From Bradyrhizobium sp. 170 (lineage in GTDB: Bacteria; Pseudomonadota; Alphaproteobacteria; Rhizobiales; Xanthobacteraceae), in the NCBI RefSeq assembly GCF_023101085.1, contig NZ_CP064703.1:5704001-5768000 (forward strand): DNA of 64,000 nt, read 5' to 3'. The notes under the pieces were generated by a model, which saw nothing but the letters and a program-made list of their open reading frames with translations, ran no database searches and had not been told where the DNA came from. This document shows, piece by piece, positions 1 to 64,000 of this stretch. Position numbers and translations under genes: made by a program. Position 1 is the stretch's first letter, and each line of letters opens with the position of its first letter.

Positions 1-839
1 TTGGCCGCAGGCGCCTCCACAACGATTTCGTAGCGCTCCCGCAGCGAGGCATAAAGCTTCTGTTCCGCCTCAAGGCGGCGGCCGTTCGCCCACTCTCGGC
101 GGACGGCTGGCCTGATATCATCGAGCGGTGGCAGGCCTCCCGACACTCGTTCGCTGATAAAAACGAAATGCTGCCCAAAGCCCGAAGCAACCGGTCCCTG
201 CCAGCGGCCCTCTTCCATAGCGAGTATCCGTTTGGCAAACCTTTCACCAAACTGGTTCATTACCTTTGTGGCCGAGACGCCACGAAATTCCTCGCCAAGC
301 AGGAAGGGATCGCCGAGTGCCGTCGCATCTACAGTCGCGTCGGCGCTAGCCAGGATGCTCGCAACCTGTTTGCTATCGCTGTCGATGGTATTTTGGCGCC
401 GAGTAGCACTCAGGAAGACGTGACGGAATGTGAGATGGTCCTCGGCTCTGAAGCGCTCCGGATTGGCTGCGAGATAGGCCGCAAGCTGCTCATCATTCGG
501 CTCCGGTACGGACATGTCCTCGGCGAGAAATTCCATCTTCTGCCGCACGCGGCGTCGAATGACGGCGTCGTCACGGTCCAGTCCGGCCGCCCTGCCCTCG
601 CGGTAGAAAACCTCGTCGCGGATGTAGTCCTCAATCAGGTCCTGCAGTTCCTGCTCGCTCGGCGGCCGTCGCCACGTCCGCGCGAATCCGTCGCCGAGGT
701 TGGCGATCCGCGAGGCGGAAACAACGATTTTCTCGGGCGTGTCTGTCCCTGGCTTGCCGACGAGGCCGTGGAGCGCGAACAGCATCGCACCAAGCGCGAG
801 AAACTGGGGTAATGGCTCTCTCAGCAGCCGAGAAATCAA
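1..839 (-). CDS. Membrane-anchored peptidylprolyl isomerase (parvulin-like), cut by window edge
   Basis: About 279 codons are readable on the minus strand and run off the left edge without a stop. The N-terminus has a hydrophobic segment (FLALGAMLFALHGLVG, about residues 13-28). A charged SurA/PpiC-like region follows (DLIEDYIRDEVFYREG, then RQKMEFLAED). A parvulin-type C-terminal part contains FGERFAKRILAMEEGRW and GFGQHFVFISERV. The family is expected to assist folding of exported proteins at the periplasmic face. I chose TTG at 839 because it overlaps the stop of the upstream DUF3604 gene (TTGA) and keeps the LLREPLPQFLALG N-terminus I associate with this family; ATG 54 bp further in would delete it. 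The DUF3604-PPIase pair recurs in Bradyrhizobium, often followed by a HupE/UreJ gene (recollection). The activity is inferred from the family. Confidence 0.8.
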   Translation of the reverse strand, partial: MISRLLREPLPQFLALGAMLFALHGLVGKPGTDTPEKIVVSASRIANLGDGFARTWRRPPSEQELQDLIEDYIRDEVFYREGRAAGLDRDDAVIRRRVRQKMEFLAEDMSVPEPNDEQLAAYLAANPERFRAEDHLTFRHVFLSATRRQNTIDSDSKQVASILASADATVDATALGDPFLLGEEFRGVSATKVMNQFGERFAKRILAMEEGRWQGPVASGFGQHFVFISERVSGGLPPLDDIRPAVRREWANGRRLEAEQKLYASLRERYEIVVEAPAA

Positions 840-2791
840 GGCGTGTACCATATCGGCGAGGTATAAGCGCGTTCGGTAGTCGTCATCCTCACTTCCGCCG
901 GCATTTTGACACCGAAATATTTTGCGTCATAGGCCGTCCAGCGCGGCGTCGGAATTTCGATCACGCGCACATAGTAGAAGGCGCGCTGCGCCGGATCGAA
1001 GTCGGGATCCTTCCAAACCGTGATCATTTCGCCCGCGCCGATCGTGTTGGTCCATGTCGCGTTGGCGACATCGACCGTGCTGCCGACGGATGTCCTGCTG
1101 CGGCCGTCGGCATCGATTTTGCGGCCTCCGGATACCGCGACGTCGTAAACTCGCTCCTGCGTCTGGCCGTTCTTTCCGACCCAGCCCTTGATGACCTGGA
1201 TGCGGTCCAGATTGGCGCCAATCGGATCCTTCAAGGCGGCGACAAGGAATGAAGGCGACTTTCCGTTTGACGCGTTGCTCAAGTCTCCGCCCATCGGCAC
1301 GCCTTTGGTGTAGCCAACCCGCGCCGGCATGCGGTTGTTGGCGTCAGCGGCCTCGAAATCCCAGCCACCGAAGAAGCGAACGGCCATGCGCGGACCGGTG
1401 GTGGCATAGGTCTCGCGCCGCTTCATGGCGTCGAAAATCGCTTCGCGGTTATTTTCGGCGGCCCATACCGCAGCATAGCCGGACGCCGTCGTCTCCCAGC
1501 CCATGATGACGGCCTTGTCGGTCTTGACGAACGGATGCATCGCGCGATCGGCACTTGGTTCGGACGAAGATGTCTTGCCGAAGAAATTGTCCTCCTCGAC
1601 CGCCGCGAGCCCGGTATGCGTATCGGTACTGCCGACCAGGCCGAACTTGTAGGGATTTAAGCCAAGCTCGGCTTCCATCTTGAGGCCGTTCTTGAGTGCT
1701 GAACGGACATACTCGAATTCGAGCATCTCCGGCTTTTTTACCTCTGTCAGATCGAGGTTACCCTTGTCCCACCGTTCGTAGTTTGCAAATTCATCGTTGG
1801 GTGAAAGAAATGGATGGGTCTCACCATCGCCTTTCATTTGCGTGGCTTCGTAGAGCGGCTCCCAGCGAGTTCGGTTCTCCGCGTATTCGCGGTCAATGCG
1901 TTTCCCGTTGAACGACTCGATGATCGGAAACATCCGGCCGTTACTCAGATTGCCGTTGTGCGCCAGCGCAAGAATTTCAGCGCCGGTTTTCTCCTCGACC
2001 ATCGCCATCCATTTCCAGAGATCGCGAGGATTTGGACTGCCGAGCGGCGGCAGTGTGGTGAAAGGTTCGACGAGACTCGCCTTTGCTCCGTTGTCGCGCC
2101 AAATGATATTGCGATGAAGGTTGTTGCCGCCAGCGTTCGAGGTCCACTCATAGCCGATAAAAGCAGTGAAACGGCCCGGTTCATTGGCTTCTTCCGCCGC
2201 CTTTATCGTTTCGCGCCACGCGCTGCGATAGGCCGGCGTTCCCGGGGTGGGGAAGCCCTTGGGCATTTGCCCCTTGCCGAAGCTGGTAATGATATCGATA
2301 GCTGCCTGGGCACCCTTGCCGGAATTGATCTCGTCGTACCACTTCCGGCCCTGCGGGGTTGCCAGCAGTCCGGGATCGCCCCCGATCAGTTGCGGGAAAA
2401 AGCCCATGCCGTCCGAATGGTCCGTTACCACCATGAAATCGAGCGGTCGCGATAGTTTCGCGCGTTGTCCGCTCGAAGCGATAACTTCCTCGCCCCTGGC
2501 AAAGCGATAAGCGTCCTTTGGGCCGAGCCGAGCGCCGAACGCGCCCGCGTCCATCGAGTAGGAGGTGTGCGTGTGCGTGTCGCCGAAGTAGGGCCGTGTC
2601 GGGAAATTGCGCCCCGCATATGGCGAGTAAGGTGGCTTGGTGGGGAACGCCTTATCGGCTGTCTCTTTGTCGAGCGTGCCGATATCCGTGGTTTGATCTT
2701 CCGCAGCGACACTCGTTACAAACACGGTCGCGGCGCAAACGCCAGCCAGCGCCGCCCCGGAGAACAAACGAAACAGCATCGGCGCCCCCAT
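836..2791 (-). CDS. DUF3604 domain protein, exported PHP-like
   Basis: A 651-residue protein with an N-terminal signal peptide ending near VTSVAAED. The mature start matches DUF3604: PYFGDTHTHTSYSMDAG, then VVTDHSDGMG. These His/Asp clusters look like PHP-type metal ligands, so a metal-dependent hydrolase fold is plausible. Later segments such as LVGSTDTHTG and RRETYATTGPRM are also typical of the family. No substrate is established. The length is normal (about 600-700 residues). The downstream PPIase gene overlaps its stop codon, so the two are probably co-transcribed and translationally coupled; the isomerase may assist folding of this exported protein (inference). Confidence 0.9.
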   Translation of the reverse strand: MGAPMLFRLFSGAALAGVCAATVFVTSVAAEDQTTDIGTLDKETADKAFPTKPPYSPYAGRNFPTRPYFGDTHTHTSYSMDAGAFGARLGPKDAYRFARGEEVIASSGQRAKLSRPLDFMVVTDHSDGMGFFPQLIGGDPGLLATPQGRKWYDEINSGKGAQAAIDIITSFGKGQMPKGFPTPGTPAYRSAWRETIKAAEEANEPGRFTAFIGYEWTSNAGGNNLHRNIIWRDNGAKASLVEPFTTLPPLGSPNPRDLWKWMAMVEEKTGAEILALAHNGNLSNGRMFPIIESFNGKRIDREYAENRTRWEPLYEATQMKGDGETHPFLSPNDEFANYERWDKGNLDLTEVKKPEMLEFEYVRSALKNGLKMEAELGLNPYKFGLVGSTDTHTGLAAVEEDNFFGKTSSSEPSADRAMHPFVKTDKAVIMGWETTASGYAAVWAAENNREAIFDAMKRRETYATTGPRMAVRFFGGWDFEAADANNRMPARVGYTKGVPMGGDLSNASNGKSPSFLVAALKDPIGANLDRIQVIKGWVGKNGQTQERVYDVAVSGGRKIDADGRSRTSVGSTVDVANATWTNTIGAGEMITVWKDPDFDPAQRAFYYVRVIEIPTPRWTAYDAKYFGVKMPAEVRMTTTERAYTSPIWYTP

Positions 2792-3128
2792 GATCTCGAT
2801 GAGTTATCTCGTCAGGGACATCCGGTCGGGCATTATTCGGCCAAGGCTGTCGGAGTCAGTGATGTCCTCAACAAATTTTGACCTAACGCGATGGTAGGCT
2901 TTCTCCAAACCGCTTGGAAGCCCGCAATGCCAAATCAGTTAGGGCAGCCAAGCTGCCGCTTATTCGCCGCGGCGATTTCTCCAGGTTAGTTTCTCATAGT
3001 CCTCCGCGCACATAGACTGTAGCTTCGGCAAAGGTGCGAAGTTGTGCACTGTCGGGATGTGCGGATGCAGGCCGCAAAAATGGAGGCCATCCATGAAACG
3101 GACGACGAGATATCTCGAAGGACGCCAA

Positions 3129-3386
3129 ATGAAGCTTTCGATCACGTTGTCGGCGCTGCTGGTAGCTGGGTTCGTGGCCGCAAGTACCGAACAGGCCAGT
3201 GCCGTCGTTTACTGCCAATACGTTTCGTATCCTGCCGGGTGCATTGTAAGGCCCGGCGTGGTGCTGCGGCCGCGGCCGGTCGCGCGAGCCGTGGTGACCC
3301 CTGGCGTCGGCGCCGTAGGTGTTGGAGTCCGGCGTGGAACACCGATGAATCGTGGCGGCCCCGTCAATCGAGTCGGCAGGCGCTGA
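3129..3386 (+). CDS. Small secreted protein, unknown function
   Basis: An 85-residue protein with a clear signal peptide (MKLSITLSALLVAGFVAAS, cleavage probably after EQASA). The mature part is rich in Val, Pro, Arg and Gly and has two cysteines (YCQYVSYPAGCIVRPG), followed by VVLRPRPVARAVV and a basic Gly/Asn/Arg tail. I chose ATG 3129 because GAAGGA (3117-3122) sits six bases upstream; longer readings back to 3042 add residues with no signal-peptide character. It resembles short exported hypothetical proteins common in Bradyrhizobium. No function can be assigned. It stands alone between the DUF3604 and IclR genes. Confidence 0.7.
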   Translation: MKLSITLSALLVAGFVAASTEQASAVVYCQYVSYPAGCIVRPGVVLRPRPVARAVVTPGVGAVGVGVRRGTPMNRGGPVNRVGRR

Positions 3387-3413
3387 CAGCGCTCGGTCTG
3401 AGACCGACGCTCT

Positions 3414-4265
3414 TCACGTGAGCGGTTTCGCCCCCGGCATCACGCCACCGAGCGCGACCGTCAGCTCGGCCGCAACGTCGCGCACGATTTTTCCGAGTTC
3501 GGGCACGCGCTCTTCGGTAACGCGCGTGGTCATGCCGGAGACAGAAATCGCCGCCAGCGGCTCGCTGCAGTCGCTGTAGACGACGGCGGCAACACAGCGC
3601 AGCCCCATGCGCGCCTCCTCATCGTCGACCGCATAGCCCTGGCGTCGGATCACCTCGAGCTCCCGGAACAGCTCGCCCGGCCGCACGATCGACTTCTCCG
3701 TCAGGCGCGGCATGCCCTGGCGGCAAATGATCGCGTTGACGTCAGCATCGGAATACGTGGCGAGCACGGCCTTGCCGACCCCGGAAGCGACCATGGCGAC
3801 GCGGCCGCCGACCTTGGTCAGCGAGCGCATGATCTCGCGGCTTTCCATGCGGGTCAGCACGATGATGGATTCGTCGTCGACCACGGCAAGATTGGCGGTT
3901 TCGCGGGTCAGGTCGCGCAGCTTGCGCAAATACGGCATCGCCTGCGCCGTAAAATTGCGGCGGCGGGTGAAGGTCGCGCCGACCGCAAAGCTTTGCGCGC
4001 CGACATGCCATTTCGATTCGGTACGGTCGAACTGAACGAAGCGGCGCTTCTCCAGCGTCGCCAGCAGGCGGTGCACGGTCGAGGTCGACAACCCCGTGCG
4101 AACGGCGAGATCGGTCAACCGATATCCCTCGTCGTCTTCGGCCAGCACTTCGATGATGGAGAGCGCGCGGTCGACCGACTGGACGCCGCCATCCCTGGTA
4201 TCGGAATCATTGTCGGCGCCGGATTTCGGCTCGACCGGTTTGCGCCGGATCACGTTTCGCTTCAT
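3414..4265 (-). CDS. IclR family transcriptional regulator
   Basis: A 283-residue IclR protein. The winged HTH lies at about residues 28-90 (LTDLAVRTGLSTSTVHRLLATLEKRRFVQFD) and the effector-binding domain follows (about 105-275), with GVGKAVLATYSDADV, DDEEARMGLRCVAAVV and AAISVSGMTTRV. The first 25 residues are a basic, unstructured extension. It lies downstream of the acyl-CoA ligase in the same direction, but a strong terminator at 4339-4374 separates them, so it is probably transcribed from its own promoter. Its target is unknown; the ligase or other oxalate genes are possible by position only. Confidence 0.93.
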   Translation of the reverse strand: MKRNVIRRKPVEPKSGADNDSDTRDGGVQSVDRALSIIEVLAEDDEGYRLTDLAVRTGLSTSTVHRLLATLEKRRFVQFDRTESKWHVGAQSFAVGATFTRRRNFTAQAMPYLRKLRDLTRETANLAVVDDESIIVLTRMESREIMRSLTKVGGRVAMVASGVGKAVLATYSDADVNAIICRQGMPRLTEKSIVRPGELFRELEVIRRQGYAVDDEEARMGLRCVAAVVYSDCSEPLAAISVSGMTTRVTEERVPELGKIVRDVAAELTVALGGVMPGAKPLT

Positions 4266-4338
4266 CGCGACCTGCCTCTATCGGGTATCAGACCGTGAGC
4301 CGCTGAATTCCTGGCAATTTCGCTTCTTGTCGAGCGTC

Positions 4339-4374
4339 AAAAGAAAATGCCGCTTCGGCGAACCGAAGCGGCAT
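4339..4374 (-). terminator. Rho-independent terminator of the acyl-CoA ligase gene
   Basis: A perfect 12-bp stem (ATGCCGCTTCGG at 4347-4358 with its complement at 4363-4374) and a 4-base loop. On the minus strand it is followed by TTTTCTTTT. It begins 13 bases after the ligase stop at 4387. Confidence 0.9.
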
Positions 4375-4386
4375 CGATCGTCCAGC

Positions 4387-6552
4387 TCAGAGCAGGCCCG
4401 CGCCGCGCGCCCACTTGTACTTGGCGCCCAGCACCTCGACCGGCAGTTCGGTCGAATAGGCATAGGCCGGGATGCCGTTCTGGTAGAGATATTCGGCGGC
4501 CTCCTCGACCTCGACGTCGCCGGCGAGCGAGGCGACGATCGGCTTCACAAAACCCTTCGCCTCCATCTCCTTCTTCACCTCGACCATGTTGCGGGCGAAC
4601 ACCATCGGCGGCGTGACGATGGTGTGCCAGTAGCCGAGGATCAGCGAATGGATCCGCTCGTCCGACAGGCCGAGCTTCACGGTGTTGACGTAGGTGATCG
4701 GCGGCTCGCCGCCGGTGATGTCAACCGGATTTCCGGCCGCGCCGAACGGCGGGATGAATTTTCGGAACGCGGCGTCAAGATCCGGCGGCATCGTCATCAG
4801 CGACAGGCCGTTGTCGACCACCGAGTCCGAAAGCAGCACGCCGGAGCCGCCCGCACCGGTGATGATCAGGATGTTCTCGCCCTTCGGCGTCGGCAGCACC
4901 GGCACGCCGCGCGCGAATTCGAGCAATTGCCTTAAAGACCGGGCGCGGATCACGCCCGACTGGGCGAATACGTCCTCATAGATCTTGTCGTTGCCGGCGA
5001 GCGCGCCGGTGTGCGACGAGGCCGCCTTCGCGCCCGCGGAAGTGCGGCCCGCCTTCAGCACCACCACCGGCTTCTTCTTGGAGACGCGCTTGGCGGCCTC
5101 CGCGAAGGCGCGGCCGTCCTTCAAGTCTTCGCAATGCTGCGCGATGATCGCGGTGTTCGGATCCTGCTCGAAGAAGGCGAGCAGATCGTCCTCGTCGATG
5201 TCGGACTTGTTGCCGAGGCCGACGATCGCGGAGACGCCCATCTTGGCCGAGCGCGAGAAGCCGATGATCGCCATGCCGATGCCGCCGGACTGCGACGACA
5301 GCGCCGCCGAACCCTTGACGTCATAGGCGGTGCAGAACGTGGCGCAGAGATTGGCAGGCGTATAATAGAAGCCGTAGATGTTCGGCCCCATCAGGCGGAT
5401 GTTGTACTTCTTGCCGACTTCGACGATTTCAGCCTGCAATTCGGGTGCGCCTGCTTCGGCAAAGCCCGACGGAATCAGAACGGCGCCTGGAATTTTCTTT
5501 TCGCCGCATTCAGCCAGCGCACCGGCAACGAACTTCGCGGGGATCGCAAACACCGCCGTGTCGATCACGCCGGGCACGTCCTTGACGCTCTTGTAGGCCT
5601 TGTAGCCCAGGATCTCGGCGGCCTTCGGGTGGATCGGATAGATCTCGCCCTTGTAGCCGCCGTTGATGAGATTCTTCATCACGGAGTTGCCGATCTTGCC
5701 GTCCTCGGCGGAGGCGCCGATCACGGCCACGCCCACCGGCTGCATGATGCGGTTCATCGCCGCTACGATTTCATCGGTCGGGCGCGGCGCCGGGCGCGGC
5801 TTGTAGTCGAAATCGACGACGATGCGCACGTCGGCGGCGATCGCATCCTTCTTGGTGGCGAACACCGGATTGAGATCGAGTTCGACGATTTCGGGGAAGT
5901 CGCTGACGAGCTGCGACACCTTGACGATGATGTCGGCCAGCGCCTCGCGAGAGACCGGATCGCCGCCGCGCACGCCCTTCAGCATGTCATGGGCCTGGAT
6001 GCCGTCGAGCATCGACAGGGCGTCGTCCTTGGTCGCGGGCGCGAGGCGGAAGGTGATGTCCTTGAGAATCTCGACCAGCACGCCGCCGAGACCGAACGCC
6101 ACCAGCTTGCCGAACGAGCCGTCTGTAATGGAGCCGACAATGACCTCGGTGCCGCCGGCCAGCATCTGCTGAACCTGGATGCCCTCGATCTTGGCGTCGG
6201 CCTTATATTTCTTGGCGTTGGCGAGAATGGTCTCGTAGGTCTTTTCTGCATCGGCCGCGGTCTTGACGCCAACCACGACGCCGCCGGCTTCGGTCTTGTG
6301 GAGGATGTCCGGCGAGACGATCTTCATCACCACCGGGAAGCCCATGCCCGTGGCCAGCTTGGCCGCCTCGGCGGCAGACTTCGCCACGCCTTCCTTCGGA
6401 ACCGGGATGCCGTAGGCGTCGCACACCACCTTGCCTTCCGGCGCGGTGAGGCTGGTGCGCTTCTCGGCTTTCACTGCATCGAGCACCTGGCGGACGGCCT
6501 GGTGGGCGCTGGGCTCGGCGACTTTGCGGGCCGCATCTGCAGAATTTGACAT
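4387..6552 (-). CDS. NDP-forming acyl-CoA synthetase (acetate-CoA ligase family)
   Basis: A 721-residue protein in beta-alpha fusion order. An ATP-grasp domain occupies about residues 20-235 (GFPVVMKIVSPDILHKTEAGG; LVAFGLGGVLVEILKD). A CoA-binding Rossmann domain spans about 260-395 (VAVIGASAEDGKIGNSV, LIPSGFAEAG). A succinyl-CoA-synthetase-like part spans about 400-690 (SQSGGIGMA). His514 in SSHTGALAG is the expected phosphohistidine. The family makes an acyl-CoA and NDP+Pi from acid, CoA and NTP, or the reverse. Its place facing the GntR-oxc-frc operon, with an operator in its promoter, suggests it activates oxalate or handles formyl-CoA or another product of the pathway (inference). A long antisense open frame over it is a codon-bias shadow. 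Confidence 0.9.
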   Translation of the reverse strand: MSNSADAARKVAEPSAHQAVRQVLDAVKAEKRTSLTAPEGKVVCDAYGIPVPKEGVAKSAAEAAKLATGMGFPVVMKIVSPDILHKTEAGGVVVGVKTAADAEKTYETILANAKKYKADAKIEGIQVQQMLAGGTEVIVGSITDGSFGKLVAFGLGGVLVEILKDITFRLAPATKDDALSMLDGIQAHDMLKGVRGGDPVSREALADIIVKVSQLVSDFPEIVELDLNPVFATKKDAIAADVRIVVDFDYKPRPAPRPTDEIVAAMNRIMQPVGVAVIGASAEDGKIGNSVMKNLINGGYKGEIYPIHPKAAEILGYKAYKSVKDVPGVIDTAVFAIPAKFVAGALAECGEKKIPGAVLIPSGFAEAGAPELQAEIVEVGKKYNIRLMGPNIYGFYYTPANLCATFCTAYDVKGSAALSSQSGGIGMAIIGFSRSAKMGVSAIVGLGNKSDIDEDDLLAFFEQDPNTAIIAQHCEDLKDGRAFAEAAKRVSKKKPVVVLKAGRTSAGAKAASSHTGALAGNDKIYEDVFAQSGVIRARSLRQLLEFARGVPVLPTPKGENILIITGAGGSGVLLSDSVVDNGLSLMTMPPDLDAAFRKFIPPFGAAGNPVDITGGEPPITYVNTVKLGLSDERIHSLILGYWHTIVTPPMVFARNMVEVKKEMEAKGFVKPIVASLAGDVEVEEAAEYLYQNGIPAYAYSTELPVEVLGAKYKWARGAGLL

Positions 6553-6577
6553 TGGCTTCCTCCTGGGGCTAATTTTA

Positions 6578-6594
6578 TGGCATTTGGTATGCCA
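6578..6594. promoter_or_regulatory. Operator copy 1, ligase side of the divergent promoter
   Basis: TGGCATTTGGTATGCCA is a perfect inverted repeat (TGGCAT-N5-ATGCCA), centred 33 bp from the ligase start. On the minus strand TTGACA (6610-6605) lies 10 bp before it. It matches copy 2 at 15 or more of 17 positions. It is a probable binding site for the adjacent GntR protein. Confidence 0.75.
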
Positions 6595-6649
6595 GAGATC
6601 AGATTGTCAAGTCAAAGTATCGCGCAGAAACATCGAAAACATAGGCATC

Positions 6650-6675
6650 TTGACATACTGGTATTTGGTATGCCA
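6650..6675 (+). promoter_or_regulatory. -35 hexamer plus operator copy 2, GntR-oxc-frc promoter
   Basis: TTGACA (6650-6655) is followed three bases later by the operator TGGTATTTGGTATGCCA (6659-6675). The operator therefore occupies the -35/-10 spacer, a layout that fits repression. It lies about 60 bp before the GntR start, so autoregulation is likely. Confidence 0.75.
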
Positions 6676-6735
6676 AAAATATTCGAGCATTTCTTCTGCT
6701 AAGAAGACGTCTCCAAAACAGGGAGGAGACGAGTC

Positions 6736-7467
6736 GTGCCCGAACGAAAACAAACCAAGGCGCCGCCTGTCATGGCTGAGGCAGATATTGCAATCGTCCG
6801 GATTGCTCCCGAGACGAGCTTCAAGAACAAGGCCTATGAGGCCTTGAAGGAAGCTATTCTCAAGATGGACATCTACGCGACGCCCGAGCAGGTGATGCTC
6901 GACGAACGCGCGTTGTCCGAACGCCTCGGCGTCAGCCGCACCCCTATTCGCGAAGCCATCGCGATGCTGGAACAGGATGGCTTCGTCAAAACCGTGCCGC
7001 GTCGCGGCATCGTGGTGGTCCGCCGCACCAAGACCGAGATCGTGGACATGATCCGTGCCTGGGCCGCGCTTGAGAGCATGGCCGCGCGCCTGATCACGAC
7101 CACCGCGCGCAAGAAGGACATCACGGCGCTGCGCGATTTCTTCAAGGATTTTGGCAAGGATCGCCTGCCGCAGGATCATGTCGAGGAATACTCCAAGGCC
7201 AATATCGCGTTCCATCAGGCGCTGATCTCGCTTTCGGAATCGCCGGTGCTGGTCGACATGACCAACGATATCCTGCTGCACGTGCGCGGCTACCGGCAAC
7301 TGACCATCGGCCGGAAGGATCGCACCGCGACCTCCCTGCCCGAGCATCTGGCGATCATCGAGGCGCTGGAAGCACGCGACACCGAACTCGCCGAGAAACG
7401 CGCACGCGACCACACGCTGGGCCTTGCCGCCTACGTCGAGGCGCACGGCCAGGAACTATTTACCTAG
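6736..7467 (+). CDS. GntR/FCD family regulator, probable oxalate regulon controller
   Basis: A 243-residue FadR-subfamily regulator. The wHTH lies at about residues 35-95 with the recognition region LSERLGVSRTPIREAIAMLEQ at 60-80. The FCD ligand domain spans about 105-235 and contains the usual metal/effector histidines (NIAFHQALI, PEHLAIIEAL, RARDHT). GTG 6736 is the preferred start because the purine-rich AGGGAGGAG lies 7-8 bases upstream; ATG 6772 is an alternative. It is divergent from the ligase and 66 bp ahead of oxc in the same direction. FCD regulators are usually released from DNA by an acid or acyl-CoA ligand. The repeated operator around this gene and at other oxalate genes makes it the natural candidate regulator. 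Confidence 0.93.
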   Translation: MPERKQTKAPPVMAEADIAIVRIAPETSFKNKAYEALKEAILKMDIYATPEQVMLDERALSERLGVSRTPIREAIAMLEQDGFVKTVPRRGIVVVRRTKTEIVDMIRAWAALESMAARLITTTARKKDITALRDFFKDFGKDRLPQDHVEEYSKANIAFHQALISLSESPVLVDMTNDILLHVRGYRQLTIGRKDRTATSLPEHLAIIEALEARDTELAEKRARDHTLGLAAYVEAHGQELFT

Positions 7468-7533
7468 ACGCAACTTCGCACCAGAAGACGACGAAAAATC
7501 GTCCGAACCAAAACGATCAGGGAGATGAAGCCC

Positions 7534-9264
7534 ATGCTGAATACCGCGACCAAGTCCGAAGCACCGGGCACCGAGCAAGAGCTGACGGATGGCTTTCATC
7601 TCGTCATCGATGCGCTCAAGCTCAACGGCATCAACACCATCTATGGTGTGCCGGGCATCCCGATCACGGACCTCGGCCGCATGATGCAGGCCGAGGGCAT
7701 TCGCGTGCTCTCGTTCCGCCACGAGCAGAATGCCGGCTACGCCGCTTCCATTGCCGGCTACCTGACCAAGAAACCGGGCGTCTGCCTCACCGTTTCGGCG
7801 CCCGGCTTTCTCAACGGCCTCACGGCGCTGGCCCACGCCACCACCAACTGCTTCCCGATGATCCTGATTTCGGGCTCCTCCGAACGCGAGATCGTCGACC
7901 TGCAGCAGGGCGACTATGAAGAAATGGACCAGCTCGCGATCGCCAAGCCGCTCTGCAAGGCCGCCTTCCGCGTCCTGCACGCCGCCGACATCGGCATTGG
8001 CCTGGCGCGCGCGATCCGTGCCGCCGTCTCGGGCCGCCCGGGCGGCGTTTATCTCGACCTGCCCGCAAAACTTTTCGGTCAGGTGATCGACGCGGCTGCG
8101 GGCGCGAAGTCGCTGGTAAAGGTGATCGACGCAGCACCCGCCCAGATCCCTGCCCCGTCAGCCGTCAAGCGCGCGCTCGACGTGCTCAAGGGTGCGAAAC
8201 GCCCCCTCATCATTCTCGGCAAGGGTGCGGCCTATGCGCAGGCCGACGACGAGATCCGCGCCTTCGTCGAAAAGACCGGCGCCCCGTTCCTGCAGATGAG
8301 CATGGCCAAGGGCCTCTTGCCCGACACGCATGCGCAGTCGGCGGGTGCGGCGCGCTCGACCGTGCTGAAGGATGCCGACGTCGTCATGCTGATCGGCGCC
8401 CGCCTCAACTGGCTGCTGTCGCACGGCAAGGGCAAGACCTGGGGCGACGCCCCGAAGAAATTCATCCAGATCGATATCGAGCCGAAGGAAATGGATTCCA
8501 ACGTCGAGATCGTGGCCCCCGTGGTCGGCGATGTCGGCTCCTGCGTCTCCGCGCTGCTCGAGGGCATGGGCGGCAACTGGTCCGCCGCGCCGGCCGACTG
8601 GGTCAATACCGTCAACAAGAAGCGTGACGACAACGTCGCCAAGATGGCGCCGAAGCTGATGAGCAACGCCTCGCCGATGGATTATCACGGCGCGCTCGGC
8701 GCACTGCGCACCATCATCAAGGAGCGGCCCGACGCCATCCTCGTCAACGAAGGCGCCAACACGCTCGACCTCGCCCGCGGCGTCATCGACATGTACAAGC
8801 CGCGCAAGCGTCTCGACGTCGGCACCTGGGGCGTGATGGGCATCGGCATGGGCTATTCGATCGCAGCCGCCGTCGAAACCGGCAAGCCGGTGCTGGCGAT
8901 CGAGGGCGACTCGGCCTTCGGCTTCTCCGGCATGGAGATCGAGACCATCTGCCGCTACCAGCTTCCGGTCTGCATCGTCATCTTCAACAATGACGGCATC
9001 TATCGCGGCACCGACGTCAATTCGGGCGGCTCGGATCCGGCGACGACGGTATTCGTCAAGGGCTCGCGCTACGACAAGATGATGGAAGCCTTCGGCGGCG
9101 TCGGCATCAACGCCACTTCGCCCGACGAATTGAAGCGCGCCGTCAACGCCGCGATGGATTCCGGCAAGCCGACACTCATCAACGCGGTGATCGATCCGGC
9201 AGCCGGTTCCGAAAGCGGCCGCATCGGCAACCTCAATCCGCAGAGCGTTTTGAAGAAGAAGTAA
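7534..9264 (+). CDS. oxc: Oxalyl-CoA decarboxylase
   Basis: A 576-residue thiamine-diphosphate enzyme that converts oxalyl-CoA to formyl-CoA and CO2 in the cytoplasm. The N-terminal PYR domain carries the catalytic Glu64 in [12 protein letters not shown] central regulatory domain contains [15 protein letters not shown]. The C-terminal PP domain has the ThDP/Mg motif GDS at 458-460 running to FNNDG (484-488). The length matches characterised enzymes (about 565-570). ATG 7534 is chosen over ATG 7525 because AGGGAG (7519-7524) directly abuts 7525 but is well spaced from 7534. It follows the GntR gene by 66 bp, with frc next, and they probably form one operon. Confidence 0.97.
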
Positions 9265-9280
9265 ACAGATCAACCCATCG

Positions 9281-9396
9281 GCGTCATTCCCCGCGCAGGC
9301 GAGGAATCCAGTACCCCCGAACTATCGCGTGACGAAGGCTGTGCCCGACTGAACCGACGGTGATTACTGGATGCCCGCCTTCGCGGGCATGACGGC
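9281..9396. repeat. Palindromic intergenic repeat between oxc and frc
   Basis: The ends are inverted copies: GTCATTCCCCGCGCAGGC... at the left pairs with ...GCCTTCGCGGGCATGAC at the right, with AATCCAGTA facing TACTGGAT inside. This is a well-known dispersed palindrome type in Bradyrhizobium. It could fold in the oxc-frc message and adjust relative expression. Confidence 0.8.
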
Positions 9397-9421
9397 AACA
9401 GATAGTAAGAGGAGAGAACAT

Positions 9422-10699
9422 ATGTCTAAGGCGCTCAAGGGCGTTCGTATTCTTGATTTCACCCACGTTCAGTCGGGTCCGACCTGCACGCAATTGCTGG
9501 CCTGGTTCGGCGCCGACGTGATCAAGGTCGAGCGCCCCGGCGTCGGCGACATCACGCGTGGCCAGTTGCAGGACATTCCCAATGTGGACAGCCTGTATTT
9601 CACCATGCTCAACCACAACAAGCGCTCGATCACGCTCGACACCAAGAACCCGAAGGGCAAGGAAGTCCTGACCGCGCTGATCAAGAGCTGCGACGTGCTG
9701 GTGGAAAATTTCGGCCCCGGCGTGCTCGACCGCATGGGCTTCCCCTGGGAGAAGATCCACGCCATCAACCCGAAGATGATCGTGGCCTCGATCAAGGGCT
9801 TTGGCCCCGGCCCCTTCGAAGACTGCAAGGTGTATGAGAACGTCGCCCAGTGCACCGGCGGCGCGGCCTCGACCACCGGCTTCCGCGACGGCCTGCCGCT
9901 CGTGACCGGCGCGCAGATCGGCGACAGCGGCACTGGGTTGCATCTCGCGCTCGGCATCGTCACCGCGCTCTATCAGCGCACCATGACCGGCCAGGGCCAG
10001 AAGGTCACCGCCGCGATGCAAGATGGCGTGTTGAATCTTGCGCGTGTAAAACTGCGCGATCAGCAGCGCCTCGCCCACGGACCGCTGAAGGAATACAGCC
10101 AGTACGGCGAAGGCATCCCGTTCGGCGACGCGGTGCCGCGCGCCGGCAACGATTCCGGCGGCGGCCAGCCCGGGCGCATCGTCAAGTGCAAGGGCTGGGA
10201 GACCGATCCCAACGCCTACCTCTATTTCATCACCCAGGCGCCGGTGTGGGAGAAGATCTGCGACGTGATCGGCGAGCCCGGCTGGAAGACCCATCCGGAT
10301 TACGCCAAGCCGCCTGCCCGGCTGTCGCGCCTGAACGAGATCTTCGCCCGCATCGAACAGTGGACGATGACCAAGACCAAGTTCGAGGCGATGGAAATCC
10401 TCAACAAGGACGACATCCCCTGCGGCCCGATCCTTTCGATGAAGGAGATCATCGAGGACCGGTCGCTGCACGCCACCGGCACCCTGGTCGAGGTCGATCA
10501 CCCCACCCGCGGCAAGTACATCTCGGTCGGCAACCCGATCAAGCTGTCGGACTCACCGAGCGAAGTGACGCGCTCCCCGCTGCTCGGCGAGCACACCGAT
10601 GAGATCCTGCGCCAGGTGCTCGGCTTCAGCGATCACCAGGTGGCCGAAATCCACGATTCCGGCGCGCTCGACCCGCCGCGGAAGCAGGCGGCGGAATAA
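9422..10699 (+). CDS. frc: Formyl-CoA:oxalate CoA-transferase
   Basis: A 425-residue class III CoA-transferase that moves CoA from formyl-CoA to oxalate, feeding oxc. It has the family N-terminus ([31 protein letters not shown]). The catalytic Asp168 is in AQIGDSGTG, equivalent to Asp169 of the Oxalobacter enzyme, and the glycine loop is SGGGQPGR. The length is the family standard. ATG 9422 has a strong site (AGAGGAGAGAAC) upstream; an earlier in-frame ATG at 9371 lies inside the palindromic repeat and is rejected. The last 110 codons are duplicated at 15665-15998. Confidence 0.97.
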
Positions 10700-10720
10700 C
10701 GACGCCATCCGAACAGCACG

Positions 10721-10748
10721 AAAGGCCGCCGATTTCGGCGGCCTTTTT
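10721..10748 (+). terminator. Rho-independent terminator after frc
   Basis: The stem AAAGGCCGCC / GGCGGCCTTT has a short loop and ends in a T-run (CTTTTTGTT), 21 bases after the frc stop. Confidence 0.9.
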
Positions 10749-11154
10749 GTTAGGGCGGGAGGACGTCAGGTGACCTCGGTACGGCGGCCACTCGCTGCAC
10801 AGGATGTCGCATCGAAGATGCAATACAGATGAGTTGCTGAATGTTGTTCAGCTATTCGGTTGGTTGCGAGGACCCACGAGAGACGCCCCACACAGACGTG
10901 CCCCATTGCTCCTATCCTCAGCCCTTTGAAGGACTGGCAGCTTTACGTCGGCAAGCGGACGTCGGGGATAACAGATGCAAGCCGGCTATGGGCCCACAAG
11001 CCGACATTACCAACATCATTCGACCACTTCGTCGGCGCTGACGAGTACGGAGGGCGACATGGTGAGAAGGCCTGCCATATATCATTGCACCTGAAATAAT
11101 CGGGTGCAGAGATACGCTCCCCGCGGTACAATAGAGCTGTCCGAGGGCCGGCCC
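10749..11154. other. Intergenic, no gene seen
   Basis: About 400 bases between the frc terminator and the hydrolase-LuxR gene. Short open frames here have no ribosome site or recognisable sequence. I see no operator copy and no repeat. The left junction of the inserted segment (see the frc fragment) should lie in or near it. Confidence 0.5.
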
Positions 11155-12387
11155 ATGCGTCAGGACATCCGATTTTGCACGACGCCCGACAACGTGCAGC
11201 TCGCTTATGCAGTCTGCGGCGAAGGCCCCCCATTGGTGATGTCGGCCACTTGGCTTTCGCATCTCGAACATCAGTGGCGCAGCCTTGCTTGGCGCCCATG
11301 GCTCGACGCCTTCACCCGCAAGCACAAGGTGTTGCGCCACGACTCCCGGGGCTGCGGACTCTCAGACCGGAACGCCGGCAATCTTTCGTTCGAAACCTGG
11401 GTGCGTGATCTCGAATGTGTCGTTGAGGCGGCTGGCTTCGGACGATTTGCTATGGTCGGGACCTGCTGGGGCGGTCCGATTGCCCTCGAGTATGCGGCGC
11501 GACACCCGGAGCGCGTCAGCCATCTCGTCCTCTATGGCACCTACGCGAGAGGCACCCAGCGGCGAGGAGATTTTCCGCACGATGCAGAGCGAATGCGGGT
11601 CATGCAAGACATCACGCGGCTAGGTTGGGCAAACGAGGACCACGCGTTCCTGCAGATATGGTCCTCCCGGTTTCAGCCGGGCGGCGGTCGGGAGCATCGA
11701 CGCTCCTGGTGCGAGCAGATGCGCGCGGCGACCTCGCCTGATACCGCGATCCGGCTGTTTGAGATCGCCGGCAATATCGATGTGCAAGACGCTGCGCGAA
11801 AAGTCCGATGCCCGGCGCTGATCGTGCATCCGGAGCGCGACGTCAACGTCCCGATCGGGGAGGCCCGATTGCTTGCCGGTCTCATCCCCCATTGCCGCTT
11901 CGTGCAGCTCGACACCGACAACCACATGCTGCTCGCCGATGAGCCGGCTTGGGACCAACTCGTCAGTGAGGTGCGAAGTTTTCTCGCCGAGCCGGGGTAT
12001 TCGCCTGCGGCCCGTCGCACCGGCTTGCCGCTGGAAGAGCTGACGCCCCGAGAGCGCGCCGTCCTGGAAGAGGTCGCCAAGGGTCTCGACAATTCGGAAA
12101 TCGCCGCCGTGCTGCGGCTCTCGGAGAAGACGGTTCGAAATCATATCAGCAGGATCTTCGACAAGATCGACGTCAAACATCGCTATCAGGCGATCGTGCT
12201 CGCTCGTGAAGCAGGGCTGGGCGCGACCTTTGGTTCGTCAGTCGGGCCGGAGACAGGGCATTTGTCCCGGGTGCTCGGTGCAGCACCAAAAGCGCGTCGG
12301 GACATTGGCCTCAAGACACCGGCCTTCTCTCGCGCCAGGATGCCGACAGAGGGCGCGACCCGCGCGCCCGCAGGCAAACCGAGGTGA
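11155..12387 (+). CDS. Alpha/beta hydrolase fused to a LuxR-type HTH
   Basis: A 410-residue fusion. Residues about 1-275 are an alpha/beta hydrolase: oxyanion region around GEGPPLVMSATWLSHLEHQW, nucleophile elbow GTCWGG (Cys104 where Ser is usual), acid residue in HPERDVNVP and His in TDNHMLLAD. Residues about 305-370 are a LuxR/GerE HTH (LTPRERAVLEEVAKGLDNSE, TVRNHISRIFDKI). The last 40 residues are low-complexity. This architecture is a known family of predicted ligand-sensing regulators, where the hydrolase fold may bind rather than turn over a ligand. ATG 11155 gives the usual MRQDIRFCTTPDNVQLAYA start; GTG 11104 is an unlikely longer option. It is the first gene of the segment between the two frc 3' ends. 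Confidence 0.88.
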   Translation: MRQDIRFCTTPDNVQLAYAVCGEGPPLVMSATWLSHLEHQWRSLAWRPWLDAFTRKHKVLRHDSRGCGLSDRNAGNLSFETWVRDLECVVEAAGFGRFAMVGTCWGGPIALEYAARHPERVSHLVLYGTYARGTQRRGDFPHDAERMRVMQDITRLGWANEDHAFLQIWSSRFQPGGGREHRRSWCEQMRAATSPDTAIRLFEIAGNIDVQDAARKVRCPALIVHPERDVNVPIGEARLLAGLIPHCRFVQLDTDNHMLLADEPAWDQLVSEVRSFLAEPGYSPAARRTGLPLEELTPRERAVLEEVAKGLDNSEIAAVLRLSEKTVRNHISRIFDKIDVKHRYQAIVLAREAGLGATFGSSVGPETGHLSRVLGAAPKARRDIGLKTPAFSRARMPTEGATRAPAGKPR

Positions 12388-12533
12388 GCGGGATGTCCGG
12401 CGGATGTCCGACAGATACCATTGAATAGGGCGGCAGTCCCATTCCGCCCGACGGCTCTCGTTTGCGCGAAGCAAGGCGCGTCGAAGGCGGGCGGTCTCGC
12501 AGCCTCGGATGCCGACAACGAGAGGAGCGCAAC

Positions 12534-13823
12534 ATGCACGCCAATCTTCTTAGGTTGTCGGTTGTCGTCGCCATGATGGCCACGGCACCATCGACATTCG
12601 CCAACGTCATCACCGATTGGGACCAGAAAGCCCTTGCTGTCGTCGCACCGATGGCAAGCCTCGGAGGCACGTCGCCCTATATGGCGCAACGCATGATGGG
12701 CATGGTCCACGCCGCGATGTTCGACGCGGTCAACTCCATCGATCGTCAGTATCGACCGTATGTCGCGCAGCTGCCGGCCGATCCTGGCACATCGAAAGAA
12801 GCCGCCGCTGCCGCCGCTGCCGCCGCCGTCCTGACGACCATCGATGCAAAGACCGCCGATGAAATGAAGGTAGCGCTCGCCACGTATCTCGCGTCGATCC
12901 CCGATGGCTTGGCGAAATGGTCCGGCGTCCGGCTTGGCGAGGCGGCCGCCGCGAAAATCGTTGCGGCGCGCGCAAACGATGGATGTGACGCGCCCGATGT
13001 CTACCGCCCAAGGACCACGCCCGGCGTCTATGTGCCGACGCCGATCACGATCTCGTCGATGTGGCCGGACATGAAGCCGTTCGCCCTCACCAGGGGATCG
13101 CAATTCCGGCCCGGTCCGCCGATCTCGCTCGACAGCAAGGAATGGGCAACGGACTACAATGAGCTCAGGGAATATGGCGGTCAGACCAGCGCGAAGCGAA
13201 CGCCCGAGCAGACCGAGATCGCCCGGTTCTGGCTGGTGGGCCCGCCCGTTGCCTATCACCCGTTCGTGCGCTCGCTCGTGACGGCGAAGCAGATGAGCGT
13301 CGTCGACGGCGCGCGGTTCATGGCGCTGGTGGCAATCGGGCTCAATGACGCGATCATCGCCGTGTTGGATGCCAAATATCACTACAATTTCTGGCGCCCG
13401 ATCACAGCCATCCGCAACGGCGATCTTGATGGCAATCCGGCGACCGATCGTGAGGCGACCTGGCAGCCGATCTCCAACACGCCCATGCACCCTGAATACC
13501 CGTGCTCGCACTGCATCCAAAGTGGCACCGTCGCAGCCGTGGTCGAGGCGGTCCTGGGAAGCATGGACATCCCTGAAACCGCGATGACAAGCCCGACGGC
13601 GCCCGGCGTCACCCGCCGTTGGACCAACATGACGGCCTACACGGAAGAAGTTGCCAATGCCCGCATCTGGGCCGGTTTTCATTACCGCTTCTCGACTCGG
13701 GTCGGCACGGAAATGGGACTCGAGATCGGTGAACACGTCGTGAGAAACGTAATGCAGCCAGCCCTGACGGCAGCGCCGCAGCAGCAATTGCTTCCGCAGG
13801 GAATGATCCCTGCTGCACGATAG
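12534..13823 (+). CDS. Vanadium-dependent haloperoxidase / PAP2-like exported protein
   Basis: A 429-residue protein with a signal peptide (cleavage near PSTFA). The vanadate/phosphate pocket motifs are in order: K281-x6-R288-P289 (KYHYNFWRP), PCSH at 323-326 in place of the usual PSGH, and R377-x5-H383 (ARIWAGFH). The fold family covers vanadium haloperoxidases and acid phosphatases, and halide specificity cannot be read from sequence. The start at 12534 has GAGAGGAG seven bases upstream. It is about 145 bp behind the hydrolase-LuxR gene in the same direction, so that regulator might control it (inference). The motif-2 substitution is discussed as a finding. Confidence 0.88.
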   Translation: MHANLLRLSVVVAMMATAPSTFANVITDWDQKALAVVAPMASLGGTSPYMAQRMMGMVHAAMFDAVNSIDRQYRPYVAQLPADPGTSKEAAAAAAAAAVLTTIDAKTADEMKVALATYLASIPDGLAKWSGVRLGEAAAAKIVAARANDGCDAPDVYRPRTTPGVYVPTPITISSMWPDMKPFALTRGSQFRPGPPISLDSKEWATDYNELREYGGQTSAKRTPEQTEIARFWLVGPPVAYHPFVRSLVTAKQMSVVDGARFMALVAIGLNDAIIAVLDAKYHYNFWRPITAIRNGDLDGNPATDREATWQPISNTPMHPEYPCSHCIQSGTVAAVVEAVLGSMDIPETAMTSPTAPGVTRRWTNMTAYTEEVANARIWAGFHYRFSTRVGTEMGLEIGEHVVRNVMQPALTAAPQQQLLPQGMIPAAR

Positions 13824-14042
13824 CGAGCGTCCCCGGCGGCCCCCACCCCGGTGCTCTTCGGTGTAGAAGACTTTCAGCCGGCCAGAGCCGCGGCGATTCC
13901 GGGGCAGTCGCGCCGACGGGTGGTCGAATGAGGCCGCGGGAGTTCATCGCGCTCTAAGGGAGCGCGGTATCTCGCCGATACCCGCTTTCCAGCTCGTTGC
14001 CGACCGATTCGGCGATCGAGCCACGAACACAGGGAGGACAAT

Positions 14043-15638
14043 ATGGTGAAGCAGTATTTGTGTTGCATTACAGTGGGCTCACTGCTGTTGGCGCTTTCTG
14101 CCAGCCATCCGGCCTGGGCGCAGAAGCGCGGCGGCATCCTGCGGCTCGCGAGCCCAGCCAGCCCGGCGAACATGTCGATCCACGAGACGGCGACCATCGT
14201 TGCCGAGATGCCGATGATGGGCGTGTTCAACAATCTCATCGTGTTCGACCAGCACAAGCCGCAGGTTAGCCTCGACACGATAGTCTCCGAGGTGGCGACA
14301 AGCTGGTCGTGGAACGAGGACGACACCGCGCTGACCTTCCAGCTGCGTCAGGACGTCAAATGGCATGACGGCAAGCCATTCACCGCCGCCGATGTCAAGT
14401 GCACCTGGGACCTGCTGCTCGATAAGGTGCCCGACAAGCTGCGGCTCAACCCGCGCAAGACCGCATATGAGAACCTAGCCGACGTAACAACAAACGGTGA
14501 TTACGAGGTCACCTTCAAACTGAAGCGGCCGCAGGCCGCCTTCCCGATGCTGCTTGCCGGCGGATTCTCGGCGATCTATCCCTGCCATTTCACAGCGACG
14601 CAGATGCGCCAGCATCCGATCGGCACCGGCCCGTTCAAGTTCGTCGAGTTCAAGCCCAATGAAGGCATAAAAGTCACCCGCAACCCGGATTACTGGAAGA
14701 AGGACCGGCCGTATCTCGACGGGATCGAATACACCATCATCCAAGAGGGGTCGACTGCGGACCTGACGTTTGTTTCCGGGAAGTTCGATATGACATTCCC
14801 GTTTGAACTGTCAGTTCCCCGCTACAACAACATGCGCGCGCGGGTGCCGGACGCGGTGTGCGAGCTGTCGCCCGGGACCGTTAACACCCACCTGCTGATC
14901 AACCGTGCCCGGCCGCCGTTCGATAATCCCGATCTGCGGCGGGCGATGGCGCTGACGATCGACCGCAAGGCCTATGTCGACACGATCGGACAGGGCGAAG
15001 GCGAGATCGGCGGCATCTTGCAGCCGCCTCCGGCCGGGTTGTGGGGCATGACCCAGGACCAGATCGCCAAGCTGCCGGGGTACGGCCTCGACGTACCCAA
15101 GAGCCGGGAAGAGGCCCGCGCCCTGGTGCGAAAGCTCGGCTACGGCCCCGACAACCGGCTCAAGATCAAGGTGACGACGCGTGACTGGTCGGTATATCGC
15201 GACCCGGCGGTGCTGCTGATTGATCAGCTGAGGCAGATCTACATCGATGGCGAACTCGACCTCGTCGACACGGCGCAATACTTCCCGAAGATCCAGCGCA
15301 AGGAATATACGGTCGCGCTCAACTTGCAGACGGCAGGGCCCGATCCCGACCCGATTGTGCAGCTGTTCTACGGCTGCGGCTCGAACCTCAACTGGGACAA
15401 CTATTGCAATCCCGAGATGGACAAGTTGATCGAGGCGCAATCACGCGAGGGTGACGCTGCCAAGCGCAAGCAGATCCTATGGACGATCGAGCGCAAGCTG
15501 GCCAATGACGATGTGCGGCCGATCATTTTCTACCGCCGCGGCGGCACCTGCGAGCGCCCCTATGTCAAGGGCCTGACGATCATGGTCAACAGCATCTTCG
15601 ACAGCTGGCGCATGGAGGATGTCTGGCTCGACAAGTAG
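14043..15638 (+). CDS. ABC transporter substrate-binding protein, family 5 (peptide/nickel type), orphan
   Basis: A 531-residue exported SBP_bac_5 protein. The signal peptide ends near HPAWA. The family pattern is present: FQLRQDVKWHDGKPFTAADV, RPQAAFPMLLAGG, GTGPFKFVEFKPNEG, RRAMALTIDRKAYV. AGGGAGGA precedes the start. It normally works with two DppB/C-like permeases and two ATPases, but none are adjacent, so it is an orphan receptor and may share the Dpp system at 39.9-43.8 kb or one elsewhere. Its stop is followed at once by a truncated frc copy, which shows that the DNA behind it was rearranged. Confidence 0.93.
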   Translation: MVKQYLCCITVGSLLLALSASHPAWAQKRGGILRLASPASPANMSIHETATIVAEMPMMGVFNNLIVFDQHKPQVSLDTIVSEVATSWSWNEDDTALTFQLRQDVKWHDGKPFTAADVKCTWDLLLDKVPDKLRLNPRKTAYENLADVTTNGDYEVTFKLKRPQAAFPMLLAGGFSAIYPCHFTATQMRQHPIGTGPFKFVEFKPNEGIKVTRNPDYWKKDRPYLDGIEYTIIQEGSTADLTFVSGKFDMTFPFELSVPRYNNMRARVPDAVCELSPGTVNTHLLINRARPPFDNPDLRRAMALTIDRKAYVDTIGQGEGEIGGILQPPPAGLWGMTQDQIAKLPGYGLDVPKSREEARALVRKLGYGPDNRLKIKVTTRDWSVYRDPAVLLIDQLRQIYIDGELDLVDTAQYFPKIQRKEYTVALNLQTAGPDPDPIVQLFYGCGSNLNWDNYCNPEMDKLIEAQSREGDAAKRKQILWTIERKLANDDVRPIIFYRRGGTCERPYVKGLTIMVNSIFDSWRMEDVWLDK

Positions 15639-15664
15639 ATGTATCTGCTCACAAGAAACAAGAT

Positions 15665-15998
15665 GATGACCAAGACCAAGTTCGAGGCGATGGAAATCCT
15701 CAACAAGGACGACATCCCCTGCGGCCCGATCCTTTCGATGAAGGAGATCATCGAGGACCGGTCGCTGCACGCCACCGGCACCCTGGTCGAAGTCGATCAC
15801 CCCACCCGCAGCAAGTACATTTCGGTCGGCAACCCGATCAAATTGTCGGACTCACCGAGCGAGGTGACCCGATCGCCGCTGCTCGGCGAGCACACCGACG
15901 AGATCCTGCGCCAGGTGCTCGGCTTCTCCGATCACCAGGTCGCCGAGATCCACGATTCCGGCGCGCTCGATCCGCCGCGGAAGCAGGCGGCCGAATAA
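15665..15998 (+). pseudogene. Formyl-CoA transferase 3' fragment (second frc copy)
   Basis: A 110-codon fragment equal to the C-terminus of frc (10366-10699). By eye about 16 of 333 bases differ, nearly all synonymous, with one residue changed (Gly to Ser in HPTRSKY); the first ~125 bases are identical. An open frame continues upstream only to 15639, giving a few unrelated residues after the stop of the binding-protein gene. The fragment lacks the CoA-binding fold and the catalytic Asp, so it cannot be an active transferase. The synonymous pattern suggests a former functional paralogue later truncated from the 5' side. Confidence 0.92.
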
Positions 15999-16026
15999 GC
16001 CAACTCTTAGGAGAACACAAAATGCC

Positions 16027-16058
16027 AAGGCCGCCGGTTTCCGGCGGCCTTTTTCTTT
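16027..16058 (+). terminator. Rho-independent terminator after the frc fragment
   Basis: The stem AAGGCCGCCGG / CCGGCGGCCTT has loop TTT, then TTTTCTTTCT. It closely resembles the terminator after intact frc, so the duplication probably included or shared this end. Confidence 0.9.
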
Positions 16059-16140
16059 CTAGGATGTTCCGTCTGGAATGCCACTTTCGTTATTTTTGCT
16101 GCAATGCAAACGGTCAATTGCTGCTATGCAAACAAGCCTG

Positions 16141-16164
16141 TTGTAGCTGGCATCTGGTATACAT
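16141..16164 (+). promoter_or_regulatory. Operator copy 3 with -35-like element, microprotein promoter
   Basis: TTGTAG (16141-16146), one base, then TGGCATCTGGTATACAT (16148-16164). It fits TGGYAT-N5-ATRYCA except at the last base. It is 57 bases before the start of the 45-residue ORF. Confidence 0.65.
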
Positions 16165-16220
16165 AAATTGTGCGGAGATCACCAAGCGGAATGGTTCCGC
16201 ACCAAGAAAAGGGGACAAAC

Positions 16221-16358
16221 ATGTCCAAGACTGCATCCATCGGCCTCCTGCCCTCCGGCACCCTGTTCGGCCGTCTGATGGCGTCCATCGACCGCCTGCT
16301 GACCGCGAGCAGCCGTATCGCCATCCGCAACGGCGACCTCCCCTATTTCGGTCTCTGA
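16221..16358 (+). CDS. 45-residue microprotein in the oxalate regulon
   Basis: A short ORF, MSKTASIGLLPSGT... ending NGDLPYFGL. AAAAGGGGAC (16206-16215) is well placed before ATG 16221. The middle (LFGRLMASIDRLLTASSRI) can form one amphipathic helix; no signal peptide or transmembrane segment is evident. It has its own operator copy 57 bases upstream and a strong terminator 75 bases downstream, so it looks like an independent transcription unit of the GntR regulon rather than noise. I have a vague memory of similar small proteins near oxc genes in Bradyrhizobium but cannot confirm it. No function is assigned; a small regulator or a subunit of one of the oxalate enzymes is possible. Confidence 0.7.
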   Translation: MSKTASIGLLPSGTLFGRLMASIDRLLTASSRIAIRNGDLPYFGL

Positions 16359-16431
16359 GCCTAGAAAATAAGCGGTTTTCGATCGAAGGTCTTTCCAGGC
16401 GAACGGCCCCTCCGCATGAACTCTCTGTAGC

Positions 16432-16460
16432 AATGGCCCCGGTTTCCGGGGCCATTTTTC
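16432..16460 (+). terminator. Rho-independent terminator after the microprotein
   Basis: The stem AATGGCCCCGG / CCGGGGCCATT has loop TTT, then TTTCG. The ATTTTTC tail is typical. Confidence 0.9.
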
Positions 16461-16535
16461 GTTTGCAGCGGGCCGCCGACTTTTACCAACATCTGCGACA
16501 AATCAGCCCAAATGCCAATTCGCCCCAATAACCGT

Positions 16536-16560
16536 TTGCGTCCTGGCATATCGCATACAA
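16536..16560 (+). promoter_or_regulatory. Operator copy 4 with -35-like element, upstream of tctCBA
   Basis: TTGCGT (16536-16541), two bases, then TGGCATATCGCATACAA (16544-16560). The spacing matches the other copies. The next gene, tctC, starts 332 bases later, so the leader would be long. The region 16561-16891 holds no convincing ORF. Confidence 0.55.
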
Positions 16561-16891
16561 AGATACATCAAGGGCGCCCGCACCGAAAAGAAGGGCGCAT
16601 TTGGGGGGATAAAGTCGTGCGGTCCACGAGGACAGCCAAGGCGATCTGGCGCGAAGCCGGCGGTGCATCTCACCTGCCCTCTTCGGCGTTATGCAAATAC
16701 ACAATTGGCCGAAAGGAGCGGATGCCGCACCGAAAGGTCCCTCTTACAATTCGAGCCTGCAGTCATCGCACGGGGACAACCGTTGCGGTGTAACAGTCAT
16801 GAGTGCGAGAACAACCCGATCGGATGGTCGGGACAGAACTAGAAAGCCGGCAAAGACCGACGTAACCACAGTTCGACGGGAGAGAAACAAA

Positions 16892-17905
16892 ATGAAGCAC
16901 ACTGCACAAACGGCGTTTGGCGCAATTGCCGCCTTATGCGCGATCGGGATTTCTGTTCCTGCGACCGCAGCATGGGAACCGGTGCGGCCAGTCGAGTTCA
17001 TCGTTCCTGCCGGCACCGGCGGCGGCGCCGATCAGATGGCGCGGACGATCCAGGGCATCGTTACCAAGCACAGCCTGATGAAGCAGCCGATGGTCGTCAT
17101 CAACAAGTCGGGCGGCGCCGGCGGCGAAGGCTTCCTCGACCTCAAGGGATCGGGCGGAAATCCGCACAAGATCATCATCACGCTCTCCAACCTCTTCACC
17201 ACCCCTCTCGCGACGGGAATTCCTTTCAGCTGGAAGGATCTCACACCGGTAACGATGCTGGCGCTCGATGAGTTCGTGCTGTGGGTGAATGCCGAAAAAC
17301 CGTACAAGACGACGAAAGAGTATATTGATGCCGTGAAGGCCGCTCCTGCCGGTACTATGAAGATGGGCGGCACCGGCTCGAAGCAGGAAGACCAGATCAT
17401 TACGGTCGCGGTCGAGAAAGCCACCGGCAGCAAGTTCACCTACATTCCCTACAAGGGCGGCGGCGAAGTCGCTGTTCAGCTCGTCGGCAACCATGTTGAT
17501 TCCACCGTCAACAATCCGATTGAGGCCGTCGCGCAATGGCGCGGTGGCAAGCTGCGTCCGCTTTGCGTGTTCGACGCGCAGCCGATGGGCTATGACGAAC
17601 AGGTCGCGGACGGCAAGAGCTGGAAGGATATTCCGACCTGCAAATCGCAGGGTCTCGACATGGAATATCTGATGCTGCGCGGCATCTTCATGTCGCCACG
17701 GGCAACCAAGGACCAGATCGAATATTACGTCGAACTGTTCAAGAAGGTTCGCGCCACACCCGAGTGGCAGGACTTCATGAAGAGCGGCGCGTTCAACACG
17801 ACCTCCCTGACCGGGGCAGAATATGCCAAGTGGGTCGAGGTCGAGGAAAAGCGCCACGAGGTCCTGATGAAGGATGCCGGTTTCCTTGCCGCACCGGGCA
17901 ACTGA
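16892..17905 (+). CDS. tctC: Tripartite tricarboxylate transporter receptor TctC
   Basis: A 337-residue periplasmic Bug-type receptor. The signal peptide ends near VPATAA. Bug features include VEFIVPAGTGGGADQMART, VVINKSGGAGGEGF and KFTYIPYKGGGEVAVQL. These proteins bind carboxylates through water-bridged main-chain contacts. ATG 16892 is chosen for its signal peptide and GACGGGAGAG upstream; the frame is open further upstream but codes for no plausible protein. It is the first gene of tctC-tctB-tctA. An operator copy upstream points to a carboxylate of the oxalate pathway as cargo (inference). Confidence 0.94.
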   Translation: MKHTAQTAFGAIAALCAIGISVPATAAWEPVRPVEFIVPAGTGGGADQMARTIQGIVTKHSLMKQPMVVINKSGGAGGEGFLDLKGSGGNPHKIIITLSNLFTTPLATGIPFSWKDLTPVTMLALDEFVLWVNAEKPYKTTKEYIDAVKAAPAGTMKMGGTGSKQEDQIITVAVEKATGSKFTYIPYKGGGEVAVQLVGNHVDSTVNNPIEAVAQWRGGKLRPLCVFDAQPMGYDEQVADGKSWKDIPTCKSQGLDMEYLMLRGIFMSPRATKDQIEYYVELFKKVRATPEWQDFMKSGAFNTTSLTGAEYAKWVEVEEKRHEVLMKDAGFLAAPGN

Positions 17906-17942
17906 TCGACGCATCGGCCGCAACCGGGATCATAACGCAGAC

Positions 17943-17961
17943 GCCGGGCCTCGGGCCCGGC
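17943..17961 (+). promoter_or_regulatory. Intercistronic stem-loop tctC-tctB
   Basis: A perfect 8-bp stem GCCGGGCC / GGCCCGGC with loop TCG, in the 72-base gap between tctC and tctB and with no T-run. Such hairpins often stabilise the upstream receptor message so that the binding protein outnumbers the membrane subunits. Confidence 0.6.
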
Positions 17962-17977
17962 CGCGCATGGAGTTTTG

Positions 17978-18475
17978 ATGACAACAGGCAGCTCAAGCAA
18001 GACAGGCCCCACCCACAAGCTGGTGGAGGCAGGGATCACGTTGCTGATCGCCCTCTTCGGCGTCATCGTTATCGTCGGCAGCCTGAAGGCCGGCGTTAAC
18101 TGGGGCGCGGAGGGTCCGCGCGCCGGCTTCTTTCCATTCTACATCGGAATCTTCATCGTCGCAGCCAGCGGGATAAACCTGTGGAACGGACTGCGCGAAG
18201 ACAATGACGAGCTATTCGCGGAATGGGGACAGCTTCGCCAGGTCATGAGCGTCGTCGTTCCAACCGCGATCTATGTCGGCGTCATGTCGTTCACGGGGCT
18301 GTATCTCGCGTCGATCGTCTTCATCGCATGGTTCATGCGATGGCTCGGCAAGTACCCTTGGATTACCGTGCTGGCCGTCGCGCTTGGCATGCCCATTGTC
18401 ACCTATTTCATTTTCGAGCGCTATTTTCTGGTCCCGCTTCCCAAGGGGCCGATCGAAGAGTGGCTCGGTCTGTAA
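17978..18475 (+). CDS. tctB: Tripartite tricarboxylate transporter small membrane subunit TctB
   Basis: A 165-residue protein with four predicted membrane segments (LVEAGITLLIALFGVIVIVG; FFPFYIGIFIVAASGINLW; VVVPTAIYVGVMSFTGLYLA; ITVLAVALGMPIVTYFIF). This is the typical TctB size and topology. It forms the membrane complex with TctA in the inner membrane. ATG 17978 is preferred over TTG three bases earlier. It lies 27 bases before tctA. Confidence 0.92.
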   Translation: MTTGSSSKTGPTHKLVEAGITLLIALFGVIVIVGSLKAGVNWGAEGPRAGFFPFYIGIFIVAASGINLWNGLREDNDELFAEWGQLRQVMSVVVPTAIYVGVMSFTGLYLASIVFIAWFMRWLGKYPWITVLAVALGMPIVTYFIFERYFLVPLPKGPIEEWLGL

Positions 18476-18502
18476 CATCGACGCACAGTCAGGATTATCG
18501 GG

Positions 18503-20002
18503 ATGGAAGAACTCCTCAATCTGTTTCATGGCTTTGCGGTCGCGCTGCAGCCTTTCAACATCATGGTGATGGTCCTCGGCATCGTGCTCGGCGTCATCAT
18601 CGGCGTGCTTCCGGGATTGGGCGGCGCTAATGGCGTTGCGATCCTGTTGCCGCTGACATTCTCGATGCCGCCGACGTCGGCCATCATCATGCTGTCCTGT
18701 ATTTATTGGGGCGCATTGTTCGGCGGAGCGATCACCTCAATTCTCTTCAACATACCCGGCGAACCATGGTCGGTGGCGACCACATTCGACGGCTACCCGA
18801 TGGCGCAGAAGGGCAAGGCCGGCGAGGCGCTGACCGCGGCCTTCACCTCATCGTTCGTGGGCGCCCTGTTCGCCGTGATCATGATCACGCTGGTCGCGCC
18901 GCTGGTCGCAAGCTTTGCGCTGCAATTCGGGCCAGCCGAGAAATTTGCGGTCTATTTTCTGGCGTTCTGCAGTTTCGTCGGCTTGAGCAAGGAGCCACCG
19001 TTCAAGACCATTGCGGCCATGATGATCGGATTTGCGCTTGCCGCCGTCGGCCTCGACTCCATCACCGGACAGTTGCGGCTGACATTCGGCGTTACCCATT
19101 TGCTCAACGGGTTCGACTTCCTCATCGCCGTCATCGGGCTGTTCGGCATCGGCGAGATCCTGCTGACGATGGAGGAAGGGCTCGCCTTCCGCGGCGGCAG
19201 CGCCAAGATCAATTTGCGGGTGGTGCTGCAGACCTGGAAGGAGTTGCCGGCCTACTGGGTGACGTCGCTGCGCTCCTGCGTGATCGGCTGCTGGATGGGC
19301 ATCACGCCGGCCGGCGCGACGCCGGCCTCCTTCATGAGTTACGGCATCGCCAAGCGGGTGTCGAAGAAAGGCAGCAATTTCGGCAAGGGCGAAATCGAAG
19401 GCGTGGTCGCGCCGGAGACCGCCGCGCACGCCGCCGGCACCGCCGCGCTGCTGCCGATGCTTTCGCTAGGCGTGCCGGGTTCACCGACGGCTGCCGTGTT
19501 GCTCGGCGGCCTCCTGATCTGGGGTCTGCAGCCCGGACCGATGCTGTTCGTCGAACAGAAGGAATTCGTCTGGGGCCTGATTGCCTCGATGTATCTCGGC
19601 AATCTCGTCGGCCTGATCGTCGTGTTGACCTGCGTGCCGGTTTTCGCGGCCATCCTGCGCGTCCCCTTCAGCATCATCGCGCCGCTCATCCTGGTGCTGT
19701 GCGCGATCGGTGCCTATTCGGTCCACAGCTCTACGTTCGACGTGATCCTGATGCTGGTGTTCGGCGTGATCGGTTATTTGCTCAAGAAGTGCAATTATCC
19801 CCTCGCCCCGCTGGTGCTGGCCATCGTGCTCGGCGACAAGGCGGAAGAGGCATTCCGGCAGTCGTTGCTGGGATCCCAGGGCTCGCTCGGCATATTCTTT
19901 TCCAACACGCTGGTCAGCACGATCATGATCCTGGGATTGGTGGCGCTGTTCTGGTCGGTGATCCAGCAGGGCTATACCCGCTTGCGCGGCGCCGTTGCCT
20001 GA
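18503..20002 (+). CDS. tctA: Tripartite tricarboxylate transporter large membrane subunit TctA
   Basis: A 499-residue polytopic protein of TctA length with about 12 membrane segments. It carries the family glycine-rich signature near the N-terminus (GVLPGLGGANGVAILLPL) and the repeat-like second signature (LGVPGSPTAAVLLGGLLIWG), plus YWGALFGGAITSILFNIPG. It is the solute channel and uses the membrane ion gradient with the TctC receptor. It is the last gene of the operon; no clear terminator follows before the repeat at 20109. Confidence 0.95.
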   Translation: MEELLNLFHGFAVALQPFNIMVMVLGIVLGVIIGVLPGLGGANGVAILLPLTFSMPPTSAIIMLSCIYWGALFGGAITSILFNIPGEPWSVATTFDGYPMAQKGKAGEALTAAFTSSFVGALFAVIMITLVAPLVASFALQFGPAEKFAVYFLAFCSFVGLSKEPPFKTIAAMMIGFALAAVGLDSITGQLRLTFGVTHLLNGFDFLIAVIGLFGIGEILLTMEEGLAFRGGSAKINLRVVLQTWKELPAYWVTSLRSCVIGCWMGITPAGATPASFMSYGIAKRVSKKGSNFGKGEIEGVVAPETAAHAAGTAALLPMLSLGVPGSPTAAVLLGGLLIWGLQPGPMLFVEQKEFVWGLIASMYLGNLVGLIVVLTCVPVFAAILRVPFSIIAPLILVLCAIGAYSVHSSTFDVILMLVFGVIGYLLKKCNYPLAPLVLAIVLGDKAEEAFRQSLLGSQGSLGIFFSNTLVSTIMILGLVALFWSVIQQGYTRLRGAVA

Positions 20003-20108
20003 AGGGAGCAAGGCGCCATCGCCGGAGCGAACAAAATCTTTCCCTAAAGCCTGACGAGAGCGTGATGACTTTTCTTCGAATCGTCATCCCGCTCTGCCTC
20101 TTTGATTT

Positions 20109-20184
20109 GAGCATGATCGCCGCGCAAACGCGTTCCGCGCTTGTCGCGAGGGAAAACCGGTACCCACTTTTCCGGATCATGCTC
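20109..20184. repeat. Dispersed palindromic repeat (GAGCATGATC type)
   Basis: GAGCATGATC (20109-20118) is inverted at 20175-20184. Between them lie GCGCAAACGCGTTCCGCGC and AAAACCGGTACCCACTTTTCC. This is a very common intergenic element in Bradyrhizobium and Rhodopseudomonas. It lies in the 535-base gap between tctA and oxlT, which has no gene. Confidence 0.85.
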
Positions 20185-20251
20185 CAGAAAATGCGAGGAG
20201 CATTTCGAGGAGCATTTTCAGGCGCTTCCCAACCACTCGAACGGGGTCGTC

Positions 20252-20275
20252 ATGGCCGGGCACTGTCCCGGCCAT
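20252..20275. repeat. REP-like hairpin
   Basis: A stem ATGGCCGGG / CCCGGCCAT with loop CACTGT. This is a short REP-like palindrome next to the previous element. Confidence 0.6.
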
Positions 20276-20461
20276 TCGCGGTTTTGGACGCTGGGATATC
20301 AGGCTCGAGAAATCGCAAGCTTTCGTAACGAACGCCGCCAGCTACGCTCATCAACTAATTTCTTTTTTGTTTCAGTATTTTAACGTGCGGCTTGATCACC
20401 GCTGTTCTAATGACGCGTTTTCCGCAGCAACAGGAAATGCGACAATCTGGCAAGATTTCTC

Positions 20462-20486
20462 TTGTCTACTGGCATAACATATACCA
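20462..20486 (+). promoter_or_regulatory. Operator copy 5 with -35-like element, oxlT promoter
   Basis: TTGTCT (20462-20467), two bases, then TGGCATAACATATACCA (20470-20486), a full TGGYAT-N5-ATRCCA match. It ends 51 bases before the oxlT start. Confidence 0.75.
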
Positions 20487-20537
20487 AACTCCTCGCATGA
20501 GCTGTCGGGTATCGATAGAACAGCCTATGGAGGGAAG

Positions 20538-21833
20538 ATGACGGACACAGTGCACGGAGCGGCCCCCGTCGCGGCGGCCCGAGTAAGCGACGCTTATCGC
20601 TGGACCCAATTGGCCATCGGCGTCGCCGCGATGGTGATGATCGCCAATTATCAATATGGGTGGACTTTCTTCGTCCCCGACATCCAGAAGAAATTCGGAT
20701 GGGATCGCGCGTCGATCCAGTGGGCCTTTACGCTGTTCGTTCTGTTCGAGACCTGGCTGGTGCCGGTCGAGGGATGGTTCGTCGATAAATACGGCCCGCG
20801 CATCGTCGTCCTCGTCGGCGGCATCCTCTGCGCCGTCGGATGGGCAATCAACGCCCAGGCGACCACCCTCAACGGCTTCTATCTCGGCATGATCATCGCG
20901 GGCATCGGCGCCGGTGGCGTGTACGGCACCTGCGTCGGCAACGCGCTGAAATGGTTTCCCGACAAGCGCGGCCTTGCCGCTGGCATCACCGCCGCCGGTT
21001 TCGGCGCGGGCTCGGCGCTGACGGTCGCGCCGATCCAGGCGATGATCAAGGACTCCGGCTTCCAGACCACCTTCCTCTATTTCGGTCTCGGCCAGGGCAT
21101 CATCATCGTGATCCTCGCCTTCTTCCTGTTCTCGCCGAAGTCAGGACAAGTGCCGGCGGTGACGCAGAACGCCAACATCATCCAGACCCGGCGCAATTAT
21201 CAGCCGACCGAGGTGATCCGTCAGCCGATCTTCTGGTTGATGTATTTCATGTTCGTGATCGTCGGCGCCGGCGGATTGATGGTCACCGCCAACCTCAAGC
21301 CGATCGCGGTCGACTGGAAGGTTGACAGCGTGCCGGTCACGCTGATGGCGGTGACGATGACGGCGGTGACGTTCGCGGCCACCATCGATCGCGTCCTCAA
21401 CGGCCTGACCCGCCCCTTCTTCGGCTGGATCTCCGACATGATCGGCCGCGAGAACACCATGTTCATCGCGTTCGGGATGGAAGGCATCGGCATCTGGGGC
21501 CTCTACATGCTGGGCCACGATCCCGTGTGGTTCGTGCTGCTGTCGGGCTTCGTGTTCTTTGCCTGGGGTGAGATCTACTCCCTCTTCCCGTCGACCTGCA
21601 CCGATACGTTCGGTTCGAAGTTCGCGACCACCAATGCCGGCCTGCTCTACACGGCAAAGGGCACCGCGGCGCTGCTGGTGCCTGTCGCGAACTACATGCA
21701 GCAGTCTTCGGGCACCTGGGACACCGTGTTCATCGTCGCGGCCGGCGCGAATATCCTGGCCTCGGTGCTTGCGATCGCGGTGCTCAAGCCGTGGCGCAAG
21801 GTGGTGGTCGCCAAATCGCAGCTTGCGGCCTGA
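20538..21833 (+). CDS. oxlT: MFS transporter of the OxlT oxalate/formate antiporter family
   Basis: A 431-residue major facilitator with about 12 membrane segments. The MFS loop motif appears as DKYGPRIVVLVGG after segment 2. Arg292 (NGLTRPFFGWISD) and Lys374 (LLYTAKGTAALL) are spaced 82 residues apart, close to the Arg272/Lys355 pair that binds oxalate in the Oxalobacter carrier, so the same role is likely (alignment from memory). It should exchange oxalate for formate or take up oxalate. GGAGGG ends only three bases before the ATG; GTG at 20551 is an alternative start. It is a single-gene unit between operator copy 5 and a terminator. Confidence 0.9.
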   Translation: MTDTVHGAAPVAAARVSDAYRWTQLAIGVAAMVMIANYQYGWTFFVPDIQKKFGWDRASIQWAFTLFVLFETWLVPVEGWFVDKYGPRIVVLVGGILCAVGWAINAQATTLNGFYLGMIIAGIGAGGVYGTCVGNALKWFPDKRGLAAGITAAGFGAGSALTVAPIQAMIKDSGFQTTFLYFGLGQGIIIVILAFFLFSPKSGQVPAVTQNANIIQTRRNYQPTEVIRQPIFWLMYFMFVIVGAGGLMVTANLKPIAVDWKVDSVPVTLMAVTMTAVTFAATIDRVLNGLTRPFFGWISDMIGRENTMFIAFGMEGIGIWGLYMLGHDPVWFVLLSGFVFFAWGEIYSLFPSTCTDTFGSKFATTNAGLLYTAKGTAALLVPVANYMQQSSGTWDTVFIVAAGANILASVLAIAVLKPWRKVVVAKSQLAA

Positions 21834-21862
21834 TCCGAACCGGATCGGTTGTTCGAAAGAAG

Positions 21863-21899
21863 CGCGCTCATCCCTCAGGGATGGGCGCGTTTTCTTTTG
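21863..21899 (+). terminator. Rho-independent terminator after oxlT
   Basis: The stem CGCGCTCATCCC / GGGATGGGCGCG (one G-T pair) is followed by TTTTCTTTT, 29 bases after the stop. Confidence 0.9.
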
Positions 21900-21905
21900 C
21901 CTGGA

Positions 21906-21922
21906 CGGCCTCTGGTATACCT
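21906..21922. promoter_or_regulatory. Operator copy 6 (degenerate)
   Basis: CGGCCTCTGGTATACCT matches copy 3 at 14 of 17 positions and keeps the core CTGGTATACC. It lies between the oxlT terminator and copy 7, so it may be an auxiliary site for the CBS-panE2 promoter. Confidence 0.45.
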
Positions 21923-22046
21923 GAGCGCTTTTTGGCCCGCACCAGAAGATGACGCCCTTCCTCCGGCCGGGAGGCTGCGTCCAATAATGTCAGCAATACT
22001 GCCTATTTATCTTCATCCTGGCGAAAGATTTCCACTGCCAGGCGTG

Positions 22047-22071
22047 TTGACAATTGGCATTATGTATACCA
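22047..22071 (+). promoter_or_regulatory. -35 hexamer plus operator copy 7, CBS-panE2-FAA promoter
   Basis: TTGACA (22047-22052), two bases, then TGGCATTATGTATACCA (22055-22071), a full match. It ends 34 bases before the CBS gene start. Confidence 0.78.
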
Positions 22072-22105
22072 GACTTGAGGTAATAATTCACCCAAGGAGG
22101 TCGCC

Positions 22106-22537
22106 ATGCAAGTCGGAGATATTCTGCGAACGAAAGCCGCCCGTGTCGCAACGGTCCGCATGAACGAGACCGTCGCCATCGCCGCCCAACTGATGCGCTC
22201 CAGCAATATCAGCGCGCTTGTGGTGAAAGATGTGGTGCGCACCGAAGGCAACACGGCGGTCGGCATGTTCACCGAACGCGACGTGGTGCGCGCGATCGCC
22301 CAGCACGGCGTGGCCGGGGTGAATATGCGCGTTTCGCAATTCATTTCGGTACAGCAGCTCGTCTCCTGCACATCGACGGATACGCTCGAGCATGTCCGTC
22401 ACCTCATGAGCAAGCATCACATCCGCCACGTGCCTGTGATCGACAATTACAGCCTGATCGGCGTCATCAGCATTCGCGATATCTTCAACGCGTTCGACGA
22501 CGAAGCAACGCCCTTCAATCTGGCCGCGTCGGCTTGA
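22106..22537 (+). CDS. Two-CBS-domain protein
   Basis: A 143-residue stand-alone Bateman module. CBS1 covers about residues 8-65 (VRMNETVAIAAQLMRSSNIS, GMFTERDVVRAIAQHG) and CBS2 about 75-132 (LVSCTSTDTLEHVRHLMSKH, RHVPVIDNYSLIGVISIRDI). Such modules bind adenine nucleotides, SAM or NAD and regulate a partner. AAGGAGG (22094-22100) is a near-perfect ribosome site. It heads the presumed operon with panE2 and the FAA-family gene under operator copy 7. This suggests it senses cofactor or energy state for oxalate metabolism (inference). The partner is unknown. Confidence 0.92.
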   Translation: MQVGDILRTKAARVATVRMNETVAIAAQLMRSSNISALVVKDVVRTEGNTAVGMFTERDVVRAIAQHGVAGVNMRVSQFISVQQLVSCTSTDTLEHVRHLMSKHHIRHVPVIDNYSLIGVISIRDIFNAFDDEATPFNLAASA

Positions 22538-22640
22538 TATCCGCAAGGAAGCTCAGCACCAACGCGCCGGCCTGAGATGAGCTCAGCACCGGCGCGACGC
22601 TGACGCTCAATCATCAACACCGGGCTTTGCGAAAGATCCC

Positions 22641-23663
22641 ATGAAAATCTGTATCTACGGCGCCGGCGCGATCGGCGGCTATCTCGGTGTGCAACTGGCG
22701 CGAGCGGGTGTTGATGTCAGCCTGGTGGCGCGCGGCGCGCATCTCGCCGCGATGCGCGCAAACGGGCTCAAGCTCCTGATCGGGGACGAAGAGCGCGTGG
22801 TGCATCCGCGCTGCACCGACAACCCGGCCGAACTCGGACCGCAGGATTTCGTCATCATCTGCCTGAAGGCGCATTCGATCACCGGCGTGCTCGAACAGAT
22901 GCAGCCGCTGCTCGGGCCGCACACCCGAATCGTCACCGCCGTGAACGGCATCCCCTATTGGTACTTCTACAAGCATGGCGGCGCCCTTGAGGGCTCGACG
23001 CTGGAGAGCATCGATCCCGGCGGACGGCAATGGCGCGAGCTGACGCCGCAGCGCGCGATCGGCTGCATCGTCTATCCCGCCACCGAGATCGAGGCGCCCG
23101 GCGTGATCCGCCATGTCTATGGCGACCGCTTCCCGCTCGGCGAGCCCTCCGGCGAGATCACCGAGGACGTGCAGCGGCTCTCCGAGGTCTTCACCAGCGC
23201 CGGCATGCAGGCGCCGGTCCTCGACCGCATTCGCGACGAGATCTGGCTCAAGCTGTGGGGCAATGTCTGCCTCAACCCGGTCAGCGCACTGACCCACGCC
23301 ACCCTCGACGTGATCTGCTCCGATCCCCCCACCCGCGCGCTGTCGAAGGCGATCATGCTGGAGGCGCAGGCGATCGCCGAATCCTTCGGCGTCAAGTTCC
23401 GCGTCGATGTCGAGCGGCGCATCGAGGGCGCCCGCAAGGTCGGCGCGCACAAGACCTCGATGCTGCAGGATCTCGAGCGCAGCCGCCCGATGGAAATCGA
23501 TCCGCTGGTGACGGTAGTTCAGGAAATGGGACGGCTGACCAATATTCCGACGCCGTCGCTGGATGCGGTGCTGGCGCTGGTCGCGCAGCGCGCCAAGATC
23601 GCCGGCCTCTACGACGGAACGGTGCTTCCGGCGCCGGAAGCAAAAATCCCGGCGGTGGCGTGA
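22641..23663 (+). CDS. panE2: PanE/ApbA-type reductase, candidate oxalyl-CoA reductase
   Basis: A 340-residue ketopantoate-reductase-family protein. The NADP motif GAGAIGG is at residues 7-13. The C-terminal domain has Lys204 in WLKLWGNVCLNPVSAL, at the catalytic lysine position of PanE. In Methylobacterium extorquens AM1 a PanE paralogue encoded by the oxalate genes (PanE2) was assigned oxalyl-CoA reduction to glyoxylate. The context here (oxc, frc, oxlT, shared operator) favours that role over pantothenate synthesis. It starts 103 bp after the CBS gene and overlaps the next start by one base (TGATG). A standard ketopantoate reductase cannot be excluded. Confidence 0.88.
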   Translation: MKICIYGAGAIGGYLGVQLARAGVDVSLVARGAHLAAMRANGLKLLIGDEERVVHPRCTDNPAELGPQDFVIICLKAHSITGVLEQMQPLLGPHTRIVTAVNGIPYWYFYKHGGALEGSTLESIDPGGRQWRELTPQRAIGCIVYPATEIEAPGVIRHVYGDRFPLGEPSGEITEDVQRLSEVFTSAGMQAPVLDRIRDEIWLKLWGNVCLNPVSALTHATLDVICSDPPTRALSKAIMLEAQAIAESFGVKFRVDVERRIEGARKVGAHKTSMLQDLERSRPMEIDPLVTVVQEMGRLTNIPTPSLDAVLALVAQRAKIAGLYDGTVLPAPEAKIPAVA

Positions 23664-24451
23664 TGCTGCAGCGTAACGTGACCAACTGGATTCGTTTCCG
23701 CCACCAGGGTGAAACCGGCTTCGGCGCGCTCACGCCGTCCGGCATATCAGTGCATGACGGCAGCATGTTCGGCACCTCGAAGCCGAGCGGGCAAATCCTT
23801 GCGCTTGGGGATGTCGAGGTACTGGCGCCGACCGAGCCGACCAAGATCGTCGCGCTCTGGAATAATTTTCATGCGCTCGCCGCCAAGCTGCAACAGCCGG
23901 AGCCGGCCGAGCCCTTGTATCTCCTGAAAGCCACCACCAGCGTCACCGCGCCGGGCGCGGTGATCGAACGTCCCGTCTCCTATGACGGCAAGACCACCTA
24001 TGAGGGCGAACTCGGCATCGTCATCGGCAAGTCCTGCACCAACGTTTCCGCCGAGGATGCCGACGACTTCATCTTCGGCTACACCTGCGTCAACGATGTC
24101 ACCGCCAACGACATCCTCAACCGCGACAAGACCTTTGCCCAATGGGCCCGCGCCAAGGGTTTTGACGGCTATGGCCCGTTCGGCCCCGTCATCACCTCGG
24201 GCATCGATCCGGCAAGCCTCGTGGTGCGCACGATCCTCAACGGCGCCGAGCGGCAGAACTACCCCATATCCGACATGATCTTCAGCGCGCAGCAGCTGGT
24301 CAGCAAGATCTCGCATGACATGACGCTCCTGCCCGGCGACCTGATCGCCTGCGGCACGTCGGTCGGCATCGGCGTCATGAAGGAGCCGGTCAACACGGTG
24401 ACGGTGGCGATCGACGGGATCGGCGAACTGACCAACGAGTTCAGGCAATAG
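23663..24451 (+). CDS. Fumarylacetoacetate hydrolase family protein
   Basis: A 262-residue FAH-fold protein. The metal-binding acids lie in YEGELGIVIG and VNDVTANDI; other family blocks are KATTSVTAPG and LLPGDLIACGTSVGIGVM. Relatives include hydroxyhepta-dienedioate isomerases, acylpyruvases and oxaloacetate decarboxylase (FAHD1). Its start overlaps the panE2 stop, so translation is coupled. Acting on a small 2-keto acid derived from glyoxylate or oxaloacetate would fit the operon, but the substrate is unknown. The frame is open far upstream inside panE2; ATG 23663 gives the normal family length. Its last ~65 codons are duplicated in decayed form at 28698-28894. Confidence 0.9.
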   Translation: MLQRNVTNWIRFRHQGETGFGALTPSGISVHDGSMFGTSKPSGQILALGDVEVLAPTEPTKIVALWNNFHALAAKLQQPEPAEPLYLLKATTSVTAPGAVIERPVSYDGKTTYEGELGIVIGKSCTNVSAEDADDFIFGYTCVNDVTANDILNRDKTFAQWARAKGFDGYGPFGPVITSGIDPASLVVRTILNGAERQNYPISDMIFSAQQLVSKISHDMTLLPGDLIACGTSVGIGVMKEPVNTVTVAIDGIGELTNEFRQ

Positions 24452-24568
24452 ACGGCGTCGCCTGAGACTCATGGCGTGAACCCAATAATTCGGATTGTCT
24501 GCCGATTTCCGCTTTGGCGCGCGTTGCGGACTCAAGTCGGACACCGCTCCACTTCCGAATAGTGCCCA
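24449..24568. repeat. Repeat R, copy 1
   Basis: Starts at the FAA stop codon. Shared words with the other copies are ATGGCGTGAACCCA, ATTCGGA, CCGCTTTGGCGCGC, GACTCAAGTCGGACACCGC and CCACTTCCGAA. Four copies lie between 24.4 and 35.5 kb. Confidence 0.8.
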
Positions 24569-24793
24569 CAAGCGGTCATGCCCACTTCCTCCCGGTGCGC
24601 CGTTGAGGTAGCCTAACTTTCGAGCCGGGCCAGCGGGACGTGCCGAAGTCCCCCCTTTGGTTGGTGGCAGGCGTTGATGCCTTCGGCGGGCATATCCACT
24701 GAGACCATCACATTTGCGGTCTATCCACGCTCCCATCGCGCGTCCGCGCCCATTTAGGCGTGCCCAATAGAGACGATCAGGGAGGAAGAGGCC
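24569..24793. other. Intergenic, possible insertion-sequence footprint
   Basis: No ORF with a ribosome site. The sequence (for example CCGGTGCGCCGTTGAGGTAG and GTTGATGCCTTCGGCGGGCA) has the feel of a decayed insertion-sequence end, but I could not match it to a family. A ribosome site for the next gene closes the region. Confidence 0.35.
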
Positions 24794-25771
24794 ATGAAAC
24801 TGCCCCGCCGCCAATTCTTGCTTCTCGCAGCAGTGGCTGCCGCGCTGCCGGCCCCATCGCGCTTCGCTTGGGCGCAAGCCTACCCGGCCCGGCCGGTGCG
24901 CATCGTCGTCCCATTTGCCGCCGGCGGATCTACCGACATCAGCGCTCGTCTGATCGGCCAATGGCTGTCGGAGCGTCTCGGCCAGCAATTTGTCATCGAG
25001 AACAGGCCAGGAGCAGGCAGCAATATTGGTACGGAGCTGGTCGTGAATGCGCCGCCGGACGGATACACCCTCCTCCTGGTCGGCGCCTCGTCCGCGATCA
25101 ATGCGACGCTTTACGAGAAACTCAATTTCAACTTCCTCCGCGACATCACACCCGTCTCCGGCATCAACTCGGTCCCCTTCATTATGGCGGTAAACCCATC
25201 GTTCCCGGCGAAGACGGTTTCCGAGTTCATCGCGTATGCCCGGGCCAACCCGGGCAAGGTCAACATGGCATCGGGCGGCAACGGAACGGCAGGCCATCTA
25301 TCAGGCGAACTGTTCAAGCTGCTGGCCGGTCTCAACATGGTGCACGTTCCGTATCGGGGCGAGGCACCTGCACTGACTGACATGCTCGCAGGTCACGTGC
25401 AGGCGATGTTCGGCACCATGCCCGCATCCATCGAGTATGTCAGGGCGGGCAAACTTCGGGCATTGGCGGTGACAAGTGCAAGGCGCTCGGAGTTGCTGCC
25501 GGACCTCCCGACGGTGGGCGATTTTGTGCCCGGGTACGAGACGAGCGCGTGGCAGGGTGTCGGCGCGCCTAAAAACACGCCCGCCGAAATCATCGACAGG
25601 CTCAACAAGGAGATCAATGCGGGCCTCGCAGATCCTAAGATTAAGGCGCGGGTCGCCGATATGGGCGGCACGGTGCTTGCGGATTCGCCCGCCAACTTCG
25701 GGAAGCTCATCGCCGATGAGACCGAGAAGTGGGGCAAGGTGGTCAAGTTCTCCGGCGCCAAGCCGGACTAA
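24794..25771 (+). CDS. Bug/TctC-type periplasmic receptor, orphan
   Basis: A 325-residue Bug receptor with a Tat-like signal (LPRRQFLLLAAVAAALPAP, cleavage near FAWA). Family motifs are VRIVVPFAAGGSTDISARL, VIENRPGAGSNIGTELV, VHVPYRGEAPALTDMLAGHV and LPTVGDFVPGYETSAW. AGGGAGGAAGAGG precedes the ATG. No tctA/B genes are adjacent, which is common for Bug receptors. It is the first gene of the module between repeat copies 1 and 2. It differs clearly from the receptor at 16892 and is not a recent duplicate. Confidence 0.93.
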   Translation: MKLPRRQFLLLAAVAAALPAPSRFAWAQAYPARPVRIVVPFAAGGSTDISARLIGQWLSERLGQQFVIENRPGAGSNIGTELVVNAPPDGYTLLLVGASSAINATLYEKLNFNFLRDITPVSGINSVPFIMAVNPSFPAKTVSEFIAYARANPGKVNMASGGNGTAGHLSGELFKLLAGLNMVHVPYRGEAPALTDMLAGHVQAMFGTMPASIEYVRAGKLRALAVTSARRSELLPDLPTVGDFVPGYETSAWQGVGAPKNTPAEIIDRLNKEINAGLADPKIKARVADMGGTVLADSPANFGKLIADETEKWGKVVKFSGAKPD

Positions 25772-25897
25772 TCGGGGTAACCCCGCCCGATAATCCAATT
25801 GTGTCCGATAGGCGAATGCTGATCGGCTGATGTCCGGGTGGGGTCAATTTCGGACTCCGCGCGGTCCAGACCGATGTCCGCTTTTGCTGCGATCAAA

Positions 25898-25930
25898 CAA
25901 AACCCCGGCACGAGGTCGGGGCTTTTTATT
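25898..25930 (+). terminator. Probable terminator after the orphan Bug receptor
   Basis: A short stem CCCCG / CGGGG, extended imperfectly, followed by CTTTTTATTT. It lies about 130 bases after the stop. Confidence 0.6.
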
Positions 25931-25948
25931 TGAGGGATGAAGGTCTTC

Positions 25949-26239
25949 TTACAAAGATGCAACTATCGTCTTGTAGTCGTCCTCTGCGAACGCCCGACAA
26001 GTCTGCGACCGTACGAATCCGAGGGCCGCGGTCCCCAAGGCGAGCTTTGCGACCACTTCGTCGTTCGGTGCTTCAACAATGGACACGGCATCATATTGGC
26101 CCGTTACGAGGTAAAAGGCTTTTAACTCGGCACCCGCATCGCGGAAGCGTTGCTTTGCCGCTTCGAGGCGCTTGGGCCCGTCCTTGATCGCCTCGGCACC
26201 CTTCTGAGTGAAGTTGATTAGGGATATATAGGTGGGCAT
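25949..26239 (-). CDS. GYD domain protein
   Basis: A 96-residue GYD-family protein (MPTYISLINFTQKGAEAI; FYLVTGQYDAVSIVEAPND; KLALGTAALGFVRSQT). The family is a small ferredoxin-like fold, sometimes compared with ABM-type monooxygenases; no reaction is established. The start at 26239 has GGAGG 8-9 bases upstream; the longer frame to 26305 is rejected. It is convergent with the orphan Bug receptor. Confidence 0.88.
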   Translation of the reverse strand: MPTYISLINFTQKGAEAIKDGPKRLEAAKQRFRDAGAELKAFYLVTGQYDAVSIVEAPNDEVVAKLALGTAALGFVRSQTCRAFAEDDYKTIVASL

Positions 26240-26647
26240 GGATGAGCCTCCATGGTTAAGAGTGAGCATCCCGTTGTGGGCGAAACGGTCAAACAGATAA
26301 CGCAAGCAGAATGTCTGTCTTGATCTAAATCAACACGCCGAGATTGTTTATCGGCTGTCGATTATGGGGAAAGCCTATACGTCCGCCATGGGTCATTTCA
26401 GACTTCGGCGCGGTCAGGAGCGATTTCCGCTTTACCCCGATGAACAGACATCGCCGAGCGCGAGTGCCAAGTCCGAAACGTGCCAGTCACGGAAGTGACG
26501 TGACGGTACGAACCTAGTTCGCCTCTCGTCCAGTAGTAGCGATGGGTTCGCATATCGGCGGCTTCAGGCCAAGTCCGGACGAACAGATAGCCTCGAACGC
26601 GCCGCAGCCGAGCCCTCACGGGTGTCACCATTCGACAACCTGGTGGG
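26240..26647. other. Intergenic, no gene seen
   Basis: About 400 bases between the GYD and NTF2-like genes. Short frames lack ribosome sites. Fragments such as ATTTCCGCTTTACC recall repeat R but do not align over its length. Confidence 0.4.
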
Positions 26648-27118
26648 CTATCTCGGGGTTGATGGCATGGCCGAGGAATGGTGGTCGACGATCAGCCAAC
26701 GCTCGCCGTTCTTGACGTACGTGAAGCTGTAGCGCGCGGGCAAGCTCTTCGTCTCGCCATCCTTGACATAGGAGAACGTATAGTAGCCGGTATTGACCGC
26801 CGCATTCCCGTACACGCGGATCAGCTGATCGCCGAAGGCGACCTTGAGGCCGGGCAGAACCTTGAAGGCAGCCACGAAATAGTCTCGTAGCCCCGCCCGG
26901 TCGGAGCGCACGGTCGGCGACAGCGTGCCCCAGAGCACGGCATCGTCCGAATAGAACGGCAACACCTTTTCGGGATCGCCTTCGCCAATAGCCTGCCCCC
27001 ATGCCGAGGTTGCCGTCGCCACCTCCGCTTTCGGCTCGACCAAAGCGCTGGAGCCAAACGATAACATCACCATGCACAGGGCAAGCGCTGCGCTCGCTAC
27101 TTTTGGAGAAGACCGCAT
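26648..27118 (-). CDS. Exported NTF2-like / SgcJ-EcaC-type protein
   Basis: A 156-residue protein with a signal peptide (ALALCMVMLSFGSSALVE) and an NTF2/SnoaL-like cone fold. Family marks are ATSAWGQAIGEGDPEKVLPF, YSDDAVLWGTLSP and RYSFTYVKNGERWLIVDHHS. Members (DUF4440, SgcJ/EcaC) bind small molecules or act in oligomeric complexes; no substrate is visible. GGGAGG lies six bases before the ATG. It is followed upstream on the same strand by the cupin gene, and both are exported, so they may form a unit. Confidence 0.85.
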   Translation of the reverse strand: MRSSPKVASAALALCMVMLSFGSSALVEPKAEVATATSAWGQAIGEGDPEKVLPFYSDDAVLWGTLSPTVRSDRAGLRDYFVAAFKVLPGLKVAFGDQLIRVYGNAAVNTGYYTFSYVKDGETKSLPARYSFTYVKNGERWLIVDHHSSAMPSTPR

Positions 27119-27186
27119 GACATCCTCCCTTGCGAATACCGGACAGACAAGTGTCCGCGTGAGACGGCCTCTTGCAATGCGGGCGG

Positions 27187-27645
27187 CTACTGTTTGCGCG
27201 GATCGTCAGCCGGATTGATGTAATCGATGCCACCTGGGCCGGTAAATTGAACTTGAAGTATCCCTTCCTCGCTTCCGGTCCAAGCGTAATGCGGGTGTTT
27301 TGCGGGGTACACCCATAACGAGCCTGGCTTCAGGAGATCACCCTTCTTTTCGAATTTTTCGCCATGGCTAGTGCCGACGTCACCGCTTATGACTGTGACA
27401 ACTTCGGAATAGGGATGAGTATGCGGAGGCATTTGGAAGTTAGGTGGAAACTTGATGCGTAAGACGATGACCTCGCCCGCTTTCGTGGGATCACCGACCA
27501 AGGTGGCAATCTGAACGCCCTTCGGAAAGGCTGGATTATCCTTCCATATGAGCGTATCGGGCATCACCCGGACCTCAGTATTTTGCGCCATTGCCGGAAT
27601 CGAGAGTGCAATCAAACCGGTCGCCGTTAGCAGCAATTTTTTCAT
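27187..27645 (-). CDS. Exported cupin domain protein
   Basis: A 152-residue protein with a signal peptide (KLLLTATGLIALSIPAMAQ) and a single cupin barrel. Cupin motif 1 is MPPHTHPYSEVVTVISGDVG and motif 2 is GSLWVYPAKHPHYAW, giving His/Glu metal ligands. Function may range from isomerase or dioxygenase to binding. The start at 27645 has GGGAGGAG upstream; longer frames lack any signal. It is 68 bases upstream of the NTF2-like gene and probably co-transcribed. Confidence 0.88.
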   Translation of the reverse strand: MKKLLLTATGLIALSIPAMAQNTEVRVMPDTLIWKDNPAFPKGVQIATLVGDPTKAGEVIVLRIKFPPNFQMPPHTHPYSEVVTVISGDVGTSHGEKFEKKGDLLKPGSLWVYPAKHPHYAWTGSEEGILQVQFTGPGGIDYINPADDPRKQ

Positions 27646-28091
27646 GCGAGCTCCTCCCAAGCTGAGCAGCAAGAGGCGCAAATCGCCATGCGCGGTCAGC
27701 GTGGAAACTAGATTGAAGCTGCGCGCCACAACGTTGCGTGCGTCAATGTGTGTCAAACTACATCATCAGCGACGGGCGAACCATAAGTCAGAGATGTTGA
27801 CTTGATAGGTTGCCAAAAAGGTTCGTGTCCGCTTTGGGTCGATTTATGCTCGTGAGAACGGGAGGACGCGAGTTCCGCTGCGTCAACTGCGATCTAACAG
27901 ACCCCCTTGAATTGCAGAAGGTCACAAAGCTTCTCACGGGCGAATTAGGCCGTCCGGGCTAAATTGCCTCATTCGGCTTTGGCGATGGTCGTCTGGATAC
28001 ATCCAAAGTATCCGGGGTGGCGCCCGAATTGTCTCGCTATCTGGGTTCAACAAGCGCAGCTTGGTTCCGGAGCCCCGCTTGGAGGTCGGTC
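27646..28091. other. Intergenic, divergent promoter region
   Basis: About 445 bases between the cupin gene (minus) and a small plus-strand gene. No ORF with a ribosome site, no palindrome and no operator copy was seen. It should hold promoters for both directions. Confidence 0.4.
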
Positions 28092-28310
28092 ATGAGCGGC
28101 AATATTTTCAATAGCAATGGCACCCACGTTGGGGTGGTGGACGGCGCGGCCATCTTCGACCTCAAGGGCCAAAAACTTTATCATCTCAAAGGGATCAATA
28201 TCTATCGACTTTCCGGCGAGCTGGTCGGCCATCTGAACGGGGCGCAAGGCTCCGATAAGCGGCTCGATCGTTCCACTGACAGGCTATTCCCCGCCAGAGG
28301 CAGTTCTTAA
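28092..28310 (+). CDS. Small 4-fold beta flower-like protein
   Basis: A 72-residue ORF with short repeating beta motifs: IFNSNGTHVGVVDGAAIFDL, KGQKLYHLKG, INIYRLSGELVGHLNG. This NG/DG-hydrophobic periodicity is that of the 4-fold beta flower family (assignment from memory). The C-terminal 20 residues are charged and variable. GGAGG sits about eight bases before ATG 28092; an in-frame upstream start at 28017 adds nothing family-like. Function is unknown. Confidence 0.65.
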   Translation: MSGNIFNSNGTHVGVVDGAAIFDLKGQKLYHLKGINIYRLSGELVGHLNGAQGSDKRLDRSTDRLFPARGSS

Positions 28311-28470
28311 GACCCTGCCGTATCAGGAGAAGGCGAATGACAAGCCACGACATTCCTGCCTTCCCTGCCTTTACGAGCTGGCTGATGGGGTCGAGTGGCG
28401 GGCCCGAATTGATGCCGACTTACTGACAGGCTGCCATCCATCCGGCAGGCGCACGTCTTTGGAGGTCATC

Positions 28471-28722
28471 ATGAATGACGCATTCTCGTTCTCCATCTCG
28501 ATAGGTATCATTGCCTTTGGAATTTGGATTGCTTCTGGCACGATCGGCGCTGGCGCGCATTTGGCTTGGATACTCATGGGACTACTTCCCGTCATCGTGG
28601 GTACGATCAGCCTTTATCTGGCGGTTCGCGAAGTCAGCGTTGCGCCGCGGAATCGAGATTCTGAAGTATCGTCAGTTGACGCGGGCATGCGCCGGACAGA
28701 GCGCCAGAACTACCGACCATGA
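28471..28722 (+). CDS. Small two-helix membrane protein
   Basis: An 83-residue ORF with two hydrophobic stretches (FSFSISIGIIAFGIWIASG; HLAWILMGLLPVIVGTISLY). TTTGGAGG lies upstream of ATG 28471. Its last ~8 residues (ERQNYRP) come from the decayed FAA fragment, so the native C-terminus was probably lost at the junction. Function is unknown. Confidence 0.6.
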   Translation: MNDAFSFSISIGIIAFGIWIASGTIGAGAHLAWILMGLLPVIVGTISLYLAVREVSVAPRNRDSEVSSVDAGMRRTERQNYRP

Positions 28723-28894
28723 TCTTCAGCGCCCAAGAATTCGTCAGCAAGATCTCGCATGACATGACGCACCTGCCCGGCGATCTGGTCGCTTGCGGAA
28801 CATCGGTCGGCGTCGGCGTCATGACAGAGCCGGTCAGCACGGTGACCGTGGCGATCGACGGCATCGGCGAGTTGACCACGAATTCCGGCAGTAG
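28698..28894 (+). pseudogene. FAA-hydrolase 3' fragment (decayed duplicate)
   Basis: About 65 codons homologous to the C-terminus of the gene at 23663-24451 (MIFSAQEFVSKISHDMT, LPGDLVACGTSVGVGVM, VTVAIDGIGELT), roughly 85% identical by eye. An internal deletion near ERQNY and a one-base deletion before the stop (GAGTTGACCACGAATTCC) shift the frame. The metal-binding half is absent, so it is inactive. Like the parent gene, it is followed by repeat R. Confidence 0.9.
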
Positions 28895-29012
28895 ACCGCG
28901 TCACCGGAAACCTATGGCGTGGACCCATTAATTCGGACTGATCGGCCGATGTGCGCTTTGACGCGCATTTCCGGACTCAAGTTGGAAACCGCCCCACTTT
29001 CGAAAAGTGCCA
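28892..29012. repeat. Repeat R, copy 2
   Basis: Follows the FAA fragment. Words shared with copy 1: CCTATGGCGTGGACCCATTA, ATTCGGACT, CCGGACTCAAGT, CCCCACTTTCGAAAAGTGCC. Confidence 0.8.
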
Positions 29013-29256
29013 AATAGCGGACTCGTACACCGCAGCAAATGGCGGCGCATGGACCGGTATCCCATCGCTTCTGGCATGATCTTTATGGTGATCGATGATC
29101 CCGGTTGCCGGATGAGCCCGAGCCTTTTCGAGAAGGGCTCTCGTGGAACCTAACGGAACCTCGGACGTTCTTTTTCGCGAATGAGCAGCGCCGTCGCCCC
29201 GGCGCAGCAAGCGCAGACGCCGAGGCGTTGCGCTGCGCTGGTCGGAGGGAACGCTC

Positions 29257-30402
29257 ATGAGACTCACCCTTTCGGTTATCAAGGCTGACATAGGCTCCGT
29301 CGGCGGCCACACGAAACCGTCCACACGCATGATGGCGGCTGTCGAGGGCGAGGTCGCGAAGGCGATCTGCGATGGCCTGCTGATCGACGCTTTCGTCTGC
29401 CACACCGGCGACGACATTGCGATCATCATGACACACACACGGGGCGAAGGGAGCTCCGAGGTGCATCAACTTGCCTGGAAGGCGTTCCTCGCGGCCACCT
29501 CGGTCGCGAAAACCTCCGGGCTTTATGGCGCCGGCCAGGATCTTCTCGTCGACGCGCCTTCCGGAAACGTTCGCGGCGCCGGACCGGGCGTCGCCGAGCT
29601 CAGCTTCGACCACAGCCTCTCGGGCACGAGACCTGCGGAGTCCTTCATGGTGTTCGCCGCCGACAAATGCGGCCCCGGCGCCTACAACCTGCCGCTCTAC
29701 CTCGCCTTTGCCGATCCCATGTATTGCGCGGGGCTGATGCTGCCCCCGATGATCAAGGGATTCCGTTTCCATGTCATCGACATGGACCACACGGCCGGCG
29801 ACAGCGTGATCGAACTCGACGCGCCCGCGGATGGCTACCACATTGCCGCGCTGCTCCGCGACAACGAGCGCTTTGGCATTGATCGCATCGTTTCCCGGAC
29901 CCATGGCGAGGTCGCCGCCGCCGTTTCGGCGCAGCGTCTTCACGCGATCGCAGGCAAGTACACCGGCAAGGACGATCCGGTCGCGATCGTCAGGAACCAG
30001 GGGATTTTCCCGGCGCCCGAAGAAATCGTCTCACCGTTCGCGAAGGCGCACTTCGTAGGCGGCGATGCGCGCGGCTCGCACGTGATGCCGCTCATGCCCG
30101 TGCCACTAAACACACCGGTGACAGGCATGTACTGCCTGCCGATCGTTTCCTGCACCGGCTTTTCGATCGACAAGGACGGCCGTTTTTCGGAGTCATTTAC
30201 CGATTTCTTCGACAACCCGGCGTGGGACGAGGTCCGCCGGCGCGCCCAGCGCAAGGCAATCGAGATGCGCAGCCAGGGCTGGTCTGGTGCCGCGATGCTG
30301 CCCTATTCCGAGCTGGAGTATGGTGGCTTCCGCGACACCGTGTCCTCACTGCTGAAGCGCTTTCAGGTGCGCCAGGAGCGCAAGCCGGAAGCGGCCGAGT
30401 AA
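29257..30402 (+). CDS. Class V fructose-1,6-bisphosphate aldolase/phosphatase
   Basis: A 381-residue member of the bifunctional FBP aldolase/phosphatase family known from archaea and deep-branching bacteria. It makes fructose 6-phosphate from triose phosphates in gluconeogenesis. Signature blocks are LSVIKADIGSVGGHTKPS (N-terminus), HTGDDIAIIM, HFVGGDARGSHVMPLMPVP and FDNPAWDE. The YxxK pair Tyr235/Lys238 (AGKYTGKDDPV) is at the place I recall for the Schiff-base lysine. Length is typical. GGAGGG is seven bases upstream. It is 21 bases ahead of a PPi-type phosphofructokinase, an unusual enzyme pair for this group of organisms, so transfer is likely. It lies between repeat copies 2 and 3. Confidence 0.93.
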   Translation: MRLTLSVIKADIGSVGGHTKPSTRMMAAVEGEVAKAICDGLLIDAFVCHTGDDIAIIMTHTRGEGSSEVHQLAWKAFLAATSVAKTSGLYGAGQDLLVDAPSGNVRGAGPGVAELSFDHSLSGTRPAESFMVFAADKCGPGAYNLPLYLAFADPMYCAGLMLPPMIKGFRFHVIDMDHTAGDSVIELDAPADGYHIAALLRDNERFGIDRIVSRTHGEVAAAVSAQRLHAIAGKYTGKDDPVAIVRNQGIFPAPEEIVSPFAKAHFVGGDARGSHVMPLMPVPLNTPVTGMYCLPIVSCTGFSIDKDGRFSESFTDFFDNPAWDEVRRRAQRKAIEMRSQGWSGAAMLPYSELEYGGFRDTVSSLLKRFQVRQERKPEAAE

Positions 30403-30423
30403 CGGACCGCCTGCGAGGTGGGT

Positions 30424-31611
30424 ATGGCAAAAAGGCGCATCGGCATTCTCACGGGCGGCGGCGACGTTCCCGGTCTCAACGCAGTCATCAAGAGCGTGAC
30501 ATATCGCGGCAGCGAGAACGACATCGAGGTCGTCGGCCTCCGCCGTGGTTGGGAGGCCCTCACGCACGTGAACCTCGAGGACCCGGCCAGCAGATCCCAC
30601 TACATCATCCCGCTGAACCGTGACAACACGCGCACTATAGACCGGAGCGGCGGCACTGTGCTGCACTCGAGCCGCACCAATCCGTCCAGGATGAAGAAGC
30701 TGCCAGATCATCTCGTCGGCAACGACTTTCCGGCCTCGCTCAGCTCGAAGGGCGGCATCGCAACCAGGACGTGGGACGTCACCGGCCAAGTGCTGGCGAA
30801 CCTCTCGGGGCTCGGCATCGAACATCTGATCGCCATCGGTGGCGACGACACGCTCAGTTACGCAGCCAAGCTCAACGACCTCGGCGTCAAGATCATCGCC
30901 ATCCCGAAGACGATGGACAACGACGTCCGCAACACCGAGTACTGCATCGGCTTCTCGACCGCGATCACCCGCGCCAGCGACGCCATCCAGCGGCAGCGCA
31001 CCACTGTTGGATCGCACGAGCGAATTGGCATTTTCCGCGTCTTTGGCCGCGATGCCGGATTTACGGCGCTCTACACCGCGTACGCCACCTCGATACGGTG
31101 CGTCATACCGGAGTACAAGGTCGATCTCGACAAGCTGATCCAGTTGCTCGTTGAGGAGAAGCGCGCCAACCCAAGCAACTACGCGCTGGTCGTGCTCAGC
31201 GAGGGCGCCGCGTGGGAGGGCTACGAGGTGCAGGAATACGGTGAGCCTGATGCTTACGGTCATCGCAAGAAGGCGAGTGTGGCGGAATCGTTCGCCGACG
31301 AGATCAAGCGACGCGTCGGCGAGGAGACGATCACCTCCGATCTCACATACGACCTGCGATCGGGCAATCCGGACTTCATGGACAAGCTCGTGGCCCTGAC
31401 TTTCGGTAACATGGCCTACGATGCTATCCTGGAAGGCAAGACCGGCCTCATGTCGGCGCTGGTAGAGGGGCGCTACGATCTCGTGCCCATCCCTGACGCC
31501 AAGCTCGGGCCGCGCAAATTGGACGTCGCCAGCACGTACAACACGGAGCGCTACCGCCCCATTTACGGCAATAAGCGAGGGCTGCCGATCTTTCTCAACC
31601 GCGCGTCATAG
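30424..31611 (+). CDS. 6-phosphofructokinase, probably pyrophosphate-dependent
   Basis: A 395-residue PFK family A protein with N-terminal GILTGGGDVPGLNAVI. Two residues decide the phosphoryl donor. Motif GGDDT (139-143) has Asp142 where ATP enzymes have Gly, and PKTMDND (161-167) has Lys162 where ATP enzymes have Gly. Both point to PPi use, which makes the reaction reversible. The substrate loop FGRDAGFTAL and the late SEGAAWEGYE block are also seen. ATG 30424 is chosen over GTG 30418. It is 21 bases after the class V FBPase gene, evidently one operon. The donor is inferred from these residues only. Confidence 0.92.
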   Translation: MAKRRIGILTGGGDVPGLNAVIKSVTYRGSENDIEVVGLRRGWEALTHVNLEDPASRSHYIIPLNRDNTRTIDRSGGTVLHSSRTNPSRMKKLPDHLVGNDFPASLSSKGGIATRTWDVTGQVLANLSGLGIEHLIAIGGDDTLSYAAKLNDLGVKIIAIPKTMDNDVRNTEYCIGFSTAITRASDAIQRQRTTVGSHERIGIFRVFGRDAGFTALYTAYATSIRCVIPEYKVDLDKLIQLLVEEKRANPSNYALVVLSEGAAWEGYEVQEYGEPDAYGHRKKASVAESFADEIKRRVGEETITSDLTYDLRSGNPDFMDKLVALTFGNMAYDAILEGKTGLMSALVEGRYDLVPIPDAKLGPRKLDVASTYNTERYRPIYGNKRGLPIFLNRAS

Positions 31612-31730
31612 GGCGGCAGATAATAACCCACAAGAACGTCTCCTATGGGGCAGCCTCGGAAGTAGTGCCCGGCCAGATGGGTCCGCCGACGCGGAGTCGG
31701 GGCCTCGTGCCGAGTTCATGAGGTCAGGCC

Positions 31731-31943
31731 ATGGAGATCGAACGTACTACATTCGGCACCATCACGATTGACGGAAAGACTTATGAACACGACGTGATCA
31801 TTCGTCTGTCCGGCGAAGTGGCAAGGCGGAAGAAGAAGCTGTCGAAGAAGTACTACGGCACCTCGCATGTCCTCTCGAAGGACGAAGCGAAGTTCGTCTT
31901 TGAGGGCGGATGCGAGCTAGCGGCGAGGCTTTTTCGGCTTTAG
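31731..31943 (+). pseudogene. Truncated MTH938-like domain gene
   Basis: The first ~62 residues match MTH938/NDUFAF3-like proteins (IERTTFGTITIDGKTYEHDV; RKKKLSKKYYGTSHVLSKDE; FVFEGGCE). The family normally continues for about 60 more residues. Here the match stops near 31915, exactly where the DUF459 gene ends on the other strand, and the frame ends a few codons later. The gene is therefore cut by a junction. It lies about 120 bases after the phosphofructokinase and may have belonged to that module. Confidence 0.75.
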
Positions 31944-33476
31944 CGACGCCGCCGGCGCCCGTGCGTTGGCATCGAGCGCTGTTGATGCCACCGGCGTCTC
32001 ACCCTTGGCCCCTTCGCGTCCAATTTCGCGTCGCGGCCAGGCAAAATCATCGGCGCGACCGGCTGGTGCTGGCACGGCCTCACCTTTGAACAAGACCCGC
32101 GCTGCTTGCGCATCGATCGTCACCGGCCGCGACCCGGGACCGCCGAGCAATTGATCCGTGCTGACCGAAGAGCCCACCAAGGGAACGATCGGCCCGGCCA
32201 GCGGACGCGGCGCCGGCTGATCCGGCCGCGCACTGGCGTCGGGCGTTGCCGGTTCGGTGGGCAGCACAACCGGCGCGGAACGCGCAGCCAACAGCCGGTT
32301 GATTTCGCGCTCGGCATAATGCGCAAGCTTCAGCGCGCCGGCTTTGGTGAAGTACACGCCATCGGAGGAGCGCAGCCGGCGGATCTGCCCTTCGAAATCG
32401 GGGCCTTGCTGTAGAAAGCGGCCGGCTTCATCGACAAATCCGTCCCAGACATCGACATAGGTGATGCCGGCCCTGCCGGCCGCATCGCGATAGAGCGTAT
32501 CCAGAAACGCCGTGTCGGCGGTCGCCTTGGGGCCACGCACCACCGGCAGCCCCACCCACAGCACCGGCACACCCTTGGACTTGAGCACGCCGATCATCTC
32601 GTCGATCTTTTCCCGGTAGAGTTCGACCCAGCGTTTCTCGCGAAACTCATAGAGGCCGTTCGGCGAGCGCGCGCTTTTCTCCGGTTCCATGGCCGGCCGC
32701 GCATCACTGTTGTCGGTGGCATCGTCCGGCGACAATTCGGGATCCGTCGCCTTGGTTGCGCCATCGGGCTTCGCCGCCGGTTTTTCGCCCGAAGGCTTGC
32801 CATCGGGTTTGGCCTTGGCGTCCTTCTTGTCGGCGTCTTTCTTGTCGCCCGATTTATTCTGGGATTTTTCGGCTGCCGGCTCGCGGATCGCGACGCGGTC
32901 CTCAAGCCCGAGCATCACGACAATGGCGTCGGCTTTTTCAACGGCGAGGATGCCTTTGGCGGCGGCGGCCCAATCGGCTGGATCACCCTTCGGCTGATAC
33001 TTGATCAGGCCGGAGACAGTCTTGTGTTTGCGGATCACACCCATGTCTGGCTGATCGGCATAGACGCCCTCAAGTCCATAGGCGAGCCAATCCGCCATGG
33101 CGTCACCGAGCACAAGAATGTGGCGCTCCGGTACAGCGTTGCGTTTCTCGGGCGGCGGCGCCCTTGAAAAATCCTCCCGCACCACCGGTTGCGCTTGCCG
33201 CCGAGGCGGCGCTTGCTCCTGGTACGGCGCAAACGTGTCGTTACCAAACCCGCCGCCGCCGCGTTGTTCGTTACCAAACCAGCCGCCACCGCGTTGTTCG
33301 TTACCGAACCAGCCGCCACCGCGTTGTGGTTGCGGCCGCTGCTGATATCCGCCGAAATTAAAAAACTGTGCAGAGGTGGGTCCGACCAGGCCAAGCACCA
33401 AGCCCGCCGCGACGGCCAGCGCAATCAGCCGACCACGCCCGGTGAAGATGAACAGCCCTTTTGGTCCGTTTGGCAT
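31917..33476 (-). CDS. DUF459 / SGNH-family exported protein
   Basis: A 519-residue protein. An N-terminal signal or anchor (RLIALAVAAGLVLGLVG) is followed by a Gln/Gly-rich stretch with three 10-residue repeats (GGGWFGNEQR). The SGNH-like domain starts at about 118 (HILVLGDAMADWLAYGLEG) and continues after a long Lys/Asp/Pro-rich insert (about 205-265): VPVLWVGLPVVRGPKATADT, DVWDGFVDEAGRF and RRLRSSDGVYFTKAGALKLA. The catalytic-type Ser of GDS is Ala here (GDAMAD), as I recall for many DUF459 members. The tail is Pro/Ala-rich. Possibly cell-envelope related; no reaction is assigned. Confidence 0.85.
   Translation of the reverse strand: MPNGPKGLFIFTGRGRLIALAVAAGLVLGLVGPTSAQFFNFGGYQQRPQPQRGGGWFGNEQRGGGWFGNEQRGGGGFGNDTFAPYQEQAPPRRQAQPVVREDFSRAPPPEKRNAVPERHILVLGDAMADWLAYGLEGVYADQPDMGVIRKHKTVSGLIKYQPKGDPADWAAAAKGILAVEKADAIVVMLGLEDRVAIREPAAEKSQNKSGDKKDADKKDAKAKPDGKPSGEKPAAKPDGATKATDPELSPDDATDNSDARPAMEPEKSARSPNGLYEFREKRWVELYREKIDEMIGVLKSKGVPVLWVGLPVVRGPKATADTAFLDTLYRDAAGRAGITYVDVWDGFVDEAGRFLQQGPDFEGQIRRLRSSDGVYFTKAGALKLAHYAEREINRLLAARSAPVVLPTEPATPDASARPDQPAPRPLAGPIVPLVGSSVSTDQLLGGPGSRPVTIDAQAARVLFKGEAVPAPAGRADDFAWPRREIGREGAKGETPVASTALDANARAPAASLKPKKPRR
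33239..33328 (-). repeat. In-frame 30-bp tandem repeat in the DUF459 gene
   Basis: Three units of 30 bp that differ at only a few positions encode (G)GGWFGNEQR units near the mature N-terminus. Near-identity of the DNA suggests recent slippage, so copy number may vary between strains. Confidence 0.85.
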
Positions 33477-33620
33477 GCTGTTGGACCACGCATACGCAGA
33501 ACCTGCCTTGACCAGACTAGCACAAGGGCCCCGTGGCGGGTCTCAGTTTACCGTGAAGTGCGTTATCGTAAGCACGGACTGACAAGCAACAGCCCAAGAG
33601 CAACAGTGCAGGGTCCGCCC

Positions 33621-33737
33621 TAGACGACGTCACCTGGATCCTGTGGCGTGAACCCATCAATTCGGATCGGTTGACGTGCGCTTTGGCGCGCGTGACGGAC
33701 TGACGTCGGACGCCGCCCCCACGTCCGAAAAGCCCCC
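33621..33737. repeat. Repeat R, copy 3
   Basis: Begins TAGACGACGTCACCTGGATC and continues GTGGCGTGAACCCATCAATT, GCGCTTTGGCGCGCGTGACG, ACGTCGGACGCCGCC and CCGAAAAG. It lies between the DUF459 gene and the serine hydrolase. Confidence 0.78.
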
Positions 33738-33849
33738 CAAAATCGGAGATTTCGGCGCTGCGGGGCTCGATCCCGTTACGCTTTCAATCTATGATTGCTC
33801 CCGTCTGTGACTGCTGGCGCACGGTAACGGGCGTCGATGGGGGTTGTCG

Positions 33850-35406
33850 ATGCATCTCCGAATAGTGGCCATTGCCGCACTGGTCGCGGGGCTTCAGTGC
33901 GCTGCTGGATACAATGCGGCAATTGGCGCGACCGACGGTCAGGATCTGCAGGAAGTCTGGCCTACCAAATCGTGGCCCGTTTCGACCCCTGAGGAGCAAG
34001 GCATGGACTCAGCCAGCCTTGCCCGGCTGATAGAGACCGTCGGCACCTACAAGCAAGACAGCCTCATGATCATCCGGCATGGAAAGATCGTGGCTGAAGC
34101 CTACTACGCTCCCTACGTCGCCGGCATCAGCCACGATTTGAGATCGGTGACCAAGAGCGTGGTTGGCACGCTGACCGCGATCCAGCTGCAAAAGGGCAGT
34201 CTTGATAGCGTCGACCATCCGGTCATTGATCTGTTTTCCGACAAGGAAATTCAGAATGTCGACGACCGAAAAAAGGCGATGACGGTTCAGAGCCTTCTCG
34301 ACATGACCTCGGGCATCGAGTGGGTGGAGCGGTTTTACACCCCCGACGAGACGCTCATGCGGATGTACAAAAGCCCCGACCGTACGGCCTTCGTGCTCAA
34401 CCAGCCGATGGTTGGCGCGCCCGGCGCCAAGTTCAATTACAATGGCGGCAACCCCTATCTGCTGTCCGCGCTGATCAACAAGAAGTCCGGGCAGAACGCA
34501 TTCGATTTCGCAAAGAAGGAGCTGTTCGAACCGCTTGGCATCAAGAGCGCCAAATGGGGAGCCGTCGATGCGCAGGGCGTCACGATTGGCGAAGCCGGAC
34601 TTTTCCTTTCACCGCATGACATGGCGAGAATTGGCTATCTCTACCTTCGCAACGGAATGTGGGAGGGAAAGCAGATTATTCCCTCCTCATGGGTCGAACG
34701 GTCGAAAGAGGGCAAGATTTCCGCGACCAACGGATTTCAATATGCAAATCTGTGGTGGTCGCTTCCCGACAAGGGAACTTACATGGCGCGCGGCCGTCAT
34801 TCACAGCTGATCCTGATCATTCCGAAACTGGATATCGTCGCCGTCATGACCGGTGTCCTGCGGGACACTGAATTCTATTCGACCTCCGGGCTGATCGAAG
34901 ACATTTCCAAAGCGGTCAAATCCGACAAGCCGTTGCCCGCCGATGCCATTGCGGCGACGTTGCTGACCAACGCGATACACCTCGCCGCGACAGAAAAGCC
35001 GTCCGCTGTCGGCGGTATGCCGGAACTGGTCAAGACAATTTCGGGAAAGACGTATCAGTTTTCTGACAACGTCCTGCGCGTGAAGGATTTCACGTTGAAT
35101 TTTCTCGATTCGGATTCATCATGGGTAATCACGACCCACACCGGCAAGGCGGAGCGGCCCACCGACCGGTTCACAGGACTGGTCGGGCTTGATGGCCGCT
35201 ACCGCAAGAGTCCTCCCGCGCTTTACGGGATAAACGCCGCCAAGGGACGCTGGGTCAACGAACGCACCTTTGCGATGGAGCGGCGGATCCTGGGACGCGG
35301 AGAAATCCAGACCTGGTCGTTGACCTTCGACGGCGACAAGGTGACGGTGAATTTTGAAAATACTGATGGCTTCAAAGCGGAACTGCACGGCGAGACGAGC
35401 GAATGA
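33850..35406 (+). CDS. Exported serine hydrolase, beta-lactamase (class C) family
   Basis: A 518-residue protein with a signal peptide (ending near YNAAIGA) and a class C-type fold. The nucleophile motif is S99-V-T-K102 (LRSVTKSVVG) and the second motif is Y197-N (KFNYNGGNP). Features such as VQSLLDMTSGIEW and FEPLGIKSAKWG are shared with EstB-like esterases and penicillin-binding-protein-like hydrolases. The C-terminal 120 residues form an extra domain. ATG 33850 follows a GGGGG run; TTG 33844 is possible. It is a lone gene between repeat copies 3 and 4. The substrate is unknown. Confidence 0.88.
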   Translation: MHLRIVAIAALVAGLQCAAGYNAAIGATDGQDLQEVWPTKSWPVSTPEEQGMDSASLARLIETVGTYKQDSLMIIRHGKIVAEAYYAPYVAGISHDLRSVTKSVVGTLTAIQLQKGSLDSVDHPVIDLFSDKEIQNVDDRKKAMTVQSLLDMTSGIEWVERFYTPDETLMRMYKSPDRTAFVLNQPMVGAPGAKFNYNGGNPYLLSALINKKSGQNAFDFAKKELFEPLGIKSAKWGAVDAQGVTIGEAGLFLSPHDMARIGYLYLRNGMWEGKQIIPSSWVERSKEGKISATNGFQYANLWWSLPDKGTYMARGRHSQLILIIPKLDIVAVMTGVLRDTEFYSTSGLIEDISKAVKSDKPLPADAIAATLLTNAIHLAATEKPSAVGGMPELVKTISGKTYQFSDNVLRVKDFTLNFLDSDSSWVITTHTGKAERPTDRFTGLVGLDGRYRKSPPALYGINAAKGRWVNERTFAMERRILGRGEIQTWSLTFDGDKVTVNFENTDGFKAELHGETSE

Positions 35407-35429
35407 AATGCAGGAGCGCGCTATTCGCT

Positions 35430-35537
35430 CTCTGAAACCCATGGCGTGAACCCATTCATTCGGACTGGTCGGCCGATGTCCGCTTTGGCGCGCATGGCGG
35501 CCACAAGCCGGACACCGCCGCACTTCCGAAAAGAGCC
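35430..35537. repeat. Repeat R, copy 4
   Basis: TCTGAAACCCATGGCGTGAA, CCCATTCATTCGGACTGGTC, GATGTCCGCTTTGGCGCGCA, CCGGACACCGCC and CACTTCCGAAAAG. It directly precedes the IS91-type element. Confidence 0.8.
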
Positions 35538-35664
35538 ATGGGACTAAACCGCTCGCGCGGTAGGGCACTGCGGCGGGAGGCACAGCCAAGGCGATAGCGC
35601 AACGGGACGTCCTGTCTTGAGATCGAGGGGTTTCGACAACCTCACTCAAGACAGGAGCATCCCC

Positions 35665-36540
35665 ATGACCGACGAGGCCATGAGCCCTTTACGGCGGCGC
35701 ATGATCGAAGACATGACGATCCGCAAGTTAGCGCCAAAGACCCAACAAGGCTACATCCGCACCATCAGGGACTTTGCTGCATTCCTCGGCCGATCGCCCG
35801 ACACGGCGAGCTTCGAGGACGTCCGGCGCTTTCAACTGCATCTGGCGGCGAACGGCGCGCACATCCCGATTCTCAATCATACCGTAGCTGCGTTGCGGTT
35901 CTTCTTCAGGATCACGCTCAGGCGCTCCGATATCATCGAGCACACCACATTCCTCCACGAGCCCCGCAAGCTGCCGGTCGTGCTCAGCCCAGAGGAGGTG
36001 GCGCGGCTGTTGGATGCCGCGCCGGGCCTCAAGTACAAGGCGGCGCTGAGTGTGGCTTACGGCGCAGGTTTGCGCGCCGCCGAGGTGATCTCGCTCAAGA
36101 TCGGCGACATCGACAGCAAGCGCATGGTGATCCGCGTCGAACAAGGCAAAAGCCGCAAAGACCGCTACGTGATGCTGTCTCCGCATCTGCTCGAGTTGCT
36201 GCGTGCCTGGTGGAAGACAGCACGACCGCAGGGCTGGTTGTTTCCTGGCCGCGACCGCGTGCAGCCGATGACTACGCGCCAGCTCAATCGCGCCTGCCAT
36301 ACCGCAGCCGAGAGGGCCGAGATCGACAAGCGCGTGTCGCTCCACACCTTGCGGCACAGCTTCGCCACCCATCTGCTTGAGCAGAACATCGATATCCGGG
36401 TGATCCAGGTGCTGCTCGGGCACGCCAAGCTCGACACCACGGCGCTCTATACCCGCGTCGCCACCAAGACGATCCAACAAGTCATGAGCCCGCTGGAGCA
36501 TATCGCCCGCAAGATCGAGAGGGTCGAGCCACCGGCCTAA
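35665..36540 (+). CDS. Tyrosine-type recombinase/integrase of the IS91-type element
   Basis: A 291-residue phage-integrase-family protein. The SAM-like N-terminal domain (TIRKLAPKTQQGYIRTIRDF) and catalytic domain are complete. The first Arg is in AYGAGLRAAEVISLKIGDID, the His-x-x-Arg box is HTLRHSFATH, and HAKLDTTALYTRV holds the second His and the nucleophilic Tyr. ATG 35665 follows ACAGGAGC; the frame is open further upstream without a ribosome site. It is paired with the IS91 transposase, a known arrangement in this IS group. Confidence 0.94.
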   Translation: MTDEAMSPLRRRMIEDMTIRKLAPKTQQGYIRTIRDFAAFLGRSPDTASFEDVRRFQLHLAANGAHIPILNHTVAALRFFFRITLRRSDIIEHTTFLHEPRKLPVVLSPEEVARLLDAAPGLKYKAALSVAYGAGLRAAEVISLKIGDIDSKRMVIRVEQGKSRKDRYVMLSPHLLELLRAWWKTARPQGWLFPGRDRVQPMTTRQLNRACHTAAERAEIDKRVSLHTLRHSFATHLLEQNIDIRVIQVLLGHAKLDTTALYTRVATKTIQQVMSPLEHIARKIERVEPPA

Positions 36541-36552
36541 AGCGCGGCTCGC

Positions 36553-37752
36553 GTGCCGCGTCCGGCACTGGAGGTCGCGGATATCTTCCGCGATCATGGA
36601 CCGGCATGGCGCAGCGCCAACGCCGGCCATCTGAGCCTTGGCCAGTTGAAGGTAATGTCGGCGATCGAGAACTGCCGCACCGCGGCGCTCGGCGGCCATG
36701 TCGCGCGCTGCGAGAAGTGCGCGCACACCAAGATCTCGTACAACTCTTGCCGTAATCGGCACTGCCCGAAGTGCCAAGGCGCGGCGGCAAAGGACTGGCT
36801 GGCCGCGCGCGAGGCCGATCTGCTGCCGGTGCCGTACTATCATGTGGTGTTCACGCTGCCGGCAGCCATCGCCGACATCGCCTACCAGAACAAGGCGGTG
36901 GTCTACGATCTCTTGTTCAAGGCCTCGGCCGAGACCCTGGCCACGATCGCCGCCGACCCCAGGCACCTCGGCGCCCGCGTCGGCATCACCTCGGTTCTCC
37001 ATACCTGGGGTTCAGCCATGACCCACCACCCGCACGTCCACATGATCGTGCCGGGCGGCGGCGTCTCGCCCGACGGCCAGCGCTGGGTGTCCTGCCGACC
37101 TGGCTTCTTCCTCCCCGTCCGCGTGCTCTCGCGCCTGTTCCGGCGGCTGTTCCTGGAGAAGCTGATCGCGGCCCACAACACCGGCCATCTGAAGTTCTTC
37201 GGCGATCATGCCGCTCTCGCCGACCCGCGGGCGTTCGCGGCGTATCTGGCACCGCTACGCCGAGCCGAATGGGTGGTCTATGCCAAGCGCCCGTTCGGCG
37301 GGCCACAGGCCGTGCTGGCCTATCTGTCGCGCTATACCCATCGCGTCGCCATCGCCAACAGCCGACTGATCGCCTGTGACCGCACCGGTGTCACCTTCCG
37401 GTGGAAAGACTATCGTGCCAATGGTCGCGATCGCCAGAAGCTCATGACACTCCCAACCGGCGAGTTTATCCGCCGCTTCCTCATCCACGTTCTGCCGCAC
37501 GGCTTTCACCGCATCCGCCACTACGGCCTTTTGGCCAGCGGCACGCGCGCCGACAACATCGCCCGAGCGCGTGAGTTGCTCGCCGTCTCAAACTCCCAGG
37601 CCGAGCCCACCGGTGCCGCCGCCGATCCCGGCAAGCCGATTTGTCCATGCTGCGGCGGTCGCATGATCATCATCGAGGTCTTCGCGCGCGGTGCAACGCC
37701 ACGGCATCGGCCGACAGCTTCACCTACCGCAATCAAGATCGACACCTCATGA
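36553..37752 (+). CDS. IS91 family transposase
   Basis: A 399-residue HUH/Y-type transposase. The N-terminal zinc ribbon has CEKCAHTKISYNSCRNRHCP. The metal-binding HUH is His161-Val-His163 in THHPHVHMIVPGGG. The catalytic tyrosine lies in AYLSRYTHRVAIANSRL. The C-terminus has a second Cys pair (PICPCCGGRM). It starts at GTG 36553, 12 bases after the recombinase. It appears intact. It nicks and joins single strands to move the element, and one-ended transposition can carry neighbouring DNA. Confidence 0.95.
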   Translation: MPRPALEVADIFRDHGPAWRSANAGHLSLGQLKVMSAIENCRTAALGGHVARCEKCAHTKISYNSCRNRHCPKCQGAAAKDWLAAREADLLPVPYYHVVFTLPAAIADIAYQNKAVVYDLLFKASAETLATIAADPRHLGARVGITSVLHTWGSAMTHHPHVHMIVPGGGVSPDGQRWVSCRPGFFLPVRVLSRLFRRLFLEKLIAAHNTGHLKFFGDHAALADPRAFAAYLAPLRRAEWVVYAKRPFGGPQAVLAYLSRYTHRVAIANSRLIACDRTGVTFRWKDYRANGRDRQKLMTLPTGEFIRRFLIHVLPHGFHRIRHYGLLASGTRADNIARARELLAVSNSQAEPTGAAADPGKPICPCCGGRMIIIEVFARGATPRHRPTASPTAIKIDTS

Positions 37753-38312
37753 CCGCGTCACACCCCCGCAAATCTGATCGTCGCACTAGTTGCCTCTCGA
37801 CCGGCCACGGTAGAACGCGCTCAGATATCCAGCCGTCGTCTCAAATCGTCCGACACTTCACTGCGGTCGATGCGACCCGCCCCTCATCCAGCAGCCGTTT
37901 CACCGTCCACCGGCCTGCTGGAGCGCCTCGACTCCATTCACACACCTCATCCGCGGCACTCAAATCCCCATAGCGTAGGCCGCGCCATCCCCGTACCCCT
38001 CCCGCGGTTTCCTCCCTTGGAGGTTTGCGGACGCCGGCCCCGCGCCCGCGGCACCACCGTCATGGGGCCGGCATCCGAAAACCTTCACAAAAGCAGACTC
38101 ATGCACCGCAGCAGTGAGACCCCATTCAATCACCGCGTCGGCGAGCGTCTGCAAGGTTGACGGCACAGGCGCGGGTCCCGGCACCGAGGCTTACGACGGT
38201 CATTTGTTTCCGGAGCCCTGGCTTCACGAATTCAGGACGGCACCTCTTGCGCTTGATACGCTGCGAGTGGTCAACTCGCTGATCGGAATACTCCTGCACT
38301 GTTGGAGAAAAC
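37753..38312. other. IS91 tail and leader of the ABC operon
   Basis: About 560 bases with no supported gene. The first ~400 are probably the non-coding end of the IS91-type element; the last ~150 should contain the promoter of the binding-protein operon. I saw no strong hairpin that would fix the element end. Confidence 0.4.
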
Positions 38313-39908
38313 ATGATGCTCAAGAAGATTGCGATCGTGGCCGGTTTGGGACTGGCACTCGCCGCCACGGCGGAGGCCCAGACACCGCGCAAGGGCGGAA
38401 CCATTCGCATGACGGCGCCCTATGGCTCGAGTTTCAGCAGCATGGACATTCATACGACACAGCGCGCCCAGGACGAGATATACGCCAAGGCCCTGCACCG
38501 GTCGCTCTACACCTGGGACTCCGCTGAGGGCAAGCCGGTTCCGGAGCTTGCCAGGGAGGTCACCGTCTCGGGCGGAGGTCTTGTTCATACCTTCAAGCTG
38601 CGCGACGACGCTTATTTCCACCATGGCCGCAGGATGACCGCCGACGACATCATATGGAGCTTCACTCGCATCATGGACGGCACCAAGGCCTATCCCGGCG
38701 CGCGGTTTGTCCGCGTGATCGCGGGCGCGGCCGAGGTCGAGAAGGGCCAGGCCAAGGAAATCTCCGGCCTGAAGAAGATCGACGATTTCACGCTGGAAAT
38801 GAAGCTGACCGAGAAAGTCGATCCAGGCTTCTACTTCTTCACCGCGATAACTTCGATCTATCCCGCCGACGAGGGCGCGAAGGAGGGCTTCATCCAGAAG
38901 CCTATCGGTCTTGGGCCATTCAGGTTTGTCGAGCACGTGCCGGGATCGCGCATCGTTCTGGAGCGCTGGGACCGCTTCTACAAGCCCGGCAAGCCGTACG
39001 CCGACAAGCTCATCGTCTCGGTCATGGGCGAAGCCGCGGCGCGCGACGTCGCCTTCCGCAACAAGGAAATCGACACCTCGGTGCTGGGACCTGCGCAATA
39101 TGTCGCCTATCAGGCCGACCCCAACCTCAAGGGCACCATCGTCGAAGTCGCCGAGGTCTTCACGCGCCACATGGGGATGAATCCCGGATTCAAGCCGTTC
39201 GCCGACAAGCGAGTCCGGCAGGCGATCAACCATGCGATCGATACCGATCTGATCATCAGCAAACTGGTCAAAGGCAAGGCCTATCGCGCCACAAGCTGGC
39301 TGCCTCTGACTTCGACCTCACCGCTCTACGACAAGACGATGAAGCCCTACGCCTTCGATCCCGCGAAGGCGAAGCAGTTGCTCGCGGACGCGGGCTATCC
39401 CACCGGCTTCGAATTCGAATGGACGACGAGCCAGAATGAAAGCTGGGGCTTGCCGATCGTCGAGGCCATTATCCCGATGCTGGATCGGGTGGGCATCAAG
39501 GTGAAGGTCAAGCAGGTCGAGACCGCGGTGCTGGCGGAGGTCATTCGCAAGGGCGACTTCCAGGCCTATGTCTATTCCATGGCGACTGGCCCGGATCCCC
39601 AGGCGGCGCTGAAATGCTTCTACTCATCGACACCGCAATCAGCCTGCAACTACACGACCTTCAAGAACGCGGATTTCGACAAGATGATCGATGAGGCCGG
39701 GCAGACCGATGACGCCGCCAAGCGCGTCCAACTGCTGCAAAAGGCCAATGCCCTGCTCTATGACGAAGCGCCGGTCTGGTTCTTCAATTACAACAAGGCG
39801 GTCATGGCGGTGCAGCCGTGGCTCAAAGGGATTCAGTTGAACGCGACGGAACTGACCCATCAAAACGTCGAAGACCTCTGGGTCGATGAGACCTCGCCCG
39901 CGAAGTGA
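38313..39908 (+). CDS. ABC transporter substrate-binding protein, family 5 (peptide type)
   Basis: A 531-residue periplasmic receptor, first gene of a five-gene Dpp/Opp-type operon. The signal peptide is KKIAIVAGLGLALAATAEAQ. SBP_bac_5 blocks are RDDAYFHHGRRMTADDIIWS, PIGLGPFRFVEHVPGS and FADKRVRQAINHAIDTDLI. GGAGAA precedes the double ATG (38313 or 38316). The ligand could be a peptide, opine, sugar acid or other solute; family 5 is broad. A 10-bp hairpin lies between it and the permease gene. It is the same length as the orphan receptor at 14043 but not closely similar. Confidence 0.94.
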   Translation: MMLKKIAIVAGLGLALAATAEAQTPRKGGTIRMTAPYGSSFSSMDIHTTQRAQDEIYAKALHRSLYTWDSAEGKPVPELAREVTVSGGGLVHTFKLRDDAYFHHGRRMTADDIIWSFTRIMDGTKAYPGARFVRVIAGAAEVEKGQAKEISGLKKIDDFTLEMKLTEKVDPGFYFFTAITSIYPADEGAKEGFIQKPIGLGPFRFVEHVPGSRIVLERWDRFYKPGKPYADKLIVSVMGEAAARDVAFRNKEIDTSVLGPAQYVAYQADPNLKGTIVEVAEVFTRHMGMNPGFKPFADKRVRQAINHAIDTDLIISKLVKGKAYRATSWLPLTSTSPLYDKTMKPYAFDPAKAKQLLADAGYPTGFEFEWTTSQNESWGLPIVEAIIPMLDRVGIKVKVKQVETAVLAEVIRKGDFQAYVYSMATGPDPQAALKCFYSSTPQSACNYTTFKNADFDKMIDEAGQTDDAAKRVQLLQKANALLYDEAPVWFFNYNKAVMAVQPWLKGIQLNATELTHQNVEDLWVDETSPAK

Positions 39909-39920
39909 CACGTGCTCTCG

Positions 39921-39955
39921 CCCTCCCTCCATCGCAAAAAATGACGGAGGGAGGG
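39921..39955 (+). promoter_or_regulatory. Intercistronic hairpin between receptor and first permease
   Basis: CCCTCCCTCC (39921-39930) pairs perfectly with GGAGGGAGGG (39946-39955) around a 15-base loop. The 3' arm is also the purine-rich region 14 bases before the permease start, so the hairpin could mask the ribosome site or stabilise the receptor message. Confidence 0.7.
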
Positions 39956-39968
39956 AGGAACAGTTCCA

Positions 39969-40904
39969 ATGCTCTCCTTCCTGATCCGTCGAATCCTGCA
40001 AACCGTTCCGACCGTGCTGGCCGTCGTGCTGGTGATCTTTGTGCTGTTCAGCGTCGTTCCGGGGAGCGTCGTATCGAGCATGAGCGATGACGGAAGAGGT
40101 CCGGCCGACCCGCAGGTCGTGGAGCGCATGAAAAAGCAGCTCGGCCTCGACGATCCCGTCTACGTCCGCTTCGGCGCCTACATTGCCAAGCTCGCGACAG
40201 GCGATTTGGGGACGTCGTTCCGGACGCGCGAGCCGGTCACGACCATGATCGCCAGACGAATGTGGCCAACGGTGCAATTGATATTCGCCGCCATGATGTT
40301 TGCGATTGTGATCGGCGTGCCGCTCGGTTTCGTCGCAGCGCTGCAGCCGGGCAGCATCGTCGACACGATCTCGATGGTCGTGGCGGTGTCGGGCCTTTCA
40401 ATGGCCAAATTCTGGCTCGGGCTGCTGCTGATGTACCTGTTTGCGTTGAAACTCGGCTGGCTGCCGAGTTTTGGCTATGGCGATGGCGGGCTCAAATATC
40501 TGATTCTGCCTGCGGTGACGCTCGGTGTTTCGCCAATGGCGCTGCTGGCACGGACGACGCGCGCCGCGGTTCTCGAGATCATGACCGCGGATTTTGTCCG
40601 GACGGCGCGCTCGAAGGGCATGAGCGAGACCCGGGTCGTGAAGTGGCATGTGATGCGCAATGCTCTCGTCATCATTCTCACGACGATCGGCCTGCAATTC
40701 GGCGCGTTGATGGGGCAGGCAGTCGTGGTCGAGAAATTGTTCTCCTGGCCGGGCATCGGTTCGCTGCTCGTCGACAGCGTCCTGCAGCGCGACATTCCTG
40801 CCGTCCAAGGCTCTATTTTCGTTGTGGTGCTGTTCTTTCTCGCGATCAATTTATTGATTGACGTACTCTATGGCGTGATCGATCCCAGGATCAGATACGC
40901 ATGA
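39969..40904 (+). CDS. ABC transporter permease, DppB type
   Basis: A 311-residue inner-membrane permease. It has the family N-terminal helix (LIRRILQTVPTVLAVVLVIF), the LGLDDPVYVRFGAYI periplasmic block and the EAA-type loop DFVRTARSKGMSETRVVKWH that docks the ATPase. About six membrane segments are expected. It pairs with the next permease. GGGAGGAA lies upstream, within or next to the hairpin. Confidence 0.94.
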   Translation: MLSFLIRRILQTVPTVLAVVLVIFVLFSVVPGSVVSSMSDDGRGPADPQVVERMKKQLGLDDPVYVRFGAYIAKLATGDLGTSFRTREPVTTMIARRMWPTVQLIFAAMMFAIVIGVPLGFVAALQPGSIVDTISMVVAVSGLSMAKFWLGLLLMYLFALKLGWLPSFGYGDGGLKYLILPAVTLGVSPMALLARTTRAAVLEIMTADFVRTARSKGMSETRVVKWHVMRNALVIILTTIGLQFGALMGQAVVVEKLFSWPGIGSLLVDSVLQRDIPAVQGSIFVVVLFFLAINLLIDVLYGVIDPRIRYA

Positions 40905-40971
40905 GCGCCGGCCGGCTCTATCACGCCTGTGCGCGATTGACTGTACCGTCTGCCGGGGCGGGGCGGCCGCG

Positions 40972-41793
40972 ATGAAGCTCGGAACCAGTCTCATCATCGG
41001 CGGGGCGTTGTTCGCGCTTGCGATCTTCGTCGGCCTGCTCGCGCCCTGGTTGGCGCATACGGACCCCGTCATGGATGCCAACCTCATGAATGCCGAAGAG
41101 CCACCGAGCTGGATGTGGTGGTTCGGCACCGACGCGCAGGGCCGCGACATTTACTCCCGCGTCGTGTACGGCGCGCGCATCTCGCTGACGGTCGGCATCG
41201 TCTCGCAGCTCGTCAATAGCGTCATCGGCGTGACGCTGGGCTTGACCGCGGGCTATTGGGGCGGCTGGTGGGACGACTTCGTCAATGGGTTGACCAATCT
41301 GATGCTCGCGATCCCCTCGCTGATCTTCGCGCTTGCCATCATGGCGGTCCTTGGACCCGGCCTGACCAGCCTGCTCATCGCGCTCGGGTTGACCAACTGG
41401 TCCTTCACTTGCCGGATAGCACGGGCGTCGACGCTGTCGCTCAAGAGCCAGGGCTACGTACAGGCGGCAAGAGTGCTCGGCTACGGCGATCTGCGCATCA
41501 TGATCACGCAGCTGCTGCCGAACATGCTGGGACCGATCATTGTCATCGGCACGCTGGGCATGGGCGGCGCGGTATTGGCCGAAGCCGCCCTTTCGTTCCT
41601 TGGCCTCGGAATCCGCCCGCCTTTTCCAAGCTGGGGCAGCATGCTGTCAGAGGCCCGCGACCAGATCACAACGGCGCCGTGGCTCTCGATTTTCCCCGGC
41701 CTCGCCATATTCTTGACGGTGCTCGGCCTCAACCTGCTCGGCGACGGCTTGCGTGATATTCTCGATCCACAGTCGCGGAGCCGGCGCACATGA
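40972..41793 (+). CDS. ABC transporter permease, DppC type
   Basis: A 273-residue permease. It has the family block HWFGTDxxGRD-like sequence (WWFGTDAQGRDIYSRVVYGA), the helix pair SVIGVTLGLTAGYWGGWWDD and the EAA loop SQGYVQAARVLGYGDLRIMI. It is slightly shorter at the N-terminus than typical DppC but complete in the core. Its stop overlaps the start of the first ATPase by four bases (ATGA), so translation is coupled. Confidence 0.94.
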   Translation: MKLGTSLIIGGALFALAIFVGLLAPWLAHTDPVMDANLMNAEEPPSWMWWFGTDAQGRDIYSRVVYGARISLTVGIVSQLVNSVIGVTLGLTAGYWGGWWDDFVNGLTNLMLAIPSLIFALAIMAVLGPGLTSLLIALGLTNWSFTCRIARASTLSLKSQGYVQAARVLGYGDLRIMITQLLPNMLGPIIVIGTLGMGGAVLAEAALSFLGLGIRPPFPSWGSMLSEARDQITTAPWLSIFPGLAIFLTVLGLNLLGDGLRDILDPQSRSRRT

Positions 41794-42770
41794 CGGGCCC
41801 TCCCCTGATCGAAGTCAAGGATCTGTGCATCGATCTCAATGACGGATCGAGCCATGTTGCGGCGGTCGAGGGCGTTTCATTTTGTATCGATCGTGGCGAG
41901 ACATTCGGCCTTGTCGGCGAATCCGGCTGCGGCAAGAGTATTACAGCGCTCGCCTTGATCGGCCTGTTGCGCCAGCCGCTTTCGATCGGCGCCGGCGCCA
42001 TCCGATTTGAGGGCCGGGAGATCCAGGGACTTCCGGCGGCCGAGCAACGCGCGCTGCGCGGCAATCGCATCGCCATGATCTTCCAGGAGCCGATGACGGC
42101 GCTCAATCCGGTCTCGCCTGTTGGCCGGCAGATCGCGGAGATGTTCGTGCTGCACAAGGGCAAGAACTGGCGGGAAGCCAATCAGCTGGCCGTCGAGGCG
42201 CTGGCGAGCGTCCGCGTCCCCGCCCCCGAGCGACGGGTGAAGGATTACCCGCACCAGCTTTCGGGCGGCATGCGTCAACGCGTGATGATCGCCATCGCAC
42301 TTGCATCCGGGCCGGATCTTCTGATCGCCGACGAGCCGACAACCGCGCTCGACGTGACGGTGCAGGCGGAAATCATCGAGCTGATGCGGAATTTATGCGC
42401 CGAGAGAGGCACGGCTATTTTGATGATCAGCCACGATCTGGGCCTGGTCGCCAACGTCTGCCGCCGCGTCGCCGTCATGTATGCCGGTCGCATTGTCGAG
42501 GAGCGCGGCTCGGCCGATATCTTCCGCGTACCCGCACATCCCTATACGCAAGGCCTGGTCGACTCGCTGCCGCGGCTGGGGAGTAGAGCTGCACTTGGCC
42601 GGACGCGGCTCAGGGAGATCGCGGGCGTCGTACCGGCGATCGCGGATTTCCCGGACGGTTGCCGATTCAATCCGCGTTGCGCGCGGGCGACCGACATTTG
42701 CCGGACAACCGCGCCGGAGATGACATTGCTCGGTGCAGGCGGACTAGTCAGGTGCCATCACCATGCATGA
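41790..42770 (+). CDS. ABC transporter ATPase, DppD type
   Basis: A 326-residue ATPase. The Walker A is GESGCGKS (LVGESGCGKSITAL), the signature is LSGGMRQRVMIAIAL, the Walker B is LLIADEPTTALD and the H-loop is MISHDLGLV. The C-terminal oligopeptide-transporter extension has Cys residues of the type that can bind an Fe-S cluster (FNPRCARATDICRT). It overlaps the DppC start-stop and the next ATPase (8 bases). Confidence 0.95.
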   Translation: MTGPPLIEVKDLCIDLNDGSSHVAAVEGVSFCIDRGETFGLVGESGCGKSITALALIGLLRQPLSIGAGAIRFEGREIQGLPAAEQRALRGNRIAMIFQEPMTALNPVSPVGRQIAEMFVLHKGKNWREANQLAVEALASVRVPAPERRVKDYPHQLSGGMRQRVMIAIALASGPDLLIADEPTTALDVTVQAEIIELMRNLCAERGTAILMISHDLGLVANVCRRVAVMYAGRIVEERGSADIFRVPAHPYTQGLVDSLPRLGSRAALGRTRLREIAGVVPAIADFPDGCRFNPRCARATDICRTTAPEMTLLGAGGLVRCHHHA

Positions 42771-43800
42771 GCCTGCGGGGAGCCCTGGCGATGATGTCAT
42801 CCTCAGCGTGGAGGATCTCGCGGTCCATTTTCCGGTCGGTGGTGGCTTGCTGGGCGGCGGCCGGCGGCTGTTACGTGCGGTCGACGGCGTCAATCTCGAA
42901 CTGAAGCGCGGTGAATGCCTCGGTCTCGTCGGCGAATCCGGTTGTGGCAAGTCGACTGTCGCACTTTCGATACTTGGTCTGCAGATGCCGACGCGCGGCC
43001 GCATCGTGCTGGACGGGCAGGTCGTGACGGGCCGGCCATCGGGCGATCGAAAGGCACTGGCCCGCATCGTACAGATGGTGTTTCAGGATCCCTACGCCTC
43101 GCTCAATCCACGCCAGACCGTTCGTCGCACGCTTGAAGCCCCGCTGCGCCTGCATGGCGTGACGGCCGAAAGCGAGATCGATGGACGCGTTGCGGCGATG
43201 CTCAGGCATGTGGGCCTGCGGCCCGAACAGGCTGGCCGCTACCCGCATGAATTCTCGGGCGGCCAGCGTCAGCGCATCGGCATCGCTCGCGCGCTGATCC
43301 TCAATCCCAGGATTGTGATCTGTGACGAACCTGTATCGGCGCTGGATGTTTCCATCCGTGCCCAAATCATCAATCTGCTGTTGGAATTGAAGGAAACCCT
43401 CGGCCTCTCCTACATTATGATCAGCCACGACCTCGGCGTTGTCGAGCACATGAGCGACAGGGTCGCCGTCATGTATCTCGGCCGTATTGTGGAGACAGGC
43501 GACTGGCGTGAAATCTTCGAACGGCCGGCGCACCCGTATACGCGAACCCTTATCGCCGCCATTCCCGATCCGCTACGTCGCGCACCGCTCGCGACGACAA
43601 AGGGCGAGCTTCCCAATCCGCTAAGTCCGCCGGACGGATGTGCGTTCAGTCCGCGCTGTCTTTACGCCGAGGCCGTGTGTCATCGCCAGCCTGGGCCATC
43701 GCTTGAAACGCGTCCCGATGGACACTCGGTCCGGTGCTGGCGAGCTGACGAGATCGGCGGTCAGACGGCGTTGGCCTCGACCGAAAGCTGGCATTCCTAG
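42763..43800 (+). CDS. ABC transporter ATPase, DppF type
   Basis: A 345-residue ATPase, last gene of the operon. The Walker A is LVGESGCGKSTVALSI, the Q-loop VFQDPYASLNPRQTV, the signature FSGGQRQRIGIARALI and the Walker B IVICDEPVSALD. The C-terminal extension repeats the Cys pattern (FSPRCLYAEAVCH). It forms the nucleotide-binding heterodimer with the upstream ATPase. No clear terminator with a T-run follows. Confidence 0.95.
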   Translation: MHEPAGSPGDDVILSVEDLAVHFPVGGGLLGGGRRLLRAVDGVNLELKRGECLGLVGESGCGKSTVALSILGLQMPTRGRIVLDGQVVTGRPSGDRKALARIVQMVFQDPYASLNPRQTVRRTLEAPLRLHGVTAESEIDGRVAAMLRHVGLRPEQAGRYPHEFSGGQRQRIGIARALILNPRIVICDEPVSALDVSIRAQIINLLLELKETLGLSYIMISHDLGVVEHMSDRVAVMYLGRIVETGDWREIFERPAHPYTRTLIAAIPDPLRRAPLATTKGELPNPLSPPDGCAFSPRCLYAEAVCHRQPGPSLETRPDGHSVRCWRADEIGGQTALASTESWHS

Positions 43801-43935
43801 GACGGACGGCACGTCTGCCATGGGTCCGCAGCATGCTGGCTCTTATCGGGTAATCCCGGAAAGGCCGGACACGATGCGGAAATGTCCGCCCGGCGGAAAC
43901 AAAAGCCCCGCTTTTGCATGATTGCGTTGCCCTGA

Positions 43936-45081
<1,146 letters not shown>

Positions 45082-45158
45082 GCGGTTGACGACAGTATAA
45101 GGACAGGCCGCCGAATAGACGGCCTGCACCTCCAATATAAATACAAAGAGAAGAGCCC

Positions 45159-46127
45159 ATGAAAGCCTATGTCTACGGCGCCAATGGCGCTGAAATCGCC
45201 GACGTCGCAAAACCTTCTCCGAAGGGCACGCAGGTGCTGGTCAAGGTCCATGCCTGCGGCCTCAACCGCGCCGATCTCGGCATGACCAAGGGTCATGTGC
45301 ATGGCGCGGCCGGCGGCGTCGGCACTGTGCTCGGCATGGAATGGGCGGGTGAAGTCGTCGAGCTTGGGCCCGATGCCAAGGGCGTCAAGGTCGGCGACAA
45401 GATCATGGGCTCGGGCGGCGCGGCGTTCGCCGAATACACGCTGGCCGATCACGGTCGGCTGTTCCGCGCGCCCTCGAACATGAACTTTGAGGAAGCCGCC
45501 ACCCTCCCCGTCGCGCTCGCCACCATGCACAATGCGGTGGTGACCAACGGCGCGCTGCAGCCGGGACAGTCCGTGCTGATCCAGGGCGCCAGTTCCGGCG
45601 TCGGGCTGATGGCGATGCAGATCGCAAAATTCAAGGGCGCAAAACTCGTGATCGGCTCGTCGACGGATGCGATGCGCCGCGGGCGGCTCAAGGAGTTCGG
45701 CGCCGATCTCGCGATCGACTCCAGCGATCCCGGCTGGGTCGACCAGGTGCTGAAGGCAACCAATGGCGAAGGCGTCGACCTGATCGTCGACCAGGTTTCG
45801 GGCAAGGTCGCGAACCAGAATCTCGCCGCAACGAAGGTCAAGGGCCGCATCGTCAATGTCGGCCGGCTCGGCGGCACCCACGCCGATTTCAATTTCGACC
45901 TGCATGCCGCCCGCCGCATCAACTATATCGGCGTCACCTTCCGCACCCGCACCATCGAGGAAGTCCGCGAGATTTTTGACGAGGTCCGGAAAGACATCTG
46001 GGGTGCGGTGGAATCCCGAAAACTGCAATTGCCGATCGACAAGGTCTATCCGTTCGCGGAGATCGGTACGGCATTCGAGCACATGGAAGCGAACAAGCAC
46101 CTCGGCAAGATCGTGGTGACGTTCTAA
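45159..46127 (+). CDS. NADPH:quinone oxidoreductase-like MDR protein
   Basis: A 322-residue medium-chain dehydrogenase/reductase without zinc ligands. The GroES-like N-terminal half contains VHACGLNRADLGMTKG, and the Rossmann half has VLIQGASSGVGLMAMQIAK for NADPH. The C-terminus AEIGTAFEHMEANKHLGKIV is typical of QOR-type enzymes. It reduces quinones or alpha,beta-unsaturated carbonyls; the exact substrate is unknown. AAAGAGAAGAG precedes the ATG. Confidence 0.92.
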   Translation: MKAYVYGANGAEIADVAKPSPKGTQVLVKVHACGLNRADLGMTKGHVHGAAGGVGTVLGMEWAGEVVELGPDAKGVKVGDKIMGSGGAAFAEYTLADHGRLFRAPSNMNFEEAATLPVALATMHNAVVTNGALQPGQSVLIQGASSGVGLMAMQIAKFKGAKLVIGSSTDAMRRGRLKEFGADLAIDSSDPGWVDQVLKATNGEGVDLIVDQVSGKVANQNLAATKVKGRIVNVGRLGGTHADFNFDLHAARRINYIGVTFRTRTIEEVREIFDEVRKDIWGAVESRKLQLPIDKVYPFAEIGTAFEHMEANKHLGKIVVTF

Positions 46128-46130
46128 ATG

Positions 46131-46245
46131 CGTGTCCTGGACGCGGTGCAGCGTCCCCCGGGCGATGCGAAGCATCGTCCGGTACGCTGCTCCGCAGAGC
46201 CGGGACCCATGCGCAAGTGGACCCCGGATCATCGGTGTGAAATGG
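46131..46245. repeat. Dispersed palindromic repeat
   Basis: CGTGTCCTGGACGCGGTGCA, GCGTCCCCCGGGCGATGCGA and GAGCCGGGACCCATG form the recognisable Bradyrhizobium intergenic repeat with multiple short inverted segments. It separates the convergent quinone oxidoreductase and 60-residue ORF. Confidence 0.65.
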
Positions 46246-46249
46246 AGCT

Positions 46250-46432
46250 TCACTGCCCGAAGCGGCGAAACGCGGCTTCGACCTCTGTATCGGTTGCGAA
46301 TTGGCGGCGCTTGGCTTGCGTAAGCCCTTCCAGCACGGCGGGAAGATGCGCGGGATCGATTTCCTCCGGCTCGCTCAGATTGCGTGCGCCTGCCAGTTCC
46401 AGCCTGCGCCGTCGGTGAATCCGCCCGATCAT
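46250..46432 (-). CDS. 60-residue ORF coupled to aldo/keto reductase
   Basis: A small ORF whose ATG overlaps the aldo/keto reductase stop in an ATGA. The N-terminus is basic (MIGRIHRRRRLELAGARNL), followed by LSEPEEIDPAHLPAVLEGL and the tail RRQFATDTEVEAAFRRFGQ. The tail pattern (x-TDxEVEAxFRRF) resembles the C-termini of ParD/RelB-type antitoxins, but no toxin gene is adjacent and no ribbon-helix-helix is obvious. Coupling supports that it is translated. Function is unknown. Confidence 0.5.
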   Translation of the reverse strand: MIGRIHRRRRLELAGARNLSEPEEIDPAHLPAVLEGLTQAKRRQFATDTEVEAAFRRFGQ

Positions 46433-47427
46433 CGTGCCTCGCCGGAGAACGCCTGCCTCAACTCTGACAGCCGGTCGAGCGCGGCTTGCGGCAGCGGGCC
46501 TTTTTCGGCCGCAGTGAGCGCGTCCTCGAACTGTTGCGGCGTCGCCATGCCGACCAGGATCGTGCCCATCGCCGGGTGAGACAGCGCAAACCGCGTGGCG
46601 GCTTCGGTCAGGCTGGCGGCGAAGCCCTCCTCTATCAGCGGCATCAGGCGGCGCGCGCGATCGATATCGGCGTCGTAACTCATCGCCGACCCGATCGGCT
46701 CGGGCGCCGGCCCCGCGATCGGATGACGCTCGGCCGAGCCCGACAATGCGCCGCCGGCCAGCACGCGGATACCAACGACGCCAACGCCGGCGGCCTCGGT
46801 GTAGTCGAACAGCCGTCCATAATCCTGCGCCGGATAGCGCGCCGGCAATTCGCAGGCCGCAGACGGATTGAGCATGTTGTAGACGACCTGCGCGCTGTCG
46901 AACACGCTGATATCGATCACCTGATGCAGTGCGGCCGTGTCGCCGATTGCCGTCATCCCGAGGAAACGAATCTTCCCCTGCTGACGCAGGCGCTCGAACG
47001 CCGGCACCAGTTCGTCGAGCACCTGCCGGACGCTCAGCGCCGATCCGCCTCCGTTCCCGGTAATCGGATTGTGCAAATGAAGAATGTCGACCCGGTCAAG
47101 CCGCAGCCGCGCCAGACTGCCTTCGAGCGACATCCTGACGGCATCATAAATGCGGCCGACCTCGCTGGCCGGCACGCGAACCTTGGTGCCGACGACCACT
47201 TCGGCCGGCTTCAACTTTTGCAAAACGCGGCCAAGGTTCTTTTCCGACTCGCCATCGCCGTACAGCACCGCAGTGTCGAAGTAGTTGACGCCGGCGGCAA
47301 TCGCGCGTGCGACGGTCCGCTCCTGATCGGCAGCATCGCCGCGTACCATCAAACCGCCCACCGCGCCGCAGCCGAAGCCCAGCACCGAGAGCCGCATTCC
47401 CGTGCGCCCAAAGACCCGCAATTGCAT
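46429..47427 (-). CDS. Aldo/keto reductase
   Basis: A 332-residue AKR with a complete barrel. The start is MQLRVFGRTGMRLSVLGFGC. The catalytic Asp-Tyr block is YFDTAVLYGDGESEKNLGRV, with a Lys further on (VVVGTKVRV) and the His in ILHLHNPI. The NADPH-binding C-terminal part shows HPAMGTILVGMATPQQFEDA. Its upstream gap on the minus strand is 300 bases. The substrate is unknown. A 60-residue ORF follows with a four-base overlap. Confidence 0.92.
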   Translation of the reverse strand: MQLRVFGRTGMRLSVLGFGCGAVGGLMVRGDAADQERTVARAIAAGVNYFDTAVLYGDGESEKNLGRVLQKLKPAEVVVGTKVRVPASEVGRIYDAVRMSLEGSLARLRLDRVDILHLHNPITGNGGGSALSVRQVLDELVPAFERLRQQGKIRFLGMTAIGDTAALHQVIDISVFDSAQVVYNMLNPSAACELPARYPAQDYGRLFDYTEAAGVGVVGIRVLAGGALSGSAERHPIAGPAPEPIGSAMSYDADIDRARRLMPLIEEGFAASLTEAATRFALSHPAMGTILVGMATPQQFEDALTAAEKGPLPQAALDRLSELRQAFSGEAR

Positions 47428-47731
47428 TGGTGTTCCCTCCGGCTGATCTGGAGATTATGCGATGTCGAATACCGGTTGCTCAACCCTGATATTTTGCGGC
47501 TGTAATGATCAGCCCCCACTCTTGGATTTCGGCTTTCTGAAATGCGATAGAACTGCGATCCTGCCTGTTAACGACTGTGATCTTTCTGGATGTGAGTTCA
47601 TGCCCGACGGGGAGAACGCAAAGCGCAGCATGATTGGCATGTCTCATTTCCCAACTGGACCGATAGCCTCGTTCACACGATTTCCAGTATTTTTACTTTC
47701 CTCGCTTGTCCGTTGGCCCTCTGCTGTCAAA
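47428..47731. other. Intergenic, no gene seen
   Basis: About 300 bases between the aldo/keto reductase and the serine hydrolase, lower in GC than the surroundings. It probably holds the aldo/keto reductase promoter. The one open frame here has no ribosome site or family character. Confidence 0.4.
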
Positions 47732-49225
47732 CTATTGGGCTCGGGCCTTTTGTGCTTTTGGCACCGCCTCGATCAACAGCGCGAGCGCCTTGCTGAAGCC
47801 TGAAGCGGGGTAAGATTCGCCCCGAGAGTGCGCGAGACGCACGACGACGAGATCGTGCGAGGGAATGACCAGCGTGGTCTGCCCGCCAGCGCCCGCCATG
47901 TAATAGGCATCGCGCGGGACTGGATATTGCCCGTCGCCGTTGAGCCAGAAAAAAGCGCCATAGATCGGCCGATTGTCCGCGGCCCAGGCGGGCGCAAGCG
48001 TGCTGACGAATGTGGTGTAACCCTCTGGGAGAATGCGCTCACCGTTCCAAACGCCCCCCTGAAGATAGAGATTGCCAAGCCGCGCCCAATCGCGCCCGGA
48101 GCCCACCTCGTAACCTTGCCCCAGAAAATTTCCGAACGGATCAGTTTCGATCACCATGGTACGGATGCCGAGCTTGTCGAACAGCACTCTTTGAGGAAAT
48201 GCGAGATATTCGCCGCCGCTTTTTTCGACACCGAGCCGGATCAGATAGTTGATCAGGACCGGATCGGTGTTGCGATAGCGTCCGACCGTGTTGGGAGGCC
48301 ATTGCAATGGCCGTGTTGCCGCGTAGTGAAAGGAATCGATGCCGCCGGTATAAAGATAGACGTGATCCGGGTAAGGCCCCGTTGGATCATGATCCGGGTC
48401 TTGGGGCGCCCTGATCCGGAGCCCGCTCGACATGTGAAGGAGATCTGCAATGCGTATTTTGGCGCGCGGGTCGCCGGGGGTTTGCCATTCAGGGATCGGC
48501 GCCGGCTGCTCCAAGTTATAGACGCCGTCTTTGACCAGAATGCCAAGGAGCGTTGCCGTAACGCTCTTGCCCATGGACCAGCTTTCGAGCGGTGTTTGCG
48601 CCGTGACACCTTCCGCGTAGCGCTCGGCAATGAGACGGCCTCTCCACGTCACAACGAACGCCGCGGTCAATCCTTCGGCCGGCTGGAACGCGGCATTCAC
48701 GGCAGCCTTGAGTTTCTCGGCGTCGATCTCCGTCGGCAACGGATCCTGCGGCAGCATGTCGCCCATGGGCCACGGTTGGGTCGCGGGATCGGGCAATCGG
48801 CTCTCGACGGCGACCGGCTTGAAATTCATGGCGCTCTTGCCGATCGGGAACGTGACGCAACCCTGGCTCCCGAGATGTTTGGCCGTCCGGGTCACGCCGT
48901 TAGGAAGCGTGACGTGGACCGCCTTGTTGGCGCGATCGATGACCGGCTTGCCGAGCTTCGCGCGCTGTCCGTAGGGCGCCGTGAAAAACCCGACATTTTT
49001 GGCCGCGAAATCGGGCGCAAGGCCGGTCATGAATACCGCTGAGCACATGACCTTCGCATATCCGGCGGCATGATGCGTCAAGGGGTCGCCTGGCGGTGGC
49101 ACATAGGGCGTATCGAGTTCGAATGATTTCGCGCGGGCGATGAGCGCGTCTCTGGTGGGAGCCTGCGCAGCCGCCGCTGTACCGGTGAGAGCCACAAGAA
49201 TCGCCACCAAAAGACCCTTGTTCAT
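47732..49225 (-). CDS. Exported serine hydrolase, beta-lactamase family
   Basis: A 497-residue protein with a signal peptide (LLVAILVALTGTAAAAQA). The class C motifs are S217-M-G-K220 (ESWSMGKSVTATLLG) and Y-x-N (GRYRNTDPVLINY). LLHMSSGLRIRAPQDP and YYMAGAGGQTTLVIPSHDLV are typical of 6-aminohexanoate-dimer hydrolase/EstB-like enzymes. It is not closely similar to the serine hydrolase at 33850. It may be an esterase or amidase of the periplasm. It stands alone. Confidence 0.9.
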   Translation of the reverse strand: MNKGLLVAILVALTGTAAAAQAPTRDALIARAKSFELDTPYVPPPGDPLTHHAAGYAKVMCSAVFMTGLAPDFAAKNVGFFTAPYGQRAKLGKPVIDRANKAVHVTLPNGVTRTAKHLGSQGCVTFPIGKSAMNFKPVAVESRLPDPATQPWPMGDMLPQDPLPTEIDAEKLKAAVNAAFQPAEGLTAAFVVTWRGRLIAERYAEGVTAQTPLESWSMGKSVTATLLGILVKDGVYNLEQPAPIPEWQTPGDPRAKIRIADLLHMSSGLRIRAPQDPDHDPTGPYPDHVYLYTGGIDSFHYAATRPLQWPPNTVGRYRNTDPVLINYLIRLGVEKSGGEYLAFPQRVLFDKLGIRTMVIETDPFGNFLGQGYEVGSGRDWARLGNLYLQGGVWNGERILPEGYTTFVSTLAPAWAADNRPIYGAFFWLNGDGQYPVPRDAYYMAGAGGQTTLVIPSHDLVVVRLAHSRGESYPASGFSKALALLIEAVPKAQKARAQ

Positions 49226-49893
49226 GATCGCTCCCGCGATAAGCGAACGATAATCGTCTGGTTCAATTGCTGCGCATGCAACACATCAAGATGCCCTAAC
49301 GCGTATCTGAAGGAGAGTATGGCCAGCCCTCGCGGCGCAGGATATCAGATCCGCGGCACAAGTGCTCGGCCGCTGGTAGCTCGCGCATTCGCGCAACCCA
49401 TTTGGAGGTCGTCGAGCTAGTGCCAGCGACCGACGTTACGGCCTCTTGTTCTGCCCGTCGGGCAAAATGGCCGATGCGCGGCAAATCGATTTTCCGTAGC
49501 GACTTCAACGTGATTTGCCCCGTCCAGTCTCGATTGAAAAAATATACTTCTTCGCGCGAGACCCAAATCACCCCTACAACTCCCGCCATCCCGTCCCGGT
49601 AGAGGGGCGTTGGCCATCGTCACGAACGTTGGGGCGGGACGCGGTGGACGCGGCAGCGTTGGGCGCGTGGTGGTGTTCGCAGGGCGGGCCTTGGTCCGTG
49701 AGCGAACACAACGTGCGGACGACTGGCGCTGAAGCGTACGGCAAAGCCGTGTGGTCCTGGCACCCGTTGCTGGTGTCAAGCTGGCGGAGGAAAAGTCGAC
49801 CCAACCGGGTTTCGACAATCCATCAATCCGCCGGCGACGGAGGCAAAAGGAATTCGTCTCCGGGGAGAGCGCGGTATAAGCCGTCAAACCACT

Positions 49894-50004
49894 GCGCAGG
49901 GAATGCCGGGCTGCTCCGACTGTACCTGTATGCTCGTGTGCGTTCTCTTTGCGCTATTTGCACACGAGACCGCGGGTGCAGCAAGCACCCGGCATTCCCT
50001 GCGC
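49894..50004. repeat. Nested inverted repeat, MITE-like
   Basis: The outer arms GCGCAGGGAATGCCGGG (49894-49910) and CCCGGCATTCCCTGCGC (49988-50004) are perfect 17-bp inverted repeats. The inner arms CTCGTGTGC (49933-49941) and GCACACGAG (49960-49968) are also perfect. It could form a cruciform or long RNA hairpin. Confidence 0.8.
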
Positions 50005-50084
50005 CCTCTTCTTCTGGGCGAATGATTTTGCAAACCTCGGGCGCAAATGCGCTGCGAGATGGCGGACACATATCTATCCACGTC

Positions 50085-50215
50085 GTCCCGGCCAAGCGAA
50101 GCGCGAGCCGGGACCCATAACCACGAATGTCTATGTCACGCGACGTTGCAGCTACAGCTTCATCTACAACAGGCATCGGTGGCTATGGGTCCCTGCTTTC
50201 GCAGGGACGACGCGG
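50085..50215. repeat. Dispersed palindromic repeat (CGTCGTCCC...GGGACGACG)
   Basis: The left end CGTCGTCCCGGCCAAGCGA and the right end CCCTGCTTTCGCAGGGACGA form an inverted pair. Between them is ATAACCACGAATGTCTATGT, a segment I recognise from Bradyrhizobium intergenic repeats. Confidence 0.7.
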
Positions 50216-50325
50216 TGAATCTCAACTCAGAACAATTCGCAACAAATCGCTCCTGCAAGTGATTGGCGATTGCGCCTCCGACGCTCGCCTTTAATCTTGG
50301 ACAACGCCCTGCTAAACCGCCGCCC

Positions 50326-51702
50326 ATGAGTCATACCCCCACCATCAAGACCAATGTCGCGGCGATCTCGATCTTCGCCAGCGCCGGCATGGCTGCGGCG
50401 AAATTCGCCGTCGGCATTGCGATCGGCTCGCTCGCGCTGATCTCCGAGGCCCTGCACTCCTCCGTCGACGTGGTCGCCACCGTCATCACCTGGCTGGTGG
50501 TGCGGGTCTCTGACCAGCCCGCCGATGAGGAACATCATTACGGCCACGGCAAGTTCGAGAGCCTGTCGGCGCTCTTTGTCATCGCGCTGCTCTATGTGCT
50601 GGCCGGCGGCATCCTGGTCGAATCCTGGAGCCGCCTGCGCGAGGGCGCCCCGCCCCCGACGCTCTCGGCCATTCCCTTCGTGGTGCTGGTGATCGATATC
50701 GCGGTGAATTTCTGGCGCGCGCGGGCGCTGCATCGCACCGCGCGCGCGACCCGAAGCCAGGCGCTGGCAGCGGATGCGCTGCATTTCGCCTCCGACGTAC
50801 TTGGTTCGACCGCCGTCATCATCGGTCTCGTGCTGACCGGGCTCGGCTATGCCTGGGGCGATTCGGCTGCCGCCATCGCGGTTGCCGTGATGATATCGAT
50901 CCTGGGCCTGCGGCTCGGGCGCTCCACCATCGAAACGCTGCTCGATCGGGCGCCGGAGGGCGCTTCGGAAAAGGCCATCGCCGCGATCCGCTCGGTGCCC
51001 GGCGTGGTCGGCGTCGAGCGCCTGCGGGTTCGCATGGTCGGGCCGACGCATTTCATCGATGCCATCGCAAAGGTGCCGCGCACCTACCCGATCGATCGCG
51101 TCGAAGCCATCAAGAAGACCGCACAGGCAGCGGTCACTGAGGCGCTCGGCGACGCCGACCTCACCTTCACGGCCGTGCCGGTCGCGCGCGACAATGAGAG
51201 CGTGCGCGAGCGCATCATGGTGATCGCCCGCAATTCCGGCCTCGCCATCCACCATGTCACCGTACACGACCTCGGCGAGAAGCTGATCGTCGGCATCGAC
51301 CTCGAGGTCGACGGCGACATGGAGCTTGCGGCGGCCCACGAGGTTACTCGCGTGCTGGAGCGAAACGTCCGCGAGGATTTTGGCGAGGACGTCGAAGTCG
51401 ATACCCACATCGAGCCGCTCGAACCGGAACTGCCGCACGGCACCGACGCCGCGCCCGAGCGCGTCGAGACCATCAAGGCCGCGCTGACGCGCTTTGCCGG
51501 CAATGGCGCGATCCACGACATCCACAATGTGCGGGTGCGCGACACTGACGCGGGCGAAGTCGTTAATTTCCATTGCCGCGCCGCGCCGTCGATGAGCGTC
51601 ATCAAGGTGCACGAGAACGTCGACGAGATCGAGCGCGCGCTGCGCCGCGCCTTTCCGTCGATCAAGCGCGTGATCAGTCATGCCGAACCACCGCGCGCGT
51701 AG
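50326..51702 (+). CDS. Cation diffusion facilitator with extended C-terminus
   Basis: A 458-residue CDF transporter. The membrane part is about residues 1-205, with metal-site motifs LISEALHSSVDVVATVIT and AADALHFASDVLGS (HxxxD pairs) and HYGHGKFE. Typical bacterial CDFs are about 300 residues. Here the cytosolic part appears to contain three ferredoxin-like dimerisation modules in a row (starting near VPGVVGVERLRVRMVGPTHF, GLAIHHVTVHDLGEKLIVGI and GAIHDIHNVRVRDTDAGEVV). It exports Zn, Mn, Fe or Co in exchange for protons; the metal cannot be told. ATG 50326 gives the normal family start; TTG 50263 is rejected. Confidence 0.92.
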   Translation: MSHTPTIKTNVAAISIFASAGMAAAKFAVGIAIGSLALISEALHSSVDVVATVITWLVVRVSDQPADEEHHYGHGKFESLSALFVIALLYVLAGGILVESWSRLREGAPPPTLSAIPFVVLVIDIAVNFWRARALHRTARATRSQALAADALHFASDVLGSTAVIIGLVLTGLGYAWGDSAAAIAVAVMISILGLRLGRSTIETLLDRAPEGASEKAIAAIRSVPGVVGVERLRVRMVGPTHFIDAIAKVPRTYPIDRVEAIKKTAQAAVTEALGDADLTFTAVPVARDNESVRERIMVIARNSGLAIHHVTVHDLGEKLIVGIDLEVDGDMELAAAHEVTRVLERNVREDFGEDVEVDTHIEPLEPELPHGTDAAPERVETIKAALTRFAGNGAIHDIHNVRVRDTDAGEVVNFHCRAAPSMSVIKVHENVDEIERALRRAFPSIKRVISHAEPPRA

Positions 51703-51776
51703 TTTTGCGGGCACGTTCCCGTTTCGGACTCGCTCCGCCGACGCCTTAATTCGCGTTGGACAAGATTTATTTCGAA

Positions 51777-51791
51777 TTAACGAATCGTTGA
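51777..51791 (+). promoter_or_regulatory. CtrA-like half-site pair upstream of histidine kinase
   Basis: TTAA, seven bases, TTGA (51777-51791) against the CtrA consensus TTAA-N7-TTAA: one mismatch. It is 105 bases before the kinase start. Weak by itself. Confidence 0.25.
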
Positions 51792-51895
51792 CTCTCGACA
51801 GCCTCAAAAAACTGGATTCAAATCGCTGTGATTCGGAATGACGCGGGGTTCCTTCCGGACAATGTGCAAAAGAGCCTTCGGCGGGGGTCTAAAGC

Positions 51896-54199
51896 ATGGC
51901 GCGCGCGCATGCGGCGAACGCATGTGTTCAATCCGACTCGATCAAGGGATTGGCACAGTCGATCGCAAAACCTGCCTATCACCGGCTGCTCACCGCAGAG
52001 CCGGCGCTTCGTCGCGCCGTGCCGACGCTCATCATTGCCTTCCTGATCACCATTTGCCTCGGCGCCTTCGTGCAGGTAATCGACCAGAGCCGGCAAAAAC
52101 GTGCCGCCATGAAGCGTGACCTCTCCGCCCTCACCGATCTGTTGGCCGAACGCCTCGACCGCCTTGCCGCCGTCCGGCAGGACCGCGTCGCCAATATCGA
52201 GCGGCTGCAGAGCCTGCTGCCCGACCTGATTCCGGCCTGGGGCGTCGCCGCCGGCCGCCATGTCATCATCACCGGCGCCGATCACCGGATTCTGGCCCGC
52301 GTGCCGGTCGAGGGCAGCCTTGGCGACAACGATCGCATCCTCGACGTCATCAGCACGGCGCAACTGCTCGCCGCCCCCGCCCAGCAGGGCGTCGTCAACG
52401 ACATGACGCTTCCGAACGGCAATGGCGCCATGGCAATCTCGCGGCTGGTCAAGTCGCTGCCGGGCCAGGTCATCGTCATCCAGGAAAAGAACGAGCCGCT
52501 GTGGGGCTCGGATGCCGCATTGTCGGTGACGCTGTCGGCCACCACGGGCTTCGTCGTGCTGATCCTCGGCTTCGCCTTCCACTGGCAGTCGACCCGCGCC
52601 CGCGAGGGCGATCTCATCAACGACGCCGTGCGCGGCCGGATCGACACCGCGCTCAACCGCGGCCGCTGCGGATTGTGGGACTGGGACCTCTCCCGCGGCC
52701 GGATTTTCTGGTCGGCATCGATGTTCACGATGCTCGGGCTCGACTCCCGCAACGACCTCCTCACCTTCGGCGAAGTCAACGCGCTGGTGAAATCCGACGA
52801 CATCGACCTGTTTGCGATCGCCGACCAGATGATCGCAGGCCAACTCGACCACATCGACCAGAGCTTCCGCATGCAGCACACCGGCGGCCACTGGATCTGG
52901 CTACGGGTGCGCTGCGAGCTCAGCCAGACCTCGGCCGACGGCGGGTTGCATTTGATCGGCATCGCGGTCGACATCACCGAGCAGAAGAGCCTCGCCGAGA
53001 AGACCGTGGAGGCTGACCTCAGGCTGCGCGACGCGATCGAGACCATCCCGGAAGCCTTCGTGCTGTGGGACGCGGAAGACCGCCTCGTGCTCTGTAACTC
53101 GCACTTCCAGCGCCTGCACAAACTGCCGGATACGGCGGTGACCCCCGGCACGTCGTACGAGACCGTGATCGAGGTCGGCAGCATGCCGGAAGTGCGCACC
53201 CGGCTGCAGGAGACCGGCGCGCAGGCGCCGGGAGCCCGTACCTTCGAAGCGCAGCTCGACGACGGAAGCTGGTTGCACATCAGCGAACGCCGCACCAAGG
53301 ACGGCGGTTACGTCTCGGTCGGCACCGACATTACCCGCATCAAGGAGCACGAGCAGAAGCTGATCGAAAACGATGCCCGCCTGCGCGCCAACGTGATCGA
53401 CCTGAAGCGCTCGCAGGCCGAGCTCGCCGACCTCGCCGAAAAATACTCGCAGGAAAAGAATCGCGCCGAGGAAGCCAACCAGGCGAAATCCAAATTCCTC
53501 GCCAATATGAGCCACGAACTGCGCACGCCGCTGAACGCCATCATCGGCTTCTCCGAGATCATGGGCAGCGGCATGTTCGGCGTGCTCGGCTCCGACAAGT
53601 ATCAGGAGTACTGCCACGACATCCTCACATCAGGGAAATACCTGCTCGAAGTCATCAACGACATCCTCGACATGTCGAAGATCGAAGCCGGCCGCATGAA
53701 GCTCGACATGGAGCATCTCGATTTGTCGAAGATACTGGCGGAGTCGCTGCGCGTGGTCTCGGGACGCGCCGAGGACAAGCAATTGACGCTGGACGCCGAT
53801 ATCGAAAGCACCATTTCCGTGATGGCCGACCGCCGCGCGGTCAAGCAGATCTTCGTCAACCTGTTGTCCAATGCCGTGAAGTTCACCCCCGACGACGGCA
53901 GGGTCACCGTGCGGAGCCACGTGCTGCCCAACTCGATCGTGCTGATGATAGCCGACACCGGCATCGGCATTGCCCCCGCCTCGCTGCGGCGGCTGGGCAA
54001 TCCGTTCGAGCAGGTCGAGAGCCAGCTCACCAAGACCTATCAGGGTTCGGGCCTCGGCCTTGCCATTGCGCGCTCGCTGACCAGCCTGCATGGCGGAACG
54101 ATGCGGCTGCGCTCGAAGCTCGGCACCGGCACCGTGGTGCGCATCACGCTGCCGCGCGAGGCGCGCTCAATCGAGCCAAGCAATCAGGTCGCCGCCTGA
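51896..54199 (+). CDS. PAS-domain sensor histidine kinase (PleC-like)
   Basis: A 767-residue membrane kinase. Two membrane helices (about 43-62, TLIIAFLITICLGAFV; about 215-232, GFVVLILGFAFHW) flank a ~150-residue periplasmic region. Then come PAS-like domains (GLWDWDLSRGRIFWSASMFT; AIETIPEAFVLWDAEDRLVL), a coiled linker (SQEKNRAEEANQAKSKF) and the kinase core. The H-box is ANMSHELRTPLNAIIGFSEI with His540, the N-box NLLSNAVKFTP, G1 IADTGIGIA and G2 GSGLGLAIARSL. The H-box region (GSDKYQEYCHDI... DILDMSKIEAG) resembles PleC/DivJ-type kinases of alphaproteobacteria. No response regulator is adjacent. The signal is unknown. Confidence 0.9.
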   Translation: MARAHAANACVQSDSIKGLAQSIAKPAYHRLLTAEPALRRAVPTLIIAFLITICLGAFVQVIDQSRQKRAAMKRDLSALTDLLAERLDRLAAVRQDRVANIERLQSLLPDLIPAWGVAAGRHVIITGADHRILARVPVEGSLGDNDRILDVISTAQLLAAPAQQGVVNDMTLPNGNGAMAISRLVKSLPGQVIVIQEKNEPLWGSDAALSVTLSATTGFVVLILGFAFHWQSTRAREGDLINDAVRGRIDTALNRGRCGLWDWDLSRGRIFWSASMFTMLGLDSRNDLLTFGEVNALVKSDDIDLFAIADQMIAGQLDHIDQSFRMQHTGGHWIWLRVRCELSQTSADGGLHLIGIAVDITEQKSLAEKTVEADLRLRDAIETIPEAFVLWDAEDRLVLCNSHFQRLHKLPDTAVTPGTSYETVIEVGSMPEVRTRLQETGAQAPGARTFEAQLDDGSWLHISERRTKDGGYVSVGTDITRIKEHEQKLIENDARLRANVIDLKRSQAELADLAEKYSQEKNRAEEANQAKSKFLANMSHELRTPLNAIIGFSEIMGSGMFGVLGSDKYQEYCHDILTSGKYLLEVINDILDMSKIEAGRMKLDMEHLDLSKILAESLRVVSGRAEDKQLTLDADIESTISVMADRRAVKQIFVNLLSNAVKFTPDDGRVTVRSHVLPNSIVLMIADTGIGIAPASLRRLGNPFEQVESQLTKTYQGSGLGLAIARSLTSLHGGTMRLRSKLGTGTVVRITLPREARSIEPSNQVAA

Positions 54200-54207
54200 C
54201 TTCCCGC

Positions 54208-54993
54208 TCACGCGCCCTTCTTTGACCGGCTGGTCGCAATCAGGACCAGCATGAACGAGACCGCGGTCATCAGCGTGCTGATGGCCGCAATCGTCGGATC
54301 GATCTCGTCGCGGAGCGCGGTGAACATCCGCTTGGTCAGCGGCTGATACTGGCCGCCGGAAATGAACAGCGCGACGATGGTCTCGTCCATCGCGGAGATG
54401 AAGGCGAAGATGCCGCCGGCGATCACGCTGGGCTTGATCTGCGGCAGCGTCACCACGAAGAAGCTGCGCAGCCTGTTCATGCCGAGGCTGCGCGCGACCA
54501 TCTCCTGCGTGGCATCGAAACTCTGCAGCCCCGCCGCGACCGAGATGACGACGTAGGGCAGACCGAGCATGACATTGGCGAGCACCAGGCCGGTCATGGT
54601 CGCGGCCAGGCCGACCTTGGCGAAGACGAAGAAGATGCCGACCGCGGTGATGATGATCGGCACCACCAGCGGCAGCAGCAGGGTCATGTGAACGACCCGC
54701 ATGATGCGCCATTTCGACTGGCTGATCGCGTAGGCCGCGGCAACGCCGAGCGGGGTCGCGATGACCACGGTGAGTACGGCAACCGTCAGCGTCACGCGGG
54801 TCGCCTGCATCCAGGCCGGATTGCCGATATATTCCTGATACCAGCGCAGCGACAGCGATGGCGGCGGAAAGCTCAGGTAGCGCGCGGCCGAGAACGACAT
54901 CGGCGCGATGATCAGGATCGGCAGGATGAGATAGAGCAGCACCAGTGCGCAGGTCACGACCAGGGCAATGCGGAACGGGCGGGACATCGTCAT
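54208..54993 (-). CDS. Polyamine-type ABC permease (PotC-like)
   Basis: A 261-residue permease with about six membrane segments and the EAA loop EMVARSLGMNRLRSFFVVTL. Start blocks SFSAARYLSFPPPSLSLRWY match the PotC/PotI branch. Its ATG overlaps the stop of the PotB-like gene (ATGA), so the start at 54993 is well supported; the much longer open frame upstream is an overprint of the other permease. It is the last gene of the minus-strand operon and converges with the histidine kinase with only eight bases between stops. Confidence 0.94.
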   Translation of the reverse strand: MTMSRPFRIALVVTCALVLLYLILPILIIAPMSFSAARYLSFPPPSLSLRWYQEYIGNPAWMQATRVTLTVAVLTVVIATPLGVAAAYAISQSKWRIMRVVHMTLLLPLVVPIIITAVGIFFVFAKVGLAATMTGLVLANVMLGLPYVVISVAAGLQSFDATQEMVARSLGMNRLRSFFVVTLPQIKPSVIAGGIFAFISAMDETIVALFISGGQYQPLTKRMFTALRDEIDPTIAAISTLMTAVSFMLVLIATSRSKKGA

Positions 54994-55859
54994 TTTTGCC
55001 CCAGCACGCGATCGAGCGGAATGAAGCGGCTGACAACGAAGAAGATTACGCCGACCGCGACCAGCAGCACGACGCCGACGGCGCTGGCCGCACCCCATTG
55101 GTCGTAGAGTTCGACATTGCGGCTGACAAGCATCGATATCATGATGGTGCGGCCGCCCCCGAGCAGTTCCGGCGTGATGTAGAAGCCGAGGGTGAGCACG
55201 AAGACCAGCGTACTGCCCGCGAGCACCCCGGGCAGCGAGAGCGGCAGAAATATCCGCCAGAAGGTGAGCAAGGGACCGGCGCCGAGACTGGCGCCGGCCA
55301 GCATCAGATCGCGCGGGAACTGCTGCATGGTGGCGTAGAGCGGCAGCACCATGAACGGCAGCAGGATATGCAGGGTCGCAACGACGGTGCCGAAAGTGTT
55401 GTGGACCAGCGCCAGCGGCTCGTCGATCACGCCGAACTGGCGCAGCAACTGGTTGATGACGCCGGTCCGCTGCAGCAGCGCGAGCCAGGCATAGGCGCGG
55501 ACCAGCACACTGGTCCAGAACGGCAGCACCACCAGCGCCAGGATGATGATGCCCCACCTTTTTGGCGCGACGCTCGCCGCATAGGCTATGGGATAACCGA
55601 GCAGCAGCGCCAGCAGCGTCACCAGCAGGCTGATTTGGAACGTTAGCGCAAAGCTGCGCCAGTAGATGTCCTCGCTCCAGATCCGGCGGTAATTCTCGAG
55701 CGTAAAACCGTTGTGATAGACCGACTGCCAGGCGAGCCAGCCGACCGGCAGCACGACCAGCAGCAGGATCACGAGCAACGCCGGCAGCGCCAGCGCCAGC
55801 ATCAGGCGCTGTTCGCGGCGTTGGTGGAGTACCGAGAGGTCCTGCACGGGGCTGCTCAT
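54990..55859 (-). CDS. Polyamine-type ABC permease (PotB-like)
   Basis: A 289-residue permease. N-terminal LMLALALPALLVILLLVVLP is followed by SFALTFQISLLVTLLALLLG, the YAASVAPKRWG loop and the EAA loop DLMLAGASLGAGPLLTFWRI. It pairs with the PotC-like subunit. It lies 57 bases after the binding-protein gene and overlaps the next permease by four bases. Confidence 0.94.
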   Translation of the reverse strand: MSSPVQDLSVLHQRREQRLMLALALPALLVILLLVVLPVGWLAWQSVYHNGFTLENYRRIWSEDIYWRSFALTFQISLLVTLLALLLGYPIAYAASVAPKRWGIIILALVVLPFWTSVLVRAYAWLALLQRTGVINQLLRQFGVIDEPLALVHNTFGTVVATLHILLPFMVLPLYATMQQFPRDLMLAGASLGAGPLLTFWRIFLPLSLPGVLAGSTLVFVLTLGFYITPELLGGGRTIMISMLVSRNVELYDQWGAASAVGVVLLVAVGVIFFVVSRFIPLDRVLGQK

Positions 55860-55916
55860 TGTGATCCTGCAATGGCGCGGAATGCGAACGCACTCCGCGC
55901 CCAGTTGCCGACGAGA

Positions 55917-56975
55917 CTACTTCTGCATGAAGCCGACCCAGCGTTTTTCCGCCGCCTCGCCCGCAGGCGACGACCACCAGGCGTAGGACATCAGCGCCTG
56001 CTTAGCCGCGTTTTCCGGCGCGCTCGGCAGTTGCGCGACACGCTCCGGCTTGATGACGCCGGTATCGAAGGCCTTCGGGTTGGCCGGGCCGTAATCGATA
56101 TGCAGCGGCAGATTGGCCTGGTGGACGGGATCGACCGCCTCGTTGAGGAAACGGACGGCGGTCGCGAGATTGGGTGCGTCCTTGAGAATGCAGAGCGAGG
56201 TGCTCTGCAGGATGCCCTGATTGTAGGTATAAGCGACCTTGGCGCCTTCCTTGGTCAGCGCGCTGACGCGGCCGTTCCAGGCCATCACCATGTCGACTTC
56301 GCCGTCATTGAGGAGCTGCGCGGATTGCGCGCCCGAGGTCCACCACACCGTGATATTGGGCTTGATCTCCTCGAGCTTCTTGAAGGCGCGGTCGACGTCG
56401 AGCGGATAGAGCTTGTCGGGCGCGACACCGTCGGCCATCAGCGCGGCCTCCAGCGTCGCAATCGGATGGTTGCGCAGCGCGCGGCGGCCCGGGAACTTCT
56501 TCACGTCCCAGAAATCGGCCCAGCTATTGGGCGCGGACTCTGCCGAGAATTTCTTCTGGCTGTAGGCGAGCACGCTCGAATAGAATTCGTAGGCCACCGA
56601 GTAAGGGGAACGATAGGCCTCGGGCATCGCGGCCCCGTTTGGCAATTTCGAAAAATCGAGTTTTTCGAGCAATCCCTGCTCGCCGCCGCGCAGGCAATAA
56701 CCCGTCGGCACATCGACCACGTCCCAGGTCGGCTTGCCGCTGGCGACCTGCGATTTGATCGCGGGCCAGGCGTCGGGGATGCTGTCCTGGTTGATGGTGA
56801 TACCAAGCTTCTTGGCGGAGGGGTCGAGGATCGCGACGGTTTGCGCCTTCTGATAGGCACCACCCTGGGACACGAAGGTGATCTGGTCCGCATTGGCCGG
56901 AAGCGCCGAGAGCGTCGCGAGGACACCAAGGGAAACGCCGAGCAGTGCACGCCGGCAGCAAGATGCAATCATCAT
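55917..56975 (-). CDS. Polyamine-type ABC substrate-binding protein
   Basis: A 352-residue periplasmic receptor of the PotD/PotF class. The signal peptide is RRALLGVSLGVLATLSALPA, and the mature N-terminus QITFVSQGGAYQKAQTVAIL is typical. WDVVDVPTGYCLRGGEQGLL and DGEVDMVMAWNGRVSALTKE are family blocks. ATG 56975 is preferred (AGAGGGG upstream) over TTG 56981. The ligand may be putrescine, spermidine or a related amine; the amine-oxidase-like gene upstream supports an amine (inference). Confidence 0.92.
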   Translation of the reverse strand: MMIASCCRRALLGVSLGVLATLSALPANADQITFVSQGGAYQKAQTVAILDPSAKKLGITINQDSIPDAWPAIKSQVASGKPTWDVVDVPTGYCLRGGEQGLLEKLDFSKLPNGAAMPEAYRSPYSVAYEFYSSVLAYSQKKFSAESAPNSWADFWDVKKFPGRRALRNHPIATLEAALMADGVAPDKLYPLDVDRAFKKLEEIKPNITVWWTSGAQSAQLLNDGEVDMVMAWNGRVSALTKEGAKVAYTYNQGILQSTSLCILKDAPNLATAVRFLNEAVDPVHQANLPLHIDYGPANPKAFDTGVIKPERVAQLPSAPENAAKQALMSYAWWSSPAGEAAEKRWVGFMQK

Positions 56976-57012
56976 GTTCAACCCCTCTTGTTATGACCGG
57001 GCGTTAGAACCC

Positions 57013-58320
57013 CTAACGCCCGATCGCATCCAGAAATTGGTACCAGCCGGCCACCGCGCGGACGGCTGGCTCGCGGAACGGATAGAATGGAATAGTCTTG
57101 AGACGGCCAGCATCGAGCAGGCCGAGATCGACCTTCTCCGCGCGCACGAGGGCCGCGAGGTAGCGGCCCATCAGGCTCGACATCGCGACGCCGGCGCCGT
57201 TGTAGCCAACCGAATAAAAGGTGCGATCATCGAGACGGCCGACATGCGGCACGGAATCGAGCGTCATCGCGACGAGACCCGACCATTTGAACGCGAGCGG
57301 AATATCCGCAAGCTCCGGGAAGATGCCGACCATCGCCTTGCGTAGCGCCTCGAACGCGCTTTCCGAATCCTGCTTTCCGAAGGCGCCGCGACCGCCGAAG
57401 ATGACGCGGTCGTCGACCTTGCGGAACCAACGCATCATCCGCTTGGTCTCTGTGTAGGTTCGCCCCGTCGGCATCAGGCTGCCGGCGAGGTTCGGTGACA
57501 GTTTTTCGGTAGCGATGAGAGCGCTGCGGAACGGCACCAATGTGCGTTGCAGCCGCACCGTCGCCGATGTCAGGTCGGAATAAGAGTTGGTGGCGATGAT
57601 CGCCTGACGCGCGCGCACGCTGCCGCCAGGCGTCTCGGCAATAACGCCATCGCCGTCGCGACGGAGCGCGAGCGCAGGGCTTTCCTGGAATATCGGCACA
57701 CCGCGCTGCGCAACACCTTTAGCGAGGCCACGCAGGTAGTTCAGCGGATGGATGCCGCCGGAGCCCGGATTGAGCACCCCGCCGACAAAGCCCCGCGATC
57801 CCGTCTCTTCGCGCACCTGATGGGAATCAAGAATGCGGACCTCGGTATCGCCCATCTCCCGCTTCATCCATTCGGCTTCGTCGATCGCGGACCTGAGCGT
57901 CGCCTGATTGTGCGCGGCCTTGACCTGCCCGCTGCGCGTCAATCGCGCGCTCTCGATGCCAAATTCGGACACCAGCTCATCGACCATCTCGACGGAGTCA
58001 TGCGCGATCTCATACATGCGCCTGGCCATGGCGCGGCCGTGACCTGCATCGATGTCGCGGAACGAGAGGCGGAACTTGGCGGTGATGACGCCTCCATTGC
58101 GGCCGCTCGCGCCCCAGCCGGGATGATTGGCTTCGAGTACGACCGGCGAAAGACCGCCCTTCGCGAGATGATGCGCGGCCGACAGCCCCGTATAGCCCGC
58201 GCCGATGATGACGACATCGGCCTTTACGTCGCCGGCAAGCTTCGGAAAGGCGGGCAACGGCTCCGCCGTGTCCGCCCAGAGCGAGGCGGCCGGTGCCATT
58301 GGGGTCCAGACCTCTGCCAT
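57013..58320 (-). CDS. FAD-dependent amine oxidase-like protein (PuuB/DadA superfamily)
   Basis: A 435-residue DAO-family flavoprotein. The FAD motif is DVVIIGAGYTGLSAAHHLAK, then WGASGRNGGVITAKFRLSF as in gamma-glutamylputrescine oxidase, and the C-terminal YNGAGVAMSSLMGRYLAAL. It would oxidise an amine or amino acid brought in by the adjacent transporter. ATG 58320 (MAEVWTPMAP) is chosen; TTG 58350 would overlap the HAD gene. It sits between the HAD and binding-protein genes in the operon. Confidence 0.9.
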   Translation of the reverse strand: MAEVWTPMAPAASLWADTAEPLPAFPKLAGDVKADVVIIGAGYTGLSAAHHLAKGGLSPVVLEANHPGWGASGRNGGVITAKFRLSFRDIDAGHGRAMARRMYEIAHDSVEMVDELVSEFGIESARLTRSGQVKAAHNQATLRSAIDEAEWMKREMGDTEVRILDSHQVREETGSRGFVGGVLNPGSGGIHPLNYLRGLAKGVAQRGVPIFQESPALALRRDGDGVIAETPGGSVRARQAIIATNSYSDLTSATVRLQRTLVPFRSALIATEKLSPNLAGSLMPTGRTYTETKRMMRWFRKVDDRVIFGGRGAFGKQDSESAFEALRKAMVGIFPELADIPLAFKWSGLVAMTLDSVPHVGRLDDRTFYSVGYNGAGVAMSSLMGRYLAALVRAEKVDLGLLDAGRLKTIPFYPFREPAVRAVAGWYQFLDAIGR

Positions 58321-58339
58321 GTCAGCCACCCTGCCCGTC

Positions 58340-59095
58340 TCAGTTTCCAACAGCGGCGTCGGCGAACGCTTTCATCGTGGCGAAATGGAAATCGGGTTTT
58401 GTGAGTTGCGGCACTTCCGGCGTGCCGCCAAAGCCCTTCATGCCCTGGCGCCGCTCGATCCAGCAGACCTTGTAGCCAAGCTGTCGCGCGATACCGATGT
58501 CGTGATGCTGGCTCTGCGCCACGTGCAAAATTTCGGACTGCTTGTAGCCGAACGCCGACTGCCGGCCCTTGTTGTAGGCGAAGAATTCCGGATTGGGTTT
58601 CGCAACGCCGGTGTCGTCGGCGCAGATGGTGTCGTGGAAGGGATTGTCGAGCGCGTGGGCATAGCATGACAGCGCGACGCGATCCGCATTGGTCATGGCG
58701 ACCAATCGGAACCTGGTGCGCAGGCGCTTCAGCGCCTCGACCGAATCCGAAAATGGCTGCCAGCGCAGCACGGCGAGCTGGAAGGCATCGCAGGCGGCAT
58801 CGTCGGCCGGCAGTCCCAGTTCCTTGGCAAGGTACCGGTAGACATGAAACATCACCTCGCTCGACCGTTCGGGATGAGCGTCGCGGCCGCGCTTGTAGGA
58901 TGCGAAGATCTGATCGTCGCTGAGCTCGGCCGCCTTTCGGCCCGAGATCTTGCGCACCGCATCGAGCACGCCGGCTTCGAAATCGATCAAGGTACCGACG
59001 ACGTCGAAGGTGAGAACCTTGAAGCTATCATAGGACATTTTCATCTCTTGTTTTGGTTGGTCTGGTGTTGCACTCGGGATTGACGGGGCATTCAT
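58340..59095 (-). CDS. HAD hydrolase, haloacid dehalogenase type II-like
   Basis: A 251-residue HAD protein. Motif I is LTFDVVGTLIDFEAG (nucleophile Asp), motif II VAMTNADR, motif III ADDTGVAKPNPEFFAY, and the motif IV region HHDIGIARQLG. It resembles type II 2-haloacid dehalogenases and phosphoglycolate-phosphatase-like enzymes. Its ATG overlaps the ATPase stop (ATGA), supporting the start at 59095 and operon membership; MSYDSFKVL about 18 codons in is a shorter option. Its job next to an amine transporter and oxidase is unclear. Confidence 0.88.
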   Translation of the reverse strand: MNAPSIPSATPDQPKQEMKMSYDSFKVLTFDVVGTLIDFEAGVLDAVRKISGRKAAELSDDQIFASYKRGRDAHPERSSEVMFHVYRYLAKELGLPADDAACDAFQLAVLRWQPFSDSVEALKRLRTRFRLVAMTNADRVALSCYAHALDNPFHDTICADDTGVAKPNPEFFAYNKGRQSAFGYKQSEILHVAQSQHHDIGIARQLGYKVCWIERRQGMKGFGGTPEVPQLTKPDFHFATMKAFADAAVGN

Positions 59096-60255
59096 TCCCG
59101 CGCCTTTTCGTTCGCCTTTTCCTGCGCTTTGGGCACGACGATGGTGTCTTCGGGATGAAGTGTGACGGTGAGTTCGCCGCCAACAGGAGGTAACAGGCGC
59201 GAGGCCTGGTAATGGCTGGGCTGACGCAGGCTCAGGCAGGTGCCGTCGGCCAGCTGCAGGAACACACGAAGGCTTTCGCCCTGATAGACGATGTCGGTAA
59301 CGTTGCCGGTCAGGCGGTTAAGCGCGGCATCGGCGACGCCGTCCGCAATCAGGAGCTTCTCGCTGTGTACCGCGAGCATCAGCGCCTGGCCGTCCGGAAT
59401 CGCGCGGGCGCTTTTCAGGACAGCCGGGCCGAGCGCCACGCTAGAGCCATCGACGCGCCGGACCGGCAGCAGGCTCGCCTCGCCGATGAAACTCGCCACA
59501 AAAGAGTCCGCGGGATAGTCGTGCAGCCGCTCCGGGCGATCGATCTGGACCAGCCGGCCGTCCTTGAGAATCGCAACGCGGTCACTCATCGTCAGTGCCT
59601 CGCGCTGGTCGTGGGTGACGTAGATGATCGTGGCGCCGATCCGCTTGTGCAGCTCGCGCAGTTCGATCTGCATCGCTTCCCGCAACTGCTTGTCGAGCGC
59701 CGACAGCGGCTCGTCCATCAGGATCAGGCGCGGTTCGAAGATCATGGCGCGTGCCAGCGCCACGCGCTGGCGCTGGCCGCCGGAGAGCTGGGCGATGCCG
59801 CGCGCCTCGTAGCCCGACAACCCGACCATCGCCAGTGCGGCGCGTACCCTCGCAGCCCAATCCGCCTTTGGGATCCGTCGCGCGCGCAGCGGAAAGGCGA
59901 CGTTCTCGCCGACGCTCATATGTGGAAATAACGCGTAGTTCTGGAACACCACGCCGATGTCGCGTTTGTGCGGCGGCAGGAACGTCACGTCGCGGTCGCC
60001 GAAATGGATCGAGCCCGACGAGGGTTGAATGAAGCCGCCGAGGATGCCGAGCAGCGTGGTCTTGCCGGATCCGGACGGCCCGAGCAGGGAGACGAACTCC
60101 CGCGGTGCGACGTTCAGGGTGACGTTGTCCAGCGCCCGGACGGCGTCATAGTTCTTGCTCGCGGCCCTGATGTCGACGCTCTCTCCGCCCTGGTCCAATG
60201 ATCCGACCCCGTTGCGTTGCCGAGGGCGCGCACCGATGCGCGCCATCGACGTCAC
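59092..60255 (-). CDS. Polyamine-type ABC ATPase (PotA-like)
   Basis: A 387-residue ATPase and first gene of the operon. The Walker A is LLGPSGSGKTTLLGILGG, the Q-loop VVFQNYALFPHMSVGENVA, the signature QLSGGQRQRVALARAM, the Walker B LILMDEPLSALD and the H-loop IYVTHDQREALTMSD. The C-terminal TOBE domain (VTDIVYQGESLRVFLQLADG) is normal. The start may be 60255 or the Met three codons in. It is divergent from the LysR gene with 196 bases between. Confidence 0.94.
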   Translation of the reverse strand: MTSMARIGARPRQRNGVGSLDQGGESVDIRAASKNYDAVRALDNVTLNVAPREFVSLLGPSGSGKTTLLGILGGFIQPSSGSIHFGDRDVTFLPPHKRDIGVVFQNYALFPHMSVGENVAFPLRARRIPKADWAARVRAALAMVGLSGYEARGIAQLSGGQRQRVALARAMIFEPRLILMDEPLSALDKQLREAMQIELRELHKRIGATIIYVTHDQREALTMSDRVAILKDGRLVQIDRPERLHDYPADSFVASFIGEASLLPVRRVDGSSVALGPAVLKSARAIPDGQALMLAVHSEKLLIADGVADAALNRLTGNVTDIVYQGESLRVFLQLADGTCLSLRQPSHYQASRLLPPVGGELTVTLHPEDTIVVPKAQEKANEKARE

Positions 60256-60451
60256 CTGCGATGGCGCAAGCGACGGTTGAAACCGGCATGATCTCGTCTT
60301 ATAGACCGGTCACTTCAGGGCGGCTCCCAAGGCCGTCCCCGCTGCGCCGGATTTTCAATCTTGCCCGTGCTGGCGGGCGATCGGGCAAGCCAACCAGAGT
60401 TGGCCGGCACGGGCAATTGCCAAATTCTCACCGGCAGCATAACATCAGGTT

Positions 60452-61399
60452 ATGCCCGACCTCCGGCGGAAGCTACCCTCGAGCCACGCGCTGTTCGTCT
60501 TTGACGCCGCCGCGCGCAACGGCAGCTTCACGGCGGCGGCGGCCGAACTGAATGTCACCCAGCCCGCGGTCAGCCGGATGCTCGGACAGTTCGAGGACTA
60601 TCTCGGCGTTCGGCTGTTCGACCGGACCAATGGCCGCGCGGCCCTGACGGAGGACGGCGAGATCCTCTATCGCCACGTGTCGGATGGATTCCGCAGCATC
60701 GAAGGCGGCCTGATCGAGATCGACCGCCGCCGCAAGGGCACCGAGACGGTCACGCTTTCGGTCTCCTCGGCGTTCACCACCCATTGGCTGATGCCCCGCA
60801 TCGATAAATTGCAGCGCCAGTTTCCGACCGTCGATCTCCGCTTCCAGCTTATTTCCGGTCCGCTGCGCGGGCCGGTCGACAACGTCGATCTCGGCATGCG
60901 ATTTCGCGACCGATACGATCCCGCGCGGAACGGCGCGCTGGTGATGAAGGAAGTCATGCTGCCGATCTGCAGCCCGGCCTATCGCGACGCCGACAGCGCG
61001 GATGGCCCGATCGAACCCAACACCATCATCCGCCTCGCAGATACCCCCGGCGATTGGGCTGCAGAATATCCGGCCTTTCTCACCAGACGATCCGGGCCCG
61101 CCAAGTCGCTGAGTTTTTCCGATTATGCGGTGGTGGTCCAGGCCGCGTTGCTCGGCCAGGGCATTGCGCTCGGCTGGCTCACGGTCGCAGCCCATTGGCT
61201 GCTGACCGGCGCTTTAGTCCCGGCCTCGGAAACGCTCACCACGACAAGGCGGCTTTGCGAACTGGTGCACCCGCATGACCGATCGATCCGGCCGGTCGTC
61301 AGCGAGATCCGCGACTGGATCATCGAGCAGATGCACAGCGACATGGCCGCCATCGACCGGCTCTACCCGCGTCTGCGGCTGATGCCGGCGAGCTATTAG
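60452..61399 (+). CDS. LysR family regulator (GcvA-like)
   Basis: A 315-residue LysR protein. The N-terminal wHTH (about 10-70) has FDAAARNGSFTAAAAELNVT and QPAVSRMLGQFEDYLGVRLF. The effector domain carries SVSSAFTTHWLMPRIDKLQ and DLGMRFRDRYDP, the pattern of GcvA/amino-acid-responsive members. It is divergent from the polyamine-type operon and is the likely regulator of it (inference). It converges with the alpha/beta hydrolase gene. Confidence 0.93.
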   Translation: MPDLRRKLPSSHALFVFDAAARNGSFTAAAAELNVTQPAVSRMLGQFEDYLGVRLFDRTNGRAALTEDGEILYRHVSDGFRSIEGGLIEIDRRRKGTETVTLSVSSAFTTHWLMPRIDKLQRQFPTVDLRFQLISGPLRGPVDNVDLGMRFRDRYDPARNGALVMKEVMLPICSPAYRDADSADGPIEPNTIIRLADTPGDWAAEYPAFLTRRSGPAKSLSFSDYAVVVQAALLGQGIALGWLTVAAHWLLTGALVPASETLTTTRRLCELVHPHDRSIRPVVSEIRDWIIEQMHSDMAAIDRLYPRLRLMPASY

Positions 61400-61497
61400 A
61401 TCGTTTTCAAGCGAAGTGGAGACGGAAGTCGGATGCGCGCACGCCGCAACGTTAAATAGCGCCGAGTTTCGATGCGAGGACGCCCGGCGCTCGAATG

Positions 61498-62301
61498 TCA
61501 ACCAGCCTGCAGCAAAATGCCGGTCAGCCACTCCGGCTCGTTAATCATAACAGCATGGCCTGATGTCGTATTTTCTAGAATCGTCCAAGACTTATCAGCC
61601 TTGCACTCTGCAAATGCTCTGTCCAACGCAGCCAGCGGATATTTGCGTAAGCGGATGTAGGTCTTTTTCGCGACCCTTTCGCGTGCGCCCGAGAGTTTCA
61701 CTGGTTGTAGCCACGTGCCAATCGGTTGCGGGGTTAATTTCGACAAGAACCAAGCAGCGTCCTTGGCGTCGTGAAAGGATGTCGGCGGGACCGCCTTGGG
61801 AACTGGACGGCTGATCGTGCCATCTTCCGCTTGGAAGGGTACCTCATCACGAAATGACTGGCCATCCGCGGGCTTCAGTGCATCAACCCAGACGATAGAC
61901 GAAACACGGTTTCCGATGCGTTCGAGCGCGCCTGATGCCGGATATCCTCCGTACGAATGAGCGACAAGGCAAATGTCTGCGAGGTCTTCCCATTCGACGA
62001 TATTCACGATGTCGGCTATGTGCGTGTCGAGATTTATATCCTTGCTCAGGAGGTGCGAGCGATCTGCCAATCCGGTAAGCGTGAGCGAATATACCTTATG
62101 GCCCTGCCTTTCGAGCCTGTCCGAAACGCGTCGCCAATACCAAGCTCCGCAATAGGCACCGGGAACCATGACAAACGTCTTGCGCACGGATTGAGCACGC
62201 GCGGGATCGATCAACGTGCCTGACGAAACCAATGCGGACGCGGTTGCTCCGGCCGCAAGGCCACCGATTATTCCGCGTCGCGTGAAGTTCGACAAAGTCA
62301 T
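61498..62301 (-). CDS. Exported alpha/beta hydrolase, paralogue 2
   Basis: A 267-residue protein with a Tat-like signal (FTRRGIIGGLAAGATASALV, then DPARAQ). The hydrolase fold has FVMVPGAYCGAWYWRRV for the oxyanion region, nucleophile VAHSYGGYP and catalytic His in NTTSGHAVMIN. It shares long blocks with the upstream gene (AQSVRKTF, RSHLLSKD, LDTHIADIVN, LTPQPIGTWLQPVKLSG), so the two arose by tandem duplication. Related to esterases of the MES/salicylate-ester type. The substrate is unknown. Confidence 0.9.
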   Translation of the reverse strand: MTLSNFTRRGIIGGLAAGATASALVSSGTLIDPARAQSVRKTFVMVPGAYCGAWYWRRVSDRLERQGHKVYSLTLTGLADRSHLLSKDINLDTHIADIVNIVEWEDLADICLVAHSYGGYPASGALERIGNRVSSIVWVDALKPADGQSFRDEVPFQAEDGTISRPVPKAVPPTSFHDAKDAAWFLSKLTPQPIGTWLQPVKLSGARERVAKKTYIRLRKYPLAALDRAFAECKADKSWTILENTTSGHAVMINEPEWLTGILLQAG

Positions 62302-62380
62302 GAAATTCCCCTACGAGAAAGTGGATCCGTCAAAAATTGATCTGTTGAACGTAAAACACGTTGGAAGGCTAAGATCGACT

Positions 62381-63199
62381 TCACGTGCCTTGCAGTATCA
62401 ACTCGCTCACGCGGTCCGGCGCATCAAGCATGGCCATGTGCCCAACCTCCGGCAGCTCGAATGTGGCCCAAGACTTGTCGGTCTTGCTGTCCGCTAGCGC
62501 CTTATCGAAGGCCGGCTGTGGAAATTTTGGGAAGCGGATGTATGTCTTCCTCACCACCCTTTCGAGCGCCCCGGAAAGTTTGATCGGCTGGAGGAAGGTG
62601 CCGATCGGTTGTGGGGTGAGCTTGGACTCAGCGAATGCCCGATCGCGTTCGGTAACAAAGATCACTGGAAGCTTCGGCGGTGGACCAAAGCCTGCCTCGT
62701 CCTTGTCAATGGCCGAATTTACGACGTTACCGAACGCAGTGAAGTCCAGCACCCTGTGTCCGCTGGCAGGCAGAAAGGCATCAAGCCACACGATTGAGGA
62801 GACGCGATTGCCGATGCTTTCGAGTGCGCCCGAACCTACGAAGCCCGCATAAGACCACGCTACAAGGCAGACGTTCTCGAGGCTCTCCCATTTGATCAGG
62901 TTAACGACGTCCGCGATGTGGGTGTCCAGATCGACGTCCTTCCTCAGCAAATGCGAGCGCTCGCCTAAGCCGGTTAGGGTCGGAACGAATACTTTGTGAC
63001 CGCCCTGTTCGAGCTGGTCAGCGACCCGACGCCAGATCCAGCTACCGCAAAACGCACCGTGGACAAGAACGAAGGTCTTTCGCACCGATTGCGCGCGGGC
63101 AGTGCCGAACATGTTGCTGGAACCCGTTACGGCCACAAGACCGCCAGCCACGGCGGCGGCGCGAAGCACACGGCGGCGCGTCAGTTGAAACTTGGTCAT
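62381..63199 (-). CDS. Exported alpha/beta hydrolase, paralogue 1
   Basis: A 272-residue protein with an RR signal (LTRRRVLRAAAVAGGLVAVT; cleavage near GTARAQ). The oxyanion region is FVLVHGAFCGSWIWRRV, the nucleophile is Ser in VAWSYAGFV, and the catalytic His is in LPEVGHMAMLD. It is about 80 bases upstream of its paralogue in the same direction. The nucleophile elbow differs (WSYAG against HSYGG), so the substrates may have diverged. Confidence 0.9.
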   Translation of the reverse strand: MTKFQLTRRRVLRAAAVAGGLVAVTGSSNMFGTARAQSVRKTFVLVHGAFCGSWIWRRVADQLEQGGHKVFVPTLTGLGERSHLLRKDVDLDTHIADVVNLIKWESLENVCLVAWSYAGFVGSGALESIGNRVSSIVWLDAFLPASGHRVLDFTAFGNVVNSAIDKDEAGFGPPPKLPVIFVTERDRAFAESKLTPQPIGTFLQPIKLSGALERVVRKTYIRFPKFPQPAFDKALADSKTDKSWATFELPEVGHMAMLDAPDRVSELILQGT

Positions 63200-63426
63200 G
63201 GCGTATCTCCCCCAGGCGCCTCTCGAAGACGGTTACTTTGGAGGCGGCGGCGCTTTGGGAAGCCCGACTGCATCCGCACTTTCCAATTTCCGCCAGTAGC
63301 GAATGTGGCAGTGTCCTCATCAGGGTAGGGAAGTCCTGATGGAATTCTTGTGTTATTCTTTGGATATTCCGGCCAAACGCCGAACGTAAGGAAGCGACGG
63401 GTCGGGTCACTGGGGGTTGTTGCGCC

Positions 63427-64000
63427 TTGGCAATTCAATTCGACGATTACGTGCTTGATCCCGTGCGGCGGGAGCTGTCCTGCAACGGCGCTTCGGTGAA
63501 GATCGAACCCAAAGTCTTCGACCTGTTGATCCACCTGATCGAGAACCGGCATCGGGTGGTCAGCAAGGACGACCTCATCGCTCAAGTCTGGGGTAACCGG
63601 ATCGTCTCGGACTCCGCCCTCACCCATGCCATCAATGCGGCGCGCAACGCGATTGGGGACGATGGGAAGGCACAGCGGCTGATCCGTACCAGCTCCCGTT
63701 GGGGATACCGTTTTGTCGGCAGTGTCAGGCTCCAGGAGGGGGCGGAGCCTGCCCCCGGCCCAGCCGGTGCGGCAAGCTCTCCAAATGGGCCGGCTCTCTC
63801 GCTGCCCGATAAGCCGTCGATTGCCGTCCTCCCGTTTCACAATATAGGCGACGATTCCGAACAGGAATACTTCGTCGATGGCCTAGCCGAGGACATCATC
63901 ACTGCGCTGTCGCGCTTCAAGTCGCTGTTCGTTATCGCGCGCAACAGCTCGTTTACCTACAAGGGCCGCGCCGTTGACATCAGGCAGGTCGGCCGCGAGC
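63427..64000 (+). CDS. Winged-helix (OmpR-type) plus TolB-like regulator, cut by window edge
   Basis: About 191 codons are readable before the right edge. Residues 1-100 are an OmpR-type winged helix (FDDYVLDPVRRELSCNG; KVFDLLIHLIENRHRVVSKD; TSSRWGYRFVGSV). After a Pro/Ala linker comes the TolB-like domain of CadC/adenylate-cyclase-like regulators (PSIAVLPFHNIGDDSEQEYF, DGLAEDIITALSRFKSLFVI). Such proteins usually continue with TPR repeats. No ATG fits; TTG 63427 with GGGGG 11 bases upstream is the best start. A minus-strand open frame across it is a shadow. It is divergent from the hydrolase pair and might control it. Confidence 0.88.
   Translation, partial: MAIQFDDYVLDPVRRELSCNGASVKIEPKVFDLLIHLIENRHRVVSKDDLIAQVWGNRIVSDSALTHAINAARNAIGDDGKAQRLIRTSSRWGYRFVGSVRLQEGAEPAPGPAGAASSPNGPALSLPDKPSIAVLPFHNIGDDSEQEYFVDGLAEDIITALSRFKSLFVIARNSSFTYKGRAVDIRQVGRE

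Follow-up and report, generated by a model that had tools for sequence, protein, structure and literature searches.

An oxalate gene cluster of Bradyrhizobium sp. 170, lying in a window of 64,000 nucleotides (the whole stretch of DNA analysed here), raises the question of whether a palindrome repeated before its transcription units is a true operator, which protein would read it, and how far beyond the cluster such a regulon would reach. The original prediction named seven sites under the 17-bp pattern TGGYAT-N5-ATRYCA, which is also the pattern that we scanned; all seven positions proved correct, but only four of them (6578, 6659, 20470 and 22055) fit the pattern, with one to three mismatches at the rest. 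The gene identities held broadly in profile searches, namely ligase, FCD GntR, oxc, frc, TctCBA, OxlT, CBS, PanE-like and FAA hydrolase. No Rfam elements were found in positions 1-30000, and no tRNA genes in the window. The features are as follows, the operators carrying no strand:

3414-4265, IclR gene, adjoining the ligase gene
4387..6552, minus strand, ADP-forming acyl-CoA ligase, divergent from gntR (profile matches; no equivalog cut-off passed in the profile search)
6578..6594, operator 1, TGGCATTTGGTATGCCA, exact, between ligase and gntR, 25 bp upstream of the ATG of the ligase gene
6650..6655, plus strand, -35 box TTGACA of gntR, 3 bp before operator 2
6659..6675, operator 2, TGGTATTTGGTATGCCA, exact, in the predicted gntR promoter
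6736..7467, plus strand, gntR, GntR-FCD regulator and proposed binder (PF00392 and PF07729)
7525..9264, plus strand, oxc, oxalyl-CoA decarboxylase (TIGR03254 above cut-off)
9371..10699, plus strand, frc, formyl-CoA:oxalate CoA-transferase (TIGR03253 above cut-off)
16148..16164, operator 3, TGGCATCTGGTATACAT, weaker form with 2 mismatches (right half ATACAT), before the microprotein gene
16221..16358, plus strand, 45-aa microprotein
16544..16560, operator 4, TGGCATATCGCATACAA, 1 mismatch (right half ATACAA), before tctCBA
16691..17905, plus strand, tctC (PF03401; the true start may lie further in)
17975..18475, plus strand, tctB (PF07331)
18503..20002, plus strand, tctA (PF01970)
20470..20486, operator 5, TGGCATAACATATACCA, exact, before oxlT
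20538..21833, plus strand, oxlT, oxalate/formate antiporter (TIGR04259 above cut-off)
21906..21922, degenerate candidate operator, 3 mismatches, 149 bp before operator 6
22055..22071, operator 6, TGGCATTATGTATACCA, exact, before CBS-panE-FAA
22106..22537, plus strand, CBS-domain protein (PF00571, two stretches)
22641..23663, plus strand, PanE-like reductase (NF005089 above cut-off), from its context a putative oxalyl-CoA reductase PanE2
23663..24451, plus strand, FAA hydrolase (PF01557)

The exact pattern is expected 0.05 times in the window, and the number observed was reached by none of 100 shuffles; with up to two mismatches allowed, there are 38 matches (both strands counted) against 14.3 expected, and sites with two or three mismatches are not significant when each is taken alone. 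A genome-wide scan, proposed with the prediction as a check on whether the motif is any commoner than chance, gave nine exact places in 9.2 Mb and none for the reversed control, while the one-mismatch scan of the same genome gave 78 forward and 85 reverse matches, compared with 17 and 20 in the controls. Four of the nine exact places belong to this cluster, and one each precedes fdsGB-fdsA, sucC and a gene for a paralogue of the solute-binding protein of the cluster. The other two are at 480267, some 200 bp upstream of a gene for an MFS transporter, and at 6999207, within an ORF with an FkbM domain. On the window shuffles and the reversed whole-genome control we rejected a chance origin of the motif, and the operator and its regulon are almost certainly real.

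In 1.55 Mb of related loci we counted 235 exact sites, 160 of them at gntR/ligase, 33 at oxlT, 24 at cbs and 16 at tctC, with the remaining two near locus ends in tctC-like sequence. Operators 1 and 2 are both exact in all 80 related loci, at a distance from each other of 81 or 82 bp in 74 of these, and the mean top-base frequency in the gntR-ligase stretch is 0.94 and 0.84 for the two operators, 1.0 for TTGACA (invariant in 80/80), and 0.61 elsewhere. Operators 5 and 6 are exact in 33/38 and 24/26 relatives, respectively. Operators 3 and 4 are supported by their conservation, given that a version of the former with one or two mismatches occurs in 42/42 microprotein loci (the commonest right halves ending in CAT, CGT or CCT), and the tctC operator has at most one mismatch in 28/28 loci, being exact in 16. 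The site at 21906 is doubtful as an operator: among 20 relatives, GGTATACC is kept in seven and a GGAATAC-type remnant in four more, 125-151 bp before the cbs operator.

It had also been noticed that a TTG hexamer sits 1-3 bp ahead of five operators, and this is correct and holds across relatives, with the TTG starting 8 or 9 bases upstream of the operator at gntR (80/80), oxlT (36/36), cbs (26/26) and tctC (28/28). This position bears on the idea that the palindrome could itself be a sigma-54 (-24/-12) promoter element, as the sigma-54 consensus is GG-N10-GC and TGGCAT-N5-ATGCC resembles it. The GC falls at positions 14-15 in 80/80 gntR operators and in 34/43 ligase sites (37 of the 80 ligase sites, too near the start codon, being left out), but it is found in 0/36 oxlT, 0/26 cbs and 0/28 tctC operators; moreover, both arms of the palindrome are conserved symmetrically, and a sigma-70-like TTGACA stands at a fixed place upstream. 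The AC-type sites contradict GG-N10-GC as a general description of the operators, and we regard the sigma-54 reading as hardly conceivable.

Which protein reads the operator was approached through its co-occurrence with the GntR in two genome samples, one of 150 from the order and one of 61 from the family. In the order, all 15 genomes with a GntR match of at least 236 bits have at least three sites (mean 6.7; control about 0.2), compared with 17 of the 107 genomes without a match at 1e-30 (mean 1.3; p 6e-10, the genome counts not being phylogenetically independent). In the family, the mean is 4.6 sites in the 12 genomes whose GntR is at least 82% identical, 0.76 in the 41 genomes with a GntR of 47-58% identity, and 0.12 in the eight genomes with none at 1e-40, and GntR-bearing genomes also have more sites inside each of five families. 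The protein is present in all 30 Bradyrhizobium genomes drawn, where the next homologues are at most 35% identical among the matches listed. The scan of related genomes that had been called for therefore favours the prediction, the pairing and the pathway-wide regulon being well supported because the motif is rare, is concentrated on oxalate genes, and tracks the presence of this GntR.

A different regulator, such as the IclR or an unlinked factor, might still read the motif, with the GntR merely nearby. The IclR is present in 42/80 loci (within the stretches taken) and in the clusters G200 and G193, and at least four sites occur in nine of the 107 genomes of the order in which no GntR matched. 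Nevertheless, the site-bearing clusters G218, G215, G182 and G201 have no IclR match in the stretch taken, and G216, G195, G190b and G226 have an IclR relative of 36-37% identity and zero exact sites, a mismatch on which we rejected the IclR as the binder; against any other regulator, GntR presence predicts the number of sites in two samples (order and family), and the operator with the highest conservation stands immediately before gntR. A different reader is, then, quite improbable, and the GntR encoded at 6736-7467 very probably reads the operator, as judged from sequence comparison. The pairing is seen in one clade only, since the homologues of 47-58% identity beside oxc-frc mostly lack the motif and a gapped-palindrome enumeration near 12 of these regulators gave no clear alternative, the best palindrome occurring near 3/12 against a shuffle maximum of two (19 shuffles) or three (one shuffle). 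In a few sequences, too few for a rule, the recognition helix reads REAI or REAV in regulators with sites and REAM in those without.

The predicted pathway-wide scope is well supported on sequence grounds, but it was drawn too small, as fds and sucC, and probably the distant solute-binding protein, would also belong to the regulon. The formate dehydrogenase genes fdsGB-fdsA, whose fdsA matches TIGR01591, lie millions of bases from the cluster, and their site is exact in 17 of 30 Bradyrhizobium genomes, within one mismatch in 24 and at two mismatches in six; in four other genera (G215, G200, G218 and G234), the single site outside the cluster is the one before fdsGB. The sucC site is exact in 29/30 Bradyrhizobium genomes, the 30th having it by way of a second sucC copy, and coding-sequence controls for the fds and sucC sites came within one mismatch in 0/30 each. 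The tested sucC copies missed the malate-CoA ligase cut-off and passed that for succinate-CoA ligase, so that a malate-CoA ligase identity was rejected. In another family, the operator also precedes a relative of the acyl-CoA ligase. In a B. diazoefficiens proteome, Frc and Oxc were higher on arabinose and the NuoF-like blr2316 was detected on arabinose only (PMC5996035, Table 2); blr2316 is probably an fds gene, to judge from annotation and map position rather than sequence.

The sucC operator could instead belong to a separate TCA-cycle regulator sharing the motif, given that sucC is a housekeeping gene, that ATGGT forms a stable centre particular to its site in most genomes, and that the site has no counterpart in most other GntR-bearing genera. 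On the other hand, no close GntR paralogue appears in Bradyrhizobium among the matches listed, and four relatives have a second sucC within the oxalate cluster, lying between genes that bear operators, their TCA sucC being without a site. The arrangement is not strictly either/or, as five GntR-bearing relatives have neither a sucC site nor an in-cluster sucC within the stretches taken. We consider a separate regulator rather unlikely, and keep sucC among the putative targets of the GntR.

The GntR belongs to the FCD branch of its superfamily (PF00392, 49.9 bits against a cut-off of 27; PF07729, 81.6 against 24.3), in agreement with the FadR/FCD-type label first given to it, but it is nearer to VanR-type FCD structures than to FadR itself. 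A VanR-group FCD has six helices, and our model (pLDDT 84) has six of at least 10 residues between 99 and 237; VanR-type proteins are among its best full-length structural matches, and the comparison gave no closer named regulator among the matches listed. In the FadR subfamily, six or seven helices are described (PMC4494728). Residues N156, H160, H204 and H226 are invariant in 23/23 homologues, and their spacing of 4/44/22 is the same as that of the metal ligands reported for Ps5454, N144/H148/H192/H214 (PMC7674646), so that this protein falls among the FCD regulators with a predicted metal site made of Asn/Asp and three His.

Known relatives differ in their operators. Atu1419 of Agrobacterium fabrum (PDB 6z74, 6za3), a VanR-group structural relative of about 25% identity in the structural alignment, has a 10-bp palindrome, ATGTATACAT, and targets hydroxycinnamate genes, unlike the 17-bp oxalate-gene operator here. 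The E. coli sialic acid repressor NanR is the second NCBIfam match, and its half-site GGTATA resembles TGGYAT (PMC8012715), but its operator is described as same-direction repeats instead of an inverted repeat; the GntR scored 65.5 against the NanR equivalog cut-off of 260 (NF003011) and 95.4 against that of PhnR_burk, 271.5 (TIGR03338). FadR-subfamily operators are described with TKGT/ACMA boxes, which the sites here resemble in part, and with additional half-sites at a distance of 7-12 nt, but their GT-AC gap is given as 2-3 nt (PMC4494728), whereas the invariant outer pair here is 9 nt apart. The sites of gntR, fds and sucC, and those of the ligase on one strand, contain TGGYATGCCA or TGGYATACCA plus one further TGGYAT; TGGYATGCCA is the inner part of the gntR sites listed, but not of the sites at oxlT, cbs or tctC, where the left inner box is degenerate. 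In Paracoccus denitrificans, GlcR is a GntR repressor of a neighbouring C2-acid pathway (PMC11323563); in this glycolate/glyoxylate control system, GlcR/BhcR, GlcR is reported to act on glycolate oxidase, and the host is described as not growing on oxalate as the sole source.

A likely explanation of the whole is a GntR-controlled oxalate-to-formate-to-CO2 regulon that includes gntR itself and is larger than first proposed. The GntR-FCD protein would bind TGGYAT-N5-ATRYCA, which at the promoters of gntR, the microprotein, tct, oxlT and cbs would lie just behind the -35 hexamer, inside the -35/-10 spacer, where the bound protein would exclude RNA polymerase; from this position, it is likely to act as a repressor. 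It would repress its own operon gntR-oxc-frc, the CoA ligase running divergently from it, tctCBA and oxlT for uptake, the microprotein and CBS-panE-FAA, as well as the distant fdsGB-fdsA and, in Bradyrhizobium, sucC. That the GntR binds and yet activates, or is required for induction, has a precedent in FCD GntR activators such as CitO, which binds DNA with citrate and induces (PMC4746285), but the spacer position at five promoters is typical of steric repression, and Atu1419 is described as repressing from such positions (PMC7797058), which makes activation improbable. For the repressor, the metal site makes oxalate or a close C2 acid a somewhat favoured inducer: the metal at N156/H160/H204/H226 would bind a small carboxylate, for which oxalate itself and glyoxylate are the likeliest choices, and this would release the GntR. 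Oxalate uptake, CoA activation and decarboxylation, together with the oxidation of formate and the formation of glyoxylate, would then be under a single switch.

Tentatively, and as a reading somewhat less likely than not, this FCD GntR may be a metal-chelate oxalate sensor, with oxalate as a bidentate ligand of a buried metal, and may run an oxalate-formate-CoA regulon, conserved both in Bradyrhizobium and in several of the order's other families, through an unusual one-turn-spaced 17-bp operator (TGGY-N9-RCCA); housekeeping sucC might have been captured in Bradyrhizobium so that the succinyl-CoA supply rises with oxalate, some relatives having a dedicated in-cluster sucC copy instead. Oxalate is a common carbon compound of plants and fungi. 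Cultures of B. diazoefficiens metabolise it, and in nodules this species expresses Frc and Oxc (PMC4926349). Our literature search found, among the matches listed, neither an oxalate-responsive transcription factor nor an earlier report of this regulon. With the regulator named, its operator defined and its targets listed, oxalotrophy becomes directly testable, formate dehydrogenase and sucC are tied to oxalate use, and the GntR/operator pair is a candidate part for an oxalate biosensor. Co-regulation also suggests roles for the CoA ligase, the CBS protein, the FAA hydrolase and the microprotein. The microprotein has 1092 homologues at E 0.01, with no Pfam domain in the best 120 of them; it is 45 aa long in 42/44 loci, and its differences by codon position number 411/306/638.

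The original prediction had placed seven copies of a 17-bp palindromic operator, TGGYAT-N5-ATRYCA, among the oxalate genes of the window. A pattern scan found four exact copies, where 0.05 are expected and where this number was reached in none of 100 shuffles; two more stand as variants, and the seventh is doubtful:

6578, exact operator between the divergent ligase and gntR genes
6659, exact operator, second of the ligase/gntR pair
6736-7467, forward strand, gntR, encoding the GntR-FCD regulator proposed to bind the operator
16148, variant operator with two mismatches
16221-16358, gene of a 45-aa microprotein with a conserved RNGDLPxFGL tail
16544, variant operator with one mismatch
20470, exact operator
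21906, doubtful operator with three mismatches
22055, exact operator

The gene names given earlier were broadly right (ligase, GntR-FCD, oxc, frc, tctCBA, oxlT, and CBS-panE-FAA). By profile match, the ligase is an ADP-forming acyl-CoA ligase, whose substrate we leave unnamed because it passed no equivalog cut-off. The microprotein is 45 aa long in 42 of 44 loci, and a homology search gave 1092 homologues, with no Pfam domain among the 120 matches listed.

Across the 9.2-Mb chromosome, the exact motif occurs at nine places, four of them being the window sites, and the reversed pattern at none. In 80 named loci, mostly from Bradyrhizobium, with some Tardiphaga, one Rhodopseudomonas MAG, and unclassified MAGs, both ligase-gntR intergenic operators are exact without exception, and given this conservation and the rarity of the motif, we consider the predicted operator genuine. 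The two copies lie 81 or 82 bp apart in 74/80, a spacing at which a tetramer might pair the copies or loop the DNA between them, as in Atu1419. The operator is exact at oxlT in 33/38 loci, at cbs in 24/26, and at tctC in 16/28 (all 28 within one mismatch), and at the microprotein gene a variant with one or two mismatches is stably kept in relatives. In total, 1.55 Mb of related loci hold 235 exact sites: 160 at gntR/ligase, 33 at oxlT, 24 at cbs, 16 at tctC, and two near locus ends that look like cut-off tctC sites.

In loci where our script found a site, the TTG of the predicted -35 hexamer starts eight or nine bases upstream of the operator at gntR (80/80), oxlT (36/36), cbs (26/26), and tctC (28/28), and seven or eight bases upstream in 33 of 42 microprotein loci. 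TTGACA is invariant at gntR (80/80), and the two gntR/ligase operators have mean top-base frequencies of 0.94 and 0.84, vs. 0.61 elsewhere in that stretch. The operator fills the predicted -35/-10 spacer, and because of this position we infer that GntR would act as a repressor at these promoters.

The window protein has GntR and FCD domains by profile match, and the structures closest to its model (pLDDT 84), among the matches listed, are 7u5q, PmiR, TM0439, and Atu1419. Residues N156, H160, H204, and H226 are invariant in 23/23 homologues and have the same spacing as the metal ligands described for Ps5454 (PMC7674646). Since metal FCD pockets bind carboxylates, the ligand would more likely be oxalate or glyoxylate than a CoA ester. 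Among 38 unique operators of five genes, TGG and AT on the left and AT and C on the right are invariant, position 10 carries either G (26) or A (12), and position 8 carries T in 26. A 10-bp TGGYATGCCA with an extra TGGYAT seven bases upstream is one way to read the sites of gntR, sucC, and fds (the formate dehydrogenase genes fdsGB-fdsA); at oxlT, cbs, and tctC the outer pair alone is well kept. FadR-subfamily operators as reported in PMC4494728 have boxes 2-3 nt apart and extra half-sites 7-12 nt away; the present form is near this family range, but its 9-nt outer spacing is unusual.

GntR homologues were compared with counts of TGGYAT-N5-ATRCCA in 150 genomes of the order. All 15 genomes with a homologue of at least 236 bits have at least three sites (mean 6.7), and the mean is 3.2 in the 13 at 200-236 bits, 1.7 in the 15 under 200 bits, and 1.3 in the 107 with no match at 1e-30, 17 of which have at least three; the reversed-pattern control gave 0.6 in the under-200-bit group and about 0.2 in each of the other three. 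This contrast holds in all five families where genomes with GntR and others could be compared: 5 vs. 0 and 1 sites (f50), 10 and 8 vs. 1 and 0 (f28), 11 vs. 0 and 0 (f11), 6 vs. 1 and 0 (f52), and, less clearly than in these four, 4 vs. 3, 3, and 1 (f42). In the family sample of 61 genomes, the mean is 4.6 sites with a GntR at least 82% identical (12 genomes), 0.76 at 47-58% (41), and 0.12 with none at 1e-40 (8). All 30 Bradyrhizobium genomes drawn have the gene, the next GntR among the matches listed being at most 35% identical; six have just four sites, and those of G151, G169, G157, and G158 belong to sucC, cbs, and the gntR/ligase pair. Against the link, 9 of the 107 order genomes without a match (G011, G040, G051, G059, G075, G078, G083, G084, and G096) have at least four sites (4-8 exact), and in these genomes something other than GntR may read the motif. 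Homologues at 47-58% adjoining oxc-frc also count against it, mostly having no site; a search for gapped palindromes near 12 regulators of this group gave no clear substitute motif. Because of both groups, we limit the claim of a GntR-operator pairing to the window protein's own clade and near relatives.

The predicted oxalate regulon holds up with a wider scope, including distal fdsGB and sucC sites. At 2294755 of the chromosome, an exact site precedes a fused FdsG/FdsB-type gene, behind which lies the alpha-subunit gene of a formate dehydrogenase (TIGR01591, 722 bits, cut-off 666), and that at 185710 lies between mdh and sucC. Others lie just upstream of a solute-binding protein 56% identical to that of the window cluster (465983, locus L344), about 200 bp upstream of an MFS gene (480267), and within an ORF with an FkbM domain (6999207). 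Upstream of fdsGB, the site is exact in 17 of the 30 Bradyrhizobium genomes, while 7 have one mismatch and 6 have two; upstream of sucC it is exact in 29/30, with matched coding controls giving 0/30 each within one mismatch. In the sucC exception, G164, a site about 225 bp upstream of a second sucC copy also precedes a divergent iclR.

In four other genera (G215, G200, G218, and G234), just one exact site lies outside the cluster, and it precedes fdsGB. A second sucC lies within the oxalate cluster of G200, G193, G234, and G218, whose TCA sucC has no site, and the cluster copies tested (G200, G193, and G218) score above the succinate-CoA ligase cut-off. Because the fetched stretches of five GntR-bearing relatives (G221, G203, G182, G225, and G215) have neither, we regard the sucC site or cluster copy as a tendency rather than a rule. 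In G106, from another family, exact sites occur at ligase, oxlT, the frc/oxc stretch, near a sucC-like/panE pair, about 0.5 kb upstream of an NAD(P) transhydrogenase alpha gene (L326; NF006942, 421 bits, cut-off 383), and at two further loci (L328 and L330). Separately, in G206, where the GntR is just 50% identical, the palindrome TGGTATTACGTATACCA ends 16 bp upstream of sucC (L339). A second NuoF-like gene, more distant (36-39%), lies about 14-16 kb past the cbs operator in 7/8 other Bradyrhizobium fetched (L315-L321), perhaps corresponding to bll3135-3137, the formate dehydrogenase genes of B. japonicum (PMC4070659).

According to Table 2 of PMC5996035, Frc and Oxc of B. diazoefficiens were more abundant in the cytoplasmic fraction on arabinose than on mannitol, and blr2316, annotated as NADH-ubiquinone oxidoreductase chain F, was found on arabinose only; from annotation and map position, it is probably the fds gene. 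Frc and Oxc are cited as expressed in 21-day nodules (PMC4926349). By title or abstract start, no oxalate-responsive GntR appeared among the open-access matches listed, and the main text of a Proteobacteria regulon survey (PMC5343134) has no word beginning with "oxal".

At the 3' end of frc, 300 nt (10363-10662) recur at 15662-15961 (95% DNA identity, protein 109/110), and the two copies flank 5.3 kb carrying a LuxR-type hydrolase/regulator, a PAP2/vanadium-peroxidase-like gene, and a solute-binding protein. A search of 80 related loci, with thresholds of 40% identity and half coverage, gave none of these three genes, and the stretch looks like an insertion with a duplicated end.
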